From Psychromonas ingrahamii 37 (GTDB lineage: Bacteria > Pseudomonadota > Gammaproteobacteria > Enterobacterales > Psychromonadaceae): a stretch of DNA of 64,000 nucleotides. Positions within the stretch are counted from its first letter, which is position 1, and every line of letters starts with the position of its first letter. Where the stretch lies: positions 3,534,001 through 3,598,000 of the forward strand of contig NC_008709.1 in assembly GCF_000015285.1 (NCBI RefSeq). Direction: 5' to 3'. Below the pieces are notes generated by a model. The model did no database searches, had not been told where the DNA came from, and worked only from the letters and a program-made list of their open reading frames with translations. The translations under genes were made by a program, and so were the position numbers. Of this stretch, positions 1 to 64,000 are shown one piece after another.

Positions 1-164
1 CCCGGTAAATGTGATTCAGAGCAAGTCGGTGTAAACGCGCCAGGTACGGCAAATAACAGTACTTTTTTACCCGCAAAAAGCTCTGTTATCGGATGATTTA
101 TCATGCCATCAGGGGTTAATTCACTCAATACTGCCGGCGCTAGTTTTTGACCTTGTTCAATCAT
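1..164 (-). CDS. Peroxiredoxin (Prx5/AhpC-TSA type), N-terminal part only
   Basis: The gene runs off the left edge, so only about the first 54 residues are visible. It starts at the ATG complementary to 162-164, with AAGGAAA about 6 bases upstream. The motif [15 protein letters not shown] contains the peroxidatic cysteine in the PxxxTxxC context typical of thioredoxin-fold peroxiredoxins of the Prx5 branch, which reduce hydroperoxides in the cytoplasm using glutathione, glutaredoxin or thioredoxin. Whether it is stand-alone or carries a C-terminal glutaredoxin domain (known in gammaproteobacteria) cannot be seen. Family call is firm; substrate and reductant are not. Confidence 0.85.
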
Positions 165-741
165 TTTATTTTCCTTAAATAAGAGAATGTTGCAATCATA
201 GTCTATCGCTAAATGCGGTGCACAAACAGGTTTATTCGCAACGTTTTGCTAAAATAGAATATGCGTTTTATAAACAGCTGAGCACTATTATGACAACCGT
301 CACTAACAGCCCGTTTTTGACTTAAACACAAGCTTCAATAGACACAAACAGGCTATTTTTCTTCGCCGCTATTTAACGTTGACTTTGAATGAATTTAAAC
401 TAATTTTTAGTTGATCTTTGCTACTTGATTGGCAATTTTTTTAGCACATTGAGGTTATAACATCACGCACTTTTTATAAGTGGCTTAAAAAAATAACTTT
501 TTAAGTTATTGACCTAAAAAGTTATAAAATTTTCATAATACCTTTTGTCTAGAAGTAAAATAATTCAACGCCTCATTATGCCCTGTTTGCAAGAGACGGA
601 AGGCAGTACTTTCTAAAATCAAATAGGCAATTACTTTGAATGCGTACCCCACCTAAGCATCGTCGGTATCGTGTTCTAATAAGATTGTTTTCCTGGCGCG
701 AAGAATATGATGACCAGAGCCCCTCATTAAACGGAGTCCGT
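165..741. other. Intergenic region upstream of ohyA with an 11-bp inverted repeat
   Basis: This is an AT-rich spacer between the divergent peroxiredoxin and oleate hydratase genes. No coding region is evident. The one clear structure is a perfect inverted repeat: ATAACTTTTTA at 493-503 and its complement at 515-525, separated by 11 bases. It lies about 215 bases before the ohyA start and could be an operator or a weak hairpin. No confident promoter was identified. Confidence 0.5.
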
Positions 742-2334
742 ATGAACAGCAAAAAGAATCAGCATTCCCAGAATGCAAAAGTGTATTTAATTGGCAGTGG
801 AATGTCTGCTCTTGCGAGTGCGATTTATTTAGAAAAAGATGCAGGAGTCCCCGGAAAGAACATCCATATCTTTGAAAAAGACAACATCCCCGGGGGGGCC
901 TGTGATGGAGCAGGTAATAAATATGACGGTTTTATTATTCGAGGAGGAAGAATGCATGAAATGCATTATGAATGTTATTGGGAGCTGCTTTCGCTGATCC
1001 CTTCATTAGAAAACCCAAACATTTCCGTGCGCGATGAATCCTATGCGTTTAATGAACGATTTGTTTCAAATGCACAGGCAAGGCTTCTGAAGGAGGGGAA
1101 AAAATTAGATGTCTCATCCTATGGTTTATCACTCAGTCAGCAGGCAGATTTTTTAAAACTCACCTTCATGTCAGAAAGATCCTTGAAAAATAAACAAATC
1201 CAAGATTGGTTTGAGCCAAGTTTCTTTGAGACTAAGTTATGGCTGATATGGACATCCATGTTTGCCTTCCAAAAGTGGAGCAGCCTTGCCGAAATGCGCC
1301 GCTATATGAAACGTTTTATTCATCTTGTTGACGGTCTTCACCGCTTAGGCGGAATAATGCGCACCAAGTACAATCAATATGATTCCGTTATTAGACCAAT
1401 GAAAAAATATCTCGAAGAAAAAGGGATCAATTTCAATATGGGTAAAGAAGTAATCGATATTGATTTTGACTTTTCACAGGGAAAGAAAACAGCCACCGCA
1501 CTGCACTTTAAAGATAACAGTCAAATACAACTGGAAAAACATGATGTAGTGTTTTTTACCAATGGCTCAATTACTGATAGCACAGACAGTGGCACTTGGG
1601 ATACCCCGGCTCAACTGAAAGGACTTGCAGAATCAAGTTCCTGGCAGCTTTGGAAAAAGATTGCAGCCAAAGATGCGGCTTTTGGAAACCCGTCTACCTT
1701 TTGTGACAATATAGATTTACAAAAATGGTATTCATTTACCGCTACCCTCAAAGACCCCACCTTTCACGATTATATGGAAAACTTTTCCGGTAATGTTGAC
1801 GGGACCGGCGGTTTAGTCACGCTAACCGATTCAAATTGGCTGATGTCTTTTGTGATTGCGCGTCAACCTCACTTTCCCAATCAACCCGATGATGTCAAAG
1901 TTTTCTGGGGTTATGGTTTGTATGCTGATAAAAAAGGAAATTATATTGATAAAACAATGGCGCAATGCAGCGGTGCTGAAATACTGCAGGAACTGTATTA
2001 CCATTTAAAAATACAGGATTTAATGAAACCGATCAGCGATGCTGGGAAAGTCAATTGTATTCCTGTTGCAATGCCTTTTGTTGATAGCTTATTTATGCCC
2101 CGTGAATTGGGTGACAGGCCCGATGTTATACCAAAGGGATCAACTAACTTTGCATTTATAGGGCAATTTGCGGAAGCCCCGAAAGATTGTGTGTTTACCG
2201 TTGAATATTCGGTTAGAACCGCGCAGATCGCAGTTTATGGTTTATTTGACACCGACAAAGAAGTTCATCCAATGTACGATTCGGCTCATAATCCAAAATA
2301 TTTAATCGCAGCACTGAAGGCCATTAGCAGATAA
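742..2334 (+). CDS. ohyA: Oleate hydratase, FAD-dependent (myosin-cross-reactive antigen family)
   Basis: Predicted to add water across the cis-9 double bond of unsaturated fatty acids such as oleate, giving 10-hydroxy fatty acids; in other bacteria this detoxifies free unsaturated fatty acids. The 530-residue protein has an N-terminal dinucleotide-binding motif (GSG at residues 18-20, in VYLIGSGMSALASA) and the family-typical segment RGGRMHEMHYE at about 67-77. The open frame extends upstream to 640, but I chose the ATG at 742 because GGAG lies 5 bases before it and the homologous region begins just after it; the 34 upstream residues look like translated leader. It appears monocistronic. The length fits the shorter oleate hydratases. 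Confidence 0.9.
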   Translation: MNSKKNQHSQNAKVYLIGSGMSALASAIYLEKDAGVPGKNIHIFEKDNIPGGACDGAGNKYDGFIIRGGRMHEMHYECYWELLSLIPSLENPNISVRDESYAFNERFVSNAQARLLKEGKKLDVSSYGLSLSQQADFLKLTFMSERSLKNKQIQDWFEPSFFETKLWLIWTSMFAFQKWSSLAEMRRYMKRFIHLVDGLHRLGGIMRTKYNQYDSVIRPMKKYLEEKGINFNMGKEVIDIDFDFSQGKKTATALHFKDNSQIQLEKHDVVFFTNGSITDSTDSGTWDTPAQLKGLAESSSWQLWKKIAAKDAAFGNPSTFCDNIDLQKWYSFTATLKDPTFHDYMENFSGNVDGTGGLVTLTDSNWLMSFVIARQPHFPNQPDDVKVFWGYGLYADKKGNYIDKTMAQCSGAEILQELYYHLKIQDLMKPISDAGKVNCIPVAMPFVDSLFMPRELGDRPDVIPKGSTNFAFIGQFAEAPKDCVFTVEYSVRTAQIAVYGLFDTDKEVHPMYDSAHNPKYLIAALKAISR

Positions 2335-2629
2335 TATGCAGACCTAAATTTACTTATCTGCAGCGCTTCGACCGAACCGCTAATATCGACTTGTATTACT
2401 CGCTTTTGAGCCCTGTCATATTTTTAGAGTCTAGCCCTAGCATTAAATGAATAAGTGGAATGGACAAACTATAAATGACTGCACTCGGATTCGATACTGT
2501 TGTCGCTGTTTTACTAAAAATAAAGACAGCAAAAATAGCACTGACTTACTCGCTAATAAGCGCAGTGTTAGCGGTAAAATAAGGCTTGGCATGTATACTG
2601 TTAACATTTAGCATTACAAGGGAAAATAA

Positions 2630-3232
2630 ATGATTTTTGATGTGTCGGAATTAGAAAACCAGGAAAAATATCGTCTCTTAAATGGTGGAGTAACGCCAAG
2701 ACCCATTGCATGGATTAGTACACGCTCAAGCGAAAATATTGATAATTTAGCACCCTATTCATTTTTTACAGTTGCAAGTTGTAATCCTCCAGTCCTTCTT
2801 TATACGCAGATAACTCAGAGAAGTGGTATTGATAAAGATACACTACGGAATTTAATTGAAACAGGTGAATGCGTTGTCAATATAGTGAACCTTGCTTTAT
2901 TAGAAAAAATGAACCTTACAAGTGCAAGTATTAACATTGATGAAAGCGAATTTGATTTTGCGGATGTGGAGAGTTGTTCAAGCTATAGAGTGGTGCCTCG
3001 CTCAGTTAAAGAATCTCCAATTCGTTACGAGTGTACTTTAAGAGAAATAATTCCTGTTAGTGATTTACCAACAGGTGGTACCGTTATACTTTTAGATGTT
3101 AAGTTCGTTTATGTCCGAGATGATTTGTATAAAGACGGAAATATAAACCAGCAATTAGTTGATTCTGTAGGAAAAATGGGTGGAGATTACTTTAGCCTAA
3201 CCTCTAAAAATATAGAACTTAAGCGCCCTTAA
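2630..3232 (+). CDS. Flavin reductase-like domain protein (flavoredoxin/DIM6-NTAB type)
   Basis: A 200-residue protein with the split-barrel FMN-binding fold of the flavin-reductase-like family. The diagnostic stretch is TPRPIAWISTRS near residue 22, followed by LAPYSFFTVASCNPP. Members bind FMN and act as flavin reductases or NAD(P)H:flavin oxidoreductases, often of unknown partner. AAGGGA lies 6 bases before the ATG. It stands alone between ohyA and rpmE with long spacers on both sides, so context gives no substrate. Family assignment is good; the reaction is undetermined. Confidence 0.8.
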   Translation: MIFDVSELENQEKYRLLNGGVTPRPIAWISTRSSENIDNLAPYSFFTVASCNPPVLLYTQITQRSGIDKDTLRNLIETGECVVNIVNLALLEKMNLTSASINIDESEFDFADVESCSSYRVVPRSVKESPIRYECTLREIIPVSDLPTGGTVILLDVKFVYVRDDLYKDGNINQQLVDSVGKMGGDYFSLTSKNIELKRP

Positions 3233-3782
3233 TTTTTTCACTTTCTAATGTAATTTACAGCTAACAAGGGCTTTAAACTGACCATGTTAAACACTTGAAT
3301 CTAGAAGTAAAAGTTACCGACATCGATGAATTACAATGGCTATAATTTAATGTAAAGGCTTATAAATATCAGCCCTAATAAGCAGAATTTAAGTTATTTA
3401 TTAAAGTAGCCAGCAAAATCTCATTAAAAAACACATTAAATGGTTAGATTGGCTGAATTTAACACATGTTTAAAGACCTTTGGCAGAATATTTTTACCTC
3501 TTGTACCTGATACCTAACGTTATTCCATCTTCGACTAACCCGATTAACTATATGTACATAATTTTTAAATACAAAATTGGCTAAATTATCGAATTTAATT
3601 GCCTGACTTGTGCAATATATTTGCTATGGAACAGCCCGTAGGCGGCGCGGAGCCCACCCTACGGATAACATAGACCAATTTCATTAATTAGCTTCTCATG
3701 TCGATTCAATCTTTTGAACAGCGCGTTTATACCAAACGTATTAATAAAGTGATCATAAACTTAATGCTTTTAGTATAAATAA
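3233..3782. other. AT-rich intergenic region with small palindromic repeats
   Basis: No gene is seen in this spacer downstream of the flavin-reductase-like gene. It contains a GC-rich hairpin near 3635-3661 with CCGTAGG/CCTACGG arms, resembling short REP-like palindromes. It also holds a 54-base miniature element at 3727-3780 (listed separately). Confidence 0.5.
3727..3780. repeat. Miniature remnant of the MITE-like TACCAAA repeat family
   Basis: This 54-base segment begins with TTATACCAAA and ends with TTTTAGTATAA, a near inverted repeat. The start and the following ATTAATAAAGTGATCA match the terminal part of the elements at 14498, 14821, 26484 and 41293. It looks like two element ends joined after loss of the interior. 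Confidence 0.5.
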
Positions 3783-3945
3783 CAGACACAAAAAAAGGTG
3801 CCAGCAGCCACCTTCTTAATTTCATTTTAACAGGGAAAATAAACCGATAGGGTTTATTTTTTATCCAAAGCGCCAAAGCGATTTTTGCTTATCTTTGCTT
3901 CGATCTTCGATACGACCGCCAGTATCAACAAGCAGTGCTGTATAC
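3783..3945 (-). repeat. Degenerate tandem copy of the rpmE 3' end and terminator
   Basis: This segment repeats 3968 to about 4110 with a 185-base offset. It contains, on the minus strand, the last 20 or so codons of rpmE (ending NRFGALDKK and a stop, against NRFGALGKK in the real gene), the AATAAACC-type hairpin and a decayed version of the GGTGCC hairpin. A short insertion of TTCGATC-like sequence disrupts the frame upstream. It is a non-functional echo of the gene end, not a second L31 gene. Confidence 0.85.
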
Positions 3946-3971
3946 CGCAAGCTCTAACCCCGAATCACAGA

Positions 3972-4003
3972 CACAAAAAAAGGTGCCAAAAGGCACCTTC
4001 TTA
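3972..4003 (-). terminator. Rho-independent terminator of rpmE
   Basis: On the minus strand the sequence reads AAGGTGCC, a TTTT loop, GGCACCTT and a run of T. It lies about 40 bases after the rpmE stop. A second hairpin (AATAAACC/GGTTTATT, 4022-4045) overlaps the stop codon region. Confidence 0.8.
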
Positions 4004-4038
4004 ATTTCATTTTAACAGGGAAAATAAACCGATAGGGT

Positions 4039-4251
4039 TTATTTTTTACCCAGAGCGCCAAAACGATTTTTGAATTTTTCGATACGACCGCCAGTATCAA
4101 CAACACGCTGAGTACCAGTGTAGAACGGGTGACATTCGCCACAGATATCTAGTGTTAAATTTTTGCCAGCTGTTGAGCCAACAGTAACTATATTACCACA
4201 TGAACAAGTCGCTGTGATTTCTTTGTATTCTGGATGAATAGCATTTTTCAT
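4039..4251 (-). CDS. rpmE: 50S ribosomal protein L31, zinc-binding type
   Basis: L31 belongs to the large ribosomal subunit and contacts the 30S subunit across the intersubunit bridge. The 70-residue protein has the family length and the metal-binding cysteines CSC (16-18) and CGEC (37-40), so it is the C+ zinc-containing paralogue rather than YkgM-like L31B. The ending RFGALGKK is typical. It is monocistronic with its own terminator. The 3' end is echoed as a decayed tandem copy just downstream at 3783-3945. Confidence 0.95.
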
Positions 4252-4362
4252 TTGGAAAACCTCTATTGGGCCGTATCGCTGCTCTGCTTGAATGAATCAT
4301 TTCATTCAACAAAGTACCATACGTATTTATCATTAAATTTCAGGTTGCAAATTGTATAGCAA

Positions 4363-4880
4363 TGTTTAATAAAAATACAACTATAAAGTGTATTCTCAGC
4401 ACTATTTATTAATAACCGTTCATTATGGTTTTTAATGTAGCATCAAGCAAACTTTGCGGCGTATAAATTCTGTCTGTTACCTTTAATAATTTTGCTCTGC
4501 TGGTCTTATTTTTCAGTCCGCAGTAATTAAATATAATACGATGTATTTCAGATAGATTATCAATAACATTAATACTCATTATTTCTTTATTTAAATGGGT
4601 ATCCAGATAGGAATATTCATTTGTTTAATAAAAATACAACTATAAAGTGTATTCTCAGCACTATTTATTAATAACCGTTCATTATGGTTTTTAATGTAGC
4701 ATCAAGCAAACTTTGCGGCGTATAAATTCTGTCTGTTACCTTTAATAATTTTGCTCTGCTGGTCTTATTTTTCAGTTCGCAGTAATTAAATATAATACGA
4801 TGTATTTCAGATAGATTATCAATAACATTAATACTCATTATTTCTTTATTTAAATGGGTATCCAGATAGGAATATTCATT
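4363..4880 (-). repeat. Two extra tandem copies (259 bp each) of the 3' end of the zinc-ribbon gene
   Basis: Units at 4363-4621 and 4622-4880 are exactly 259 bases apart and differ at about one visible position. The third unit, 4881 to about 5131, is the authentic 3' end of the gene at 4927-6288 and differs from the other two at about ten positions. The two outer copies have therefore been duplicated recently or kept alike by conversion, while the genic copy has diverged. Each copy includes the stop codon and about 46 bases beyond it. Confidence 0.95.
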
Positions 4881-4926
4881 TGTTTAATAAAAATACAACT
4901 ATAAAGTGTATTCTCAGCACTATTTA

Positions 4927-6288
4927 TTAATAACCGTTCATTATGGTTTTTAATGCGGCATCAAGTAAACTTTGCGGCGTATAAATTCTGTCTGTGACCT
5001 TTAATAATTTTGCTCTGCTGGTCTTATTTTTCAGTTCGCAGTAATTAAATATAGTACGATGTATTTCAGATAGATTATCAATGACATTAATACTATTTAT
5101 CCCTTTATTCAAATGGCTATCCAGGTAGGCATAAAATAACCCATTGCTGCTCGTATCACTTAATTTTAAATCAGCATTCAATGTTGTGCTGGATGCGATT
5201 GGGCAATAAGCGCCAAAATCGTTACTGAACCATTTATCACCCCACCAGCCAATTTTTCTCCCTTGTAAATGCTCACCTGTTTTATAGGATGACAAATAGA
5301 AATAAATGTCTGCTTTAGCGGTTTTGATATCTGCGGCGGACGCCATTAAGGCGGCAGCTCTAAAACAACTTTCATGTTCAATATAATGGGTGTAAGAAGA
5401 TGCTTTTGCAGTAAAAACCGTTAATAGTTGGAAATGAGCATAAGCCAATTTATCGGGGTAGATTAAATAACACTTTGTGGTCGGTTTTAATTCTCCGACT
5501 AGTAGTTGTTCAAAATGTCTTCTTTTAAAGTGTTGTTCATATCTTTTTATCAGCGCCGTTTCTAAATTATCCTTATTATTAGCAGATATTATTGTATTTT
5601 CCTGCTCATCATAGAGCGCTTTCTTAACCAAAGACTCTCTGGTTAAGTTATTGTTTTGTAATAACAGATAACCACTATCAACCTCTGAAGTCAGTAAAGT
5701 ATAAAAACCTCTGTTATGAGCAAGATGAACTACTTTGCCCTGAGTGTAGAGTGACAGCTGTTTTTGTTGAATCACTTTTTCTTCATTTAAACGACTAAAG
5801 GTCACCAGAATCTGGGCTAATTTATTAAGGTAAAAATAATATAATCGAGCCGAGAGTCCAGTGGCTTTAATGGATTCCTTTATTTCCTGATTGGCCATAA
5901 TACTGTTGAGAATGAGTCTAAGCGCATTAATATTTTTAAAGTATGGCAGAGTGAAAACAGCATGACAATCAGAGCACTTTTTTCTTTGCGTGCCTGCCGA
6001 TGTATAACCATGTGATATTGATTTAGTGCTTTTTTCAAAGAAAAAATATTGCGCGCATTTGCGACAACCGGTTAATTTCCGGGCGAAGTTAAGCTCAAGT
6101 TTTTCATTTATAATTTTTTCAACCAGCTTATTATTCACCCAGGGCGGGTAGCTACCACATAATTTACAGCCAGTGGACAAATACCCTAACTGCCTACTTT
6201 TTTGAATGTAATCAGCACTATTTATAACGGCAAAATTCTCACAATGCACTGTTTTGCAGCAATTAAAATCTTTAGTGAAGGTAAACAT
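4927..6288 (-). CDS. Cysteine-rich protein with an InsA-like zinc ribbon, function unknown
   Basis: This 453-residue protein has CxxC pairs at residues 41-44, 75-78 and 105-108, plus C10, C11 and C16. The segment from residue 75, CRKC followed by SAGTQRKKCSDCHAVFTL, closely resembles the zinc finger of IS1 InsA (CxxC, aGxQRyxCxxC, f.L). The middle part (SLYTQGKVVHLAHNR, then SEVDSGYLLLQ near residues 178-215) recalls the start of a transposase RNase H-like core, but no clear DDE triad was identified. No terminal inverted repeats were found, so it may be a domesticated or orphan transposase relative. It stands alone, and its 3' end is triplicated downstream. Confidence 0.6.
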   Translation of the reverse strand: MFTFTKDFNCCKTVHCENFAVINSADYIQKSRQLGYLSTGCKLCGSYPPWVNNKLVEKIINEKLELNFARKLTGCRKCAQYFFFEKSTKSISHGYTSAGTQRKKCSDCHAVFTLPYFKNINALRLILNSIMANQEIKESIKATGLSARLYYFYLNKLAQILVTFSRLNEEKVIQQKQLSLYTQGKVVHLAHNRGFYTLLTSEVDSGYLLLQNNNLTRESLVKKALYDEQENTIISANNKDNLETALIKRYEQHFKRRHFEQLLVGELKPTTKCYLIYPDKLAYAHFQLLTVFTAKASSYTHYIEHESCFRAAALMASAADIKTAKADIYFYLSSYKTGEHLQGRKIGWWGDKWFSNDFGAYCPIASSTTLNADLKLSDTSSNGLFYAYLDSHLNKGINSINVIDNLSEIHRTIFNYCELKNKTSRAKLLKVTDRIYTPQSLLDAALKTIMNGY

Positions 6289-6753
6289 TTTATCCCCCGG
6301 ATCCCTAGACCCTTTAATGATTCACCAATAATCCAATTAAAATAACTTGGTTTTATATAAACAAAGTCAATTAATTAATCATTGCACTTTTTATGCATCA
6401 TATTCCACAAAATAACTATAAAATAGTAGCTTATATTAAAAACAACATATTATGTAAATAGATTTAATAAGATTGAAATATTCATTATTATCTCGGGCCA
6501 GATCACATTCCAGAGGGGGCTTAGCAAATAAACTGCGCTCAATAACTCGATTCCAGAGATTCTTTGTTACAAATAAAATGCGTAAAAAGACAATATTACG
6601 ACGCTTCATTTTGAACAAATACAAATTTAAAAGGGGTAATAATTGCAGATTTTGGGACTATTACCCCCTTACAGTATTAATTAAATAAAGCGCTTAGCAG
6701 ATAGCTTATTTAATTTTTTTAGTCAAATTTATAAAATAAAATGGAGAGACAAT
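6289..6753. other. Upstream region of nupC with an imperfect hairpin
   Basis: No gene is seen. An inverted repeat, AAGGGGTAATA at 6631-6641 and TATTACCCCCTT at 6659-6670, forms an 11-bp stem with one bulged base about 85 bases before nupC. No T-run follows, so it is more likely an operator or leader structure than a terminator. A GGAGAG ribosome binding site sits at 6742-6747. Confidence 0.5.
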
Positions 6754-8007
6754 ATGGAAATTGTAATGGGTTTAGTCGGAATATTATCGTTAATGTTAAT
6801 CGCGGTAATTTTTTCCAGTAATCGAAAAGCAATTAACTTTCGAACAATAGGCGGGGCATTTCTTCTTCAGGCGGCAATACCCGCTTTTGTAATATTCACA
6901 GATTCCGGCGCAAGCGTATTGGGCAGTATATCCAGCGGGGTACAAGCCGTTATCGACAGTGCCAATGCAGGTATCGGATTTCTTTTCGGTGGTCTTGTTT
7001 CCAATACAATGTTTGAAGTATTCGGCGGAGGTGGTTTTGTTTTTGCGTTTAGAGTACTGCCAATCATTATTTTCTTTGCTTCATTAATGGCCGTGCTTTA
7101 TTACATAGGTCTGATGCAGTTTATTATCAAAATATTTGGCGGTGGCTTGCAAAAAGCATTGGGCACCAGCAGAACCGAGTCCATGTCAGCGGCGGCCAAT
7201 GTTTTTGTTGGACAAACTGAAGCCCCTTTAGTCGTAAAACCCTACATAAAAACCATGACTCGCTCAGAGCTTTTTGCGGTGATGGCGGGTGGTTTAGCAT
7301 CGGTTGCCGGTGCAGTATTAGCAGGTTATGCATCATTAGGTGTTAGCCTTGATTACCTTATTGCCGCATCATTTATGGCCGCGCCCGGTGGTTTACTAAT
7401 GGCGAAAATATTGGAGCCTGAAACAGAAACCCCGATCGACACGTTATCGGAGTCAGATATTGATGCAGAAGAGCACAAACCGGTTAATGTTATCGATGCT
7501 GCAGCAGTCGGCGCTGGCGATGGTCTTAGTCTGGCAATGAATGTCGGTGGTATGCTGATCGCGTTCATCGCATTAATCGCATTAGTTAATACTATTTTAG
7601 GCTCTGTCGGTGGTTTATTTGGTCTCGAAGCCCTGACCCTGCAGCAAATCTTCGGTTATGTCTTTTCTCCTATTGCCTTTCTTCTTGGTATCCCATGGTC
7701 TGAAGCGATGCAGGCAGGCAGTTTATTAGGCCAAAAATTGGTGGTTAATGAATTTGTTGCTTATATTGACTTTGTTAGTATTAAAGACACCTTAAGCGAA
7801 CACACTCAGGTCATTATTACCGTGGCTCTATGCGGCTTTGCCAACTTATCTTCTATGGCTATTTTATTAGGTGGTCTGGGTGTATTGGCTCCTTCTCGCC
7901 GCCCTGATATCGCTCGAATGGGTTTAAAAGCCGTGCTCGCGGGCACTTTATCTAACTTTATGAGTGCAACTTTGGTTGGTATATTCTTTGCTTTAAGTGT
8001 TGCTTAA
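6754..8007 (+). CDS. nupC: NupC-type concentrative nucleoside transporter
   Basis: A 417-residue inner-membrane symporter of the CNT family that takes up nucleosides with protons or sodium. It has many hydrophobic segments and the family-typical stretches GQTEAPLVVKPYI (about residue 152) and NEFVAYIDF (near residue 330), which in CNT structures contribute to nucleoside and ion binding. It opens a cluster of nucleoside catabolic genes on the same strand, with deoC 104 bases downstream, so it probably feeds that pathway. Ion preference cannot be told from sequence by eye. Confidence 0.92.
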   Translation: MEIVMGLVGILSLMLIAVIFSSNRKAINFRTIGGAFLLQAAIPAFVIFTDSGASVLGSISSGVQAVIDSANAGIGFLFGGLVSNTMFEVFGGGGFVFAFRVLPIIIFFASLMAVLYYIGLMQFIIKIFGGGLQKALGTSRTESMSAAANVFVGQTEAPLVVKPYIKTMTRSELFAVMAGGLASVAGAVLAGYASLGVSLDYLIAASFMAAPGGLLMAKILEPETETPIDTLSESDIDAEEHKPVNVIDAAAVGAGDGLSLAMNVGGMLIAFIALIALVNTILGSVGGLFGLEALTLQQIFGYVFSPIAFLLGIPWSEAMQAGSLLGQKLVVNEFVAYIDFVSIKDTLSEHTQVIITVALCGFANLSSMAILLGGLGVLAPSRRPDIARMGLKAVLAGTLSNFMSATLVGIFFALSVA

Positions 8008-8111
8008 ATACCACCATCAATAAACAAGTCCTTAGGGATGTCAATGCGCATCACTAGGGCCGGCTTAATAATAATATAGGCTGTCATCACCCGAATTAAA
8101 GGAAGAAAATT

Positions 8112-8885
8112 ATGCGCGACTTACAACAAGCATCCCGTTTAGCCATCCAATTAATGGATCTCACCACGCTAAATGACGATGATAACGATCAAAAAGTGAT
8201 ACAACTCTGTAAAGCGGCACACACCATAGCAGGTGATACGGCCGCAGTTTGTATTTACCCGCGTTTTATTCCTATTGCACGTAAAACACTTACATTGCAA
8301 AATACACCACAAATTAAAATTGCGACAGTCACTAATTTCCCACACGGTAATGATGATTTGAATATCGCTTTGGCAGAAACGCGGGCGGCGGTGGCCTATG
8401 GTGCCGATGAGGTTGACCTTGTCTTTCCTTACCGCGCACTGATCGAAGGCAATGCTGAAATCGGGACGACTATGGTTAAAGCCTGCAAAGATATTTGTGG
8501 TGATAACGTTACCCTGAAAGTGATTATTGAGTCAGGAGAATTAAAAACCCCTGAATTAATAAAAGCAGCCAGTGAAATTTGTATTAATGCCGGCGCTGAT
8601 TTTATTAAAACATCAACAGGTAAAGTGCCTGTTAATGCAACGTTAGAAGCGACTAAGATAATGCTTGAAGCGATCAAAGAGTCTGGCCTTAATGTTGGTT
8701 TTAAAGCTGCCGGTGGTGTTAAGGATGCGCAGACGGCCGATGATTATATGCAATTGGCAAGCAGTATTATGGGCGATAACTGGGTCGATAGAACACATTT
8801 CCGATTTGGCGCATCGAGCTTACTCGGCGCTTTATTATCGGCACTTAATTTGGCTGATAAAGCCACTGAAACAGGAGGTTACTAA
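8112..8885 (+). CDS. deoC: Deoxyribose-phosphate aldolase
   Basis: Cleaves 2-deoxyribose-5-phosphate to glyceraldehyde-3-phosphate and acetaldehyde, the last step of deoxyribonucleoside breakdown. The 257-residue TIM barrel carries the Schiff-base lysine in [14 protein letters not shown], the second lysine in [10 protein letters not shown], and the aspartate of [11 protein letters not shown], all as in E. coli DeoC. AAGGAAG precedes the ATG. Its stop overlaps the deoB start by one base (TAATG), and the deoB Shine-Dalgarno AGGAGG lies inside its last codons, so translation of the two is probably coupled. Confidence 0.96.
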
Positions 8886-10132
8886 TGAAACGTACCGTTA
8901 TCTTATTACTTGATTCTTTTGGTGTTGGCGGCGCAGCTGATGCCGATAAATTTATTGGCTCATTAGCTGACGGCAGTCAATATGATGATATGGGCTCAAA
9001 TACCTTAGGGCATATAGCAGAGCAATGTGCAAAAGGTAACGCGAATGAGGGCCGCCATGGCCCGCTTACTATACCAAATTTAAATAAACTGGGTTTTGGA
9101 CGCGCTTGTGCGGAAAGCTCATCCACTTTCCCCGCCGGATTAGACCCATTAGTTGAACCGATTGCGGCTTACGGTTACGCGAAAGAGATTTCCACGGCAA
9201 AAGATACCTCTAGCGGGCATTGGGAGATCACCGGTGTGCCAGTCTTATTTGACTGGGGCTATTTTGATAAAAAACAAAACAGCTTCCCGCAGGAGCTTCT
9301 GGACGAATTGGTTGAGCGTGCTGACCTGCCCGGATATCTGGGGAATTGCCATGCATCGGGCACTACTATTTTGGAGGATCTCGGCGAAGAGCACCTTAAA
9401 ACCGGTAAACCCATCTTTTATACCTCGGCAGACAGCGTTTTCCAGATAGCCTGTCATGAAGAAACATTCGGGCTTGAAAGACTGTATAAACTTTGCGAAC
9501 TGACACGTGAGTTAGTGAATAAATACAATATTGGACGCGTTATCGCACGTCCGTTTAGCGGATCGGCAAGCAGCAATTTTATGCGCACCGGTAACCGCCA
9601 TGATTATTCCGTGAAACCGCCCTCACCCACTCTGCTTGAGAGTATGAAAGAATCCGGTGGTCAGGTTGTCAGTATTGGAAAAATATCAGATATTTTCGCT
9701 GAACAAGGCATTACTAAAGCGACCAAAGCAAACGGTTTGGAGGCCCTGTTTGACGCCAGCTTGAATGAACTTAAACAAGCTGGAGATCAAACTATTATCT
9801 TTACCAACTTTGTTAATTTTGATGCAGACTTTGGCCATCGCCGTAATCTACCCGGTTACGCAGCCGCTTTAGAGTACTTCGATAAACGTTTACCAGAAAT
9901 GCTCGCATTAATGACAGAAGATGATTTGCTGGTGTTAACGGCAGATCATGGCTGTGACCCGACATGGAAAGGAACGGATCATACTCGTGAGCATATTCCG
10001 GCTATTTTCTACGGTCACGCTGTTAAGCCTGGCCCAATCGGGTTACGGGAAACCTTTGCAGATATCGGTCAGTCAATTGCTGATTTTCACAAGTTACCTG
10101 CACTGGCGTACGGTAAAAGTATTTTTAGCTGA
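8885..10132 (+). CDS. deoB: Phosphopentomutase
   Basis: Interconverts (deoxy)ribose-1-phosphate and -5-phosphate, linking nucleoside phosphorylases to DeoC and the pentose phosphate pathway. The 415-residue protein is of normal length and belongs to the alkaline-phosphatase superfamily with two metal ions: [14 protein letters not shown] at the N-terminus, KDTSSGHWE (phosphorylated threonine region) and [18 protein letters not shown] near the C-terminus. It overlaps deoC by one base and is followed after 88 bases by deoD. The deoB/deoD spacer holds a hairpin (10172-10197). Confidence 0.96.
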
Positions 10133-10171
10133 ATAAAGTTAAATATTATATAAAAACACAACTAATATGGA

Positions 10172-10197
10172 TGACTAACAAGCGGCATCGTTAGTCA
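10172..10197 (+). other. Intra-operon hairpin between deoB and deoD
   Basis: TGACTAAC and GTTAGTCA form a perfect 8-bp stem with a 10-base loop. No T-run follows, so this is more likely an mRNA processing or stabilising stem than a terminator. Confidence 0.5.
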
Positions 10198-10220
10198 CCC
10201 ATAAAATGGAGAAATAATTT

Positions 10221-10931
10221 ATGACAACCCCTCATATTAATGCAGTAGATGGCGCTTTTGCTGAAACTGTTCTGATGCCCGGTGACCCGTTACGCGCAAA
10301 ATATATCGCAGAAAACTTTTTGAAAGACGCAGTGCAGGTAACAGATGTACGTAACATGCTTGGTTTTACCGGTACTTATAAAGGCAAACGGGTTTCGGTA
10401 ATGGGCAGTGGTATGGGTATCCCTTCCTGTTCAATTTATGCAACGGAATTATTCCGCGAATACGGCGTACAAAATATTATTCGTGTGGGCAGTTGCGGTG
10501 CAGTCAGTCGTGACATTAAGTTACGGGATGTGATCATTGGAATGGGGGCATCGACGGATTCTAAAGCAAACCGTATTCGTTTTAAAGGTCATGACTTTGC
10601 CGCTATCGCAAGCTATGAACTGTTAGAAAAAGCAGTTAATGCTGCCAGAGCACTCGGCATTAAAGCGCGTGTGGGTAATATCTTTTCAGCCGATACCTTC
10701 TACACTCCTGAGCCAGAAGTATTTGATACGCTTGAAAAATACAACATTCTTGGCGTCGAGATGGAAGCGGCAGGTTTGTATGGCGTCGCAGCTGAAGAAG
10801 GTAAAAATGCCCTGTGTATTTTAACCGTATCGGATCATATCCGCACAGGTGAAAAAACCACTTCAGATGAACGTCAAAGCAGCTTTAATGAAATGTTGAT
10901 CATTGCTTTAGATTCAATTGTTGCCGAATAA
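10221..10931 (+). CDS. deoD: Purine nucleoside phosphorylase, DeoD type
   Basis: Phosphorolytically cleaves purine (deoxy)nucleosides to base and (deoxy)ribose-1-phosphate. The 236-residue protein matches the hexameric bacterial PNP family: [20 protein letters not shown] at the start with the phosphate-binding glycine, EMEAAGLYG near residue 180, and [10 protein letters not shown] with the catalytic aspartate. AATGGAGAA precedes the start. A 288-base spacer separates it from deoA. Confidence 0.96.
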
Positions 10932-11219
10932 AGCTTGTAACGCTGCCCACGTGACGAAAAAGTGGCTTAGCACAACGATTTTAGGCATCTAAAAAAACCA
11001 CATAATGACAACGTTCAGGGCATAAAAATAAAATTTATATGCCCCATGGATGCTTTTACTTTAAAAATGGAGATTGACGAGGAAAAGGTCGATTTATGCC
11101 AAGATATTAACAGTCTTAAAAATGCTAGTTGGTGAATTTTCAACAACGCGTATTAGCCATTATATAGCAGAAATTTAGACGTTCTGCAGCGGACTCGAAA
11201 ATCTACAGGAGTACAACAG

Positions 11220-12560
11220 ATGATATTATTGCCACAAGAAATTATTCGTAACAAACGTGATGGCAAAACCCTCAGCAGGCAAGAAATTGATTTTTTTATT
11301 AAAGGGATCACCGATAACTCAGTCACAGAAGGTCAAATTGCCGCCTTTGCGATGGCTGTCTATTTCCAGGATATGAACATGGATGAACGTGTTTTACTGG
11401 TATCTGCAATGCGTGATTCAGGGCAGGTAATAAACTGGCAGTCGCTTAATCTGAATGGTCCCGTGGTGGATAAACATTCAACGGGCGGGGTTGGAGATGT
11501 CACATCACTGATATTAGGCCCGATGGTGGCCGCCTGTGGCGGTTACGTGCCGATGATTTCAGGCCGTGGATTGGGTCATACCGGCGGCACGTTGGATAAG
11601 CTCGATGCTATTTCCGGTTATAAAACAACGCCCGATAGCCTGGATCATTTCCGCAAAATAGTCAAAGAAGTGGGTGTTGCAATTATCGGTCAAACGGGTG
11701 ATTTAGCGCCGGCTGATAAACGGTTTTATGCAACCCGTGATATTACCGCGACGGTGGAGTCCATTCCGTTAATAACCGCATCAATTTTATCGAAAAAATT
11801 GGCCGCAGGTATTGATGCCCTAGTAATGGACGTTAAAGCCGGCAGTGGTGCATTTATGCCAACTTTTGAGCAGTCCGAGGCTTTGGCCAACAGTATTGTT
11901 GGCGTTGCTAATGGTGCTGGATGTAAAACCAGTGCTTTAATTACTAATATGGATCAGGTACTTGCCAGCAGTGCAGGTAATGCTGTTGAAGTACGTGAAG
12001 CCGTGCGCTTTCTTAAAGGGGAAGTTGTTAATCCCCGTTTACATGAAGTCACCATGGCATTATGCGCTGAAATGCTGCTGTTAAGCGGCTTGGCAGCAGA
12101 TATAAAAGAGGCTCAAGCAAAATTACAAAAAGTACTTGATAACGGTAAAGCCGCAGAAGTCTTTGCCAAAATGGTTGGCGCGCTGGGCGGCCCCGCTGAT
12201 TTTATTGAAAATCAGGATAATTATCTGCAAAAATCGGCCATTGTCCGTCCTGTTTATGCCCAACATTCAGGGATTGTACAATCTATGGATACCAGAGCAT
12301 TAGGGATGGCAGTGGTTAATCTGGGCGGAGGACGACATAGTGCATCGGATTCGATTGATTATGCCGTTGGTCTCAGCGGTATACTCTCTTTGGGTGAGTC
12401 AGCAGACTCTGAAAAGCCGCTGGCAATGATCCATGCACAGAGTGAGAAGCAGTTCAGCGAAGCACAGCGCGCCATTCAAAGCGCCATTATTTGTGGCACA
12501 GACAGTCTTCAAGCTCAGACTCAGGTTTATCGTCATATTCGTTTACCGGACATCTCTTAA
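11220..12560 (+). CDS. deoA: Thymidine phosphorylase
   Basis: Cleaves thymidine and deoxyuridine to base and deoxyribose-1-phosphate. The 446-residue protein shows the glycosyltransferase family 3 motif [11 protein letters not shown] near residue 83 and the phosphate-binding [12 protein letters not shown] segment, at normal family length. It lies after deoD rather than in the deoC-deoA-deoB-deoD order of E. coli, and the 288-base gap before it suggests it may have its own promoter. A 13-bp hairpin follows the gene. Confidence 0.95.
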
Positions 12561-12597
12561 ACTATAAAAGCGTTGAGGTTAGAGAGTTAAATCAACA

Positions 12598-12626
12598 CAG
12601 CTCAAGCGAAACATTCGCTTGAGCTG
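12598..12626 (+). other. Strong 13-bp hairpin after deoA
   Basis: CAGCTCAAGCGAA and TTCGCTTGAGCTG pair perfectly around a 3-base loop (ACA). It lies between deoA and the next gene. It is followed by AAAAATAAC rather than a T-run, so it is probably an RNA processing or stability element, or at most a partial terminator. Confidence 0.65.
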
Positions 12627-12647
12627 AAAAATAACAGAGGAATGAGT

Positions 12648-13271
12648 ATGGAATTGGATTGGGTAGAATGGTTTGGTTATTTAGCGTCGCTGGTGGTGCT
12701 GATTTCTCTCACTATGTCTTCAATTATCAAACTAAGAGTGATTAACTTTATCGGTTGTCTGCTCTTTGCAAGCTTTGCCTATTTTATTGATTCAGTACCA
12801 ACGATCTTTATGAATCTCAGCATTGCCTGTATTAACCTTTATTTCCTGTATCAAATTTATCGCACCAAAGAAGAATTTAAAATAATTTCAGCGTCGAAAA
12901 ATTCTGAATATTTTCAGCATTTTATTAATATTAATCGCCAGGATATTGAAAAGCAGATAAATCTGGAGCAGTTAAGATCAGCTGACACATTATTTTATAT
13001 GTTGCGCGATAATAATATAGCCGGCGTGCTTGCAGGCACAAAAGAAGCTGACGGTACTTTTGCCATTATGCTTGATTACGTCATCCCTAGATATCGTGAC
13101 TTTAAGCTGGGTAGCTATTATTATCAAACTCACCCAGAATTTCTGAAAGAGAAAGGGATCACGGCGCTGAAGACAACCGCAAGCGATCAGGATCATTGTT
13201 TATATCTTAATAAAATGGGCTTTGCTGCACAGCCGGACAATCAATCACAAACCTATATAAAAAGGCTCTAA
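12648..13271 (+). CDS. YgjV-like membrane domain fused to a GNAT-like domain
   Basis: The 207-residue protein begins with about three membrane segments (residues 6-75; WFGYLASLVVLISLTMSSII and following) resembling the E. coli inner-membrane protein YgjV. The soluble C-terminal half (about 95-205) has the layout of a GNAT acetyltransferase-like fold: NNIAGVLAGTKE, a strand with LDYVIPRYRDFKLG, then CLYLNKMGF. The ATG at 12648 is preferred to 12642 because AGAGG is 7 bases before it. Its place between deoA and cdd suggests a role linked to nucleosides, but no function can be assigned. Confidence 0.65.
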   Translation: MELDWVEWFGYLASLVVLISLTMSSIIKLRVINFIGCLLFASFAYFIDSVPTIFMNLSIACINLYFLYQIYRTKEEFKIISASKNSEYFQHFININRQDIEKQINLEQLRSADTLFYMLRDNNIAGVLAGTKEADGTFAIMLDYVIPRYRDFKLGSYYYQTHPEFLKEKGITALKTTASDQDHCLYLNKMGFAAQPDNQSQTYIKRL

Positions 13272-13275
13272 CATT

Positions 13276-13683
13276 ATGCAAAAAAACTATTTTACTGAAC
13301 TTAAAAAACTACTTGATAATGCTCAAGCGCCCTACTCAGGATTTAATGTTGCAGCCATTGTAATAACCCGTAACGGTAATCTTTATAAAGGCGTCAATGT
13401 TGAATCCGCCGCGTACCCGACCACTATCTGTGCTGAGCGTAATGCTATTCACACGGCTGTTACTGAAGGAATGAAGAAAGGTGAGGTTAAAGAAATTCAC
13501 CTAATCGCCCGTAACGCAGCAAAAGCGCTTATTAAAGCACAGCCCTGTGGTGGGTGCCGACAAGTGATTGCTGAACAATCAGGCAATGATGCCATTGTTT
13601 ACAGTTATGCTTCAGCGCTCGAAATAGAGCAGCATAGTATCAATGAGTTATTACCCTTTGCTTTTTTAGGTGATGATTTATAA
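13276..13683 (+). CDS. cdd: Cytidine deaminase, homotetrameric type
   Basis: Deaminates cytidine and deoxycytidine to uridine and deoxyuridine, the substrates of Udp and DeoA in this cluster. The 135-residue length and the zinc motifs [10 protein letters not shown] (with catalytic glutamate) and PCGGCRQV identify the small tetrameric, three-cysteine type rather than the longer dimeric enzyme of E. coli. It starts four bases after the preceding stop and ends 37 bases before udp. Confidence 0.95.
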
Positions 13684-13720
13684 CAGTCCAACAGTTCTCA
13701 ATTTACACAGGAGTTTTATT

Positions 13721-14479
13721 ATGTCAGATGTATTTCATTTAGGCCTAAGCAAAAAAATGCTCGATGGTGCGAGCCTCGCAATAGTACCCGGCGATCCGGA
13801 TCGTGTAAAAAAAATAGCAGAGTTAATGGATGGCGCCACTTTTCTGGCAAGTCACCGCGAATATACCAGCTATCTGGCTTATATTGAGGGTAAAGCCGTG
13901 GTAGTTTGTTCTACCGGTATCGGTGGCCCATCCACATCGATTGCAGTCGAAGAGTTAGCGCAGTTAGGGGTTACTACCTTCTTAAGGGTCGGCACTACCG
14001 GCGCAATTCAACCAGAGGTTAATCCCGGCGATATTATTGTTACCCAGGCGTCAGTTCGTCTTGATGGCGCCAGTTTGCATTTTGCACCTTTAGAATACCC
14101 TGCTGTTGCTAACTTTGAATGTACCATGGCGATAGTTGCTGCGTGCAGGGAAACGGGCATTGAGCCCCATATTGGCATTACTGCATCCTCGGACACTTTC
14201 TACCCGGGTCAGGAGCGTTACGATACTGTTTCAGGACGTGTTACCCGTCATCTTAAAGGTTCAATGAAAGAATGGCAGGAATTAGGCGTACTGAACTATG
14301 AAATGGAATCATCAACTCTTTTTACTATGTGCGCCACCCAAGGATGGCGGGCTGCCTGTGTTGCAGGTGTTATAGTCAACCGGACACAACAAGAAATTCC
14401 GGATCAGTCAACAATGAAAAAAACAGAAGTCAGTGCCATATCCATTGTCGTTGCGGCGGCCAGAAAACTGCTAGCTTAA
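13721..14479 (+). CDS. udp: Uridine phosphorylase
   Basis: Converts uridine to uracil and ribose-1-phosphate. The 252-residue product starts [13 protein letters not shown], matching the family start; CAGGAG lies 8 bases before the ATG at 13721, so the upstream in-frame ATG at 13670 is rejected. Motifs include [22 protein letters not shown], and [12 protein letters not shown] with the ribose-binding methionine and glutamate. It is the last gene of the nucleoside cluster; a long repeat-bearing spacer follows. Confidence 0.95.
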
Positions 14480-14497
14480 CTCGGCATAAATAACTAA

Positions 14498-14760
14498 TAC
14501 CAAAAAAATTAATGAAGTGATCAATTATTGCGAAGGAAAAATTAACACGAACAAGGCGTGAGTTGCATTCGATCGTTGTTCTCCTTCACAAAATTGTTCC
14601 ATACAATTTTGTGAAGCTTTAGCTGTTCACGAAGTGGTGAAGAACAAGACGTTCTGAATAAAACTCACAACGCAGTTAGGGATAATTTTAACCAGCAAGA
14701 ACGATCATCTTGTTAGTTCTTGCTGGTTAAAATACTCACCCTAAAGTTTTCTGATCTTAA
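14498..14760. repeat. MITE-like element E1a with a 17-bp hairpin
   Basis: It starts with TACCAAAAAAATTAATGAAGTGATCA, related to the ends of the elements at 14821 and 26484. It shares with the 26484 element the core TTCACGAAGTGGTGAA and the following AACAAGACGTTCTGAATAA-type sequence. Near its right end TTTTAACCAGCAAGAAC (14686-14702) and its exact complement (14716-14732) form a 17-bp hairpin. The right boundary is uncertain. Confidence 0.6.
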
Positions 14761-14820
14761 AGAGCACCTTTTTTGAGTAAACTGCTCGAAATGCCGGGAA
14801 ATCTATATTAAGAGTACTTA

Positions 14821-15003
14821 TACCAAATCCATTAATTTTCTGTTCATTTATGCTGGTTAAAATACATGCTAGCTAGACATAAAACTACGTTTTAGTCTTT
14901 GTTATTGATTTTATAATTAGAACAACTAGTTACTGCAATCAATGCCTTGCTTTCATGCATTTTTCCAGCGCCTAAACAAATCATTTAATTAGTCGAATTG
15001 ATA
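14821..15003 (-). repeat. MITE-like element E1b, internally shortened, opposite orientation
   Basis: Read on the minus strand it matches the element at 26484-26751 over both ends, including the ACTAGTTGTTCTAATTAT and AAGCAAGGCATTGATTGCAG segments. It lacks about 80 central bases containing the CACGAAGTGGTG core. The terminal sequence TACCAAATCCATTAATTTTC begins at 14821; the other end is AATTGATA at 15003. Confidence 0.75.
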
Positions 15004-15130
15004 TTAGAAGCGTACTCTCCCGGCACTTCCTGTTGCTGTTTATAAACAGGTTACATTTCCATGGGCGTTTTTTTACCCGCTTTATGTGAAACAGGTTACA
15101 ATGAGTTTTTATCTTCATTACATTGAGTGT

Positions 15131-17362
15131 ATGACCCAACCTATCATTTGCCGCATCGCATTAGCGATTCCTCTGCATAAACAATTTGATTATCTGCTGC
15201 CTGATTATCTGTTAAAAACAGAGCCCAACAACCTGGTAGGCTGCCGAGTACGTGTGCCCTTTGGTGGCAAACGACAACTTATTGGGGTGATCTGCGAAGT
15301 GAATCCAAAATGTGATTACGCCATCGATAAACTAAAAAAAATCACCCAATTGATTGATCAGACCCCTTTATTGGATAAAAACATCTGGTCACTGCTGCGT
15401 TGGGCGGCTTTTTATTACCAGTATGCTTTTGGTGATGTCTTTCAGCAGGCATTACCGTCTTCACTACGCCAGGGTAAAGAAGCCATTTTTAAGGGTTATG
15501 AACATTGGCAATTAACCGCCAATCCTTTTAATTTGAATGATTTTAAACGTGCCCAAAAGCAGCAGTCTGCCTTACAAATTTTAAGCGAATCAAGTTTATC
15601 CAATCAGCAGTTAAGCGCACAGGGGATAAGTCGCCCAACGCTCAAAGCATTACAGGAAAAAGGGGTTATTGAGTCCGTTGATAAACAACCGGTCAGCAAT
15701 CTCAATTGGTTAGCTCAATTTGAAGAATCGGCACAAAAACCGGCTTTAACCGTCGAACAAGCTATTGCTATAAGCTGCGTTAATCAGCAGTTAGAGGCTT
15801 TTAACTGCTTTTTATTAGAGGGCATAACAGGCAGTGGAAAAACCGAAGTTTACCTTAATATTATTAAACCAGTCTTACTCGCGGGTAAACAGGCATTGGT
15901 AATAGTACCTGAAATCGGTTTAACGCCGCAAACCATTAAACGTTTTCAGGCACGTTTTAATGTCCCTGTTTATCTTAAACATTCAGGATTAAACCCAAGA
16001 GAGCAACTCGATACCTGGCTGCATGCAAAACAAGGCAGCGGCGCCATTATTATCGGTACACGCAGCAGCATATTTTGCGATTTTAAAAATTTAGGCTTAA
16101 TCATTTTAGATGAAGAGCATGATGCCTCTTTTAAACAACAGGATGGTTTTCGTTATCATGCGCGTGATTTTGCAATCAAACGTGCCGCCTTGCAGAAAAT
16201 CCCCATTATTTTAGGCTCTGCCACGCCGTCCTTAGAAACATTAAACAATGCCCTGCAGGGAAAATATCAGCACTTGCATCTGACCGAGCGCCCGGGTAAT
16301 GCTAAACCACCCACCAACAGCCTGATTAATTTAGCCGGTTTACCGCTAAAATCAGGACTATCTCCGCAGTTAATTGAATTAATGAAAAAACACCTGGATA
16401 AAAATAATCAGGTTATTCTTTTTTTAAACCGCCGTGGTTATGCCCCTGTCTTAATGTGCCATGAATGCGGGTGGTTAGTTAAATGTGGCCGTTGTGATGC
16501 CTTTTACACTTACCATAAATCAGCTAATTACCTGCACTGCCACCACTGCGCTTCCACTCTGCCCGTTCCTCATCAGTGTGATGATTGTGGCTCGACACAA
16601 TTAAACTCAACAGGAGTGGGTACAGAGCAGTTAGAGGAGACCTTAAACGACCTTTTCCCGGATCATCCGACGGTCCGTATTGACCGTGATAATACCCGCA
16701 AAAAAGAGAGCTTTAATCAATATTTAACCGATATCAACAGCGGTAAATATAAAATTTTACTCGGCACCCAGATGCTGGCAAAGGGCCATCACTTCCCCGA
16801 TGTCACGCTGGTCGCATTAATAGATGTTGATGGCGCACTGTTTTGTAATGACTATCGTGCCAGCGAAAGATTAGCACAGCTGTTTACGCAAGTATCAGGT
16901 CGCGCAGGACGAGCAGAAAAAAAGGGTCAAGTGGTACTGCAAACACATCACCCTGAGCACAGTTTACTTCAGGATCTTATCAATAACGGTTATTTTGAAT
17001 TTTCCCGTAATGCGCTGCAGGAGCGAAAGCTTGCGCAGTTACCGCCAAGTACATTTCAAGCTTTATTAAGAGCGGAGTCCGATAATGCAACGCTGGCTGA
17101 AAACTTCCTGTCTTTATGTCAGCAAATCTTGCAACAAATCTGCATTAACAATAACAGCCTTGATAAGTTATTAATTTTAGGACCGATTCCTGCATCAATG
17201 GAAAGACGCGCAGGAAAGTATCGTTTTCAACTCTTATTACAAAGTGAACAACGCGCCGTGATCACGCAGATACTACATCGGGCATTACACGCTTTTGATA
17301 ACCTGCCGGAAGGGCGAAAAGTAAGATGGTCTATTGATGTTGATCCGATTGATTTTGTTTAA
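15131..17362 (+). CDS. priA: Primosomal replication restart helicase PriA
   Basis: A 3'-5' DExH helicase that recognises stalled or repaired forks and reloads the replicative helicase through PriB/DnaT. The 743-residue protein has an N-terminal fork-binding domain, Walker A in GITGSGKTEVYL (about residue 235), the LDEEHDASFKQ box, eight cysteines in the CHECG/CGRC/CHHC/CDDCG zinc segment, and the helicase C motif GTQMLAKGHHF. The ATG at 15131 (MTQPIICRIALAIPL) is chosen by similarity to PriA starts such as MPVAHVALPVPL; the frame opens at 15086 but those residues are not conserved. It appears monocistronic, with a terminator at 17428. Confidence 0.95.
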   Translation: MTQPIICRIALAIPLHKQFDYLLPDYLLKTEPNNLVGCRVRVPFGGKRQLIGVICEVNPKCDYAIDKLKKITQLIDQTPLLDKNIWSLLRWAAFYYQYAFGDVFQQALPSSLRQGKEAIFKGYEHWQLTANPFNLNDFKRAQKQQSALQILSESSLSNQQLSAQGISRPTLKALQEKGVIESVDKQPVSNLNWLAQFEESAQKPALTVEQAIAISCVNQQLEAFNCFLLEGITGSGKTEVYLNIIKPVLLAGKQALVIVPEIGLTPQTIKRFQARFNVPVYLKHSGLNPREQLDTWLHAKQGSGAIIIGTRSSIFCDFKNLGLIILDEEHDASFKQQDGFRYHARDFAIKRAALQKIPIILGSATPSLETLNNALQGKYQHLHLTERPGNAKPPTNSLINLAGLPLKSGLSPQLIELMKKHLDKNNQVILFLNRRGYAPVLMCHECGWLVKCGRCDAFYTYHKSANYLHCHHCASTLPVPHQCDDCGSTQLNSTGVGTEQLEETLNDLFPDHPTVRIDRDNTRKKESFNQYLTDINSGKYKILLGTQMLAKGHHFPDVTLVALIDVDGALFCNDYRASERLAQLFTQVSGRAGRAEKKGQVVLQTHHPEHSLLQDLINNGYFEFSRNALQERKLAQLPPSTFQALLRAESDNATLAENFLSLCQQILQQICINNNSLDKLLILGPIPASMERRAGKYRFQLLLQSEQRAVITQILHRALHAFDNLPEGRKVRWSIDVDPIDFV

Positions 17363-17427
17363 GTTGAGAACGAGTTGAGGGCTGCGAGCTGATATCTTAA
17401 AGCTTAAAGCCGAAAGCTACAGGCAAT

Positions 17428-17456
17428 AAAAAACCGAGATAATTCTCGGTTTTTTA
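17428..17456. terminator. Bidirectional terminator between priA and sspB
   Basis: AAAAAACCGAGA, a short loop and TCTCGGTTTTTT form a symmetric hairpin with A-run and T-run. It serves the convergent priA and sspAB transcripts. Confidence 0.85.
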
Positions 17457-17473
17457 AATCAGATAAAATAAGA

Positions 17474-17887
17474 TTATTTTACAATAGTCAGTGTGGGTTG
17501 CTTACTTGGCTTAGTATCCGTTTTTTCTGTTTTAACAGTTTCTACTGACCCGTCCAAAGCCTGGTAGGCCGGCTCTTCAGGAAAGATAGTTCCGCTGCCG
17601 TTCTCACGGGCGTAAATACCTTCTATCGCATATAAAGGCACATAAACCTGCATTGGCTGCCCTGAAAAACGGGCATTAAATGCCACTGCATCATCATCCA
17701 TTGAAAACTGCATAACTGATTGAGGTGCAATATTAAGGACAATTTTGCCATCTTCAACAAATTTCTGAGGCACTTCAACACCAGTTTGTGTTGCGTCAAC
17801 AATAATATGCGGTGTACATTCACTATCAACGATCCAATTGTAAAAGGCACGAAGAAGATACGGCCTTTGCACTAACATAGTTGTCAT
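17474..17887 (-). CDS. sspB: ClpXP protease specificity-enhancing factor SspB
   Basis: An adaptor that tethers ssrA-tagged proteins to ClpX for degradation after ribosome rescue. The 137-residue protein begins with the conserved dimeric domain (RPYLLRAFYNWIVDSECTPH, then IVLNIAPQSVMQF and FNARFSGQPMQVYVPL). It ends with a flexible linker and a basic peptide (PTLTIVK) resembling the ClpX-binding tail LRVVK of E. coli SspB. The start codon abuts the end of sspA (one-base overlap), the usual sspAB operon. Confidence 0.95.
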   Translation of the reverse strand: MTTMLVQRPYLLRAFYNWIVDSECTPHIIVDATQTGVEVPQKFVEDGKIVLNIAPQSVMQFSMDDDAVAFNARFSGQPMQVYVPLYAIEGIYARENGSGTIFPEEPAYQALDGSVETVKTEKTDTKPSKQPTLTIVK

Positions 17888-18522
17888 TATGCTCCCACTC
17901 TAATTTCACGTTCAGTTTCAGTCATTGACGCTTGAAATGACTCGCGTTCAAAAACTTTTACCATGTAACTTTTTATGCCCGCGACATTATCAAAACCTAA
18001 GTCGATATTTAATTCAGGTAAACGCCATAATAAGGGTGCCATGTAACAATCAATAAGGGTAAAATCTTCCGACATAAAGTAGGCAAAGTGATCAAATACT
18101 GGCGCCACTAATAAAATGGCATCACGGAGTTTTTTACGTGCAGCATCTGCCGCTTCTGTATTACCATTCATAATAGTATCAACTAATGGATACCAATCAC
18201 TTTCGAGACGCTGCATCATTAAACGCCCTTTACCACGCTCAACGGGATAAACAGGCATTAATGGCGGGTGCGGAAAACGCTCGTCCAAGTATTCCATAAT
18301 AATGCGTGAATTGTATAAAACCAATTCACGGTCAACTAACGTTGGCACTGTGTTATAAGGATTTAACTCTACTAATTCTTCAGGCCAATTGTCTTCATCA
18401 GCAAAAGTAATTTCAACTGTGACGCCTTTTTCTGCCAGTACAATACGTGTTTGATGACTATATAAATCTGAAGCACCTGAAAACAGTGTCATTACAGAAC
18501 GTTTATTCGCAGCTACGGCCAT
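17887..18522 (-). CDS. sspA: Stringent starvation protein A
   Basis: An RNA polymerase-associated protein with a glutathione S-transferase fold that modulates transcription in starvation and acid stress. The 211-residue protein has the thioredoxin-like N-terminal half (MTLFSGASDLYSHQTRIVLA, residues 11-30) and the conserved surface motif PPLMPVYP near residue 85, as in E. coli SspA. It forms an operon with sspB. It lies 108 bases after petC, separated by a terminator-like hairpin. Confidence 0.95.
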   Translation of the reverse strand: MAVAANKRSVMTLFSGASDLYSHQTRIVLAEKGVTVEITFADEDNWPEELVELNPYNTVPTLVDRELVLYNSRIIMEYLDERFPHPPLMPVYPVERGKGRLMMQRLESDWYPLVDTIMNGNTEAADAARKKLRDAILLVAPVFDHFAYFMSEDFTLIDCYMAPLLWRLPELNIDLGFDNVAGIKSYMVKVFERESFQASMTETEREIRVGA

Positions 18523-18560
18523 GAAAATCCCCTAATATATGGATAAAATGTTGAATGTTT

Positions 18561-18600
18561 AAAAACTAAAAAGGCAATAGTGATAAATATCACTGCTGCC
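18561..18600 (-). terminator. Probable terminator of petABC
   Basis: On the minus strand a long hairpin, GGCAGCAGTGAT and ATCACTATTGCC with one mismatch and one wobble, is followed by TTTTTAGTTTTT. It lies 31 bases after petC and before sspA, separating the two transcripts. Confidence 0.7.
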
Positions 18601-18630
18601 GATTAAATTAGGTGAGATAAAAGTTCACGA

Positions 18631-19362
18631 TTAATGAATGTCGCGCCAATACTCCTTCTTCAGTAAATAACTAAGAATGAATAAGATAACTAAAAAGCCT
18701 ATCACCCAAAAACCTAGGGCTTGACGCTCTAATTTATTTGGTTCACCTGCATAGACTAAGAAGTTTACCAGATTTAGGACCGCTTTGTCATACTCATCGG
18801 AGCTCATTTCACCCTGTCCGTTACTTTCAAAACCGACGATTGCTTTATGCTCAACACCATTATGCTCTGTTGTTTCATAAATAGCCGTAGGAACACCCTG
18901 TAACTCTTCCAATACATGGGGCATACCCACGAGAGGAAAGACCTGATTGTTAACTCCAAATGGACGCGTTGGATCGGCATAAAAAGTGCGTAAGTAAGTA
19001 TAGATCCAATCCGGACCTCGAAGACGTGCTACTAAGGTTAAATCAGGAGGAACCACTCCAAACCATTTCCCGCCATCGGCTGGATCCATGTTATTTTTCA
19101 TCAAGTCACCAATTTTACTGTCAGTGAACATCAGATTATTAACCATTAAATCCTCAGGGATATCCAAATCGTTTGCTACCCGCTGATAACGTTGGTGTGC
19201 CGTAGAATGACATGCCATGCAATAATTCATAAACAGTTTAGCACCACTTTGCAGTGACGCTTTATCCGTTAAATCATAATTAGCTTTATCCAGTTGAACA
19301 TTACCTGCTGCAAAAACCAGTGTCGGTAATAATGCCAATAAGGCAATCATTAATTTTTTCAT
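18631..19362 (-). CDS. petC: Ubiquinol-cytochrome c reductase, cytochrome c1 subunit
   Basis: The haem c subunit of the bc1 complex, passing electrons from the Rieske protein to soluble cytochrome c. The 243-residue protein has a cleavable signal peptide (MKKLMIALLALLPTLVFA), the haem-binding motif CMACH at about residues 48-52, and a C-terminal membrane anchor (about 217-236) ending KKEYWRDIH. It overlaps petB by four bases and is the last gene of the petABC operon. Confidence 0.95.
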   Translation of the reverse strand: MKKLMIALLALLPTLVFAAGNVQLDKANYDLTDKASLQSGAKLFMNYCMACHSTAHQRYQRVANDLDIPEDLMVNNLMFTDSKIGDLMKNNMDPADGGKWFGVVPPDLTLVARLRGPDWIYTYLRTFYADPTRPFGVNNQVFPLVGMPHVLEELQGVPTAIYETTEHNGVEHKAIVGFESNGQGEMSSDEYDKAVLNLVNFLVYAGEPNKLERQALGFWVIGFLVILFILSYLLKKEYWRDIH

Positions 19363-20639
19363 TTGAATGTTAACCTCGTTGGTAGTGGTTTAGTTTTTTC
19401 GTTTTTGCTGTATAGCCAAAGAGCAATAAAGAAACCGAAGTAACCGACAGTACCAACCTGCGCAAACATGGTTAATAAAGGTGTTGCGGGCAAAGCCCCC
19501 AATACACCTAAGACAATAAAACAAACAATGAATTGTGCAATATTAGCTTTATGTATCCAACTACGGTAACGAATTGATCTTACCTTGCAACGGTCTAACC
19601 AAGGCAGGAAGAAAAGAATTACAATGGAGCCACCAAAGAACATAACACCAATTAACTTGTCGGGTATGGCACGCAAAATGGCATAGAAAGGCGTGTAATA
19701 CCAAACTGGTGCGATATGTGTCGGTGTTTTCAAACCGTTTGCAGGTTCAAAATTTGGCGCCTCAAGGAAGTAACCTCCCCCTTCCGGCATAAAGAAGATA
19801 ACCCCACAGAATAAGATTAAAAATCCACAAACCCCCATAATATCTTTTACTGTAAAGTAAGGGTGGAAGGGAATAGAGTCGATAATATCTTTTTTACCGC
19901 TGTATTGTTTGTGGAAAGTAAACTTACCTTTTGCATCAGCAGAAGCGGTTCCTTTTTTCACTTTAGTATCAATACCATCAGGATTATTCGATCCCACTTC
20001 ATGCAATGCGATAAGATGTAAAAAGACTAAAGCAACCAGTGCTAAGGGCAATGCTATTACATGTAATGCAAAGAATCGGTTTAAGGTTGCACCTGATATT
20101 ACATAATCACCACGTATCCAAAGGGTCAAATCATCGCCAATAATTGGAATTGCACCAAATAAAGAGATAATTACCTGTGCACCCCAGAAAGACATCTGTC
20201 CCCAAGGAAGTAAGTAACCCATAAAGGCTTCGGCCATCAACACCAGAAAGATCAACATGCCGAAGATCCAAATTAACTCGCGGGGTTTTTGGTATGAGCC
20301 GTAAATCAAGCCGCGGAACATATGTAAATAGATAACCACAAAGAACGCAGAAGCGCCTGTTGAATGCATATAACGTAATAACCAACCATAAGGCACGTCA
20401 CGCATAATATATTCAACCGATGCAAAAGCTAATTCCGCAGAGGGGTTGTAGTGCATTGTCAACCAGATACCGGTTAATATTTGGTTAACCAGAACCAGCA
20501 TGGCTAAGCCACCAAAAAAGTACCAAAAGTTGAAATTGGCCGGTGTTGGGTATTGCGCTAAATGTTTGTTCCACGTTTCCGTCATCGGGATCCGTGCATC
20601 TATCCAATCGACTGTTCCAGTGACTAATTTATTAAGCAT
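19359..20639 (-). CDS. petB: Ubiquinol-cytochrome c reductase, cytochrome b subunit
   Basis: The membrane core of the bc1 complex, carrying two b haems and both quinone sites. The 426-residue protein has about eight to nine membrane segments. Haem-ligand regions are visible in YMHSTGASAFFVVIYLHMFR (helix B) and RFFALHVIALPLALVALVFLH (helix D), and GYLLPWGQMSFWGA lies near the quinol-oxidation site. It overlaps petA by one base (TAATG) and petC by four, so translation is likely coupled. Confidence 0.95.
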   Translation of the reverse strand: MLNKLVTGTVDWIDARIPMTETWNKHLAQYPTPANFNFWYFFGGLAMLVLVNQILTGIWLTMHYNPSAELAFASVEYIMRDVPYGWLLRYMHSTGASAFFVVIYLHMFRGLIYGSYQKPRELIWIFGMLIFLVLMAEAFMGYLLPWGQMSFWGAQVIISLFGAIPIIGDDLTLWIRGDYVISGATLNRFFALHVIALPLALVALVFLHLIALHEVGSNNPDGIDTKVKKGTASADAKGKFTFHKQYSGKKDIIDSIPFHPYFTVKDIMGVCGFLILFCGVIFFMPEGGGYFLEAPNFEPANGLKTPTHIAPVWYYTPFYAILRAIPDKLIGVMFFGGSIVILFFLPWLDRCKVRSIRYRSWIHKANIAQFIVCFIVLGVLGALPATPLLTMFAQVGTVGYFGFFIALWLYSKNEKTKPLPTRLTFK

Positions 20640-21229
20640 TAGGCGTCTCCTTTATCTGAGCCGATAAGAATCGTTGTATCACTCGTGTAATAATGAGGAG
20701 GGATAACTAAATTTAATGGCGCAGGGACACCTTGGAAGACACGACCTGCCATATCAAATTTCGAACCGTGGCATGGACAAAAGAAACCAGACTCAATACC
20801 CTGAACTTGTTCAGAAAAAGAATCGGGTAGATAACTAGGTGAACAACCTAAATGGGTGCATATACCCACAGCGATAAAAATCTCAGGTTTTAGTGCACGG
20901 CCTAAGTTTGTTATGTAATCGGGTTGTTGCGGTTCTTGTGAATCAGGATCACGTAACTGACCGTCATGAGTCGGTAATTCATCAATCACTTTTTGTGTGC
21001 GGGATACGACCCAAACAGGTTTACCACGCCATGCAACGCGAATTAATTGTCCCGGTTCGATTTTACTAATATCAACAGCAACTGGTGCTCCAGCTGCTTT
21101 TGCTTTTTCACTTGGGCTCCAAGATTTCACGAAGGGTACCGCTACTGCAACGGCTCCGACTCCACCAACAACAGCTGTTGTTAATGTCAAAAACTTGCGG
21201 CGACCAGAATTAACAGGCGCATTGCTCAT
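20639..21229 (-). CDS. petA: Ubiquinol-cytochrome c reductase, Rieske iron-sulfur subunit
   Basis: Carries the 2Fe-2S cluster that accepts the first electron from quinol. The 196-residue protein has a twin-arginine type N-terminus ([11 protein letters not shown]) with one membrane segment, and the two cluster-binding boxes CTHLGC and CPCHGS at about residues 124-129 and 150-155. It is the first gene of petABC, preceded by an 880-base spacer that should hold the operon promoter. Confidence 0.95.
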
Positions 21230-22059
21230 TTAACCATCTCCATTCAGAGCTACTTTCAAGCAGTTCTCTATGCCAAACTGATAATGCATACGTTCTCAAA
21301 CAGATAGCTTGATAGGGTATTGCATAAAACTTTCTGAATTCTAAAGAAATACGAGCTTACTTACAAGCGATTAACATTGTTTTGCGACAAGGAATAGAGA
21401 AAAGCAGTACTTAATTGACCATGCTCTCATTAGCAAGCGGAACTTAATGATAACTCATCATAAAAATATAAATTTAAAGGCACTTACTGGTCTTTATTTA
21501 CGCTATCTATCATTGATGCTACACCAGCTTTTACTAATATGTCGAGATTTTTATAAACCCAAAACAGCGCTTTATCCTCCCCTCCTACCCGGTCAATTTT
21601 ATTTAATATTACTTTGAATAATTTATCCACTTGCTAATGCTCGGCAACGTAGCATTGTAAAAAATAAAAAATTGAATAATCATGTTTGGAGAATGCAGTA
21701 TGGGTTTGTTTTTTATGATAAAAAAATCATAAAAGAATATATCAGTAAAAATATTTTTAATGATTTATATTGATGTAGCAGTGCTGTTATAGAGACTAGA
21801 ACGGCCAATGCGCCTGTTTCACTTGCATAGGTGACAAAAGATTAAGACGAAAAATTGCTTGTATTGCACGCCCTCACAGTCATAAAGTCGGCCCTCAAAA
21901 CCTTTATCCTCACACTATGCACACATTTATAAATATAGATTTGACCAATAAATTTGCTCATTAAGCTTTTAAACCATTAGCTCTGCCAACATAATATATC
22001 CCCTATATTAAAAACAGATGTAAAGGAAGCATAAGCTCAAAATATCTAAATAGCAGGCA
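21230..22059. other. Long spacer between petA and the rpsI terminator
   Basis: Nothing here is clearly functional apart from the presumed petABC promoter region next to petA and a short open frame on the minus strand at 21484-21630 (listed separately). Base composition is AT-rich. Confidence 0.5.
21484..21630 (-). CDS. Possible 48-residue small protein or gene fragment
   Basis: A GTG-started frame encodes 48 residues with natural-looking composition (beginning VDKLFKVILNKIDRVGGEDK and ending SMIDSVNKDQ). An in-frame stop lies two codons upstream of the GTG and no good ribosome binding site is seen, so it may be the tail of a decayed gene. I do not recognise the family. It lies alone in the long petA upstream spacer. 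Confidence 0.25.
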   Translation of the reverse strand: MDKLFKVILNKIDRVGGEDKALFWVYKNLDILVKAGVASMIDSVNKDQ

Positions 22060-22087
22060 AAAAAAAGCCCAGTATAAACTGGGCTTT
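22060..22087 (-). terminator. Terminator of the rplM-rpsI operon
   Basis: On the minus strand AGCCCAGT, TTAT and ACTGGGCT are followed by a T-run. It lies about 23 bases past the rpsI stop codon. Confidence 0.88.
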
Positions 22088-22109
22088 TGCAATTCTTGAA
22101 AACGAAATA

Positions 22110-22499
22110 TTAACGTTTTGAGAACTGTGGACGTTTACGTGCTTTATGTAGACCCACTTTCTTACGTTCAACTTCACGTGCATCACGGGTAACATAACCT
22201 GCGGCGCGTAGTTCAGAACGAAGTGTTTCGTCATACTGCATTAATGCACGAGTGATACCCAGACGGATAGCACCAGATTGACCCGTACTACCACCACCTT
22301 TAACAGTGATGTTCAGATCGAATTTATCAGTAACGCCGATAAGTTCTAGTGGTTGACGAACAACCATACAAGCAGTTTCACGACCAAAATATTGGTCAAT
22401 GTTACGCTTGTTGATAGTGATTTGACCACTACCTGCTTTTACAAACACTCGAGCTACAGAGCTTTTGCGACGACCAGTGCCGTAGTATTGATTTGCCAT
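22110..22499 (-). CDS. rpsI: 30S ribosomal protein S9
   Basis: A small-subunit protein whose C-terminal tail reaches the P-site tRNA. The 129-residue protein starts [19 protein letters not shown] and ends in the conserved basic tail [11 protein letters not shown]. It sits 13 bases after rplM in the standard rplM-rpsI operon. Confidence 0.97.
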
Positions 22500-22512
22500 T
22501 GTTTTAATCCTA

Positions 22513-22941
22513 TTAAATGTCTAAAACTTGTGGTTGCTGTGCAGAATGTTGATGCTCAGTACCAGCATAAACTTTCAACTTACGGTACATTGCACGACCT
22601 AATGGGCCACGTGGTAACATACCTTTAACAGCTTTTTCAATAACACGTTCAGGTGCGCGCTTGATAAGATCTTCAAAGCTAATCGCTTTAATTCCACCAA
22701 TGAAACCAGTATGGTGATAATAGATTTTACCTTTAGCTTTATTACCTGTTACAGTAATTTTCTCTGCATTGATAACGATGATGTAATCGCCAGTATCAAC
22801 ATGCGGAGTGTATTCTGCTTTATGTTTACCACGTAAACGTAAAGCGATTTCAGTAGCCAAACGGCCTAAAGTTTTACCTTCAGCATCGACTACAAACCAG
22901 TCGCGTTTGACTTCAGCTGGTTTAGCAACAAAAGTTTTCAT
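22513..22941 (-). CDS. rplM: 50S ribosomal protein L13
   Basis: An early-assembling large-subunit protein. The 142-residue sequence begins [20 protein letters not shown] and contains [26 protein letters not shown], as in other gammaproteobacteria. It is the first gene of the operon; in E. coli L13 represses its own mRNA. A 7-bp inverted repeat about 110 bases upstream (23049-23078) is a candidate leader structure here. Confidence 0.97.
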
Positions 22942-23048
22942 TAAGTTATACCCAAATTAATGATATTAAAAAATATGATTGTCAATATTGACAACCAAAA
23001 ATGTATTTTGCCATTTCGTATCCCTTCGAATACGTCAAGCGTAAACAG

Positions 23049-23078
23049 ATCCACCCTTTAAACTTTGGGGAGGTGGAT
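23049..23078 (-). promoter_or_regulatory. Candidate leader hairpin upstream of rplM
   Basis: ATCCACC and GGTGGAT form perfect 7-bp arms around a 16-base loop containing CTTTAAACTTTGG, 108 bases before rplM. It might contribute to L13 autoregulation, but no match to a defined L13 site was verified. Confidence 0.3.
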
Positions 23079-23214
23079 AACGTGGGCGACAGAATTGTAC
23101 AGAAAATGGAGGCAGAAATCACCTTAATATTGAAATAATTATTGATAACATTAATGTCTTTCTTTGTCGTCGCTTTATTTATGCAAAACGAGGGGGCAAA
23201 AAAACCTTAAGCCG

Positions 23215-24333
23215 TTATTTTTGTTCAACATGGTGAGCCTGCATTAAATAGGTTTTGCTTTGCATCTCTGACAAACGTGATACACAACGTTGGAATTCAA
23301 AATTAAGTTGCTCTCCAATATACAGATCCATTATCTTAACTTCAGCAGAGATAACCACAGCCACATGGTGATCATAAAATTCATCGACCATCGCAATAAA
23401 ACGCCTGACAATATCATTATGCAAATCATCCATCTGCTTTATATTCGCGATAATAACAGTGCGGTATAATATGGCTATTTCAATATAATCCAATACGCTT
23501 CTTGGTCCGTCACAAAGTGAATCAAACTCAATACTTAAGGTATCAATACTATTGGCGATGCTGGGGATCAGGCGGGAATTGATTTCTATATTTTGTCCAT
23601 AAACTTTATCTCCATCCGCTAAATTTTCAAAGGCATTTTTTATCTGCAGGGAGGCACTGCTGTCTAGAGGGTAGTGATAAATTTCACTGTTTATTAAACG
23701 GCCAATGCGATAATCGCGCCCACCGTCTAAATTGAACACTTCACAATGGACCTTAACTAAGTCAATAACAGGCAAAAAACGTGCGCGTTGCAGACCATTT
23801 TTATAAAGATCATCGGGGTGAATATTGGAGGTTGCAACCAATACAATGCCCTGTTCAAATAATGCGGTTAACATGCCGGCTAAAATCATTGCATCGGTTA
23901 TATCATCAACATAAAACTCATCAAAACACAAAACATCAGTTTCAAATGAGAACTTTTGCGCAATTTTAACTAAAGGATTCGCCTGTCCCTGCAATTCAGA
24001 AAGTTCTTTGTGCACTCTAAGCATAAAGTGATGGAAGTGCAGTCGTTGTTTGCGCTTTGTTGGTAAGCTATGAAAGAAAAGATCCACAAGGTAAGTTTTA
24101 CCACGGCCCACCCCGCCATAAAAATAGATCCCTTTAAATTGCTTTTTTTTGCTTGTTGGTGTGGATAGTTTGTTAATCAAGCGTGACAACACGCTGCTTT
24201 TTTTATTTTCAATGGGCGGTGTTTGCAGATCCATATACAAACGTTGCAGCTGCTGTATAGCAATTGCCTGTGCAGGATCCTCAAAGAAGTTCTTTTTTTG
24301 TAAATCGGCGCGATATAAATTTAGGGGGGTCAC
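23215..24333 (-). CDS. zapE: Cell division protein ZapE (AFG1-like ATPase)
   Basis: An ATPase that associates with the Z-ring and affects FtsZ assembly, especially under anaerobic or stress growth. The 372-residue protein has Walker A in GGVGRGKTYLVDLFF (about residues 73-87), Walker B in DVLCFDEFYVDDITDA, and VATSNIHPDDLYKNGLQR (sensor/arginine region). The start is probably GTG at 24333. In E. coli zapE is followed by zapG and degQ/degS; here zapG is absent and degQ is a remnant, while degS persists at 26859. Confidence 0.93.
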   Translation of the reverse strand: MTPLNLYRADLQKKNFFEDPAQAIAIQQLQRLYMDLQTPPIENKKSSVLSRLINKLSTPTSKKKQFKGIYFYGGVGRGKTYLVDLFFHSLPTKRKQRLHFHHFMLRVHKELSELQGQANPLVKIAQKFSFETDVLCFDEFYVDDITDAMILAGMLTALFEQGIVLVATSNIHPDDLYKNGLQRARFLPVIDLVKVHCEVFNLDGGRDYRIGRLINSEIYHYPLDSSASLQIKNAFENLADGDKVYGQNIEINSRLIPSIANSIDTLSIEFDSLCDGPRSVLDYIEIAILYRTVIIANIKQMDDLHNDIVRRFIAMVDEFYDHHVAVVISAEVKIMDLYIGEQLNFEFQRCVSRLSEMQSKTYLMQAHHVEQK

Positions 24334-24585
24334 AGAGCACTCACAAGTTTTTTTATAACATTATTGGAGCATCATAACAGTAAAGCCAAGTCGACAAAAT
24401 TTGAATTTGTACCCAATTTACACAAATTGATTAATGTCAGATATTTTAATCACTGCTTTCTTGTTAATACCAAAAGAACTCAAAAGGTAATAACCCTACT
24501 GATTAAATTTCAATTTCCCAAAAAATATTTAATTTTAGCGCTATTGAAACTATTATTTTGAGTCATTACCTATGGAGAATCTACC

Positions 24586-24844
24586 GTGAAGAAGTTAATT
24601 GCTTATTTTCTGATTAACCACAGCTTAATCGCATTTAGTGCAAGGACAAATGCTGCTTTGTCTCTAACCGTTGCCGGCAGTGATACTTTTAGTCTCGCCT
24701 TAATCGAAAAAAATTCAAAATCATACCGAACTAACCCAGTTGATTAACAGTTCACCCCAAATATTAGCGCTCAATATAGTGCGTGATAATAGAACATTAT
24801 ATTTAACATTAAATGATCCCGCCCAAAAAACAGCCACAAATTGA
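24586..24844 (+). pseudogene. degQ: Collapsed degQ (HtrA protease) remnant
   Basis: A GGAG site and GTG start a reading frame with a signal-peptide-like start (VKKLIAYFLINHSLIAFSA) followed by AALSLTVAGSDTFSLALIEK, which recalls the mature N-terminus of DegQ. It stops after 53 codons. In the next frame the sequence reads ELTQLINSSPQILALNIVRD and then NRTLYLTLND, which aligns with the C-terminal end of the second PDZ domain of DegQ/DegP (such as KPAIIALQIVRGNETIYLLM). The protease domain and most of both PDZ domains are gone. The location between zapE and degS is exactly where degQ sits in related genomes. Inference: internal deletion plus frameshift. Confidence 0.75.
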
Positions 24845-25044
24845 ATTTAAAACAAACAAAAATAGAGTAAAAATTAAACAAATATAAAAAAACAGAAATT
24901 AAATGCTTCAAAATCATACTTTATCAAAAGAATTTCTGTAAAATATGCCCATCAAATACAGATATTGATAAACACGTTTTAATCTCTATTAAAAAAATTA
25001 CAATTAATAAACTTAATAAACTTAATAACTATCGGAGAATAACG

Positions 25045-26454
25045 GTGAGAAAAACTAAAATAGTTTGTACTATTGGTCCAAAATCAGAATCAAAAGAGAT
25101 GTTAGGTAAATTAGTCAAAAATGGCATGAATGTAATGCGCCTTAACTTCTCGCACGGTGATTTTAACGAACATGGTGGTCGAATTAATACTATCCGTGAA
25201 ATTTGCCGAGAAACGGGTAAAAATGTTGCCATTTTATTAGATACCAAAGGTCCTGAAATTCGTACAGTTAAACTAACCAACGGTGCTGATGTATTATTAA
25301 CGGCAGGACAAGAGTTCACTTTAACAACGGATCAAACTGTTGTGGGTGACAACACTGTGGTAGCCGTAACTTATGAAAATCTAACCAATGATTTAGCGGT
25401 AGGTAACACGGTATTACTTGATGACGGCCTAATTGAACTAACCGTTAAACGTATTACCGATACAGAGGTTATCTGTGATGTTATGAACACCGGTGAACTG
25501 GGCGAAAATAAAGGCGTTAACCTTCCAGGTGTTAAAGTTCAGCTGCCTGCTCTGTCTCCTAAAGATAAAGGCGATTTAATATTTGGTTGTGAACAACAAG
25601 TTGATTTTATTGCAGCATCATTTATTCGTAAAAAAGAAGACGTATTGGAAATCCGTGAGTTATTAAAAGCTCACGGTGGCGAAAAAATTCACATCATCTC
25701 TAAAATAGAAAACCAAGAAGGTGTTGATAACTTTGATGAAATCCTAGCAGCTTCAGACGCTATTATGGTCGCTCGTGGTGACTTAGGCGTTGAAATTGCA
25801 GTTGAAGAAGTGATCTTCGCACAAAAAATGATGATCGAAAAAGCAAATGCTGCTCGAAAGCCTGTTATTACAGCGACACAAATGCTTGATTCAATGATCA
25901 AAAATCCACGACCAACGCGTGCTGAAGCGGGCGATGTTGCCAATGCTATCTTAGATGGCACTGATGCAGTCATGCTTTCAGGTGAAAGTGCTAAAGGAAA
26001 ATACCCTGCAGAAGCGGTTGAAATTATGGCAACTATCTGTGAGCGAACCGATCAAGTCATGCATGTCAGAGTTGATAATATTACAAAAGATATCCGTATC
26101 ACAGAAGCAGTATGCAGCGGTGCAGTTAACAATGCAGAGCAACTAGATGCTAAATTAATCATAGTAGCAACGGGTGCCGGCAAGTCTGCACGCTCTTTAC
26201 GTAAATACTTTCCAAGGACTCAAATCCTGGCGTTAACCAGTAATCCAAAAACAGCACAACAACTTGCATTAGTAAAAGGGGTTTCTGCTAAAATTGTTGA
26301 AGCTCAAAATTCAATGGAAGAGTTCTACCAACTTGGTATGGATATGAGTAAACAGCTTGGTCTTGTTACTGCTGGTGATAAAGTCATAATAGTCGCTGGT
26401 GCGCTTGTGGCTTCCGGTACGACAAACACTTCTTCTGTACACGTTATTGTTTAA
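25045..26454 (+). CDS. pykF: Pyruvate kinase, type I (PykF-like)
   Basis: Transfers phosphate from phosphoenolpyruvate to ADP, giving pyruvate and ATP in glycolysis. The 469-residue protein aligns throughout with E. coli Pyk[18 protein letters not shown] at the start, the active-site region [42 protein letters not shown], and the C-terminal allosteric domain ending [13 protein letters not shown]. The start is GTG with CGGAG 7 bases upstream. It lies between the degQ remnant and degS, an uncommon position. Confidence 0.95.
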
Positions 26455-26483
26455 TCAATAAATAATCAGACTATTTAAGCATC

Positions 26484-26751
26484 ACCTTATACCAATTCCA
26501 CTAATTAAATGATCTATTTAGGCACCGGAAAAACGCATAAAAGCAAGGCATTGATTGCAGTAACTAGTTGTTCTAATTATACAAAATAGTAGGGAACTAT
26601 TTTGAACAGCTTCAGCTGGCCACGAAGTGGTGAATAACAGGATGTTATGAATCAAATCAATAGCACAGACTAAAACAGGGTTTTATGTCTAGCTAGCATG
26701 TGTTTTAACACGCATAAATGAGCAGAAAATTAATGGATTTGGTATTAGGTG
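26484..26751. mobile_element. MITE-like element E2, best-preserved copy
   Basis: This noncoding element of about 268 bp has imperfect terminal inverted repeats: CACCTTATACCAATTCCACT on the left, and CACCTAATACCAAATCCATT as the complement of the right end. The interior contains GGCCACGAAGTGGTGAAT and CTAGCTAGCATG. Related copies lie at 14498, 14821, 41293 and a short one at 3727. It carries no transposase, so mobilisation would need a partner in trans. Target-site duplication was not resolved. Confidence 0.75.
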
Positions 26752-26858
26752 GTGCTTTTTTTTACCAATTTCTCAATAACATACAATAAACACCCTTCCC
26801 TCTCCTATTTTGTATATAATCTTTGTTGTCACTTTCACTTATCGACCTGGTTAACAAA

Positions 26859-27965
26859 ATGAACTTTAAAACGCGCTTGCTGTATTTTTTAAAACCCATT
26901 TTTTGGGGGATTATTATTGCGATATTAATCGTTTATGGCGCACGGTTAGGGACAGTTTTAACATCGCTTTTAGCCAACGATAAAGTCGCAAGTTATAGCG
27001 AATCAGTCAAAAAAGCATCCCCTGCAGTGGTTAATATTTACTCTCAACAATATGTAGACTCGACTTTCAACAACAACAAACAACAGCTTCAACCGACGGG
27101 GTTAGGATCCGGCATTATTGTTGATAAAAAAGGTTACATTTTAACCAACTACCATGTTATTAAACAGGCTGATCAGATACTTATCGCTTTACAGGACGGC
27201 CGTCTCTTTACCGCCACTGTGGTCGGGAGTGATGTAATAACCGACTTAGCGGTACTGCAAATTGAGGGCAATAACCTGCCGGTGATCCCTCAGAACAGTC
27301 AATATAATCCTCAAGTTGGCGATATAGTACTCGCTATTGGTAATCCCTATAACTTAGGGCAAACCATCACTCAGGGTGTTATCAGTGCCACCGGACGCAG
27401 TGGTATGAGTTCATCTGGCCGTCAGGATTTCCTGCAGACAGATGCGGCTATTAACGAAGGAAACTCAGGGGGAGCATTAATTAATAGCCGAGGTGAGTTA
27501 GTTGGTATTAATACCTCTGAATTTTACAGTCGTCGTCAAAATATTAGTTATGGTATTAGTTTTGCTATTCCCTATCAGCTTTCGCAGCGGATAATGAACA
27601 GCCTAATTAGAGATGGTCGCGTTATTCGTGGCTCCTTAGGTATAGTGGCCGAAAATTTAGATCCGCTTTTAGCGCGTCTTTGGGGCTTAAAAGCACAAAA
27701 CAGCACCATCATAAAAGAAGTTCAGGAAGGAGGACCTGCTAGTATTGCGGGGGTTGAAGTCAATGATATTTTACTAAAAATCAATAATACGGCTGTTGAA
27801 AACTTAATTTTTGCGATGGATATGGTGGCAGAAATACCGCCAGGCACAAAGGCCGTATTAACGGTATTACGTAAAGGAGAGGAAATGGATATCGACGTCA
27901 TTATTGGCGAGCTGAGTAATCCCCCTCAAAATACAAATAGCACTGACAAAGAAATTAACCCTTAA
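26859..27965 (+). CDS. degS: Periplasmic serine protease DegS
   Basis: A membrane-anchored protease that senses misfolded porins and cleaves RseA to activate sigma-E. The 368-residue protein has an N-terminal anchor (about residues 11-31), the catalytic histidine in TNYHVI, aspartate in TDLAVLQI and serine in NEGNSGGALI, and a single C-terminal PDZ domain (about 255-355). ATG 26859 (MNFKTRLLYFLKP) is preferred to the upstream TTG at 26823 because homologues start here. It is followed by a bidirectional terminator and convergent murA. Confidence 0.93.
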   Translation: MNFKTRLLYFLKPIFWGIIIAILIVYGARLGTVLTSLLANDKVASYSESVKKASPAVVNIYSQQYVDSTFNNNKQQLQPTGLGSGIIVDKKGYILTNYHVIKQADQILIALQDGRLFTATVVGSDVITDLAVLQIEGNNLPVIPQNSQYNPQVGDIVLAIGNPYNLGQTITQGVISATGRSGMSSSGRQDFLQTDAAINEGNSGGALINSRGELVGINTSEFYSRRQNISYGISFAIPYQLSQRIMNSLIRDGRVIRGSLGIVAENLDPLLARLWGLKAQNSTIIKEVQEGGPASIAGVEVNDILLKINNTAVENLIFAMDMVAEIPPGTKAVLTVLRKGEEMDIDVIIGELSNPPQNTNSTDKEINP

Positions 27966-27970
27966 TAGAA

Positions 27971-28006
27971 CAAAAAAAAGGGAAGCACTAAGCTTCCCTT
28001 TTTTTG
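27971..28006. terminator. Bidirectional terminator between degS and murA
   Basis: AAAAAAAAGGGAAGC, a short loop and GCTTCCCTTTTTTT form a symmetric hairpin between the two convergent stop codons. Confidence 0.88.
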
Positions 28007-28048
28007 TTATTCACAGCATCAAAACAGCCTGTAAAAAATGAATTAACG

Positions 28049-29591
<1,543 letters not shown>

Positions 29592-29602
29592 GGTATAACT
29601 CG

Positions 29603-29866
29603 CTACTTGAAGAGAAAACTCACCCCATATAAACCCGCTAAGATTAATATTTTATCAGACACACCCTCAAAGCAGACATTTGGACTAATTGTTTTAATTT
29701 GTACCAAATATGCAATACCGGCTGAGTCTATATTTGTAAGGTGCTGTAAATCTATTTTTTTTGTATTTTTATAGGTTTTAATATTCGAAAATTTTTTCGC
29801 GGACAACTCGCTTAACAGCAGGTCACCCTTCAGTACTATTGTCTCGTCATTGATGCTTGTAGTCAC
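29603..29866 (-). CDS. mlaB: MlaB, STAS-domain subunit of the Mla ABC transporter
   Basis: A cytoplasmic STAS protein that binds MlaF and stabilises the MlaFEDB complex of retrograde phospholipid transport. The 87-residue protein has the STAS pattern, with IDLQHLTNIDSAGIAYLVQI around residues 38-57 containing the conserved DSAG segment. Its start overlaps the end of mlaC by four bases. Confidence 0.87.
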   Translation of the reverse strand: MTTSINDETIVLKGDLLLSELSAKKFSNIKTYKNTKKIDLQHLTNIDSAGIAYLVQIKTISPNVCFEGVSDKILILAGLYGVSFLFK

Positions 29867-30477
29867 GAGGAAAACTCGCTATTTTTCTTTTTTAGCAATT
29901 TGATAACATGATCAATACCTTCTCTTTGAATAAGTTCACTTATCTCTGACTGCTTAGTATTTAACATGCTGATCCCCTCTGCGATAACATCAAACACTTT
30001 CCATTCCCCGGATTTTTGATTTTCCCGCAGTTTAAAACTCAATTGAGCTACTTGACCATCTTTACTCCGAATCCTAACCGGAATGGTCACTATATTCGCA
30101 TTTTTAAAGTTCGTATTAGCGGATATCTCTATCTCTTGTTGATCATATTTGAATAAAATATTGCTATAGGAGTTAATCAAATAGAGTCGGAAGACTTCAA
30201 CAAATTCATTACGCTGATCAACAGTGGTGTCTCTTAAATGTGCTCCCAATACCTTGTAAGCTGCGTACTTATAATCAAAATAAGGAATTAACTCCTCTTC
30301 AATGACCACTTTTATATAATCGGGCTCCGTTTTTAAACGAGCTTCCTCAGCCGTAATTCTAGCAAATGTCTTAGTTGATACAGATTGAATAACCTTATTT
30401 GGGTTACTCATATCTATTTCATCACTAAATACTCCACCTGAAAAAAGCAGTGTCATTACCATTAATAAATAACGCAT
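29863..30477 (-). CDS. mlaC: MlaC, periplasmic phospholipid carrier
   Basis: Shuttles phospholipids between the outer-membrane MlaA complex and inner-membrane MlaFEDB. The 204-residue protein has a signal peptide (MRYLLMVMTLLFSGGVFS) and the conserved segments VIEEELIPYFDYKYAAYKVLG and GEWKVFDVIAEGISMLNTKQ. It overlaps mlaB by four bases and touches mlaD. Confidence 0.93.
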   Translation of the reverse strand: MRYLLMVMTLLFSGGVFSDEIDMSNPNKVIQSVSTKTFARITAEEARLKTEPDYIKVVIEEELIPYFDYKYAAYKVLGAHLRDTTVDQRNEFVEVFRLYLINSYSNILFKYDQQEIEISANTNFKNANIVTIPVRIRSKDGQVAQLSFKLRENQKSGEWKVFDVIAEGISMLNTKQSEISELIQREGIDHVIKLLKKKNSEFSS

Positions 30478-30947
30478 TAATCCCCCTTATTCATTGAATA
30501 GATAAATTGACCAATTAAATCTTCAAGAACGATAGCAGATTTAGTATCCTCAAAACGTCCTCCTTCTTCTAACATATTAACCCCCTCGATAATAAAACCG
30601 GGTTGCAGGCCGATATATTGCTCACCTAATAAACCCGAGGTTAAAATCGAAACTGAAGAGGTTTCTGGATAATACCCTTTATTTTCGAACATAGCCAAAC
30701 GCACAACTGGCATATAACTCTCTTTATTTAAACTAATTTCTTCAACTCTGCCGACAACAACACCACCAAGTTTCACTGGCGATCTAACTTTTAAACCACC
30801 AACATTTGAAAAACTGGCATACAGAGTATAACTGCGGCCTTCCCCCTTAAAGGAAAGACCGGCAACATTAAAAGCTAATATGGCCAATGAGATCATTGCG
30901 CCAATGACAAAAATGCCAACCCATAATTCTGTTTTTTTCTGAGACAT
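30477..30947 (-). CDS. mlaD: MlaD, MCE-domain substrate-binding subunit
   Basis: A single-pass membrane protein whose MCE domain forms a hexameric ring above MlaE. From the ATG at 30947 (TGGAA about 8 bases upstream) it has 156 residues: MSQKKTELWVGIFVIGAM starts the membrane helix, and VGGLKVRSPVKLGGVVVGRV begins the MCE domain. An in-frame ATG at 30959 is less likely. It is separated from mlaE by about 200 bases of duplicated mlaE 3' sequence instead of the usual short gap. Confidence 0.93.
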   Translation of the reverse strand: MSQKKTELWVGIFVIGAMISLAILAFNVAGLSFKGEGRSYTLYASFSNVGGLKVRSPVKLGGVVVGRVEEISLNKESYMPVVRLAMFENKGYYPETSSVSILTSGLLGEQYIGLQPGFIIEGVNMLEEGGRFEDTKSAIVLEDLIGQFIYSMNKGD

Positions 30948-30963
30948 ATTTATTTCCATTTTT

Positions 30964-31139
30964 TATATGACGGATTACGCTCCGAACATAAATACCGTTA
31001 ATATAAAATCCATTGCTAACATTTAATAATGGTGATGAAACAACCACTTGTTATATGACGGATTACGCTCCGAACATAAACACCGTTAATATAAAGTCCA
31101 TTGCTAACATTTAATAATGGTGATGAAACAACCACTTGT
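30964..31139 (-). repeat. Two extra tandem copies (88 bp each) of the mlaE 3' end
   Basis: Units at 30964-31051 and 31052-31139 repeat the sequence at 31140 to about 31225, where mlaE ends. On the minus strand each copy keeps the last 14 codons in frame (LAMDFILTVFMFGA and stop), but small insertions break the frame further upstream. The copies sit inside the operon between mlaE and mlaD. Confidence 0.95.
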
Positions 31140-31150
31140 TATATGACGGA

Positions 31151-31927
31151 TTACGCTCCGAACATAAACACCGTTAATATAAAATCCATTGCTAACACTA
31201 ATAATGATGAAACGACTACTGTCTGTGTTGTTGAGCGACTAATACCGATAGCGTTTGGCATCACATAATAACCATTATAAAGTGCTACCCAGGTAATCAT
31301 TACACCAAAGACAATACTCTTAATCACGCCATTCATAACATCCGGCAGATAATCAACACTGCCCTGCATCACAGACCAATACGCTCCGCCATCAACCCCC
31401 ATCCAAGAGACACCGATTAAATATCCTCCCCAAATAGCCACCACATTAAACATCAATGTTAGCAACGGCAGCGTCACGATGCCGGCAAGAAAACGCGGTG
31501 CTATCACACGTTTAAGAGGGGAAACTGCCATCATTTCCATACTGGCAATTTGCTCGGTGCTTTGCATTAAACCAATTTCAGCGGTCAGCGCAGAGCCTGC
31601 TCGCCCGGCAAAAAGTAAGGCCGTTACAACGGGCCCTAACTCTCTTAATAACGATAAAGCCACCATGCTGCCTAAACTTTCCTCGGCAGCATAATCAACC
31701 AGCACATTATAACCCTGTAAGCTTAATACCATGCCGATAAACAAACCAGCGGTTAATATAATCGGTAAAGATAAAATACCAAGTTGAAATATCTGTCCGA
31801 TAAATAAAGGAAACAATTTAGGGTGCGGCATGCCGAACATTGTATGGAACAACATTACGCAGGACTTTCCCGTCGTTTTTATAAAATATAAAGATAAACG
31901 CCCGACGGCGCCAGCAAAATCTAACAT
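31151..31927 (-). CDS. mlaE: MlaE, permease subunit of the Mla transporter
   Basis: The integral membrane subunit, dimeric in MlaFEDB, forming the lipid path. The 258-residue protein has about five to six membrane segments and the permease signatures GMVLSLQGYNVLVDY and LRELGPVVTALLFAGRAGSALTAEIGLM (about 90-117). It overlaps mlaF by one base. Its 3' end is triplicated in tandem downstream. Confidence 0.94.
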   Translation of the reverse strand: MLDFAGAVGRLSLYFIKTTGKSCVMLFHTMFGMPHPKLFPLFIGQIFQLGILSLPIILTAGLFIGMVLSLQGYNVLVDYAAEESLGSMVALSLLRELGPVVTALLFAGRAGSALTAEIGLMQSTEQIASMEMMAVSPLKRVIAPRFLAGIVTLPLLTLMFNVVAIWGGYLIGVSWMGVDGGAYWSVMQGSVDYLPDVMNGVIKSIVFGVMITWVALYNGYYVMPNAIGISRSTTQTVVVSSLLVLAMDFILTVFMFGA

Positions 31928-32736
31928 TATCGACTTACCTTTTGTAAATCAGATTGAAAATCATCGCTTTTGAAATGGAAAGGGACAGGCCCTTCACTTT
32001 TGCCCAGCAAAAACTGTTGTAATAATTCATTTTCAGTTTGCGCGAGTATTGACTCGACAGAGCCTTGCGCAATAATTTTCTCATCCGCTAATACGTAAAC
32101 ATTATCTGCAATAGACAAGACCTCTTTAACATCATGGGTCACAATAATAGAGGTCAAGCCTAAATTCTCATTGAGCTGTTTAATTAATTTCAACAACACA
32201 TTCATTGAGATAGGATCTTGCCCGCTAAACGGCTCATCATACATAATCAGCTCAGGATCAAGTGCGATTGCGCGAGCTAATGCGACACGGCGCGCCATGC
32301 CACCGGATAATTGTTGCGGCATTAAATCTCGTGCTCCCCTTAAACCAACCGCTTCTAACTTCATTAAAACTAATATTTCGAGCAAAGATTGATCGAGTTG
32401 GTGATGCTCTCGTAAAGGAAATGCGACATTTTCAAAAACAGAAAGCTCGTTAAATAATGCGCCACTTTGAAATAACATACCCATTTTTTTACGTGCTTGA
32501 TAAAGTTCATCCGTTGAGCAGTTATGAAGTGCGCTTTGGTTAAAAAATATCTCACCACTATCGACAGCCAGTTGCCCGCCAATAAGTTTTAATAATGTTG
32601 TTTTTCCTATGCCACTAGGACCTAATATCGCAGTGATTTTACCGCGCTCAAACTCAAAACATAAATTATTAAATAATAATTTATCACTTCGAGAGAAGCA
32701 TAAGTTTTTTATTTCAAGGTGAAGCGGGGTTTTCAT
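31927..32736 (-). CDS. mlaF: MlaF, ATPase subunit of the Mla transporter
   Basis: The ATP-binding subunit that powers lipid movement through MlaE. The 269-residue protein has Walker A GPSGIGKTT (about residues 39-47), signature LSGGMARRVALARA, Walker B ELIMYDEPFSGQDP and the switch TSIIVTHDVKEV. It is the first gene of the mlaFEDCB operon. In E. coli it is divergent from yrbG-kdsD; here the divergent neighbour is kdsC, with a 590-base gap. Confidence 0.94.
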   Translation of the reverse strand: MKTPLHLEIKNLCFSRSDKLLFNNLCFEFERGKITAILGPSGIGKTTLLKLIGGQLAVDSGEIFFNQSALHNCSTDELYQARKKMGMLFQSGALFNELSVFENVAFPLREHHQLDQSLLEILVLMKLEAVGLRGARDLMPQQLSGGMARRVALARAIALDPELIMYDEPFSGQDPISMNVLLKLIKQLNENLGLTSIIVTHDVKEVLSIADNVYVLADEKIIAQGSVESILAQTENELLQQFLLGKSEGPVPFHFKSDDFQSDLQKVSR

Positions 32737-33326
32737 AGATGGTTACGCTCTTTATATAAACACGAATCGACAGTGTAAAGTGATGGGATTTTTTATACAA
32801 ATATTTATTGAAAATAGAAAATTGAGAATTTATTTATTGGCAGATCCTAGGATCAACCAGTGACATCCAACTCCTGAACTTAACACATTGATCTAGAATA
32901 ACTTATTTGCTCATTGACTGCGCGATCTAAAATAAATTATTTACTCATTGACTGCGTAATCTAAAATAATGCGATATAATACTCTGGCCTCGCGAGTATT
33001 AAATATTGTTTAAAGGTGAGTTGGGATTAGCACATGTTTTTTGTGAGGCTTTATTTTTAGAAAAATGCCGGTAACAATGTGAATAACAACGCAAATAACA
33101 ACGCACTTTTAAGACGCCAACCGCTTGACTATTTTGAAAGTCTGTTAACCGCTGGTTTTGATATTATGAATGTCTGTTATGGCGGTCAATATAATCTTAG
33201 CCGTTAGACCAATAATCATAGCTCGCGTTAACGCATCCATTTTGTTATTTTATTATTTTTTTACTAACTTGTCAGTCATCACTAACTTATTAGTAACACA
33301 TAATTATTAATCAACTGAGAATTTTA
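32737..33326. other. Spacer between mlaF and kdsC with a 34-bp tandem repeat
   Basis: No gene is recognised where yrbG and kdsD would stand in E. coli. Two and a half copies of a 34-base unit containing CTCATTGACTGCG and ATCTAAAATAA occupy about 32886-32973. A short GTG frame at 33079-33207 (42 codons) is not recognisable as a protein family. Confidence 0.55.
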
Positions 33327-33875
33327 ATGATCACAACACCTTATGGTAAAATTAGCGTCGAAAATTACCACCGCGCCGCAAAGATAAAATTACTTATTTG
33401 CGATGTTGATGGTGTCTTTTCTGATGGTAGAATTTATTTAGGCAATCACGGCGAAGAGTTAAAAGCCTTTCATACTAAAGACGGATTCGGGATCAAAGCT
33501 ATTATCAAGATGGGCGTTAATGTCGCGATTATCACCGGCCGTCAATCGGTCATTGTTGAAAAGAGAATGCAGGCCTTGGGTGTCCCTTTTATATTTCAGG
33601 GCAAAGAAGATAAATTAAGCATTTACCAATCTTTATTAACCAAGCTTAGTTTAACGCCTGATCAGGTTGCTTATATTGGTGATGACGTGGTTGATCTGCC
33701 TATTATCGAAGATTGTGGTTTGGGTGTCGCAGTACAGGATGCGCATCCTCTTGTCTTAAAAGGGGCAAACCTTGTCACCCAAATAAAAGGGGGCTATGGC
33801 GCAGTACGCGAAGTCTGTGATCTTTTTTTGCAGTGCCATAACCAACTATATATTACCCAAGGCAAAAGTGAATAA
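33327..33875 (+). CDS. kdsC: 3-deoxy-D-manno-octulosonate 8-phosphate phosphatase
   Basis: Dephosphorylates KDO-8-phosphate to KDO for lipopolysaccharide core synthesis. The 182-residue HAD-superfamily protein has motif I LICDVDGVFSDG, motif II ITGRQS, and motif III YIGDDVVDLPI, matching the C0-cap KdsC type. It begins the kdsC-lptCAB-rpoN run; lptC starts at the base after its stop codon. The isomerase gene kdsD that normally precedes it is absent here. Confidence 0.95.
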   Translation: MITTPYGKISVENYHRAAKIKLLICDVDGVFSDGRIYLGNHGEELKAFHTKDGFGIKAIIKMGVNVAIITGRQSVIVEKRMQALGVPFIFQGKEDKLSIYQSLLTKLSLTPDQVAYIGDDVVDLPIIEDCGLGVAVQDAHPLVLKGANLVTQIKGGYGAVREVCDLFLQCHNQLYITQGKSE

Positions 33876-34439
33876 ATGAATAAGCGCCAGAGTATCCCAT
33901 TTGTTTTATTATTAGCCGCTTTATTGATTTGGTTATTTTTCAAACAGGAAGCTGTTTTACCTTCGTTGTCAGTCCATCACCCTAGTTATATTGCGACGGA
34001 TATCAATAGTACTCATTTTAATAAAACAGGTTTTTTGGATTATAAAATATTTGCAGATAAAGCCACCAACTTTAATGAAGATGAGTTGACTAATTTTAAA
34101 AAACCTAAAGTGATTGTTTATACACATAATGACCAAACAGATACGACCACAATTTGGCAAATAACCAGCGCAGTAGGTGCTCTTTATCAACAAGATAAAC
34201 TAGTGCTTTCGAAAAATGTATTAGTCAAAAATCTCAGTTTAGATCAACTTGTACAAACGATAAAGACGGAACAACTCACTCTTTTTCTAGATAAAAAGGA
34301 GTTAAGCAGTGACTTATTAGTCACTTTGGAAGGCCCTCAGATTCATCAGCAGGGTGTTGGCATGTGGGCTTCTCTTGTCACTGAAGAGGTCATTATAAAA
34401 GATCAAATAAAAGCGGTATACTTCAATGAAAATAAATAA
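33876..34439 (+). CDS. lptC: LptC, LPS export membrane protein
   Basis: A bitopic inner-membrane protein that receives LPS from LptB2FG and passes it to periplasmic LptA. The 187-residue protein has one N-terminal membrane helix (about residues 7-22, IPFVLLLAALLIWLFF) and a beta-jellyroll periplasmic part. Identification rests on order between kdsC and lptA, size and topology, plus the LDYKIFADKATNF segment typical of the family. It overlaps lptA by 14 bases. Confidence 0.9.
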   Translation: MNKRQSIPFVLLLAALLIWLFFKQEAVLPSLSVHHPSYIATDINSTHFNKTGFLDYKIFADKATNFNEDELTNFKKPKVIVYTHNDQTDTTTIWQITSAVGALYQQDKLVLSKNVLVKNLSLDQLVQTIKTEQLTLFLDKKELSSDLLVTLEGPQIHQQGVGMWASLVTEEVIIKDQIKAVYFNENK

Positions 34440-34947
34440 ATTAAGCTTAATCATCAGTACACTCCTTATCTCTTTTGCAAGTATTGCGCTGGAGTCCGAC
34501 TTCACTCAGCCCATTCACGTCAGTTCTGTGAGCCAGCACGTGACGATGAAAAATGATCGGGTTGTATTTCAAGATGATGTATTACTAACCCAAGGTACTA
34601 TTAAATTAACTGCTGACAAACTGACCGTTATTCAAGGAAAACAATCTAATCAAGAGATCATGATTGCAGAAGGTAGCGTAGCCACTTTTTACCAAACCCA
34701 AGAAGATGGAAAACCCATCGATGCAGAGGCAAATGTTATTCGTTACGATGTGGCTAAGGCCCAAGTAACGCTTACTGGCAATGCCCAGGTTAAACAACTT
34801 AAGAGCCAAATAAATGGTTCAAAAATTATTTATTTTATGGAAACAGAAGAACTAACCGTGAGCAACGATGGCAAAGAAACACGTGTAACAACAGTTTTTT
34901 TACCCGCTCAGTTTGAGAAAAAAAGTACTGTGGGGAAAGAAGAATAA
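34426..34947 (+). CDS. lptA: LptA, periplasmic LPS transport protein
   Basis: Forms the periplasmic bridge that carries LPS to LptDE. The 173-residue protein has a signal peptide ([21 protein letters not shown]) and the OstA-like jellyroll repeats: [20 protein letters not shown], the strand pair around [12 protein letters not shown], and [23 protein letters not shown]. lptB begins two bases after its stop. Confidence 0.93.
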
Positions 34948-34949
34948 AA

Positions 34950-35675
34950 ATGGCAGAGTTAATCGCGCAAGGTTTAGTAAAAAGTTATAAAGGCAGAACC
35001 GTTGTAAACGGTGTCGATTTAACGGTAAAAACGGGTGAAATCGTCGGTTTACTTGGCCCAAATGGAGCAGGTAAAACAACCTCTTTTTACATGGTGGTCG
35101 GACTCGTAAAACAGGATGAAGGAAGTATCTGCATTGACGGAGAAGATATTTCCCATCATCCTATGCATATCAGAGCTCAAAAGGGTATCGGTTACCTTCC
35201 TCAGGAAGCGTCCATCTTTCGCCGTTTAACGGTCTCCGAAAATATTATGGGTATTTTGCAAACGCGTAAAGAGTTAAACAATACCCAACGTGAAGAAAAG
35301 CTCAATACATTACTCGATGAATTTCATATCTCTCATATTCGTAATAATAAAGGGATGAGCCTTTCCGGCGGGGAGCGACGCCGGGTTGAAATCGCGCGAG
35401 CACTGGCAACCGAACCTAAATTTATTCTCTTAGATGAGCCTTTCGCCGGCGTAGATCCTATTTCAGTGATTGATATCAAGACTATTATCCAACACCTAAG
35501 GAATCGTGGTTTGGGTGTCTTAATAACCGATCACAATGTTCGAGAAACATTAGATGTCTGCCAGCATTCCTATATCGTTAGTCACGGTGAAATTATTGCA
35601 GTAGGTAATCAAGATGAAATATTAGCCAATGCCCAGGTAAAACAGGTCTATCTGGGAGAAGAATTTAAATTATAA
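34950..35675 (+). CDS. lptB: LptB, ATPase of the LPS export complex
   Basis: The ATP-binding subunit of LptB2FGC, which extracts LPS from the inner membrane. The 241-residue protein has Walker [17 protein letters not shown], the Q-loop [12 protein letters not shown] (a family hallmark), signature [15 protein letters not shown] and Walker [17 protein letters not shown]. rpoN follows after about 100 bases. Confidence 0.96.
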
Positions 35676-35776
35676 AAGACTTATACAGGGTATATAAAAA
35701 GCTATTTTTTAAACCAAATTCCGCATTAATAATAACTCAATAACTTATATAATCAGCCAGATTCAGGGGGAATGTT

Positions 35777-37231
35777 TTGATAAAACAAGGTTTGCATTTA
35801 AAGATGGGGCAGCAACTTGCAATGACCCCACAATTGCAGCAAGCAATCAAATTGCTACAACTCTCTACACTGGATTTACAGCAGGAAATTCAGAATATTC
35901 TCGACTCAAACCCGCTATTAGAACAAGAAGATAACAACGGTACGCAGGAAGTCATCGCAAAGCAGGATAGCAGTCAGATTGATACTTCTGAAGCAATAAC
36001 CCAGCAAGAGTTCTCTAATGATTTACCCGCTGAAAATAACTGGGAAGAATCTTATTCTGAATATTCAAGCAGCTCCACAACTTCTCCCTCATCCTCTTCA
36101 AGTTATGAAGGCGAGGACAGTATTTACCAGGGAGAATCTTCAACCTCTTTACAAGATCATTTAATTTGGCAAATGCAACTGACCCCATTTTCCGATACGG
36201 ATCTTGTCATAGCCGCTGCCCTCATTGACTCGATAGATGAGTCTGGCTATTTAACCGCGAGTTGTGAATCAATTTTGGAAAGCTTAATCACTGAAGCTGA
36301 TGATATTGAATTAGATGAAGTACTGGTTGTCCTAAAACGCATTCAACATTTTGATCCAATCGGTGTTGCTGCTCGTTCAACTCAGGAGTGTTTACAAATC
36401 CAACTGCGACATCTACCGGAACAAACACCATGGCGCAGTGAAGCGTTAACAATACTTGCTCATCACATGGATTTACTGGGTAACCGGGATTACCGTACTC
36501 TGGCAAGAAAAAGTAAATTAAAAGAGTTTGAATTAGCAGAGGTATTGCATTTAATTCAAACGCTTGAACCCAGACCTGGAAACCAAATCGAAAATAGCCA
36601 ACCCCAATATATTGTGCCCGATGTTTATGTCAAAAAAATTGCAGGTCAATGGCGTGTATCGCTCCACCCAGATTCAGATGCTAAGCTTTCCATAAATCAA
36701 ACATATGCAAATTTATGTAAAGGTAATATTAGTAAAGCTGATTCTCAGTTTATTAAAGGTCATTTACAAGAAGCAAGATGGTTTATTAAAAGCCTGGAAA
36801 GCCGTAACGAAACCTTATTAAAAGTCTCTCATTGTATTGTGCGCCAACAACAAGCATTCTTCGAATATGGGGAAGAATCAATGAAACCCATGGTGCTTAA
36901 TGATGTTGCGTTAGAGGTAGATATGCATGAATCGACCATTTCCCGGGTCACGACACAAAAATTCATGCATACCTCAAGAGGTATTTTTGAATTGAAGTTT
37001 TTCTTTTCCAGCCATGTTGCGACAGAAAGTGGAGGAGAATGCTCCTCAACGGCAATTAAGGCATTAATCAAAAAATTAATCTCTGCAGAGGTCAGCAGCA
37101 AACCTTTAAGTGATAATAAAATAGCACTGTTACTTGAACACCAGGGTATTAAAGTGGCGCGCCGTACTATCACAAAATATCGGGAATTATTGGGGATTTC
37201 ATCATCAAGCCAACGAAAAATGCTGCTCTGA
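35777..37231 (+). CDS. rpoN: RNA polymerase sigma-54 factor
   Basis: The alternative sigma factor that recognises -24/-12 promoters and needs enhancer-binding activators. The 484-residue protein has the glutamine-rich region I (LKMGQQLAMTPQLQQAIKLL), an acidic serine-rich linker (about residues 48-120), the core-binding domain, and the RpoN box ARRTITKYRELLGI near the C-terminus. Unlike most gammaproteobacteria, no hpf gene follows; ptsN comes next. Confidence 0.96.
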   Translation: MIKQGLHLKMGQQLAMTPQLQQAIKLLQLSTLDLQQEIQNILDSNPLLEQEDNNGTQEVIAKQDSSQIDTSEAITQQEFSNDLPAENNWEESYSEYSSSSTTSPSSSSSYEGEDSIYQGESSTSLQDHLIWQMQLTPFSDTDLVIAAALIDSIDESGYLTASCESILESLITEADDIELDEVLVVLKRIQHFDPIGVAARSTQECLQIQLRHLPEQTPWRSEALTILAHHMDLLGNRDYRTLARKSKLKEFELAEVLHLIQTLEPRPGNQIENSQPQYIVPDVYVKKIAGQWRVSLHPDSDAKLSINQTYANLCKGNISKADSQFIKGHLQEARWFIKSLESRNETLLKVSHCIVRQQQAFFEYGEESMKPMVLNDVALEVDMHESTISRVTTQKFMHTSRGIFELKFFFSSHVATESGGECSSTAIKALIKKLISAEVSSKPLSDNKIALLLEHQGIKVARRTITKYRELLGISSSSQRKMLL

Positions 37232-37323
37232 TTTTATAAAGATCAAGAAAACCATATTTGTTGATGATCATTCATAGCGCAAGTGCTAACATCGCGCAAA
37301 TTTTTGTAATAGCTAAATCAAAT

Positions 37324-37770
37324 ATGAATATTTCAAGCTTATTAAATAAAGAATCTGTTTTTGCCAAAACTGCTTGTACAAGCAAAAAATGCGCATTAGA
37401 AAAAATTAGCCATATTGCGGGTGAAAAATTAAATATAGATCCGCAAATATTATTTAATCGTTTAATTGCGCGTGAAAAAATCGGCTCTACGGGTGTTGGA
37501 ACGGGTATTGCGATTCCACACGTAAAAATAGATAGCGCTTTACCCGCTACAGCTGTTTTTATACAATGTGAATCAGCAATAGATTACGATGCATACGATG
37601 GTAATAAAGTTGACATACTCTTTGCCATTTTTGTACCGGAAGATCGTTGTAAACAGTATTTGTCTGCTCTTTCTGAAATCAGTCAAAAACTATTGGATAA
37701 ACAATTTTTACGTCGACTAAGAAATGCGAAAAATAACGAAATGTTATGTCTGTTGCTAGAAATTAAATAA
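37324..37770 (+). CDS. ptsN: Nitrogen-PTS EIIA protein PtsN
   Basis: Terminal phospho-acceptor of the PTS-Ntr regulatory chain (PtsP-PtsO-PtsN), affecting potassium and nitrogen balance. From the ATG at 37324 it has 148 residues, starting MNISSLLNKESVF; the conserved EIIA segment REKIGSTGVGTGIAIPHVKI contains the phosphorylated histidine. The open frame extends to 37258 but those residues are unconserved. Its C-terminal codons are repeated three times downstream. Confidence 0.92.
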   Translation: MNISSLLNKESVFAKTACTSKKCALEKISHIAGEKLNIDPQILFNRLIAREKIGSTGVGTGIAIPHVKIDSALPATAVFIQCESAIDYDAYDGNKVDILFAIFVPEDRCKQYLSALSEISQKLLDKQFLRRLRNAKNNEMLCLLLEIK

Positions 37771-38090
37771 TGGCAGTATTTGTCTGCGCTGTCTGAAATA
37801 CGTCAACTAAGAAATGCGCAAAGCAACAAAATATTATCTCTATTGCTAGCAGTTAAATAATTGCGGTAATGGCAGTATTTGTCTGCGCTGTCTGAAATCA
37901 GTCATAAACTTTTACGTCAACTAAGAAATGCGCAAAGCAACAAAATATTATGTCTGTTGCTAGCAGTTAAATAATTGCAATAATGGCAGTATTTGTCTGC
38001 GCTATCTGAAATCAGTCATAAACTTTTACGTCAACTAAGAAATGCGCAAAGCAACAAAATATTATGTCTGTTGCTAGCAGTTAAGTAATA
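37771..38090 (+). repeat. Three degenerate tandem copies of the ptsN 3' end
   Basis: Units begin at about 37771, 37870 and 37984 (spacings 99 and 114 bases), each repeating the last 110 or so bases of ptsN. The second and third still read in the ptsN frame as QYLSALSEISHKLLRQLRNA and then QSNKILCLLLAVK plus stop, against the genic QYLSALSEISQKLL. The copies resemble each other more than the gene: all three share CGCAAAGC and CTAGCAGTTAA. Confidence 0.93.
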
Positions 38091-38103
38091 ACAAGGGGGT
38101 ACA

Positions 38104-38952
38104 ATGAAATTAATCGTTATCAGCGGGCGCTCCGGTTCAGGAAAAACCATTGCACTTCATGTGTTGGAAGATTTAGGCTATAACTGTATCGATGGTGTGC
38201 CATTCCAGTTACTTGCGCAATTAATCGATACTGTAGACCCTAAAAATAATAAAGTTGCGATTAGTTTAGATATTCGTAATTTACCCACCGATGCCAGCCA
38301 AATCCAGACGCTGCTGTCGTCATTACAACAAAAAGTTGAGGTAGAGATTATCTACCTTGATGCCATTAGCGCTGAATTAATTCGCCGCTACAGTGAAACA
38401 AGGCGTTTACACCCTTTATCTAAAAACAAACTGTCTCTCTCTCAAGCTCTCGAATTAGAAAATGAATTGCTGGAGCCGATCCACAAAAGGGCTGCACTGT
38501 CGATCGACACAACTACCCTTTCTATCCATAATTTAAATGAACGTCTTAAAATTCATTTACAGGGGTCGACTAAAAGTAACTTATTGATCATCTTCCAATC
38601 TTTTGGTTTTAAAAATATCCACCCTGATGATGCCGATTATATTTTTGATGTGCGTTTTTTACCCAACCCGCATTGGGAGCCCACTTTACAAAAATACACG
38701 GGTAAAGATCAACCTGTAAAAGCATTTCTTAATGGTCATCTTGTGGTAAAACAAACGATTAACCAAATTGAAAACCTTTTCCATTCATGGTTGCCGTACC
38801 TTGAAGAAAATAATCGTAATTATGTGACCATAGCCATTGGCTGTACGGGCGGAAAACACCGCTCTGTCTATGTAGCAGAACAGCTTGCTGCTCAGTTTAA
38901 ACAAAAATATCAGGTTCAAATTGAGCATAAAGGATTAAAGGATCAGCTGTAA
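38104..38952 (+). CDS. rapZ: RapZ, RNase adaptor / nucleotide-binding protein
   Basis: In E. coli, RapZ binds the sRNAs GlmY/GlmZ and guides RNase E, controlling glucosamine-6-phosphate synthase. The 282-residue protein has Walker A in ISGRSGSGKTIALHVLEDLG (residues 5-24) and the C-terminal RNA-binding domain with AIGCTGGKHRSVYVAEQL. GGGGG precedes the start by 5 bases. The stop codon lies in the first of two tandem copies of the rapZ/ptsO junction. Confidence 0.95.
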   Translation: MKLIVISGRSGSGKTIALHVLEDLGYNCIDGVPFQLLAQLIDTVDPKNNKVAISLDIRNLPTDASQIQTLLSSLQQKVEVEIIYLDAISAELIRRYSETRRLHPLSKNKLSLSQALELENELLEPIHKRAALSIDTTTLSIHNLNERLKIHLQGSTKSNLLIIFQSFGFKNIHPDDADYIFDVRFLPNPHWEPTLQKYTGKDQPVKAFLNGHLVVKQTINQIENLFHSWLPYLEENNRNYVTIAIGCTGGKHRSVYVAEQLAAQFKQKYQVQIEHKGLKDQL

Positions 38953-39125
38953 TCACACAAACTATTACTATCCCAAATAAATTAGGCTTGCATACACGCG
39001 CTACAATCAAGAATATCAGGTTCAAATTGAGCATAAGGGGCTAAAGGAGCACCTGTAATGAGCACCATCACACAAACTATTACCATCCAAAATAAATTAG
39101 GCTTGCATACACGCGCTACAATCAA
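38906..39125 (+). repeat. Tandem duplication of the rapZ/ptsO junction
   Basis: Copy one (38906-39011) and copy two (39012-39125) both carry the rapZ tail (TATCAGGTTCAAATTGAGCA...) followed by the first codons of ptsO (...TTAGGCTTGCATACACGCGC). Copy one lacks nine bases covering the ptsO start codon, and its AAGGAT lacks the Shine-Dalgarno AAGGAG present in copy two. Hence rapZ uses copy one and ptsO uses copy two. Confidence 0.95.
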
Positions 39126-39336
39126 ACTTGTTGAGTTAGTTGCGTCTTTTGATGCTACTATCATAATCAAACATCAAGGCAAACAAGCCGATGCCAGTAG
39201 TGTCCTTGGGTTGTTAGTATTAGAGACTTGTTATGGTCAAGAAATTGAAATACTAGCAGAAGGAAGTGAAGCGGAGCGGGCCATGCTTGCTGTTACCAGA
39301 CTGATAGAAAATAAGTTTTTAGAAGAAAATGAATAA
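39058..39336 (+). CDS. ptsO: Nitrogen-PTS phosphocarrier NPr
   Basis: An HPr-like protein that passes phosphate from PtsP to PtsN. The 92-residue protein has the active-site histidine in NKLGLHTRATIKLVEL; the usual second residues are ARPA, here TRAT, a mild variation. QGKQADASSVLGLLVLETCYG matches the regulatory-site region. AAGGAG lies 9 bases before the ATG, within rapZ-derived duplicated sequence. mgtE follows after 14 bases. Confidence 0.92.
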   Translation: MSTITQTITIQNKLGLHTRATIKLVELVASFDATIIIKHQGKQADASSVLGLLVLETCYGQEIEILAEGSEAERAMLAVTRLIENKFLEENE

Positions 39337-39350
39337 TATAAGGTCATGTC

Positions 39351-40712
39351 ATGCTGGAAAATAGCGATGCTCAAAATACCCAAGAAAGATTCAATGAAAT
39401 AGATAAAGCCCTCGAAAGTGGTATGTTCGTATTAGCTCGTAGTATTCTTGACAAAATGCACGCCTGTGATGTGGCTTTACTGCTTGAATCATCCCCCCCT
39501 ACCAAGCGTAAAATATTATGGAGTTTGACAGATCATGATGAACAGGGGGAAATACTCGACGAATTAAATGAAGATGCACAGGACAGCATCATCGCATTAA
39601 TGGATGCAACCAATATAGTATCCGCCACAGAAGGTATGGATATCGATGATCTCGCGTCTATTTTGCGGGGTATTCCAGATAGCCTATACCAAGAGGTATT
39701 GGATACTATGGATGCGCAGGATAGACACCGTGTAGAGCAGGCGCTTTCCTATCCAGAAGAGACCGCAGGTTCTATGATGAATACCGATACTATTACACTG
39801 CGCGCAGATGTATCGGTTGATGTCGTATTACGCTATTTACGCCTGAAAGGTGAATTGCCGGACGCAACAGACACGCTGTATGTGGTTAATAAAGAAGACC
39901 AATTGATTGGCGATGTTCCCCTATCCACCTTATTAACCGTTGATCCTTCTCTTTCTATAGAGCAGGTCATGAATAGCAAAACAGAAATGCTCGAAGTCGG
40001 AATGGATGACGGTGAAATTGCCAAGTTATTTGAACGGTATGATTTGATTTCCGCTCCTGTTGTGGATGAAAATAAACACCTTTTAGGCCGTATTACCATT
40101 GATGATGTAGTTGATATTATCCGCGAAGAGGCTGAGCACACAATGATGGGTATGGCCGGTATGGACGATGATGAAGATACCTATGCGCCCGTTCTCTCAA
40201 GCGCTAAACGACGCACTGTTTGGCTGGCTCTAAATCTTGTTGCCGCCTTTATTGCTGCCTCAGTATCAAATATGTTTGAAGCCACCTTAGAGCAGATGGC
40301 AACCCTTGCTGTATTAATGACAATAGTCCCTAGTATGGGTGGGATTGCAGGGAATCAAACACTTGCATTGGTTATTCGCGGACTGGCGGTTGGTCATATA
40401 GGCAAAACAAATGCCCGTTGGTTAATTGGCAAAGAAGCCGCAATCGGCTTAATTAATGGTATGATTTGGGCGACCTTAGTCGCGACTGCGGTAACCCTGT
40501 GGAAGGGCGATATCACTGTTGGTTACATTATTGCCGGGGCGATGTTTATCAATTTATCTGTGGCTGGCATTGCAGGTGTCACTATACCGCTGATTATGCA
40601 TAAATATAAAATTGATCCCGCTCTCGCTGGTGGAATGGCCCTCACCACCCTGACCGATGTGATTGGCCTGTTTTCGTTCTTGGGTATGGCAACCTTAGTC
40701 TTAAAAGTATAA
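39351..40712 (+). CDS. mgtE: Magnesium transporter MgtE
   Basis: A dimeric magnesium channel gated by cytosolic magnesium. The 453-residue protein has the N-terminal superhelical domain (about 10-125), two CBS domains (about 130-250, ending ITIDDVVDIIREEAEHTMM), a plug helix and five membrane helices (about 285-453) with the selectivity-associated region MTIVPSMGGIAGNQTLALV. It closely follows ptsO, as in many marine gammaproteobacteria. Its last codons are repeated downstream together with the yacL end. Confidence 0.95.
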   Translation: MLENSDAQNTQERFNEIDKALESGMFVLARSILDKMHACDVALLLESSPPTKRKILWSLTDHDEQGEILDELNEDAQDSIIALMDATNIVSATEGMDIDDLASILRGIPDSLYQEVLDTMDAQDRHRVEQALSYPEETAGSMMNTDTITLRADVSVDVVLRYLRLKGELPDATDTLYVVNKEDQLIGDVPLSTLLTVDPSLSIEQVMNSKTEMLEVGMDDGEIAKLFERYDLISAPVVDENKHLLGRITIDDVVDIIREEAEHTMMGMAGMDDDEDTYAPVLSSAKRRTVWLALNLVAAFIAASVSNMFEATLEQMATLAVLMTIVPSMGGIAGNQTLALVIRGLAVGHIGKTNARWLIGKEAAIGLINGMIWATLVATAVTLWKGDITVGYIIAGAMFINLSVAGIAGVTIPLIMHKYKIDPALAGGMALTTLTDVIGLFSFLGMATLVLKV

Positions 40713-40915
40713 TTTTATTGGCTGTGTAAAAATGCTGACCATGATTTGCTTTAATGACTTCATACAATCATCTAGTCTTAAAAGTATCATTTTATTGGCT
40801 GTGTAAAAATGATAACCATAATTTGCTTTAATGAATTCATAAAATCATCTAAATCATCTAAATCATCTAAATCATAATAGTATTAAAAGTATAATTTTAT
40901 TGGCTGTGTAAAAAT
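40701..40915. repeat. Tandem copies of the joined mgtE/yacL 3' ends
   Basis: TTAAAAGTATAATTTTATTG, the mgtE end running into the yacL end (TTATTGGCTGTGTAAAAA), occurs at 40701, 40778 and 40883. The first copy serves mgtE and the last serves convergent yacL, so the middle material has expanded the space between two gene ends. A 9-base minisatellite (ATCATCTAA, about four units) lies at about 40847-40875. Confidence 0.92.
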
Positions 40916-41268
40916 TCTGACCATGATTCGATGAAGTTCTTAAAATCATCGAATCCACAGGATGCTTCAATCTCCAAGTCATAAAATGATAAGTCTCCTT
41001 CTAAATCAACCTCATCAAAATCATTTAACAAACTATGATTAATAACTTGAGCTTCGTCATTATTGAGTAACAACGAAAACTCGCTGCCGACTAATTTAAA
41101 ATCAGTCACCACGCGCTTTTGCACCGCTGAAATATTAACTAACAGCGCTTCGACCCAAGGGATAGACTGCCCCTCCTGCTCTAACCAAGTGGCAAAAGCT
41201 TCATGATCCATCGATAACTTTACAGTCGCCTGGTCACTAAAAAAATCTTTTCTAAATTCAAATTCCAT
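40897..41268 (-). CDS. yacL: YacL family protein (UPF0231)
   Basis: A 123-residue acidic protein of unknown function. The start MEFEFRKDFFSDQATVKLSMDH matches E. coli YacL ([21 protein letters not shown]), and the C-terminal LSFYDLEIEASCGFDDF matches its NYYDEESLSLCGVEDF. In E. coli yacL lies just after acnB; here a regulator gene and a MITE-like element separate them. Its last codons are part of the repeat at 40701-40915. Confidence 0.88.
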   Translation of the reverse strand: MEFEFRKDFFSDQATVKLSMDHEAFATWLEQEGQSIPWVEALLVNISAVQKRVVTDFKLVGSEFSLLLNNDEAQVINHSLLNDFDEVDLEGDLSFYDLEIEASCGFDDFKNFIESWSEFLHSQ

Positions 41269-41768
41269 ACTTTATTTCAAACCTATAGGTTATACCAAAT
41301 CCATTCATTTTCTGTTTATTTATACAGCTTAAAACACATCCTGGTGAGATATAAAACGATGTTTTAGTCTCTGTTGTTAATTTCACAATTAGAACAAACA
41401 TCTCACTAGTTAGGGTAAATCAACTTGCGTGAAAAATAAACCTTGCCAGCATCAGAGGTCAGCCAATAAAACGAGTTAATAAAAACCATAACCATTGCGC
41501 AGGATAACAAGGCATGAGTTGCATATTTCCAACAAACGCATGGAATATACTTTAACTGACCACTACATAATGAAAAACAGGGTATTTTGAATAAAATCCG
41601 CAACGCAGACAGTATTAATTTTAAGTAGAAAAAAAGGCTCATCTTTTTAGTTAATAGCAAAAGAGATAATATTTTAATCTCAATTAAAAGTTAATAATGA
41701 TGCCTGTTTTTCAATCTAGTCACTTAACTATTTCTTTCACTATAATTTTCTATCATATTAAAAATGAC
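41269..41768. repeat. Spacer holding MITE-like element E3
   Basis: From 41293 the sequence TACCAAATCCATTCATTTTCTG and the following TTTAGTCTCTGTTGTTAATTTCACAATTAGAACAA match the ends of the elements at 14821 and 26484. It also contains GGGTATTTTGAATAAAATCCGCAACGCAGAC, like element E1a. The right boundary (about 41625) is diverged. No gene is supported in this spacer. Confidence 0.6.
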
Positions 41769-41803
41769 AAAAAAAAAGCTCCAACGTTGCCGTGGGAGCT
41801 TTA
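41769..41803 (-). terminator. Terminator of the regulator gene
   Basis: On the minus strand AAAGCTCC, an ACG-bounded loop and GGAGCTTT are followed by a run of T, 17 bases beyond the stop codon. Confidence 0.8.
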
Positions 41804-41819
41804 ATGCAATCAACGAATA

Positions 41820-42668
41820 TTAATCGTTAACCGCAACCTTAGGTTGAACAAAATCGCTTAGTACATCGGTTGGTACAAGTTCATAAGCAGCTTGAGGTTT
41901 TAAAATAACATTGGCTTTATTAGCAACCATTAACATCTGTTTTAAACGCTGACTGTCGAATGGTTTAAGCAATAAGCCCTGAATGTCTAACAAACTATTT
42001 AACCCTAACAATTCACGTTGGACATCAAAGTGAGAGGTTAAAATACTGATATCAGCAGCAGCAGAGGTTTTTCCTGTACGAACATCTTTGATTAACTTGA
42101 TGCCCGTATTATCGACAAGTAGAGAGTCCACAATAATCAAATCAAAATCTTGAAGTGCAACAGAACGCTCTGCATCAAGACTTGTTGCAACACACTCTAC
42201 ATAAGACACTTGTAGTGTGTTTAATTGCTCAATTAACAGATTTCGCTCAGAGGTTTCGGTCTCAACAACCAATACTTTCATGTTTTTAACAGAATGTGCA
42301 TTCCCTTCGGCTCTTGCCATGGGAGCAACCTGATTTTCTGAAAGGCCAATACCATCCATACGCGCAATATAACCACGCTTGGGAATAGTCGAAATATTTA
42401 ATCCGTGCAGGACTAAGGTACCGATACTTTTACGCAGTTGAGAGATATGCTGGTTAATTGTATGATCCGTCACTAATCTACCCCATACATGTTGGGCAAG
42501 ATCTTCTCGAGTGACCACTTTATTCACATTTTTACACAAAAAATGCAAAAGAGATGTACGCAAAGGACCGAGGTAAACTTTTCGGTTTGTGTGGATTAAG
42601 CTGTTTTGACTTGTGTCGATAAGAAACTCACCAACTACTAAATTTTTTTCTAACATAGGAATACTCAT
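41820..42668 (-). CDS. Response-regulator-like protein with winged helix before receiver domain
   Basis: The 282-residue protein has an OmpR/PhoB-type winged helix first (about residues 15-105, with VTREDLAQHVWGR, INQHISQLRKSIG and ISTIPKRGYIARM). A CheY-like receiver domain follows (about 127-250: KVLVVETETSERNLL, phosphoacceptor aspartate in FDLIIVDSLL, threonine in ISILTSH, lysine in LLKPF). This is the reverse of the usual order. The acidic pocket is E-x-E rather than D-D. The start may be residue 5 (MLEKNL) because AAAGAGA is too close to the first ATG. It sits just downstream of acnB on the same strand. Targets are unknown and no adjacent sensor kinase is seen. Confidence 0.85.
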   Translation of the reverse strand: MSIPMLEKNLVVGEFLIDTSQNSLIHTNRKVYLGPLRTSLLHFLCKNVNKVVTREDLAQHVWGRLVTDHTINQHISQLRKSIGTLVLHGLNISTIPKRGYIARMDGIGLSENQVAPMARAEGNAHSVKNMKVLVVETETSERNLLIEQLNTLQVSYVECVATSLDAERSVALQDFDLIIVDSLLVDNTGIKLIKDVRTGKTSAAADISILTSHFDVQRELLGLNSLLDIQGLLLKPFDSQRLKQMLMVANKANVILKPQAAYELVPTDVLSDFVQPKVAVND

Positions 42669-42908
42669 TCTCTTTATTGAATTTGGGTTTCACACCAACC
42701 TTTCATCATCCTATCAGTAAAGCCTATGCGCAACGCTGTGAAAGTTTTAACAAGCGAACTGCTAAACTTTGAGCCAACCATGTTAGCAAATTAAAACAAA
42801 AAAACAACTCTTATTTGTATTACTAAAGACATTAAAAAATATTCTGAGTATTTATACTCATTATAATTATTATAATTATTATAAATGAATAATATATTTA
42901 CCATCATA

Positions 42909-42953
42909 AAAAAAGCCCCTCAACGAATAACCAGAAGAGAGGCCTAATTTTTT
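42909..42953 (-). terminator. Probable terminator of acnB
   Basis: On the minus strand GCCTC, a 16-base loop and GAGGGGC (with bulge) are followed by TTTTTTT. It lies just beyond the acnB stop at 42977. Confidence 0.55.
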
Positions 42954-42976
42954 AAGTTATAAAAAAATAATACTTG

Positions 42977-45577
42977 TTAGCTGGCAGCTTTCACCGGAAT
43001 AATACTATTTGCTTTATCCATATAACTTTTTATTTGATCAAAGTTCAGGTAACGGTAGGTATCTGCGGCAGTCGCATTCAAGGATTGAGCATACTTCATA
43101 TATTGATCAACCGTTGGCAGTTTCCCTTCGATAGCGGCAACTGCAGCGAGTTCAGCTGAACTCAGGTACACATTAGCATTATTACCTAAACGGTTAGGGA
43201 AGTTACGTGTTGAAGTTGAAACCACAGTGGTATTATCACCCACTCGCGCTTGATTACCCATACAAAGAGAGCAACCCGGCATTTCAGTTCGTGCACCCAC
43301 TTTACCAAAGATGCCATAATAACCTTCATCAGAAAGTTGCGCAGCATCCATTTTTGTTGGTGGGGCAATCCATAACTTGGTCGGTAATTGACCAGGGAAT
43401 TGTTGGAGCAAATTACCTGCTGCACGGAAATGACCTATATTGGTCATGCAAGAACCAATGAAGACTTCATCAATTGATTGGCCAGCAACCTCTGACAGTA
43501 ATTTCACATCATCGGGATCATTTGGACAAGCTAAAAGAGGCTCTTTAACATCGTTCAGATTAATCTCAATAATAGCGGCATATTCTGCATCTTCATCCGC
43601 TTCCATTAACTCAGGCTTTGCAATCCAGGCTTCCATCTCTTCAATACGACGAGAAATAGTACGAACATCACCATAACCTTCGGCTATCATCCACTTAAGC
43701 ATCACAATGTTAGAGTTTAAGTATTCAATAATAGGTTCTTTATCAAGCTTGATCGAACAACCCGCAGCACTACGCTCTGCTGAGGCATCTGATAATTCAA
43801 ATGCTTGCTCAACTTTAAGTTTTGGTAACCCTTCAATCTCTAAAGTACGGCCAGAGAACACATTTACTTTGCCCGCTTTTTCAACCGTTAAGTGGCCCTC
43901 TTTTATCGCCTGGTGGGGAATTGCATTCACTAAATCACGTAATGTAATGCCTGGCTGCATTTCGCCTTTAAAACGCACCAACACAGATTCTGGCATATCC
44001 AACGGCATAACACCTGTCGCTGCAGCAAATGCCACTAAGCCTGAACCGGCTGGGAAAGAGATGCCGATCGGGAAACGTGTATGAGAATCACCACCTGTTC
44101 CTACCGTATCCGGTAATAACATACGATTTAACCACGAGTGGATAATACCGTCACCAGGGCGCAGAGAAACACCACCACGATTTCGGATGAAATCAGGCAG
44201 AGTGTGATGCGTAATAACATCAATGGGTTTAGGGTATGCACCCGTATGGCAGAATGATTGCATAACCAAATCAGCGGAGAAACCTAAGCAGGCAAGATCT
44301 TTGAGCTCATCACGTGTCATTGGGCCTGTTGTATCTTGCGATCCAACACTGGTCATTTTAGGCTCACAATATTGACCTGCTCGTACGCCTTCAGTACCAC
44401 AAGCTTTACCGACCATTTTTTGTGCCAGCGTATAACCTTTTGTTGAAGGTTTAACTTCAACTGGCAATTGAAAGACAGTCGATGTTTCAAGCCCTAAAGA
44501 TTTACGCGCACGATCTGTTAAACCACGACCGATAATAAGTGGAATTCGTCCACCGGCACGTACTTCATCAAGAATAATATTTGTTTTTAATTGAAATTCA
44601 GTAATAACTTCACCGGTAGCGTTGTTTTTAACAACTCCTTGATGAGGATATATATCAATCACATCACCGGTATTTAATTTACTGACATCCATCTCAATAG
44701 GTAATGCGCCTGAATCTTCCATCGTATTAAAGAAAATAGGGGCTATTTTATTACCAATACACACACCACCAGCACGTTTATTAGGTACAAATGGAACATC
44801 GTTACCCATAAACCATAAAACTGAATTAGTTGCAGATTTACGCGAAGAGCCGGTACCGACAACGTCACCAACATAAACTAACGGGTGACCTTTATCTTTC
44901 AGTGCATTAATTTGTTTAACCGGTCCAACGACACCTTCCTCGTCAGCAACAATGCCTTCTCGTGAAAGTTTTAACATCGCTAAAGCGTGTAATGGAATAT
45001 CGGGACGAGACCAGGCATCGGGGGCTGGAGACAAATCATCAGTATTTGTCTCCCCAGACACTTTAAATACACTCATGGTCATTTTTTCTGCAACAGCAGG
45101 TTTCTTTAAAAACCATTTTGCATCAGCCCATGCCTGTATTATTTCCTGTGCAAAAACGTTACCCGCTTTCGCTTTTTCTTCAACGTCATAGAAAGCGTCG
45201 AACATCAATAATGTATGGGAAAGAGCTGTGACGGCTAACGGCGCAAGCTTTTCATTATCAAGTTGGCTAATCAACGGTTGAATATTGTAACCACCCTGCA
45301 TCGTACCCAACAGCTTAACAGCATGCTCACGAGAGATAATGGGAGAAATGGTTTCAGCAGATGCAATGGCAGACAAAAACCCAGCTTTAACATAGGCAGC
45401 TTCATCAACACCAGGAGGAATACGGTTTTCTAAAAGATCAACCAAAAAGGCTTCTTCGCCCTGTGGTGGAGTTTTTAACAATTCAACTAATGCCGCAGTT
45501 TGTTCAGCATTCAAAGGTTGTGGGACTATGCCTTGCTCGGCACGTTCAGCGATATGTTTACGATAAGCTTCTAGCAC
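42977..45577 (-). CDS. acnB: Aconitate hydratase B
   Basis: Main TCA-cycle aconitase, isomerising citrate and isocitrate, and in E. coli an iron-sensing RNA-binding protein. From GTG at 45577 ([22 protein letters not shown] 7 bases upstream) it has 866 residues and aligns along its length with E. coli AcnB. Cluster ligands lie in [15 protein letters not shown] and [12 protein letters not shown]. The frame extends upstream to 45670, but those 31 residues are unconserved. Confidence 0.96.
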
Positions 45578-46184
45578 AATAGTAACCTCTTGTTGCAGCG
45601 AAATAATTCGCGTTATTGGAATCGTTTGATATAAGTTTGATATAAAAATTTCCCAAAAATTATACCGCATCAGCAGGACAAATAATATAAAACCCGCAAG
45701 CTAGTATAGAGTAAGTTACAAAAATGTTAACACAACCCTTGATGTGAAAATTTATTTCACATCAAACAGGCTGATACCTGCGCGCCATCCCCATCACAGG
45801 AGAGTAAGTACGGCTCCTGTCTCAAGTATTTTTTATAAATGCAGATAGAATTGATTTTAACCTACACTTATTATTTAAATCTAAAGAATATAAAATGAGT
45901 AGATTTTGTATATAAGGTTGCCGCGCGCCGCGGCTTTTGGAAGGTGAGTTATTTCTTTACTGTTTTTAAAAATAAAACCGATCATACTCTTCAGTGTCAA
46001 AGACTTAAATTCACATGATTAATTTCTGATACAAATTTTTTGAAAATAAGATTATCCATAAAAATACGCACTTACTTAGGTCCGAATACACGAGAGTATC
46101 GGATAAGCAATCATCAATCAGATCATCTGCTTCTGCCTGTTATGGTGCACATAACACCAGCGATTGTGCAGTGATGCGACCGCC
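45578..46184. other. Spacer between acnB and htpX
   Basis: No gene is seen. Two hairpins are visible: ACAGGAG/CTCCTGT at 45796-45820, and a GC-rich GCCGCG-CGC-CGCGGC palindrome at 45920-45934 that stands out from the AT-rich background. The region presumably holds the acnB promoter. Confidence 0.45.
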
Positions 46185-47036
46185 CTACGCTTGCCTTTGT
46201 AAAGCCTTAATTCTTTTTTCAAGCGGGGGATGACTCATCAGCAGCTCAGAAAACGCTTGCTTACCACTGATACCAAAGGCAACTAACTGACCATTAAGCT
46301 GACTTTCGAGTTTATTTCTTTGTAAGCGCTTTAAGGCATTGATCATTTTTTCTCTACCCGCTAAATTCGCACCGCCAGCATCGGCACGGAATTCACGATA
46401 ACGGGAAAACCACATCACTATGATGCTGGCCAACATACCGAATATTATCTGAAACGCCATAACCGTCATAAAGTAGAAAAACTGATTGTCACTGCCCCTG
46501 CTTACCGCCCGTGCGACTATCCGCGCAAAGAAAAATACAAAGGTATTCATTACCCCCTGAAGCAAGGTCATAGTAACCATATCACCGTTAGCGATATGGC
46601 TCATTTCATGTCCGAGCACAGCTTCTGCTTCGTCTGCCGTCATATTGCCCAATAAACCGCTGCTCACCGCCACCAGGGCATTATTTTTATTCATACCAGT
46701 CGCAAAGGCATTAATGTCAGGAGAGTCATAGATAGCGACTTCCGGCATGCCGACACCTGCTTTTACAGCCTGTCTTTTAACGGTCTTTAATAACCACTCC
46801 TCCTGTGCATTACGCGGCTCCTCTATTACATAAGCACCCACACTTCGTTTTGCAATCCACTTGGATATCGCCAAAGAAATAAAAGAGCCCCCCAAACCAA
46901 ATACAGCAGAAATCATTAACAGCCCGCCTGTATCTTGCAGATGAATCCCCATCAATGGTAATACAATATTAAGAACAATACCGAGTACAATAAGTATTGC
47001 AAAGTTGGTCGCAATAAACAGCAAGATGCGTTTCAT
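46185..47036 (-). CDS. htpX: Membrane-bound zinc metalloprotease HtpX
   Basis: A quality-control protease that degrades misfolded membrane proteins with FtsH. The 283-residue M48-family protein has two N-terminal membrane segments (about 4-26 and 38-60), the zinc motif HEMSH near residue 140, two further hydrophobic stretches (about 155-215), and the third ligand region [18 protein letters not shown] precedes the start. It is monocistronic. Confidence 0.94.
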
Positions 47037-47811
47037 AAACTCTCCCAGTCATATTTCAAAGGTTCAACAACAGATACCATCAAAGCTTAGATTGCTTCAC
47101 TATCTAGAGCAATCTGCAATGCTATCAAAACAGTTTAAATATAGACGAATCTTCGCCAAAGGTTTAATACCACTTTAATAAGTAACAACCCGGCAAAAAG
47201 CCTAACTGATCACTTTTTTATAAGACAAAGCTTTGTCAATAGGCTAGCTTATTAACCCTGGTGGATAATTGGCTTGAATGCTTATCGGCGTAAAAGAATC
47301 GATTATTAACAATAAATCAGGCACAACTGAAGCCGTACTTATAACATTGCGCGAAATGCTGCCACACCGATGGGTGCACAGCTCAATCGATTATGATTAA
47401 TCCGTCAGGGTCATTGTTTTTCTATAATATTAAAATCTCAATAAGGCGGGAGCACCTTGAATAAAGGAACTCTATTTCTGGCGCAGATCGTACTTTTTTC
47501 ATTAGCAGAAATGATCCTATTTTATTTTCACACTCCCCTAATCCAATAAAGATTACGCTCTATTAAGAGAAAACGGGGCAATTGGCAGGCAGTGAATTAT
47601 CCAAATCTGCACCGCTGGTTCGCCAATATTAAAAACTTTCCAGCGGTGGCGCGCCCGTAAAAATAGTTTTTATCTCGTGACGAGCATAGTTTTCACTCAA
47701 GCTCCTAGCCAATAAGCGCTTATTAGCGTTAATCTTCCCCTAGACAGAACGCTCTTAATTCCTCAACAAGAGGTAATTCAAGACCACTAATCACAATTTC
47801 AGGAGATAAAA
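47037..47811. other. Spacer with gene debris before the haloacid dehalogenase
   Basis: No intact gene is seen. The region contains a glutathione S-transferase-like C-terminal fragment (47571-47660, listed separately). A 40-codon frame at 47278-47400 begins MLIGVKESIINN, slightly reminiscent of alanine dehydrogenase starts but without further support. Confidence 0.5.
47571..47660 (+). pseudogene. Fragment of a glutathione S-transferase C-terminus
   Basis: The frame reads WQAVNYPNLHRWFANIKNFP followed by AVARP and a stop, the characteristic end of the GST C-terminal domain (YPNvxrWxxrixxrPAVxR). Upstream the frame is closed by a stop at 47547 and no start or thioredoxin-like domain is found. 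It is probably the last piece of a deleted GST gene. Confidence 0.5.
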
Positions 47812-48489
47812 ATGTCAGTGATACTTGCTTTTGATGTCTATGGAACATTAATTAATACACATGGAATAGTGACTATTTTAGAAAAATGGTTAGGTAAAAA
47901 TGCACAGGCTTTCTCTCAGACTTGGCGAGATAAACAACTGGAATACTCTTTCCGCAGGGGATTAATGCAGAATTACCAAAGCTTTGCAGTTTGCACCCGT
48001 CATGCTTTGGACTATACCTGTAATTTCTATCGGGTTTCACTTTCAAAAGAGCAGAAGCAAGCGTTGATGGACGGTTATAAAACCCTGCCAGCCTTTGATG
48101 ATGCAGCAAATGCGTTAGCGCAATTAAAGGGTGCCGGCTTTAAACTTTATGCCTTTTCTAATGGCACTAAAGAAGCCGTTGAAGAGCTGCTTACCGGTGC
48201 AGGAATAAGGGCGTTTTTCGATGGAATTGTCAGTTGCGATGATCTTAAATCATTTAAACCTAATCCAGCTGTCTACTGCCATTTTTTACGAGAATCAGGT
48301 GCTAAACACAACCAGGCATGGCTAATATCAAGCAATCCCTTTGATGTAATTGGCGCAATATCAACAGGGATGCTGTCTGCATGGGTACAGCGTTCTCAGG
48401 ATGCCATTTTTGATCCCTGGGATGTTGATCCAACGGCGATTATTACAAGCCTTAAAGAGCTTAAAGGCGTGCTACCCAAGCCGGACTAA
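47812..48489 (+). CDS. Haloacid dehalogenase, type II (HAD superfamily)
   Basis: Likely L-2-haloacid dehalogenase, which hydrolyses 2-haloalkanoic acids to 2-hydroxy acids through an aspartyl ester. The 225-residue protein has the nucleophile motif FDVYGTLIN, the YSFRRGLMQ segment with the halide-region arginine, FSNGTKEAV, DDLKSFKPNPAVY with the lysine, and ISSNPFDVIGA typical of type II dehalogenases. CAGGAG lies 8 bases before the start. Substrate is by family only. Confidence 0.85.
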   Translation: MSVILAFDVYGTLINTHGIVTILEKWLGKNAQAFSQTWRDKQLEYSFRRGLMQNYQSFAVCTRHALDYTCNFYRVSLSKEQKQALMDGYKTLPAFDDAANALAQLKGAGFKLYAFSNGTKEAVEELLTGAGIRAFFDGIVSCDDLKSFKPNPAVYCHFLRESGAKHNQAWLISSNPFDVIGAISTGMLSAWVQRSQDAIFDPWDVDPTAIITSLKELKGVLPKPD

Positions 48490-48770
48490 AACACAGAATC
48501 CAGCTTTTGATACTTGTGCCGGGCTCTGCCTCTAATACCATCTAATTTCACATTTATTGCCAAATAGGCGAATTTTTAGCCTCTCGCATATTTGTAACAA
48601 CATTGAATTCGCGCCCCTGTAATGACGCCGACCTTAAGATTAAATTATTGAACACATGTTCAATAATGACTTGATCAATGAATTTTAACCAGTTAGCATG
48701 AAGGAATATGAACGAATGTTCAATTGATTCTTTACAATATAAAATACAACTAGTTGTATGAGGAGATACT
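48490..48770. promoter_or_regulatory. yghU promoter region with two TGAAC-N4-GTTCA palindromes
   Basis: Palindromes TGAACACATGTTCA (48649-48662, extended to 10-bp perfect arms over 48644-48667) and TGAACGAATGTTCA (48709-48722) lie 109 and 49 bases upstream of yghU. A matching palindrome precedes the nearby TetR gene (50372-50385), so these are probably its operators. Confidence 0.7.
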
Positions 48771-49628
48771 ATGGAAAGGGAATACACTCCAGCAAAGGTT
48801 TGGACCCATAACAGTGAAAACGGGGGTACTTGGGCAAAGATAAACCGCCCAATATCAGGGGCAACACATGATAAAGCCCTTCCTGTCGGCGTTCACCCTT
48901 TGCAGCTTTATTCTATGGGAACACCCAATGGTCAGAAAGTCACTATTATGCTTGAAGAACTTCTGGCTTTAGGTATTTCAGAGGCTGAGTATGATGCTCA
49001 TCTTATTGACATTAGTGAAGGGCAACAATTCTCTTCCGGTTTTGTAGCAATTAATCCAAATTCTAAAATTCCAGCCTTATTGGATAGTTCCACCGATAAA
49101 CCCGTTCCCTTGTTCGAGTCTGGTTCAATCCTCCTGTATCTAGCTGAAAAGTTTGGGTGTCTTTTACCAGAAAAACTTGAAGAACGCGCCAATGTATTCA
49201 ACTGGTTATTTTGGTTACAAGGCGCTTCACCTTATTTAGGCGGTGGGTTTGGTCATTTTTATGCTTATGCACCAGAGAAATTAGAGTATCCCATTGACCG
49301 TTTTACTATGGAAGTTAAACGTCAGCTTGATCTGCTCGACAAACAATTAGCTGAAAAGCATTTTATCGCAGGTGATCAATACAGTATTGCAGATATCGCT
49401 ATCTGGCCATGGTATGGAAACTTAGTATTAGGCAAGCTCTATGGCGCAGCCGAATTTTTGGATGTTAATAGCTACAAAAATGTTCAGCGCTGGGCAAAAG
49501 AAATAGCACAGCGCCCGGCAGTACAGCGCGGAAGAATAGTAAACCGCACCTGGGGAGAACCTTGGGAGCAGGTTAGCGAACGCCACAATGCATCTGACAT
49601 AAACGATGCGCTCAATCAAAAAAGCTAG
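48771..49628 (+). CDS. yghU: YghU-type glutathione transferase / disulfide reductase
   Basis: A Nu-class GST that reduces disulfides and organic peroxides with glutathione. The 285-residue protein matches E. coli YghU throughout: TPAKVWTHNSENGGTWAKIN at the start, LQLYSMGTPNGQKVTIMLEE (glutathione-binding N-terminal fold), FESGSILLYLAEKFG, and PAVQRGRIVNRTWGE near the end. GAGGAG lies 6 bases before the ATG. Two palindromes upstream suggest TetR control. Confidence 0.93.
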   Translation: MEREYTPAKVWTHNSENGGTWAKINRPISGATHDKALPVGVHPLQLYSMGTPNGQKVTIMLEELLALGISEAEYDAHLIDISEGQQFSSGFVAINPNSKIPALLDSSTDKPVPLFESGSILLYLAEKFGCLLPEKLEERANVFNWLFWLQGASPYLGGGFGHFYAYAPEKLEYPIDRFTMEVKRQLDLLDKQLAEKHFIAGDQYSIADIAIWPWYGNLVLGKLYGAAEFLDVNSYKNVQRWAKEIAQRPAVQRGRIVNRTWGEPWEQVSERHNASDINDALNQKS

Positions 49629-49752
49629 AAAGTCAGCAGATCTTTACATGCTATTGTAAAGATCTGCTAAATTTTTCCCTATTTTGATTATTAAGAAGTA
49701 TAAACATTAGATAAGACTGCCCGTTTTAACTGCTATCATATGGATCAGAAAA

Positions 49753-50343
49753 TTATCCGCGAACCATGCTGCTGTCAAAAACATCATCAATAAGGGCTTC
49801 AATAGTCTGGGCATTATCATTAGCACTCGCATAGGTGCGTAACCCCATTATCTGAATTTGCAGATATTGAGCCAGATGGTTTGGATCTTTAGAGACACTT
49901 ATTTCCCCCTGTTCAATCGCTTCTTTGAAGATTACTGCAAATTCGCTTTCTATCAGGCTCAGTAATCGTTTAGTTTCCAACAACAGTTCGGCATTTTCAA
50001 CGGTCAGTTCAGCAACTGATTTAACCAGCATGCACATACCGCTAGGGACTGATTTACCCGTGTCCATAAGGATACTTTTAACAAAAGTTCTCAGTGCTTC
50101 AAGGGGTGATAAAGATGCTTTTTTGCAGGCCGAAAGATGAGAAAAACTGACTTGTGCGTAGTGTTGCAACGCTTCTTTAAATAAATTTTCTTTGTTTCCA
50201 AAGGTCGCATAGATACTGCCTGGCCGCATATCAACCACATCTTGCAGGTTGCGCATGGATGTTCCATGAAAACCTTTTTCCCAATATAGCTTGGTGGCTT
50301 TGTCAACAACATCAGCGCGATCAAATTTTGCTGATTTACTCAT
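49753..50343 (-). CDS. TetR/AcrR-family transcriptional regulator
   Basis: The 196-residue protein has the TetR helix-turn-helix (residues 9-55; ATKLYWEKGFHGTSMRNLQD and GSIYATFGNKENLFKEAL) and a C-terminal ligand domain with a CMLVKSVAEL motif that includes one cysteine. A TGAACGGACGTTCA palindrome 29 bases before its start suggests autoregulation, and related sites upstream of yghU suggest that target. The divergent neighbour at 50541 is a decayed gene. The inducer is unknown; a reactive electrophile would fit the GST target. Confidence 0.9.
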   Translation of the reverse strand: MSKSAKFDRADVVDKATKLYWEKGFHGTSMRNLQDVVDMRPGSIYATFGNKENLFKEALQHYAQVSFSHLSACKKASLSPLEALRTFVKSILMDTGKSVPSGMCMLVKSVAELTVENAELLLETKRLLSLIESEFAVIFKEAIEQGEISVSKDPNHLAQYLQIQIMGLRTYASANDNAQTIEALIDDVFDSSMVRG

Positions 50344-50371
50344 AACGTACTACTCCTCTAAAACAAAGCCA

Positions 50372-50385
50372 TGAACGGACGTTCA
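50372..50385. promoter_or_regulatory. Probable TetR autoregulatory operator
   Basis: TGAACGGACGTTCA is a 14-base palindrome with 5-bp arms, 29-42 bases upstream of the TetR gene. It shares the pattern TGAAC-R-N-A-Y-GTTCA with two sites before yghU. Confidence 0.7.
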
Positions 50386-50540
50386 ATTATAACCTGAGCA
50401 GGCTTGTAATTCCATGTTAATTTTTTTTAGGCGGCAACAAATGACTACTCAGTTAATGGCTGCAAAAATGCACACAAAAGGTTAACAGGTCCTGACATAC
50501 GGAGATCTCAAGTTTTTATGTTTTATATTTTATATTTTAT

Positions 50541-50768
50541 GCTGCAGGTTATAAGCAAAGAAAATTGCTGGAAGTCGTACTGGCTATATCACAGAAAGTG
50601 ATCAGTCACTATCTTAGCCACCTAGCTGAAATGCCCGTTGATAGGGCATTTGAGGAGTATAACAATTTTGTCGGGCAGAAAAAAATCGCTTATAATATCG
50701 AAAAAACCCTTTTAGCATCGCTGACCTGCCTACTAGCGAAACTGGGTGGCAGCAAAGCGATTGATTAA
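50541..50768 (+). pseudogene. 5'-truncated carboxymuconolactone decarboxylase/AhpD-like gene
   Basis: The frame reads AAGYKQRKLLEVVLAISQKV, then ISHYLSHLAEMPVDRAFEEY, and ends KLGGSKAID. This matches the C-terminal part of CMD/AhpD-like proteins (AGYsxxxvLEVvlgvxxKtlSNYtNHxAxtPvD). The N-terminal half with the CxxC active site is missing and AT-rich simple repeats (TTTTATA) lie directly upstream. An internal ATG at 50565 could start a 67-residue product, but function is unlikely. It is divergent from the TetR gene and may be its former target. Confidence 0.55.
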
Positions 50769-50879
50769 ATAACAGGCCAGTAAGCTGGCAACAATACCAA
50801 CGGACGATATAAACCAATCCATAACTGCGGAATCATCAGCACTAACTGCCCGGAGCAATGGTACAAAACAGCTACATAG

Positions 50880-51296
50880 TTAAGGCTGCTTATCAAAGAT
50901 TTTCACATCGTTAGGAATTTTATACCAATCTTGTTTTTCACTTACCCAAATATGAGCGGTAGGATTGATGATTCTTGTATCAGATAAGGTACTTGGTTTG
51001 AGTTTTATTTTTTCGGGTTCACTGGGATTAAAATGGTATATTCTATTTCCGCAAGAAGGACAGAATTTCGCGGTGCTAGTATTACCGCTATCGACTACCC
51101 GGCTCCACTCACTCATTTTTCCTTTGAATTTTACACTATCTGAATGAACCATTGCGGTAATACTAAATGCACTCGTAGATAATTTTTGGCATGCTTTGCA
51201 ATGACAAGCGACAATCATTGTTGGCGGCTCTAAAAGTTCATAGGTGACATTGCCACATTGACATGCCCCTTTAATCGGATATTCAATCTCTTTCAC
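50880..51296 (-). CDS. GFA/CENP-V family zinc protein
   Basis: A small beta-structured protein of the glutathione-dependent formaldehyde-activating enzyme family; members bind zinc and some react with glutathione adducts. The visible cysteines are GACQCGNVTYE, ACHCKACQKLS and KFCPSCGNRIY. GTG at 51296 is preferred because GGAG lies 6 bases before it, while the ATG at 51302 directly abuts GGAG. The 42-base element shared with two other genes lies about 65 bases upstream. The exact reaction is unknown. Confidence 0.83.
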   Translation of the reverse strand: MKEIEYPIKGACQCGNVTYELLEPPTMIVACHCKACQKLSTSAFSITAMVHSDSVKFKGKMSEWSRVVDSGNTSTAKFCPSCGNRIYHFNPSEPEKIKLKPSTLSDTRIINPTAHIWVSEKQDWYKIPNDVKIFDKQP

Positions 51297-51361
51297 TATC
51301 ATCTCCTAACAGGTAAAAAAAGCTAACGAGGCTGTAGAATTTATCCTTTTCAGCCTGCTTA

Positions 51362-51404
51362 TTTAAAACAAAAACCACCCTAATTTACATTGCTTTGCTA
51401 TTCA
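51362..51404 (-). promoter_or_regulatory. Shared upstream element, copy 1 (before the GFA-family gene)
   Basis: AAAACAAAAACCACCCTAAT followed by TTACATT and CTATTCAA (plus strand). The element recurs before the genes at 54042 and 54976 in the same relation. On the minus strand it reads TTGAATAG...AATGTAAATTAGGGTGG, possibly a promoter with operator. Confidence 0.55.
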
Positions 51405-51895
51405 ATTAATTATTCTAACATTCCGCTAATACTGAGACAGAGAAATCATTAAACTCGATCATCAAGTTGATTCGGTTGCTATTCAATTAATTATTCTAAC
51501 ATTCCGCTAATACTGAGACAGAGAAATCATTAAACTCAATCATCAAGTTGATTGAGTTGCTATTCAATTAATTATTCTAACATTCCGCTAATACTGAGAC
51601 AGAGAAATCATTAAACTCGATCATCAAGTTGATTGAGTTGCTATTCAATTAATTATTCTAACATTCCGCTAATACTGAGACAGAGACAGAGAAATCATTA
51701 AACTCGATCATCAAGTTGATTGAGTTGCTATTCAATTAATTATTCTAACATTCCGCTAATACTGAGACAGAGACAGAGAAATCATTAAACTCGATCATCA
51801 AGTTGATTGAGTTGCTATTCAATTAATTATTCTAACATTCCGCTAATATTGGGACAGAGAAATCATTAAACTCGATCATAAAGTTGATTTAAATG
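51397..51895. repeat. Six-unit tandem array, 81-87 bp units, each with a hairpin
   Basis: Units start at 51397, 51478, 51559, 51640, 51727 and 51814. Four are 81 bases and two are 87, from an extra GACAGA. Each unit contains CATTCCGCTAATACTGAGAC and AACTCGATCA-TCAAGT-TGATTGAGTT; the latter pairs as a 10-bp stem, with a G-U wobble in most units and a perfect stem in the one at 51533-51558. No coding potential is seen. The array lies between the GFA-family gene and hmp. Confidence 0.95.
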
Positions 51896-52191
51896 CTGTA
51901 ATCATGGATAGGCGTAATATGCGACAAAAGGTTAGATGTGAGCGGTTAATATTTTTTATCAGAAAAGGGTTAAAAACAGGCTAATTATGCGCAATTGTTG
52001 GCATGAAAATCTTTATTGCACCTATGACAGGAGAATATATACAACAGCTTATGCAGTGAAGACATAAGCTGTTTAGATTTTAATCAGGAGGAATACTTTA
52101 ATTTTCTGCAGTGACACATGCTAAGTAAATGCGCCCATCTTCTATACAAAAGTACGATGCAAAAGGGCTATGCAGAAAAATGAGCGGGCCT
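51896..52191. other. Spacer after hmp with a 10-bp hairpin
   Basis: ACAGCTTATG (52044-52053) and CATAAGCTGT (52063-52072) form a perfect 10-bp stem with a 9-base loop. On the minus strand it lies 120 bases past the hmp stop and lacks a strong T-run, so terminator function is uncertain. Confidence 0.45.
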
Positions 52192-53382
52192 TTATTCCGC
52201 CAGTGCTTTAGACGCACCAAATACTTCATAGAAGATATTTTCATCCGCTACTTGTAACGTTTTTAACTGTTTATAGACGGCTTTCATCATGGCAAGCGGG
52301 CCGCAAAGGTAAAATTCGGCACTGTTCAGCGGTAAATCTGATTTTAATAGTTCCAGATTAATAAGCCCCTGATAATGATTATCTGCCGGCTCAGCGGGTG
52401 CCTGCTCATAAAAAACATGCGTTGTTACCTGCTCCGTATCAGTTATATTATTGTGCATCTCTTTATAAGCATGATGTTCGCTGTTCAGCGCGCCGTGAAC
52501 AAAATGAACCTCCCGGGAGCCGCCCGATACTAAGGTTTCAAGCATCGCCTGCATCGGAGTAATGCCCACACCGCCGCTTATCAGCACCACTGGATTGCTG
52601 CTTTCCTGTAAATAAAACTCGCCAAAGGGATTACTCAGATTCAGCGTATCGCCAACATTGACACTGTCATGCAGGTAGTTTGAAATCAGTCCCTCACCAT
52701 GCGGACTCTGCTCTTTTTTTACCGAGATTCGGTAGCTGTTTTTATTATAGGCACTTGACAGACTGTATTGACGAATTTGATGGTTTTCAGCCCCCGCTGG
52801 CTGCATATGAACGGCGATATACTGACCGGGAACAAAGTCAGAAATGGCCAAACCGTCATTCGGTTTTAAGTAAAACGAGGTGATCAAAGGCGTTTCCATG
52901 ACTTTATTCACGAGAGTAAATTCCCGCGTGCCCCTCCAGCCGCCCTGCTGCTCTGATTTCTGATCGTAGAGTGCCTGTTCTCGATTAATGAAAACATCAG
53001 CTAAAATACCGTAACCTTTTGCCCAGGCATCAATTACTGACTGCGGAGGCTGTAGAATTTCGTCAATCGCCTGTAATAATGCGCTGCCGACTAAAGGATA
53101 ATGTTCACTTTTAATGCCCAAGCTGGCGTGCTTTTGCGCAATACGCTCGACATCGCCTAAGATCACTTCAAGATTATCGACATATTTTGCAAATGCATAA
53201 ACAGCCGTTGCTAACGCGGCTTTCTGACTACCACTTTTCTGATTGGTCATATTGAATATATGACTTAATTCCGGGTGAGACTGAAATAGAATCTGATAAA
53301 ACCGCCCGGTAATATCTTCTCCGTATTGTGCGAGTGCCGGTGCGCTGTCTTTAATTATATTAATTTCAGTTTGCGTTAACAT
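52192..53382 (-). CDS. hmp: Flavohaemoglobin (nitric oxide dioxygenase)
   Basis: Converts nitric oxide and oxygen to nitrate using NAD(P)H, and protects against nitrosative stress. The 396-residue protein has a globin domain (about 1-136, proximal histidine in RIAQKHASLGI), an FAD domain (about 150-255, RQYSLSSAYN and GLISNYLHD) and an NAD domain (GGVGITPMQAML, then FYLCGPLAMMK). The length equals E. coli Hmp. NsrR-type palindromes lie directly upstream at 53394-53446, indicating induction by nitric oxide. Confidence 0.95.
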   Translation of the reverse strand: MLTQTEINIIKDSAPALAQYGEDITGRFYQILFQSHPELSHIFNMTNQKSGSQKAALATAVYAFAKYVDNLEVILGDVERIAQKHASLGIKSEHYPLVGSALLQAIDEILQPPQSVIDAWAKGYGILADVFINREQALYDQKSEQQGGWRGTREFTLVNKVMETPLITSFYLKPNDGLAISDFVPGQYIAVHMQPAGAENHQIRQYSLSSAYNKNSYRISVKKEQSPHGEGLISNYLHDSVNVGDTLNLSNPFGEFYLQESSNPVVLISGGVGITPMQAMLETLVSGGSREVHFVHGALNSEHHAYKEMHNNITDTEQVTTHVFYEQAPAEPADNHYQGLINLELLKSDLPLNSAEFYLCGPLAMMKAVYKQLKTLQVADENIFYEVFGASKALAE

Positions 53383-53393
53383 GTCAACTCCTT

Positions 53394-53446
53394 AATATGC
53401 ATTTAAAATACTTCTTTTTATTTAAGAGGCATCTTAAATGCATATT
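53394..53446 (-). promoter_or_regulatory. Two NsrR-like binding sites upstream of hmp
   Basis: AATATGCATTTAAAATACTT (53394-53413) and AAGAGGCATCTTAAATGCAT (53424-53443) both resemble the NsrR consensus of paired ATGCATTT-type half-sites 11 bases apart. They lie 12-64 bases before the hmp start, as expected for a nitric-oxide-sensitive repressor. Confidence 0.7.
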
Positions 53447-53658
53447 TAAAAAGATGCAAATAAAACCCAAATAAAACCTTTGGTATTTAAAGAGTATTTT
53501 AAGTGTATTTGCCTGAATCAGCGATAAATGCGCACAGTTAAACCGCGGGAGGTGAACGGCTTTTTTGTTGGATTATTTTTACCGGAACAGTATGGTGAGT
53601 TAAAATAAGAACAGGTGCCGCGCAGCGACACCTTATTATAATCTGTGCTTGCGGGTAT

Positions 53659-54042
53659 TTATTTCGCCTCGTCAACCATCTGTATGGTCTTTTCCTCAAC
53701 CTCTTTGGCGATTTGCACTAAGGCTGCATCCTTTGAGAGTGCCGCCAGCATTTGCTCGGGCTTAATAAGGCCAATCTTAGTTTTACCTTTCTCGGTAAAA
53801 ACCGATATACGACATGGCAAGGCCATGTTTAGGCGCATATCGACAGACATAACTTTTGCAGCCTGCCCCGGATTACAGACCTCAAAAACTTTGCACTGCT
53901 CATCAAATGAAATACCTTTACCACGCAGGGTCTCCCCTAAGTCGTGGACATACAACACCCCAAAGTTGTGCCGTTTAACGGCTGCATCAAGATCTGCTGA
54001 TGCTTGTTCGAATGATTTACTGGTTTCAACTATATAGTACAT
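53659..54042 (-). CDS. DUF302 family protein
   Basis: A 127-residue protein of the DUF302 fold, of unknown biochemical function. The pattern KSFEQASADLDAAVKRHNFGVL and the central VFEVCNPGQAAKVMSVDMRL with ALPCRISVF are typical, including two conserved cysteines in CNP and LPCR contexts. The gene stands alone 276 bases upstream of hmp on the same strand and carries the shared 42-base element 70 bases before its start. Confidence 0.83.
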   Translation of the reverse strand: MYYIVETSKSFEQASADLDAAVKRHNFGVLYVHDLGETLRGKGISFDEQCKVFEVCNPGQAAKVMSVDMRLNMALPCRISVFTEKGKTKIGLIKPEQMLAALSKDAALVQIAKEVEEKTIQMVDEAK

Positions 54043-54409
54043 AAGTCATCTCCATCTTTATGGTTACACATAATAAGGCGGTCGAATGCTTCATTCTAAG
54101 CCTGTTTTTTTGAAAATAAAAACCACCCTAATTTACATTTGTTTACTATTCAAGGTCTGTTCTGTTTTTAATAAAGACAAATTTAGGGACACACAAACTT
54201 TTTATAAACAAACAGTCCAACTTGATTAGCACTTTACTTTACTTTTTTTTAAGCAATGAATTCCTTAATCAAGCGGCAAACATAAACTCAAAACCACCTC
54301 AAAGTCATTGACAGTCAAAATTAAACACCTGCCCCTCATTGCCTTTTTTATAAAAACTTATTTTTATTCAATAGGATAATTCAGTCATGGTGCGCATTAT
54401 CAGGTATAT
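54043..54409. promoter_or_regulatory. Spacer containing shared upstream element, copy 2
   Basis: The element AAAATAAAAACCACCCTAAT plus TTACATTTGTTTACTATTCA lies at 54114-54153, upstream of the DUF302 gene. The rest of the spacer shows no gene; it is AT-rich with runs of T near 54235-54255. Confidence 0.5.
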
Positions 54410-54976
54410 TCAATGATGCTTATCATGAGGATTTTTGCCTGTTGCCATTGCCCAATGATGCTGCTGATGGTGTGTACCATATGCCATTAAACCTATATAA
54501 CCAAGACCTCTAATTTTATCTGAATCTTTTGGATCCCCTGAAGTGGTCATCAAAATATACTGGTCATTATCTTTTACCACTTTCATGATCCATCCTGTAT
54601 CACGTTTTAGCTGATTCGGGTGTGCCGCAAAAATCCTCTCCAGTGCTTTTTTTGCCCTATTTGTAGTGGGTCTTATAGTAGCCTTCAATCCATTTTTTAT
54701 TGGTTCTTGGGAAATAACGTCAATATTAAAGGTCATATCATTCATATCTAGCAAGTGTTGTCTAAGCGCTTCCAGATTAACTTTATTCCAAGCCGTATTA
54801 GGGTCTCTATTTAGCTTTAAAATAACTTCCTGAATCGTTCCAAAAGCCTCATTCCCACCCTCAGTCAGCATTACATCATTATGACTATGATTCGTCATCC
54901 CTGTGTGTGCGTCTGCTGCGAAAACAATATTGAACTGAAAAAATAGTATCGAAAAAACAAATATTCTGAGTTTCAT
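54410..54976 (-). CDS. Periplasmic histidine-rich protein of unknown function
   Basis: From the ATG at 54976 (AAGGAGA 4 bases upstream) the protein has 188 residues. It has a signal peptide (MKLRIFVFSILFFQFNIVFA, cleavage after AFA or ADA) and a secreted domain with GTIQEVILKLNRDPNTAWNK. It is histidine-rich at both ends (HTGMTNHSHND near the mature start; THHQQHHWAMATGKNPHDKHH at the C-terminus), which suggests metal binding. The family is not recognised. Copy 3 of the shared upstream element lies 14-55 bases before the start, so the element overlaps its likely promoter. Confidence 0.7.
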   Translation of the reverse strand: MKLRIFVFSILFFQFNIVFAADAHTGMTNHSHNDVMLTEGGNEAFGTIQEVILKLNRDPNTAWNKVNLEALRQHLLDMNDMTFNIDVISQEPIKNGLKATIRPTTNRAKKALERIFAAHPNQLKRDTGWIMKVVKDNDQYILMTTSGDPKDSDKIRGLGYIGLMAYGTHHQQHHWAMATGKNPHDKHH

Positions 54977-54990
54977 TACATCTCCTTTAT

Positions 54991-55031
54991 TTAAAATAAA
55001 AACCACCCTAATTTACATTTATTGACTATTC
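54991..55031 (-). promoter_or_regulatory. Shared upstream element, copy 3
   Basis: AAAATAAAAACCACCCTAAT followed by TTACATTTATTGACTATTCA, nearly identical to copies at 51362 and 54114. Its position just ahead of the ribosome binding site supports a promoter or operator role. Confidence 0.55.
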
Positions 55032-55222
55032 AAGTTATGCACTTATTATTTGAATCTAAGAGATCTACAGGCAGAGTTATTTAATCTTAGGGTTTAATGC
55101 GGTCTATTCCACTCATTTAAAATTGCGGCAAATTCATTGATCAAATAAACCATAACGCGGATAGAAAACGCTATGGTTTTTTCTGTGTAATTATTAACAA
55201 ATCTGGTCTTTATTTCTGTTTG

Positions 55223-56911
55223 TTATTTGTCTGAAATATCCAGGATCAGTGCCTGATAAGGAGCAAGGCTTAATGATGAAAGTGCTCGCGGATTATTTTG
55301 ATAATTGTTTAATATAAGCTGTTTAATTTCCCCGTTATAATGTCGAGTTAAGCTCTGCTGGGTAAAGTTACAGATGATTAATAAGGTTTTACCATTATAG
55401 CTGCGCTGATAGGCATAAACATCAGCATCATCTTGATCAAGCAGTTGATATTGACCATAAGTAATGACCTCACCATAGAGCGCAGATTTTCGCAGGGCAA
55501 TAAGCTTGCGATAATAATGAAAGATTGAATTTTCATCTTCTCTTTCGGCCTGCGCATTCACTACGGCTTGATTATTATTAAGCGCCAGCCAGGGGGTGCC
55601 GGTGGTAAATCCGGCATTAATACCGTTATCCCATTGCATCGGCAAACGGGCATGATCACGGGAAAAGTAGTTAAGAAAATCGATAGCCTGTTGCGCGCTG
55701 CGACCACTGGCTAATATTTTTTGATAATGAAATTTTGCCATCAGATCATTAAATTGACTGATATCGGTAAAGATTTTATTGGTCATGCCAATCTCTTCAC
55801 CTTGATAGACATAGGGTGTGCCACTCATCATATGGGTAAGAGTACCTAGCATTTTCGCGCTGATACTGCGATATTCTTTACAGTCGCTGCCAAAGCGGGA
55901 AACCGTTCTGGGCTGATCGTGATTGCTCCAATATAAGCTGTTCCAGCCCTTCTGATAGAGATCATTCTGCCAGCGTGTCATGATCTCTTTATATTCAACA
56001 AGATCAAAAGGTTTGCGCACAGCGTTGTGCTCTTCTCTGTCGATGCTCATGTGTTCAAAATGAAAAATCATACTGACTTCATGTCTGTCCGGATGTGAGT
56101 AATAACGGCCGTCTAAGGTAGTAGTAAAAGGCGTTTCTGCAACGGTCATAACATCGTAGTGGGACAAGACTTTTTCATCAATTTCACGCAGGTATTGATG
56201 GCATAATAGGTTATTTGCCCAATGCTCCCAACCGGCAACACCTTCATCAAAAATGGTCGCATCGGGAAAGTCAGAGGGTTTGCCAATCATATTGATAACA
56301 TCCATGCGAAAGCCACCAATGCCTTTTTTTAGCCAAAAATGTAAAACGTCATGAATTGCTGCACGTACCTCCGGATTTGCCCAGTTTAAATCGGGCTGCT
56401 TTTTACTGAACAAATGTAAATAGTATTGCTTGCTCGCAGCATCTAATTCCCAGGCTTTCGGGGTAAAAAAGGATTCCCAGTTATTGGGCTCACTGCCGTC
56501 GGGTTTAGGATCTTTCCAGATATACCAATCCCGTTTTGGATTATCTAAGCTGCTTTTAGATTCAACAAACCAGGGGTGCTCATCGGAGGTATGATTGACC
56601 ACCAGATCCATTAAAATTTTAATGTCGCGTTTTTTAGCTTCCACAATCAATAATTCCATGTCGTCCATGGTGCCGTATTCTGGCGCAATTTTATAATAAT
56701 CAGAAATATCGTAGCCATTATCATCCATGGGTGACTGGTTTACCGGGCTTAACCAGATAATATTAGCGCCCAATGCCTGAATATGATCCAGTTTATTGAT
56801 AATGCCCTGAATATCGCCCAGACCATCACCGTTGCTGTCATTAAAGCTGCGTGGATAAATTTGGTAGACCACACAGTTATGCCACCATCTTTTTGTTATT
56901 GCGCCCTTCAT
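55223..56911 (-). CDS. aglA: Alpha-glucosidase, GH13 (oligo-1,6-glucosidase-like)
   Basis: A cytoplasmic hydrolase releasing glucose from short alpha-glucosides imported by the adjacent ABC transporter. The 562-residue protein shows GH13 regions: DLVVNHTSDEHPWF, GFRMDVINMI with the nucleophile aspartate, MTVAETPF with the acid/base glutamate, and WSNHDQPR with the third carboxylate. The residue after the nucleophile is valine, which in this subfamily is associated with alpha-1,6 (isomaltose-type) specificity rather than alpha-1,4. It lies 59 bases after aglR on the same strand. Trehalose-6-phosphate hydrolase is less likely given the ABC rather than PTS neighbours. Confidence 0.9.
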   Translation of the reverse strand: MKGAITKRWWHNCVVYQIYPRSFNDSNGDGLGDIQGIINKLDHIQALGANIIWLSPVNQSPMDDNGYDISDYYKIAPEYGTMDDMELLIVEAKKRDIKILMDLVVNHTSDEHPWFVESKSSLDNPKRDWYIWKDPKPDGSEPNNWESFFTPKAWELDAASKQYYLHLFSKKQPDLNWANPEVRAAIHDVLHFWLKKGIGGFRMDVINMIGKPSDFPDATIFDEGVAGWEHWANNLLCHQYLREIDEKVLSHYDVMTVAETPFTTTLDGRYYSHPDRHEVSMIFHFEHMSIDREEHNAVRKPFDLVEYKEIMTRWQNDLYQKGWNSLYWSNHDQPRTVSRFGSDCKEYRSISAKMLGTLTHMMSGTPYVYQGEEIGMTNKIFTDISQFNDLMAKFHYQKILASGRSAQQAIDFLNYFSRDHARLPMQWDNGINAGFTTGTPWLALNNNQAVVNAQAEREDENSIFHYYRKLIALRKSALYGEVITYGQYQLLDQDDADVYAYQRSYNGKTLLIICNFTQQSLTRHYNGEIKQLILNNYQNNPRALSSLSLAPYQALILDISDK

Positions 56912-56970
56912 ACTGCTGTTCCTTATATTAATGAATCATTGGATAAAATAATTGGTTATTATCTGTCTGG

Positions 56971-58014
56971 TTATGCACTTTTATTAATAATTAACTCAGT
57001 TAGCAGGGTAACTGATTCGCTTTTGCGAATGCCGAGGCAGACCTCTGCCGCGATATTGCCTTTTTCTTTAATAGGTTGGCCTACCGTAGTAATCCCCTGC
57101 TCAAGTGCACTGGCTATACCATCAAAGCCGACAATCTGTAACTTACCAGGCACTGCAATATTAAGCTCAGAGGCCACGTGTAAAGCGGCAATGGCGATTT
57201 TATCACTCATGCAGAGCAGTAAATTAATGGGCTCAGAGGCTGTTAATATGCCGCGAATAATAGTTTGGATCATGCGATCATCATAGGGTTCTATTTGCCA
57301 GATAGCATCATTTTCAATGGCAATATCAGCGTCATTTAATGCCTCTTTATAGCCTTCTAATCGACAGCGACTAATAGACTCAATGGGTGAAAATAACGCC
57401 AGATCACCAATAGATTGCGAATCGCTATTCTGGGTCAGATGCAGCCCTAAAATAACCGGATGAACACTGCTAGCTTGAGTATGATCAATGGCATATTTAG
57501 CGATCGAATAGGCGGCTTCATGGTTATTAATATTAATGGACGGATAGTTTTTATATTTAAAATCCACCGTAATAATGGGTTTATTTTGTAACTCCAGACG
57601 TTTTAATATTTTACTGCTTTTCGGTTGACCATAAACAATAAAAGCATCCGCCAGACTATCACTTTGATTAACAAGATAACGGTCTGCATCAGAGGCGAGC
57701 AGCAGCATATTGACATGCTGTTTATCAAATACCTCAGCAACGGCGCTTAAAAATTGATTGGCCACCGGGTTCATTAATGACTCCGAGAGATCATCGGATA
57801 AGACAATACCATAGACCCCCGTTTTACCCGTGCGCAGGCTTCTTGCCGCCATACTTGGCCCTAAATAACCAATCTCTTCGCAGTATTTTAATATTTTATT
57901 ACGCAGCAACTTTGAGAGCTGAGCCGGTTTATTAAAGGCGTTAGAAATCGTCGCCGGAGAGACGTCCAGTTGCTGAGAAATATTTTTTAATGTGTGTTTT
58001 TGTGGAATTTTCAC
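56971..58014 (-). CDS. aglR: LacI-family regulator of the alpha-glucoside genes
   Basis: The protein has an N-terminal LacI helix-turn-helix (TLKNISQQLDVSPATISNAF, with hinge GYLGPSMAARSLRTGKTG) and a periplasmic-binding-protein-like sensor domain (about 55-335). I prefer the GTG at 58014 (347 residues; AAGGGG 7 bases upstream) over the ATG at 58068, which has no ribosome binding site and adds residues before the HTH. It is divergent from aglEFGK and co-directional with aglA, like AglR in Sinorhizobium. An operator-like palindrome lies 29 bases upstream of this start. Confidence 0.88.
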   Translation of the reverse strand: MKIPQKHTLKNISQQLDVSPATISNAFNKPAQLSKLLRNKILKYCEEIGYLGPSMAARSLRTGKTGVYGIVLSDDLSESLMNPVANQFLSAVAEVFDKQHVNMLLLASDADRYLVNQSDSLADAFIVYGQPKSSKILKRLELQNKPIITVDFKYKNYPSININNHEAAYSIAKYAIDHTQASSVHPVILGLHLTQNSDSQSIGDLALFSPIESISRCRLEGYKEALNDADIAIENDAIWQIEPYDDRMIQTIIRGILTASEPINLLLCMSDKIAIAALHVASELNIAVPGKLQIVGFDGIASALEQGITTVGQPIKEKGNIAAEVCLGIRKSESVTLLTELIINKSA

Positions 58015-58271
58015 TCGGATGCCCCTTATATTGCCACCCAGTCTAAATCGTTTTAGTAAATTGTTCATATACTATAAAGCTAAATTTATAAATTAAGTGA
58101 TAACCATCACCAAAAAAGTGCACAATTTATACAAAAAAGAGGTTTTGCACACATTATCCATACAATTAGCTATATTTATTAACATTTCTGTCTATTATCA
58201 GCGCCTGATAGTTTCTATCTTAAATGATTTAGTAAATGTTCCTTTTTTGTTGAAAACGGAGTTAAATAAAG
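58015..58271. promoter_or_regulatory. Divergent aglR/aglE control region with LacI-type operator and CRP-like site
   Basis: CTAAATCGTTTTAG at 58043-58056 is a palindrome with a central CG, typical of LacI-family operators. GTGATAACCATCAC at 58097-58110 fits the CRP pattern GTGA-N6-TCAC. Together they suggest repression by AglR and catabolite control. GGAG precedes aglE at about 58259. Confidence 0.6.
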
Positions 58272-59630
58272 ATGAAAAACAAGATACTCAATAGCGCGAT
58301 TGCTCTGGCAATTCTTACCTCTTCATCCGCTTTTGCAGATGATTTAAAATTCCAACCCGGTGAAGACAACACCTTTAACTGGGCAAGTTATGAGCAATTT
58401 AAAAAAGACGTTAACTTAAAAGGACAAAAACTAACTATTAAAGGACCATGGCTAGGGGCGGATAAAGATCTCGCCGAAAGTGTGATTGCTTATTTTGAAG
58501 CGGCAACGGGTGCTGACGTAGAATATGCAGGATCAGATTCTTTTGAACAACAAATTGTGATTGATGTTCAGGCAGGCAGCGCACCTAATATTGCTATTTT
58601 CCCACAACCCGGCTTAGCCGCTGACCTTGCATCAAAAGGGTTTTTATCACCACTCAGTGCTGATACGGAAAAATGGGTGAAAGAAAATTATGCAGCAGGA
58701 TCATCATGGGTCGATCTGGGTACTTTTACCGATAAAAAAGGCAATAAAAATTTATTTGGTTTCTTTTATAAAGTTGATTTGAAATCACTGGTTTGGTTTA
58801 TCCCTGAAAATTTTGAAGATGCAGGCTATGAAATCCCCAAAACGATGGAAGAATTAAAAGGATTAACCAAGCAGATTGTTGCCGATGGCGGAACGCCTTG
58901 GTGTATTGGTCTGGGAAGCGGCGCTGCAACAGGTTGGCCAGCAACCGATTGGGTTGAAGATTTAATGTTAAGAACGCAGTCACCCGAGGATTATGATCGC
59001 TGGGTAAGCAATGATTTGAAATTTAACGATCCTAAAGTTGTGCAGGCCATTGAAGAGTTTGGTTGGTTTGCCGGTAATGATAAATTTGTTGATGGTGGCG
59101 CCCGTGCTGTCGCCACCTCTGATTTCCGTGAAAGTCCGCTTGGTCTGTTTAGCTCTCCTGCTAAATGTTATATGCACAGACAAGCCTCGTTTATTCCAAG
59201 CTTCTTCCCTGAAGGAACAAAACTGGGTCTCGATGCCGACTTCTTTTACTTCCCAGCTTATGCGTCTAAAGATCTGGGTAAACCGGTCTTAGGTGCAGGT
59301 ACTATGTGGGGCATCACCGATGACTCAAAAGCAGCGCAAGCCTTTATTGCCTTCCTGCAAACACCTATCGCCCATGAAATTTGGATGGCGCAATCAGGTT
59401 TCTTAACACCTTATAAAGGGGTTAATATCAACGCCTATGGTAATGATACACTGAAAAAACAGGGTAAGATTTTACTGGATGCAACCACCTTCCGTTTTGA
59501 CGGCTCAGACTTAATGCCCGGCAAAATTGGTGCAGGTGCATTCTGGACCGGTATGGTTGATTACACGGGTGGTAAATCAGCGCAAGAAGTAGGTAACAAC
59601 ATTCAAGCAACGTGGGATGCGCTTAAATAA
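58272..59630 (+). CDS. aglE: AglE, alpha-glucoside ABC transporter binding protein
   Basis: Periplasmic family-1 solute-binding protein that captures alpha-glucosides for AglFGK. The 452-residue protein has a signal peptide (MKNKILNSAIALAILTSSSAFA) and conserved segments such as VIAYFEAATGADVEYAGSDS and GSGAATGWPATDWVEDLMLR, characteristic of the AglE group rather than MalE. It is the first gene of aglEFGK. A hairpin with T-run follows it, probably lowering expression of the permease genes. Confidence 0.9.
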   Translation: MKNKILNSAIALAILTSSSAFADDLKFQPGEDNTFNWASYEQFKKDVNLKGQKLTIKGPWLGADKDLAESVIAYFEAATGADVEYAGSDSFEQQIVIDVQAGSAPNIAIFPQPGLAADLASKGFLSPLSADTEKWVKENYAAGSSWVDLGTFTDKKGNKNLFGFFYKVDLKSLVWFIPENFEDAGYEIPKTMEELKGLTKQIVADGGTPWCIGLGSGAATGWPATDWVEDLMLRTQSPEDYDRWVSNDLKFNDPKVVQAIEEFGWFAGNDKFVDGGARAVATSDFRESPLGLFSSPAKCYMHRQASFIPSFFPEGTKLGLDADFFYFPAYASKDLGKPVLGAGTMWGITDDSKAAQAFIAFLQTPIAHEIWMAQSGFLTPYKGVNINAYGNDTLKKQGKILLDATTFRFDGSDLMPGKIGAGAFWTGMVDYTGGKSAQEVGNNIQATWDALK

Positions 59631-59641
59631 AAGCTCCCCTC

Positions 59642-59673
59642 ATAAGCCGGTGTATCACCGGCTTATTTTTTTA
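59642..59673 (+). terminator. Intra-operon attenuating terminator between aglE and aglF
   Basis: ATAAGCCGGTG, TAT and CACCGGCTTAT form a perfect 11-bp stem followed by TTTTTT. Such a partial terminator after the binding-protein gene is common in sugar ABC operons and raises its yield over the permeases. Confidence 0.82.
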
Positions 59674-59699
59674 TTATGATCCCTGTGTGAGGTTTTACA

Positions 59700-60710
59700 A
59701 TGGAACAATTATATTACTCCTTACTGGTTATGCTACTGGGTGTTTTAGGTTGTGTTTTTTATTTTTTTGGTAGTAACTGGTTGTTGATCATAATGTTCCC
59801 AATCAACCATGTTTCCAACGAAAAGATGGCAAAAAACATTCGCCGGGCAGCAGCCATCCGGCCTTGGTTATTTTTAGGTCCCGCCTTGTTTTTTCTTGGT
59901 TTATATCTTGTTTATCCGGTCTTTGATTCAGTGTATTTGTCATTACACGGACGCAATGGCGAAGATTTTGTTGGATTAGCTAATTATCAATGGCTATTTA
60001 ACGACAATGAATTTATTGAGAGTTTAATCAATAACGTAATGTGGTTATTGATTGTACCCGCATTATCCACATTTTTTGGTTTGATTATTGCCGCGCTCAC
60101 GGATCGTATTCGTTGGGGAAATATTGCCAAAAGTCTTATTTTCATGCCCATGGCAATCTCTTTTATCGGTGCTTCTATTATCTGGAAATTTGTTTATGAT
60201 TACCGCGCCGAAGGCTCTGATCAAATTGGTCTGCTTAATGCGCTAGTGGTCTATTTTGGTGGCACACCACAAGCCTGGATAACTATCCCATTTTGGAATG
60301 ATATTTTATTAATGGTGATTTTGATTTGGATCCAAACGGGTTTTGCCATGGTGATTTTATCAGCTGCACTGCGTGGTATTCCGGAGGAAACCGTAGAAGC
60401 TGCCGTATTAGACGGGGCCAATGGCATACAGATTTTCTTCAAAATTCTTATCCCGCAAATTTGGGGATCGATTGCCGTGGTATGGACCACTATCACTATT
60501 TTAGTGCTTAAAGTCTTTGATATCGTTTTAGCCATGACCAACGGTCAATGGGACACCCAAGTATTGGCCAACATGATGTTTGACTGGATGTTTAGAGGCG
60601 GCGGTGATTTTGGCCGTGGCGCGGCGATAGCGGTGATTATCATGATTGCGGTTATTCCGGTGATGGTTTGGAATGTTAGACAGGCAAATGCACAAATGGA
60701 AGGACGTTAA
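59700..60710 (+). CDS. aglF: AglF, alpha-glucoside ABC transporter permease
   Basis: One of two inner-membrane permease subunits. The 336-residue protein has about eight hydrophobic segments, two of them before residue 80, and the EAA loop EETVEAAVLDGANGIQIFFK at about residues 230-249, which contacts the ATPase. GAGG lies about 7 bases before the ATG. aglG begins two bases after its stop. Confidence 0.92.
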   Translation: MEQLYYSLLVMLLGVLGCVFYFFGSNWLLIIMFPINHVSNEKMAKNIRRAAAIRPWLFLGPALFFLGLYLVYPVFDSVYLSLHGRNGEDFVGLANYQWLFNDNEFIESLINNVMWLLIVPALSTFFGLIIAALTDRIRWGNIAKSLIFMPMAISFIGASIIWKFVYDYRAEGSDQIGLLNALVVYFGGTPQAWITIPFWNDILLMVILIWIQTGFAMVILSAALRGIPEETVEAAVLDGANGIQIFFKILIPQIWGSIAVVWTTITILVLKVFDIVLAMTNGQWDTQVLANMMFDWMFRGGGDFGRGAAIAVIIMIAVIPVMVWNVRQANAQMEGR

Positions 60711-60712
60711 TC

Positions 60713-61900
60713 ATGCAATCAATACCAAGTAACAAGTCTAATCGGGTCATGATGAGTCTGAAACAAATGAGGCGTTCCCCTTTAATGCTGGTGGTACACC
60801 TGAGTGTGTTATTTCTGGTGCTGTTATGGACATTTCCCACTGCGGGATTATTGATTTCCTCTTTCCGCGATAAAGACCAACTGGCAGTGAGTGGTTGGTG
60901 GGAGGCACTGTCCTCCTCGGAGCAAAATTTAATTGGCAGAACAGATGCACCAGATCAACAAGTTTTAGTTGACGGTCAGTATATTTTAGCGGGAGAAATT
61001 GAGGATTTTAATCCTAAGGATGAAATTTTACGCTTTGGTTGGACATCTCAGGAGCCGGAAGCCTATTTGGCAGGAAGTATTGCTAAAATGCGCAATGGTA
61101 GTACCTTAACCGTTGCAGGTGATGGTCACTATAGCATGGTATCACCGATGCCTTTTACCGGCAGTCGTGGCAACCGAATATTTTACACCGCATTAGCTTC
61201 GCCTAAGTTTACCCTCGACAATTATGATGAAGTATTACACTCAGAGGGCATTGGTCAGTCATTTATTAACTCACTAACAGTCACCATACCGGCCACTATT
61301 ATTCCGATTTTGATCGCAGCCTTTGCCGCCTATGCACTATCTTGGATGCGTTTACCCGGGCGGGGAATATTAATTGCTCTGGTGGTTGGTTTACTGGTTG
61401 TGCCCCTGCAGATGTCTTTGATTCCACTGTTACAACTCTACAATACAATAGGAGGATACTTCGGCGTTAGCGCAAAAAGCTATCTCGGCATTTGGCTTGC
61501 CCATACTGGATTCGGCTTACCCTTGGCTATTTATTTATTAAGAAATTACATTTCAGGTCTCCCTAAAGAAATCATTGAATCAGCGCGTGTTGATGGTGCT
61601 AATGACTTTGATATTTTTGTTAAAATTATACTGCCCCTGTCATTTCCGGCGCTTGCTTCCTTTGCCATTTTCCAATTTCTTTGGGTCTGGAATGATCTCT
61701 TGGTTGCGACGGTATTCCTTGGTAATGGCGAACATGAATTGGTATTAACCGGACGCTTGAGGGAGTTATTGGGATCAAGAGGAGGAAATTGGGAAATCTT
61801 AACAGCATCCGCTTTTGTCTCCATTGCGGTGCCGCTCACCGTATTTTTCACGCTGCAACGCTACCTAGTGCGCGGATTGCTGACAGGCTCAGTCAAATAA
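60713..61900 (+). CDS. aglG: AglG, alpha-glucoside ABC transporter permease with large periplasmic insert
   Basis: The second permease. Of its 395 residues, about 130 lie between the first membrane helix (about 26-48) and the second (about 182-205). This soluble region (for example GRTDAPDQQVLVDGQYILAG) should face the periplasm and makes the protein longer than MalG-type permeases (about 280-300). The EAA loop is KEIIESARVDGANDFDIFVK (about residues 283-302). AGGACGT lies just before its start, inside aglF. Confidence 0.92.
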   Translation: MQSIPSNKSNRVMMSLKQMRRSPLMLVVHLSVLFLVLLWTFPTAGLLISSFRDKDQLAVSGWWEALSSSEQNLIGRTDAPDQQVLVDGQYILAGEIEDFNPKDEILRFGWTSQEPEAYLAGSIAKMRNGSTLTVAGDGHYSMVSPMPFTGSRGNRIFYTALASPKFTLDNYDEVLHSEGIGQSFINSLTVTIPATIIPILIAAFAAYALSWMRLPGRGILIALVVGLLVVPLQMSLIPLLQLYNTIGGYFGVSAKSYLGIWLAHTGFGLPLAIYLLRNYISGLPKEIIESARVDGANDFDIFVKIILPLSFPALASFAIFQFLWVWNDLLVATVFLGNGEHELVLTGRLRELLGSRGGNWEILTASAFVSIAVPLTVFFTLQRYLVRGLLTGSVK

Positions 61901-61920
61901 TAAGAATTTAAGGACACACT

Positions 61921-63021
61921 ATGACTAGTTCGACTGGTTTAACATTAAAAAACATTAAAAAATCCTACGGCAAAACCGAGGTATTACATGGTATTGACTT
62001 GGATATCAAACTGGGTGAGTTTGTCGTCTTTGTTGGCCCCTCCGGCTGTGGTAAATCAACGCTGCTGCGCATGATTGCAGGTCTTGAAGATATTACCAGT
62101 GGCGATTTGTTTATCGAGGGTCATAACGTCAATGATATCCCCTCGGCCATGCGCGGTATTGCCATGGTATTTCAATCCTATGCGTTATACCCGCATATGA
62201 CCGTTTATGACAACATGGCCTTTTCCATGCGCATTGCTAAAGAGGACAAAGCCACGATCGACGAGCGCGTAACGAGTACGGCAGCGATGTTGCAATTAAC
62301 CGATTATTTATATCGTTTACCCAAAGCACTCTCAGGCGGACAACGACAACGGGTCGCGATTGGACGTGCTATTGTACGAAATCCCAAAGTATTTCTCTTT
62401 GATGAGCCTCTCTCCAATCTTGATGCTTCACTGCGGGTACAAACACGCATTGAAATTGCCAATTTAAATGAGAGCCTGAAAGAAACCACCATGATCTATG
62501 TCACCCATGATCAGATTGAAGCGATGACCCTGGCGGATCGTATTGTCGTGCTGTCGGCGGGAAAAATTGAGCAAGTGGGTACACCGCTTGAGTTATATGG
62601 CCAACCGGCTAATCTGTTTGTCGCACAGTTTATTGGCTCCCCTGCCATGAATATTTTTACTGTTACCCTGATTAAATCGGGAGAAATCACCAGCATTCAA
62701 AGTCAAAACGGTCACCAGGTGGATATCCCTATAAAGAGTCACCCTGATATTGAAAATCAAGTACTTACCGTTGGCGTGCGTCCGGAGGATTTCCGTTTGG
62801 CAGATGAGACGAGTTGCATGTTGTCGGGCACTATCTCCTTTGTAGAATCATTAGGCGAAGTGACCCTATTACACCTTGATAGCGCTGAATCGACAACGCC
62901 TGTCATAGTAAAAATTCCGGGTATTATTAATAAACACAAAGGAGAAACCATCTACCTGACAGTGGATGCCGATAAAACACATCTTTTTGATGCCAACGGA
63001 ATCTCGTTACGTTACCTCTAA
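61921..63021 (+). CDS. aglK: AglK, ATPase of the alpha-glucoside ABC transporter
   Basis: A MalK/UgpC-type ATP-binding subunit. The 366-residue protein has Walker A FVGPSGCGKSTLLR (about residues 37-50), the Q-loop MVFQSYALYPHMTV, signature LSGGQRQRVAIGRAI, Walker B VFLFDEPLSNLDA and the switch MIYVTHDQIEA. A C-terminal TOBE-like regulatory domain follows (about 240-366, GVRPEDFRLAD). It is the last gene of aglEFGK, followed by a terminator. Confidence 0.94.
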   Translation: MTSSTGLTLKNIKKSYGKTEVLHGIDLDIKLGEFVVFVGPSGCGKSTLLRMIAGLEDITSGDLFIEGHNVNDIPSAMRGIAMVFQSYALYPHMTVYDNMAFSMRIAKEDKATIDERVTSTAAMLQLTDYLYRLPKALSGGQRQRVAIGRAIVRNPKVFLFDEPLSNLDASLRVQTRIEIANLNESLKETTMIYVTHDQIEAMTLADRIVVLSAGKIEQVGTPLELYGQPANLFVAQFIGSPAMNIFTVTLIKSGEITSIQSQNGHQVDIPIKSHPDIENQVLTVGVRPEDFRLADETSCMLSGTISFVESLGEVTLLHLDSAESTTPVIVKIPGIINKHKGETIYLTVDADKTHLFDANGISLRYL

Positions 63022-63037
63022 TTATTTTTTAATCGAC

Positions 63038-63075
63038 ATAAAACCTCAGTGAACTGCCTGAGGTTTTATCTTCAT
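63038..63075 (+). terminator. Terminator of the aglEFGK operon
   Basis: ATAAAACCTCAG and CTGAGGTTTTAT form a perfect 12-bp stem with an 8-base loop, 17 bases beyond the aglK stop. The T-rich right arm runs into CTTCATC. Confidence 0.75.
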
Positions 63076-63319
63076 CGTTTCTACTCTAGGTAAAAAAGCA
63101 GGCTAAAAGGCTGGATTACCAGATATTATCGCTTTTTTCTAACACTCACCGACCTCTAAGAATCAAATTCTTCACTCATAATTTGATTCTCATCAACGAC
63201 CGCAATATAAATGAGACGGTAATAAAAACGATGTATAGCAGCTATTCCAGATAATTAAGAAGAATAAAGGTCATGTCTGAATGGCACTGGCTGCTTTTTC
63301 TCCACTTAAAAATATTTGC

Positions 63320-63904
63320 TTAACTGCGTCCGTGATTCCATCTGCCCATAAAAATATGTATAAGCCCCATGCAGCCGTGTCCGATAACATAGGCTTGAAC
63401 TAATCCGGTGAAAAGTTCGTGGATATCTTTTATATTATGAGTCCAAGCTCCGTTTAAATTCCATGACAGATACCAAGCCGAGCCTGACAAAAGAACCAAA
63501 GACAAAGCGCCCAAACCAAGCCCTTCTATGATAGCGCCTAAACCACCCGTTTTCACTTCTGGAATTTTAAATTTCCGCAGTTCGAATAGATCACTTTTTA
63601 ATTGTGAAAAATCACTAAATAGATAAGGAAAGAAGTGTTTAACACCCTGTTTTTTTATTTCCACAGCAATAAAAATCAGGGTAATTGGAATAAGAGATAA
63701 CCCAGTAATGATATGTATCCATGTCCCGTAAAAATCGAGGGTATTTTGACTAATTTCCCCCGCCTCATTAAAGCCCATAAAATCACTAACCAGTATCTGG
63801 CTTAACACTAAGATTAATATTGTGATATGGAGAACTAAAACGGTAAAAGACTGCCTTTCGCGCAGATAATCTATTGTGATTTTTATTGGATTCATATACT
63901 TCAC
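63320..63904 (-). CDS. Cytochrome b561-like membrane protein
   Basis: The 194-residue protein has about four membrane helices (near 20-40, 60-82, 125-145 and 160-185) with histidines placed as b-haem ligands: VLHITILIL in the first helix, GTWIHIITGLSL in the second, and DIHELFTGLVQAYVIGHGC plus GLIHIFMGRW in the last. This fits the prokaryotic cytochrome b561 / Ni-Fe hydrogenase b-subunit fold, usually a quinone-linked electron carrier. The start is at 63904 just upstream of the window end, and no partner gene is visible. Confidence 0.75.
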   Translation of the reverse strand: MKYMNPIKITIDYLRERQSFTVLVLHITILILVLSQILVSDFMGFNEAGEISQNTLDFYGTWIHIITGLSLIPITLIFIAVEIKKQGVKHFFPYLFSDFSQLKSDLFELRKFKIPEVKTGGLGAIIEGLGLGALSLVLLSGSAWYLSWNLNGAWTHNIKDIHELFTGLVQAYVIGHGCMGLIHIFMGRWNHGRS

Positions 63905-64000
63905 TTGCCTTGATTAAGAATTATTGATGCACTATATGATTCGATCCCGCTAATGCTACAAACATCTGAGCATGGTTGGCGCTTTTTTTAGCACAGCGTA
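63905..64000. other. Right edge of window, nothing recognised
   Basis: These 96 bases upstream of the cytochrome b561-like gene show no recognisable feature apart from presumably holding its promoter. Confidence 0.4.

Follow-up and report, generated by a model that had tools for sequence, protein, structure and literature searches.

Why should gene ends at six loci in one short stretch of the chromosome of the cold-living bacterium Psychromonas ingrahamii 37 be drawn into tandem repeats, each built from a unit of its own? The window analysed here is the whole stretch of 64,000 nucleotides (positions 3,534,001 to 3,598,000 of NC_008709.1), and the coordinates below are counted from its first letter. 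Tandem or near-tandem direct repeats were obtained at all six named loci. Tandem Repeats Finder detected five of them, and a direct-repeat search added rpmE, where the spacing is 185 nt. Each of the six arrays entered a gene 3' end, which confirmed the original prediction that gene ends had been copied in tandem at these sites. The six gene-end arrays are real and exceed chance as repeats. They are listed here with one purely intergenic array for comparison.

3778..4103, minus strand: end of rpmE (gene end at 4039); two copies with 185-nt spacing, the extra one at about 3778-3931, comprising the 65-nt rpmE tail, the stop codon, the 3' UTR and a terminator-like hairpin (judged by eye)
4363..5139, minus strand: end of an unnamed ORF (4927-6288); three 259-nt copies, two of them extra (4363-4880), the third holding 207 nt of gene tail
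30956..31220, minus strand: mlaE/mlaD spacer; three 88-nt copies, mlaE gene end at 31151, 70 nt of mlaE tail
37654..38089, plus strand: ptsN tail (117 nt); four copies at 90/114-nt spacing, gene end at 37770, array stopping 14 nt before rapZ
38899..39125, plus strand: rapZ tail and ptsO head; two copies, rapZ tail 54 nt (gene end 38952), ptsO head 68 nt
40696..40928, no strand assigned: mgtE and UPF0231 (yacL) tails; two copies of 77 nt followed by a 9-nt run and one more copy, mgtE gene end at 40712
51389..51897, no strand assigned: purely intergenic array; six 81-nt copies, without a gene end

The 77-260 bases first described as the copied gene terminus proved to be the length of the repeat unit, and the gene tails within the arrays run from 17 to 207 nt. 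At mgtE/yacL, the unit includes the tails of two convergent genes (17 and 32 nt). The extra copies had also been said to lie always on the 3' side. This is true of the units that cover a stop codon, but by geometry, because in a head-to-tail duplication of this kind the complete gene stays attached to the first copy and the 3'-side placement is thereby forced. At rapZ/ptsO the unit also includes the head of ptsO, so that an extra copy is 5' of ptsO; the first ptsO head is without the start codon. No direct-repeat family joined any two of the six arrays, and the dispersed families (REP/MITE-type test) sit elsewhere, in agreement with the idea of many units and one repeated process, not one repeat family. 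The name 'zinc-ribbon' for ORF 4927-6288 is a label from the original prediction; its protein gave no Pfam match at E<=0.001, and a TnsD-like identity was a guess that found no support.

The wider distribution was determined with a strict tandem filter on 60 stretches outside the window (1.2 Mb, 26% of the single 4,559,598-bp contig). Genes were called by our own script with an order-4 model (76% coding), as an earlier codon-only caller was too weak (68% coding). Six strict arrays were found in the 64-kb window, which was picked for its density, versus 32 in the sample. Within the window, five of the six strict arrays were at gene ends (p=0.09 against intergenic placement), and the strict filter dropped the mgtE array. 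The 32 sampled arrays comprised 7 at a gene end, 1 at a gene end plus start, 1 at a start only, 11 intergenic and 12 inside genes. All 12 in-gene periods were divisible by three, versus 4 of the 20 others; the same was seen for Psychromonas strain MB-3u-54 (4/4 in genes versus 3/11 others) and for the in-gene arrays of three control genomes (7/7).

Outside the window, arrays touching only a 3' end outnumbered those touching only a 5' end by 7:1 in the P. ingrahamii sample and by 3:0 in MB-3u-54 (pooled 10:1, p=0.006). Across 12 settings this ratio was 5-8 : 0-2 and 1-3 : 0, respectively, although small numbers underlie all of the position counts. A looser count, which also took in spaced repeats, some of them later removed by the strict filter, gave 52 arrays in 61 stretches including the window (14 touched a 3' end alone, 1 touched a start alone and 3 touched both, while 14 were inside genes and 20 intergenic), versus 9 and 7 arrays, none at a 3' end, in two control genomes. 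Gene starts are thus avoided by the arrays. On the other hand, the ratio of gene-end to intergenic arrays matched random placement (p=0.63 for P. ingrahamii, p=0.75 for MB-3u-54). The predicted enrichment at gene ends therefore stands relative to gene starts but not relative to intergenic DNA, and the ends are not demonstrated to be hot spots. Non-coding arrays occurred at 16.7/Mb in the sample and 27.5/Mb in MB-3u-54, versus 7.5, 10 and 7.5/Mb in the three controls. Among the non-coding arrays, 12 of 31 in the clade outside the window were at gene ends, versus 0 of 10 in the controls (Fisher p=0.02), a difference that tolerance alone does not predict.

Copy number was compared with the close relative MB-3u-54, whose flanks are 90-99% identical to the window at mlaE, rapZ, ptsN and rpmE. 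The copies in the window and in MB-3u-54 numbered 3 and 6 at mlaE, 2 and 8 at the rapZ tail, 4 and 1 at ptsN, 3 and 2 at mgtE (the latter from a loose 25-nt probe) and 2 and 2 at rpmE, and thus differed at four of the five countable loci. The equal number at rpmE counts against the explanation given below. The 259-nt unit of ORF 4927-6288 was single-copy in strain GLG-1, and two MB-3u-54 contigs end within the unit, so that no count was obtained there. Around rapZ, arrays were present at 2 of 16 Psychromonas loci and absent from 14 at the threshold used; one array-free locus spans only ptsN to yacL, and in another mlaB-mlaE was not found. These differences, with the in-gene periods that are all multiples of three, agree with the predicted slippage or unequal exchange under selection for an open frame. 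The copies lie head-to-tail, vary in number between relatives and keep the frame when inside genes, as VNTR or minisatellite loci do.

A coding constraint was not visible in the copies. Adjacent downstream copies differed 16, 12 and 20 times at codon positions 1, 2 and 3 (p=0.37; 25 of the 48 differences came from one array), versus 17, 9 and 80 times for orthologous gene ends. Gene tails compared with their copies showed a third-position skew (54/40/100). The third-position share of 52% compares with approximately 46% predicted, by arithmetic from the orthologue rates, for a constrained gene and a free copy, and leaves room for a weak constraint on the copies.

The rpmE end was followed across species using a tail probe, which gave counts of 2 in MB-3u-54, 3 in GLG-1, 3 in P. 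ossibalaenae and 1 in P. antarctica. The extra copies in four species have in common an inserted stretch that is absent from every gene copy, and the later portion of these copies, with the last codons and the 3' UTR, tracks the gene of its own species group. These comparisons suggest concerted evolution of the extra copies and the end of the gene. The hairpin and T run are retained in several extra copies, and one MB-3u-54 copy has an interrupted hairpin. A more speculative reading, which we regard as unlikely, is that the gene-end satellites form a feedback loop, in which duplications of a cold-adapted lineage persist, swap sequence with the parent gene and store altered ends able to rewrite its last codons.

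The explanation that we consider probable combines frequent formation of small tandem duplications in this lineage with selective filtering of the products. The Psychromonas lineage would often generate small tandem duplications (units of about 60-300 nt) anywhere on the chromosome, probably by replication slippage, and their copy number would later change by slippage or unequal exchange. Within genes, selection would retain only frame-keeping units. Nearly every unit that spans a stop codon or sits in a spacer could persist, because each flanking gene retains one whole copy. Units across a start codon would rarely survive, presumably because expression would suffer from an additional start and ribosome-binding site placed upstream. 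The extra copies would then drift, gain or lose members and sometimes exchange with the parent gene end. The arrays look like leftovers of frequent duplications that survived where harmless, and not like a purpose-built system. As to a presumed rise in the duplication rate, loss of a repeat-limiting function was considered and rejected. A search for the SbcC, ExoI and MutS families in 24 Psychromonas genomes gave matches for all three in P. ingrahamii and MB-3u-54, with the SbcC-like matches under the family cut-off in all 24, and no cause was found in these families.

It is unlikely, in our judgement, that this lineage has a real mutational hotspot at gene 3' ends, for instance at sites where transcription stops and meets replication or where terminator hairpins provoke slippage. 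The excess of gene-end arrays over the controls, the hairpin in the rpmE units and the recurrence of rpmE arrays in four species would suit such a hotspot, but the random gene-end to intergenic ratio does not, and in a count by spacer type, which excluded arrays at stretch edges, the arrays of mlaE, ptsN and rapZ were placed between closely spaced genes of one strand; their units have no unusual fold. Still less credible is that selection keeps the arrays for a function in 3' UTRs or operon spacers, for example as repeated rpmE terminators or by tuning the distance from one translated gene to the next. The extra rpmE copies of four species, several with hairpin and T run, are in favour of this, as is the frequent ending of arrays close to the next start: of the 17 edges no more than 70 nt from a start, 10 fall in the interval from 5 nt within the gene to 15 nt ahead of the start (a post hoc count by hand). 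The regulatory role raised in the original prediction was otherwise unsupported. There was no codon-position bias between adjacent copies, seven units folded with z scores from -1.54 to +0.48, which is nothing notable, and at the gathering threshold Rfam matched only the L31 leader in the window, a known element located 5' of rpmE, with no 3' UTR RNA element. Moreover, copy number ranges from 1 to 8 between near relatives, most Psychromonas rapZ loci have no array, and the hairpin is broken in one MB-3u-54 rpmE copy.

Gene ends are duplicated by known integrating elements, and a mobile element that entered and rebuilt the gene ends could have left such copies. We consider this highly improbable, as the unit differs at each locus, no element was found between paired gene-end copies, which are adjacent or nearly so, and 3-8 copies with mixed variants fit amplification. 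Finishing tandem repeats is hard, and the finished genome could in principle contain an assembly artefact. It is hardly to be expected here, because the independent assemblies of MB-3u-54 (mlaE, rapZ, rpmE) and GLG-1 (mlaE, rpmE) also have arrays at the gene ends named, with different and diverged copies. Frequent duplication filtered by selection remains the preferred reading.

In mitochondria, tandem duplication followed by decay is known, in which gene junctions are duplicated and the surplus copies decay; that process, as generally understood, reorders whole genes, whereas the copying seen here is confined to gene ends and spacers. The close direct repeats of prokaryotes are also commonly attributed to tandem duplication. 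Pairs of them are often over-represented in intergenic DNA and become fewer as growth temperature rises, according to a survey that counted words of 4-10 nt, unlike the units here, and in whose main text a term search did not find 'Psychromonas' (PMC4060949). The original prediction knew of no described system with this pattern, but precedents exist. In a Yersinia pestis study, 88 VNTR loci are described, of which 48 are intergenic, 24 lie within ORFs and are without exception divisible by three, and 16 overlap ORF ends, the last at 10 stop and 6 start codons, one of the six being a CRISPR locus, and variation on the stop side is argued to be less consequential (PMC3689786). The arrays here resemble these in that in-gene units are divisible by three and stop codons are hit more than starts. 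They differ in size, as the Y. pestis units are 1-60 bp (84% are 7-21), while those here are about 60-300 nt, include up to 207 nt of gene tail and have diverged copies. Tandem repeats of archaeal Borgs also begin within an ORF end; they are described as perfect and A-enriched with example units of 18-21 nt (PMC9879509), whereas the present ones have longer units, are imperfect and belong to a bacterial chromosome. By term search, neither 'tandem' nor 'intergenic' occurs in the main text of the P. ingrahamii genome paper (PMC2405808). The less ordinary part is the apparent concert of the rpmE copies with the gene end.

These arrays provide a natural set of small tandem duplications from one lineage, and the sites at which they survive show how selection acts: inside genes they always keep the frame, gene ends tolerate them and gene starts seldom have them. 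For strain typing and for gauging duplication rates in the cold, the arrays at mlaE, rapZ and ptsN could serve as markers, and rpmE suggests that the end of a gene and its copies in the spacer may evolve jointly.

Six gene-end arrays were present in the window, as the original prediction held. Five were recovered with Tandem Repeats Finder, and the one at rpmE (spacing 185 nt, identity 85% across 154 nt) by a repeat search.

Arrays recovered with Tandem Repeats Finder (window positions)
4363-5133: array at the end of an unnamed ORF, 259 nt x 3.0
30956-31210: mlaE array, 88 nt x 2.9
37709-38089: ptsN array, periods 90 and 114 nt
38902-39126: rapZ/ptsO array, 115 nt x 2.0
40696-40851: mgtE/yacL array, 77 nt x 2.0

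Each of the six covers 17 to 207 nt of a gene 3' end; the 77-260 bases first given as the copied tail are in fact the unit size. The rapZ/ptsO unit is made of the rapZ tail and the ptsO head, with the ptsO start codon absent from the first copy, and the mgtE/yacL unit of the tails of two convergent genes. The extra copies do lie 3' of the gene, but this placement carries no information, because a head-to-tail duplication over a stop codon forces the extra copy downstream. Two further kinds of repeat were noticed in the window. A dispersed family, distinct from the one beside rpmE, occupies spacers at 14588-15007, 26486-26748 and 41290-41397, in direct and inverted copies 76-90% alike, and a 54-nt motif, possibly a shared regulatory site, occurs at 51358-51411, 54106-54159 and 54986-55039 (78-89% alike).

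The genome is a single contig of 4,559,598 bases with 40% G+C; the genome paper of P. ingrahamii gives 4.56 Mb (PMC2405808). The closest relative among those compared was Psychromonas sp. MB-3u-54 (RapZ 98%). Sixty 20-kb stretches spread over this genome (own sample, 1.2 Mb, 26%) were analyzed together with 20 stretches from five of the larger contigs of MB-3u-54. Three control genomes, two of the same genus (G034 and G010) and one of the same order (G017), contributed 20 stretches apiece. Repeats were detected by self-BLAST, genes were called by a script trained per genome, and a strict tandem filter was applied, which in the window alone retained 6 arrays (3' end 4, both ends 1, intergenic 1).

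Arrays by position, in-gene arrays with periods divisible by three (in brackets), and non-coding arrays per Mb
Own sample: 32 arrays; 3' end 7, both ends 1, 5' only 1, intergenic 11, in gene 12 (12/12); 16.7 per Mb
MB-3u-54: 15 arrays; 3' end 3, both ends 1, 5' only 0, intergenic 7, in gene 4 (4/4); 27.5 per Mb
G034: 5 arrays; intergenic 3, in gene 2 (2/2); 7.5 per Mb
G010: 7 arrays; intergenic 4, in gene 3 (3/3); 10 per Mb
G017: 5 arrays; 5' 1, intergenic 2, in gene 2 (2/2); 7.5 per Mb

The clade of P. ingrahamii and MB-3u-54 is thus richer in non-coding arrays per Mb than the controls. One in-gene array (genome stretch L064, 15900-18655) repeats a 249-nt in-frame unit eleven times inside a single very long reading frame.

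Geometry predicts equal numbers of arrays at gene ends and gene starts. An excess at gene 3' ends was seen relative to starts, with a ratio of 10:1 outside the window (p=0.006; own sample 7:1, p=0.035), but not relative to intergenic space: gene ends and intergenic arrays numbered 8:11 in the own sample, where random placement gives 3.1:5.8 (p=0.63), and 4:7 in MB-3u-54 (p=0.75). The own-sample 3':5' ratio held at 5-8 : 0-2 across 12 settings, and no gene-end array appeared in the controls under any of them. Non-coding arrays were sited at gene ends in 0/10 cases in the controls and 12/31 in the clade (p=0.02), which counts against a purely passive reading. Among 17 array edges facing a gene start within 70 nt, 10 fell in the interval from 5 nt within the gene to 15 nt ahead of its start, in a count made by hand and chosen post hoc with starts from our own gene caller, 4 of the 10 coming from one orthologous spacer present in both species. 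This clustering is consistent with a second start signal being avoided; the ptsO start codon is, as noted, missing from the first rapZ/ptsO copy.

Copy numbers, counted with probe words, differed between the window and MB-3u-54 for the tails of mlaE (3/6), rapZ (2/8) and ptsN (4/1) and for mgtE/yacL (3/2, loose 25-nt probe), and were 2/2 for rpmE. At array 4363-5139 two MB-3u-54 contigs stop inside the unit, giving no count, and the relative GLG-1 has one copy. The divergent spacer between genes that we take, from their protein starts, to be trxA and rhlB (outside the window) is 233 nt in P. ingrahamii and 338 nt in MB-3u-54, with repeats in both. In stretches L049 (13935-14162) and L194 (17720-18051) the divergent spacer is almost all repeats in both species (units 121 and 113 nt). 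No array was found at the threshold used in 14 of 16 Psychromonas rapZ loci (L012-L025), among which L023 spans ptsN to yacL only and mlaB-mlaE was not found in L022. The GLG-1 locus (L011) has its own arrays, 3334-3511 and 4200-4415, at the mlaE end and between mlaF and mlaE.

At rpmE, every extra copy in P. ingrahamii, MB-3u-54, GLG-1 and P. ossibalaenae contains an inserted stretch (13-16 nt net by alignment) that neither the gene copies nor the single copy of P. antarctica has. Beyond it, the identity of extra copies to their own gene was 0.94 for the window, 0.89 for MB-3u-54 and 0.88-0.89 for GLG-1; for P. ossibalaenae, in which the last copy has decayed, it was 0.92 and 0.57. Between species it was 0.58-0.64 for the window and GLG-1, 0.87-0.95 for the window and MB-3u-54, as close as within species, and 0.81-0.87 for GLG-1 and P. 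ossibalaenae (decayed copy aside), nearly as close. Since the window resembles MB-3u-54 and GLG-1 resembles P. ossibalaenae, the contrast amounts to two groups, not four independent cases. The simplest account of these alignments would be that the region was duplicated once, long ago, and that the copies then exchanged sequence as far as the last codons. An L31 ribosomal protein leader (RF03157, 35.9 bits) lies upstream of rpmE at 4259-4323, and a dispersed repeat lies beside the gene at 3500-3780. A query of 3500-6400 gave 58 matches in MB-3u-54, nearly all to the first 290 bases of the query.

Differences at codon positions 1/2/3 were 16/12/20 between adjacent downstream copies (p=0.37; 25/48 from one array), 54/40/100 between gene tail and copy, and 17/9/80 between orthologous gene ends. 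The third-position share for gene tail and copy was 52%, where our arithmetic predicts ~46% if the gene is constrained and its copy free. The copies show no visible coding constraint in these counts.

No cause of a raised duplication rate was found; matches to ExoI and MutS were present, and that to SbcC was below the cut-off. According to one study, close direct repeats fall with rising growth temperature, though psychrophiles equalled mesophiles in the pattern quoted from it (PMC4060949), so a link between cold and repeats is not established. Among 88 Yersinia pestis VNTR loci, 10 cover stop codons and 6 cover start codons, with 24/24 of those within ORFs divisible by three (PMC3689786), and in Borgs the in-gene units are divisible by three and some repeat regions begin in ORF ends (PMC9879509). 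The gene-end arrays of Psychromonas belong with these already described tandem repeats, from which they differ in their longer units.
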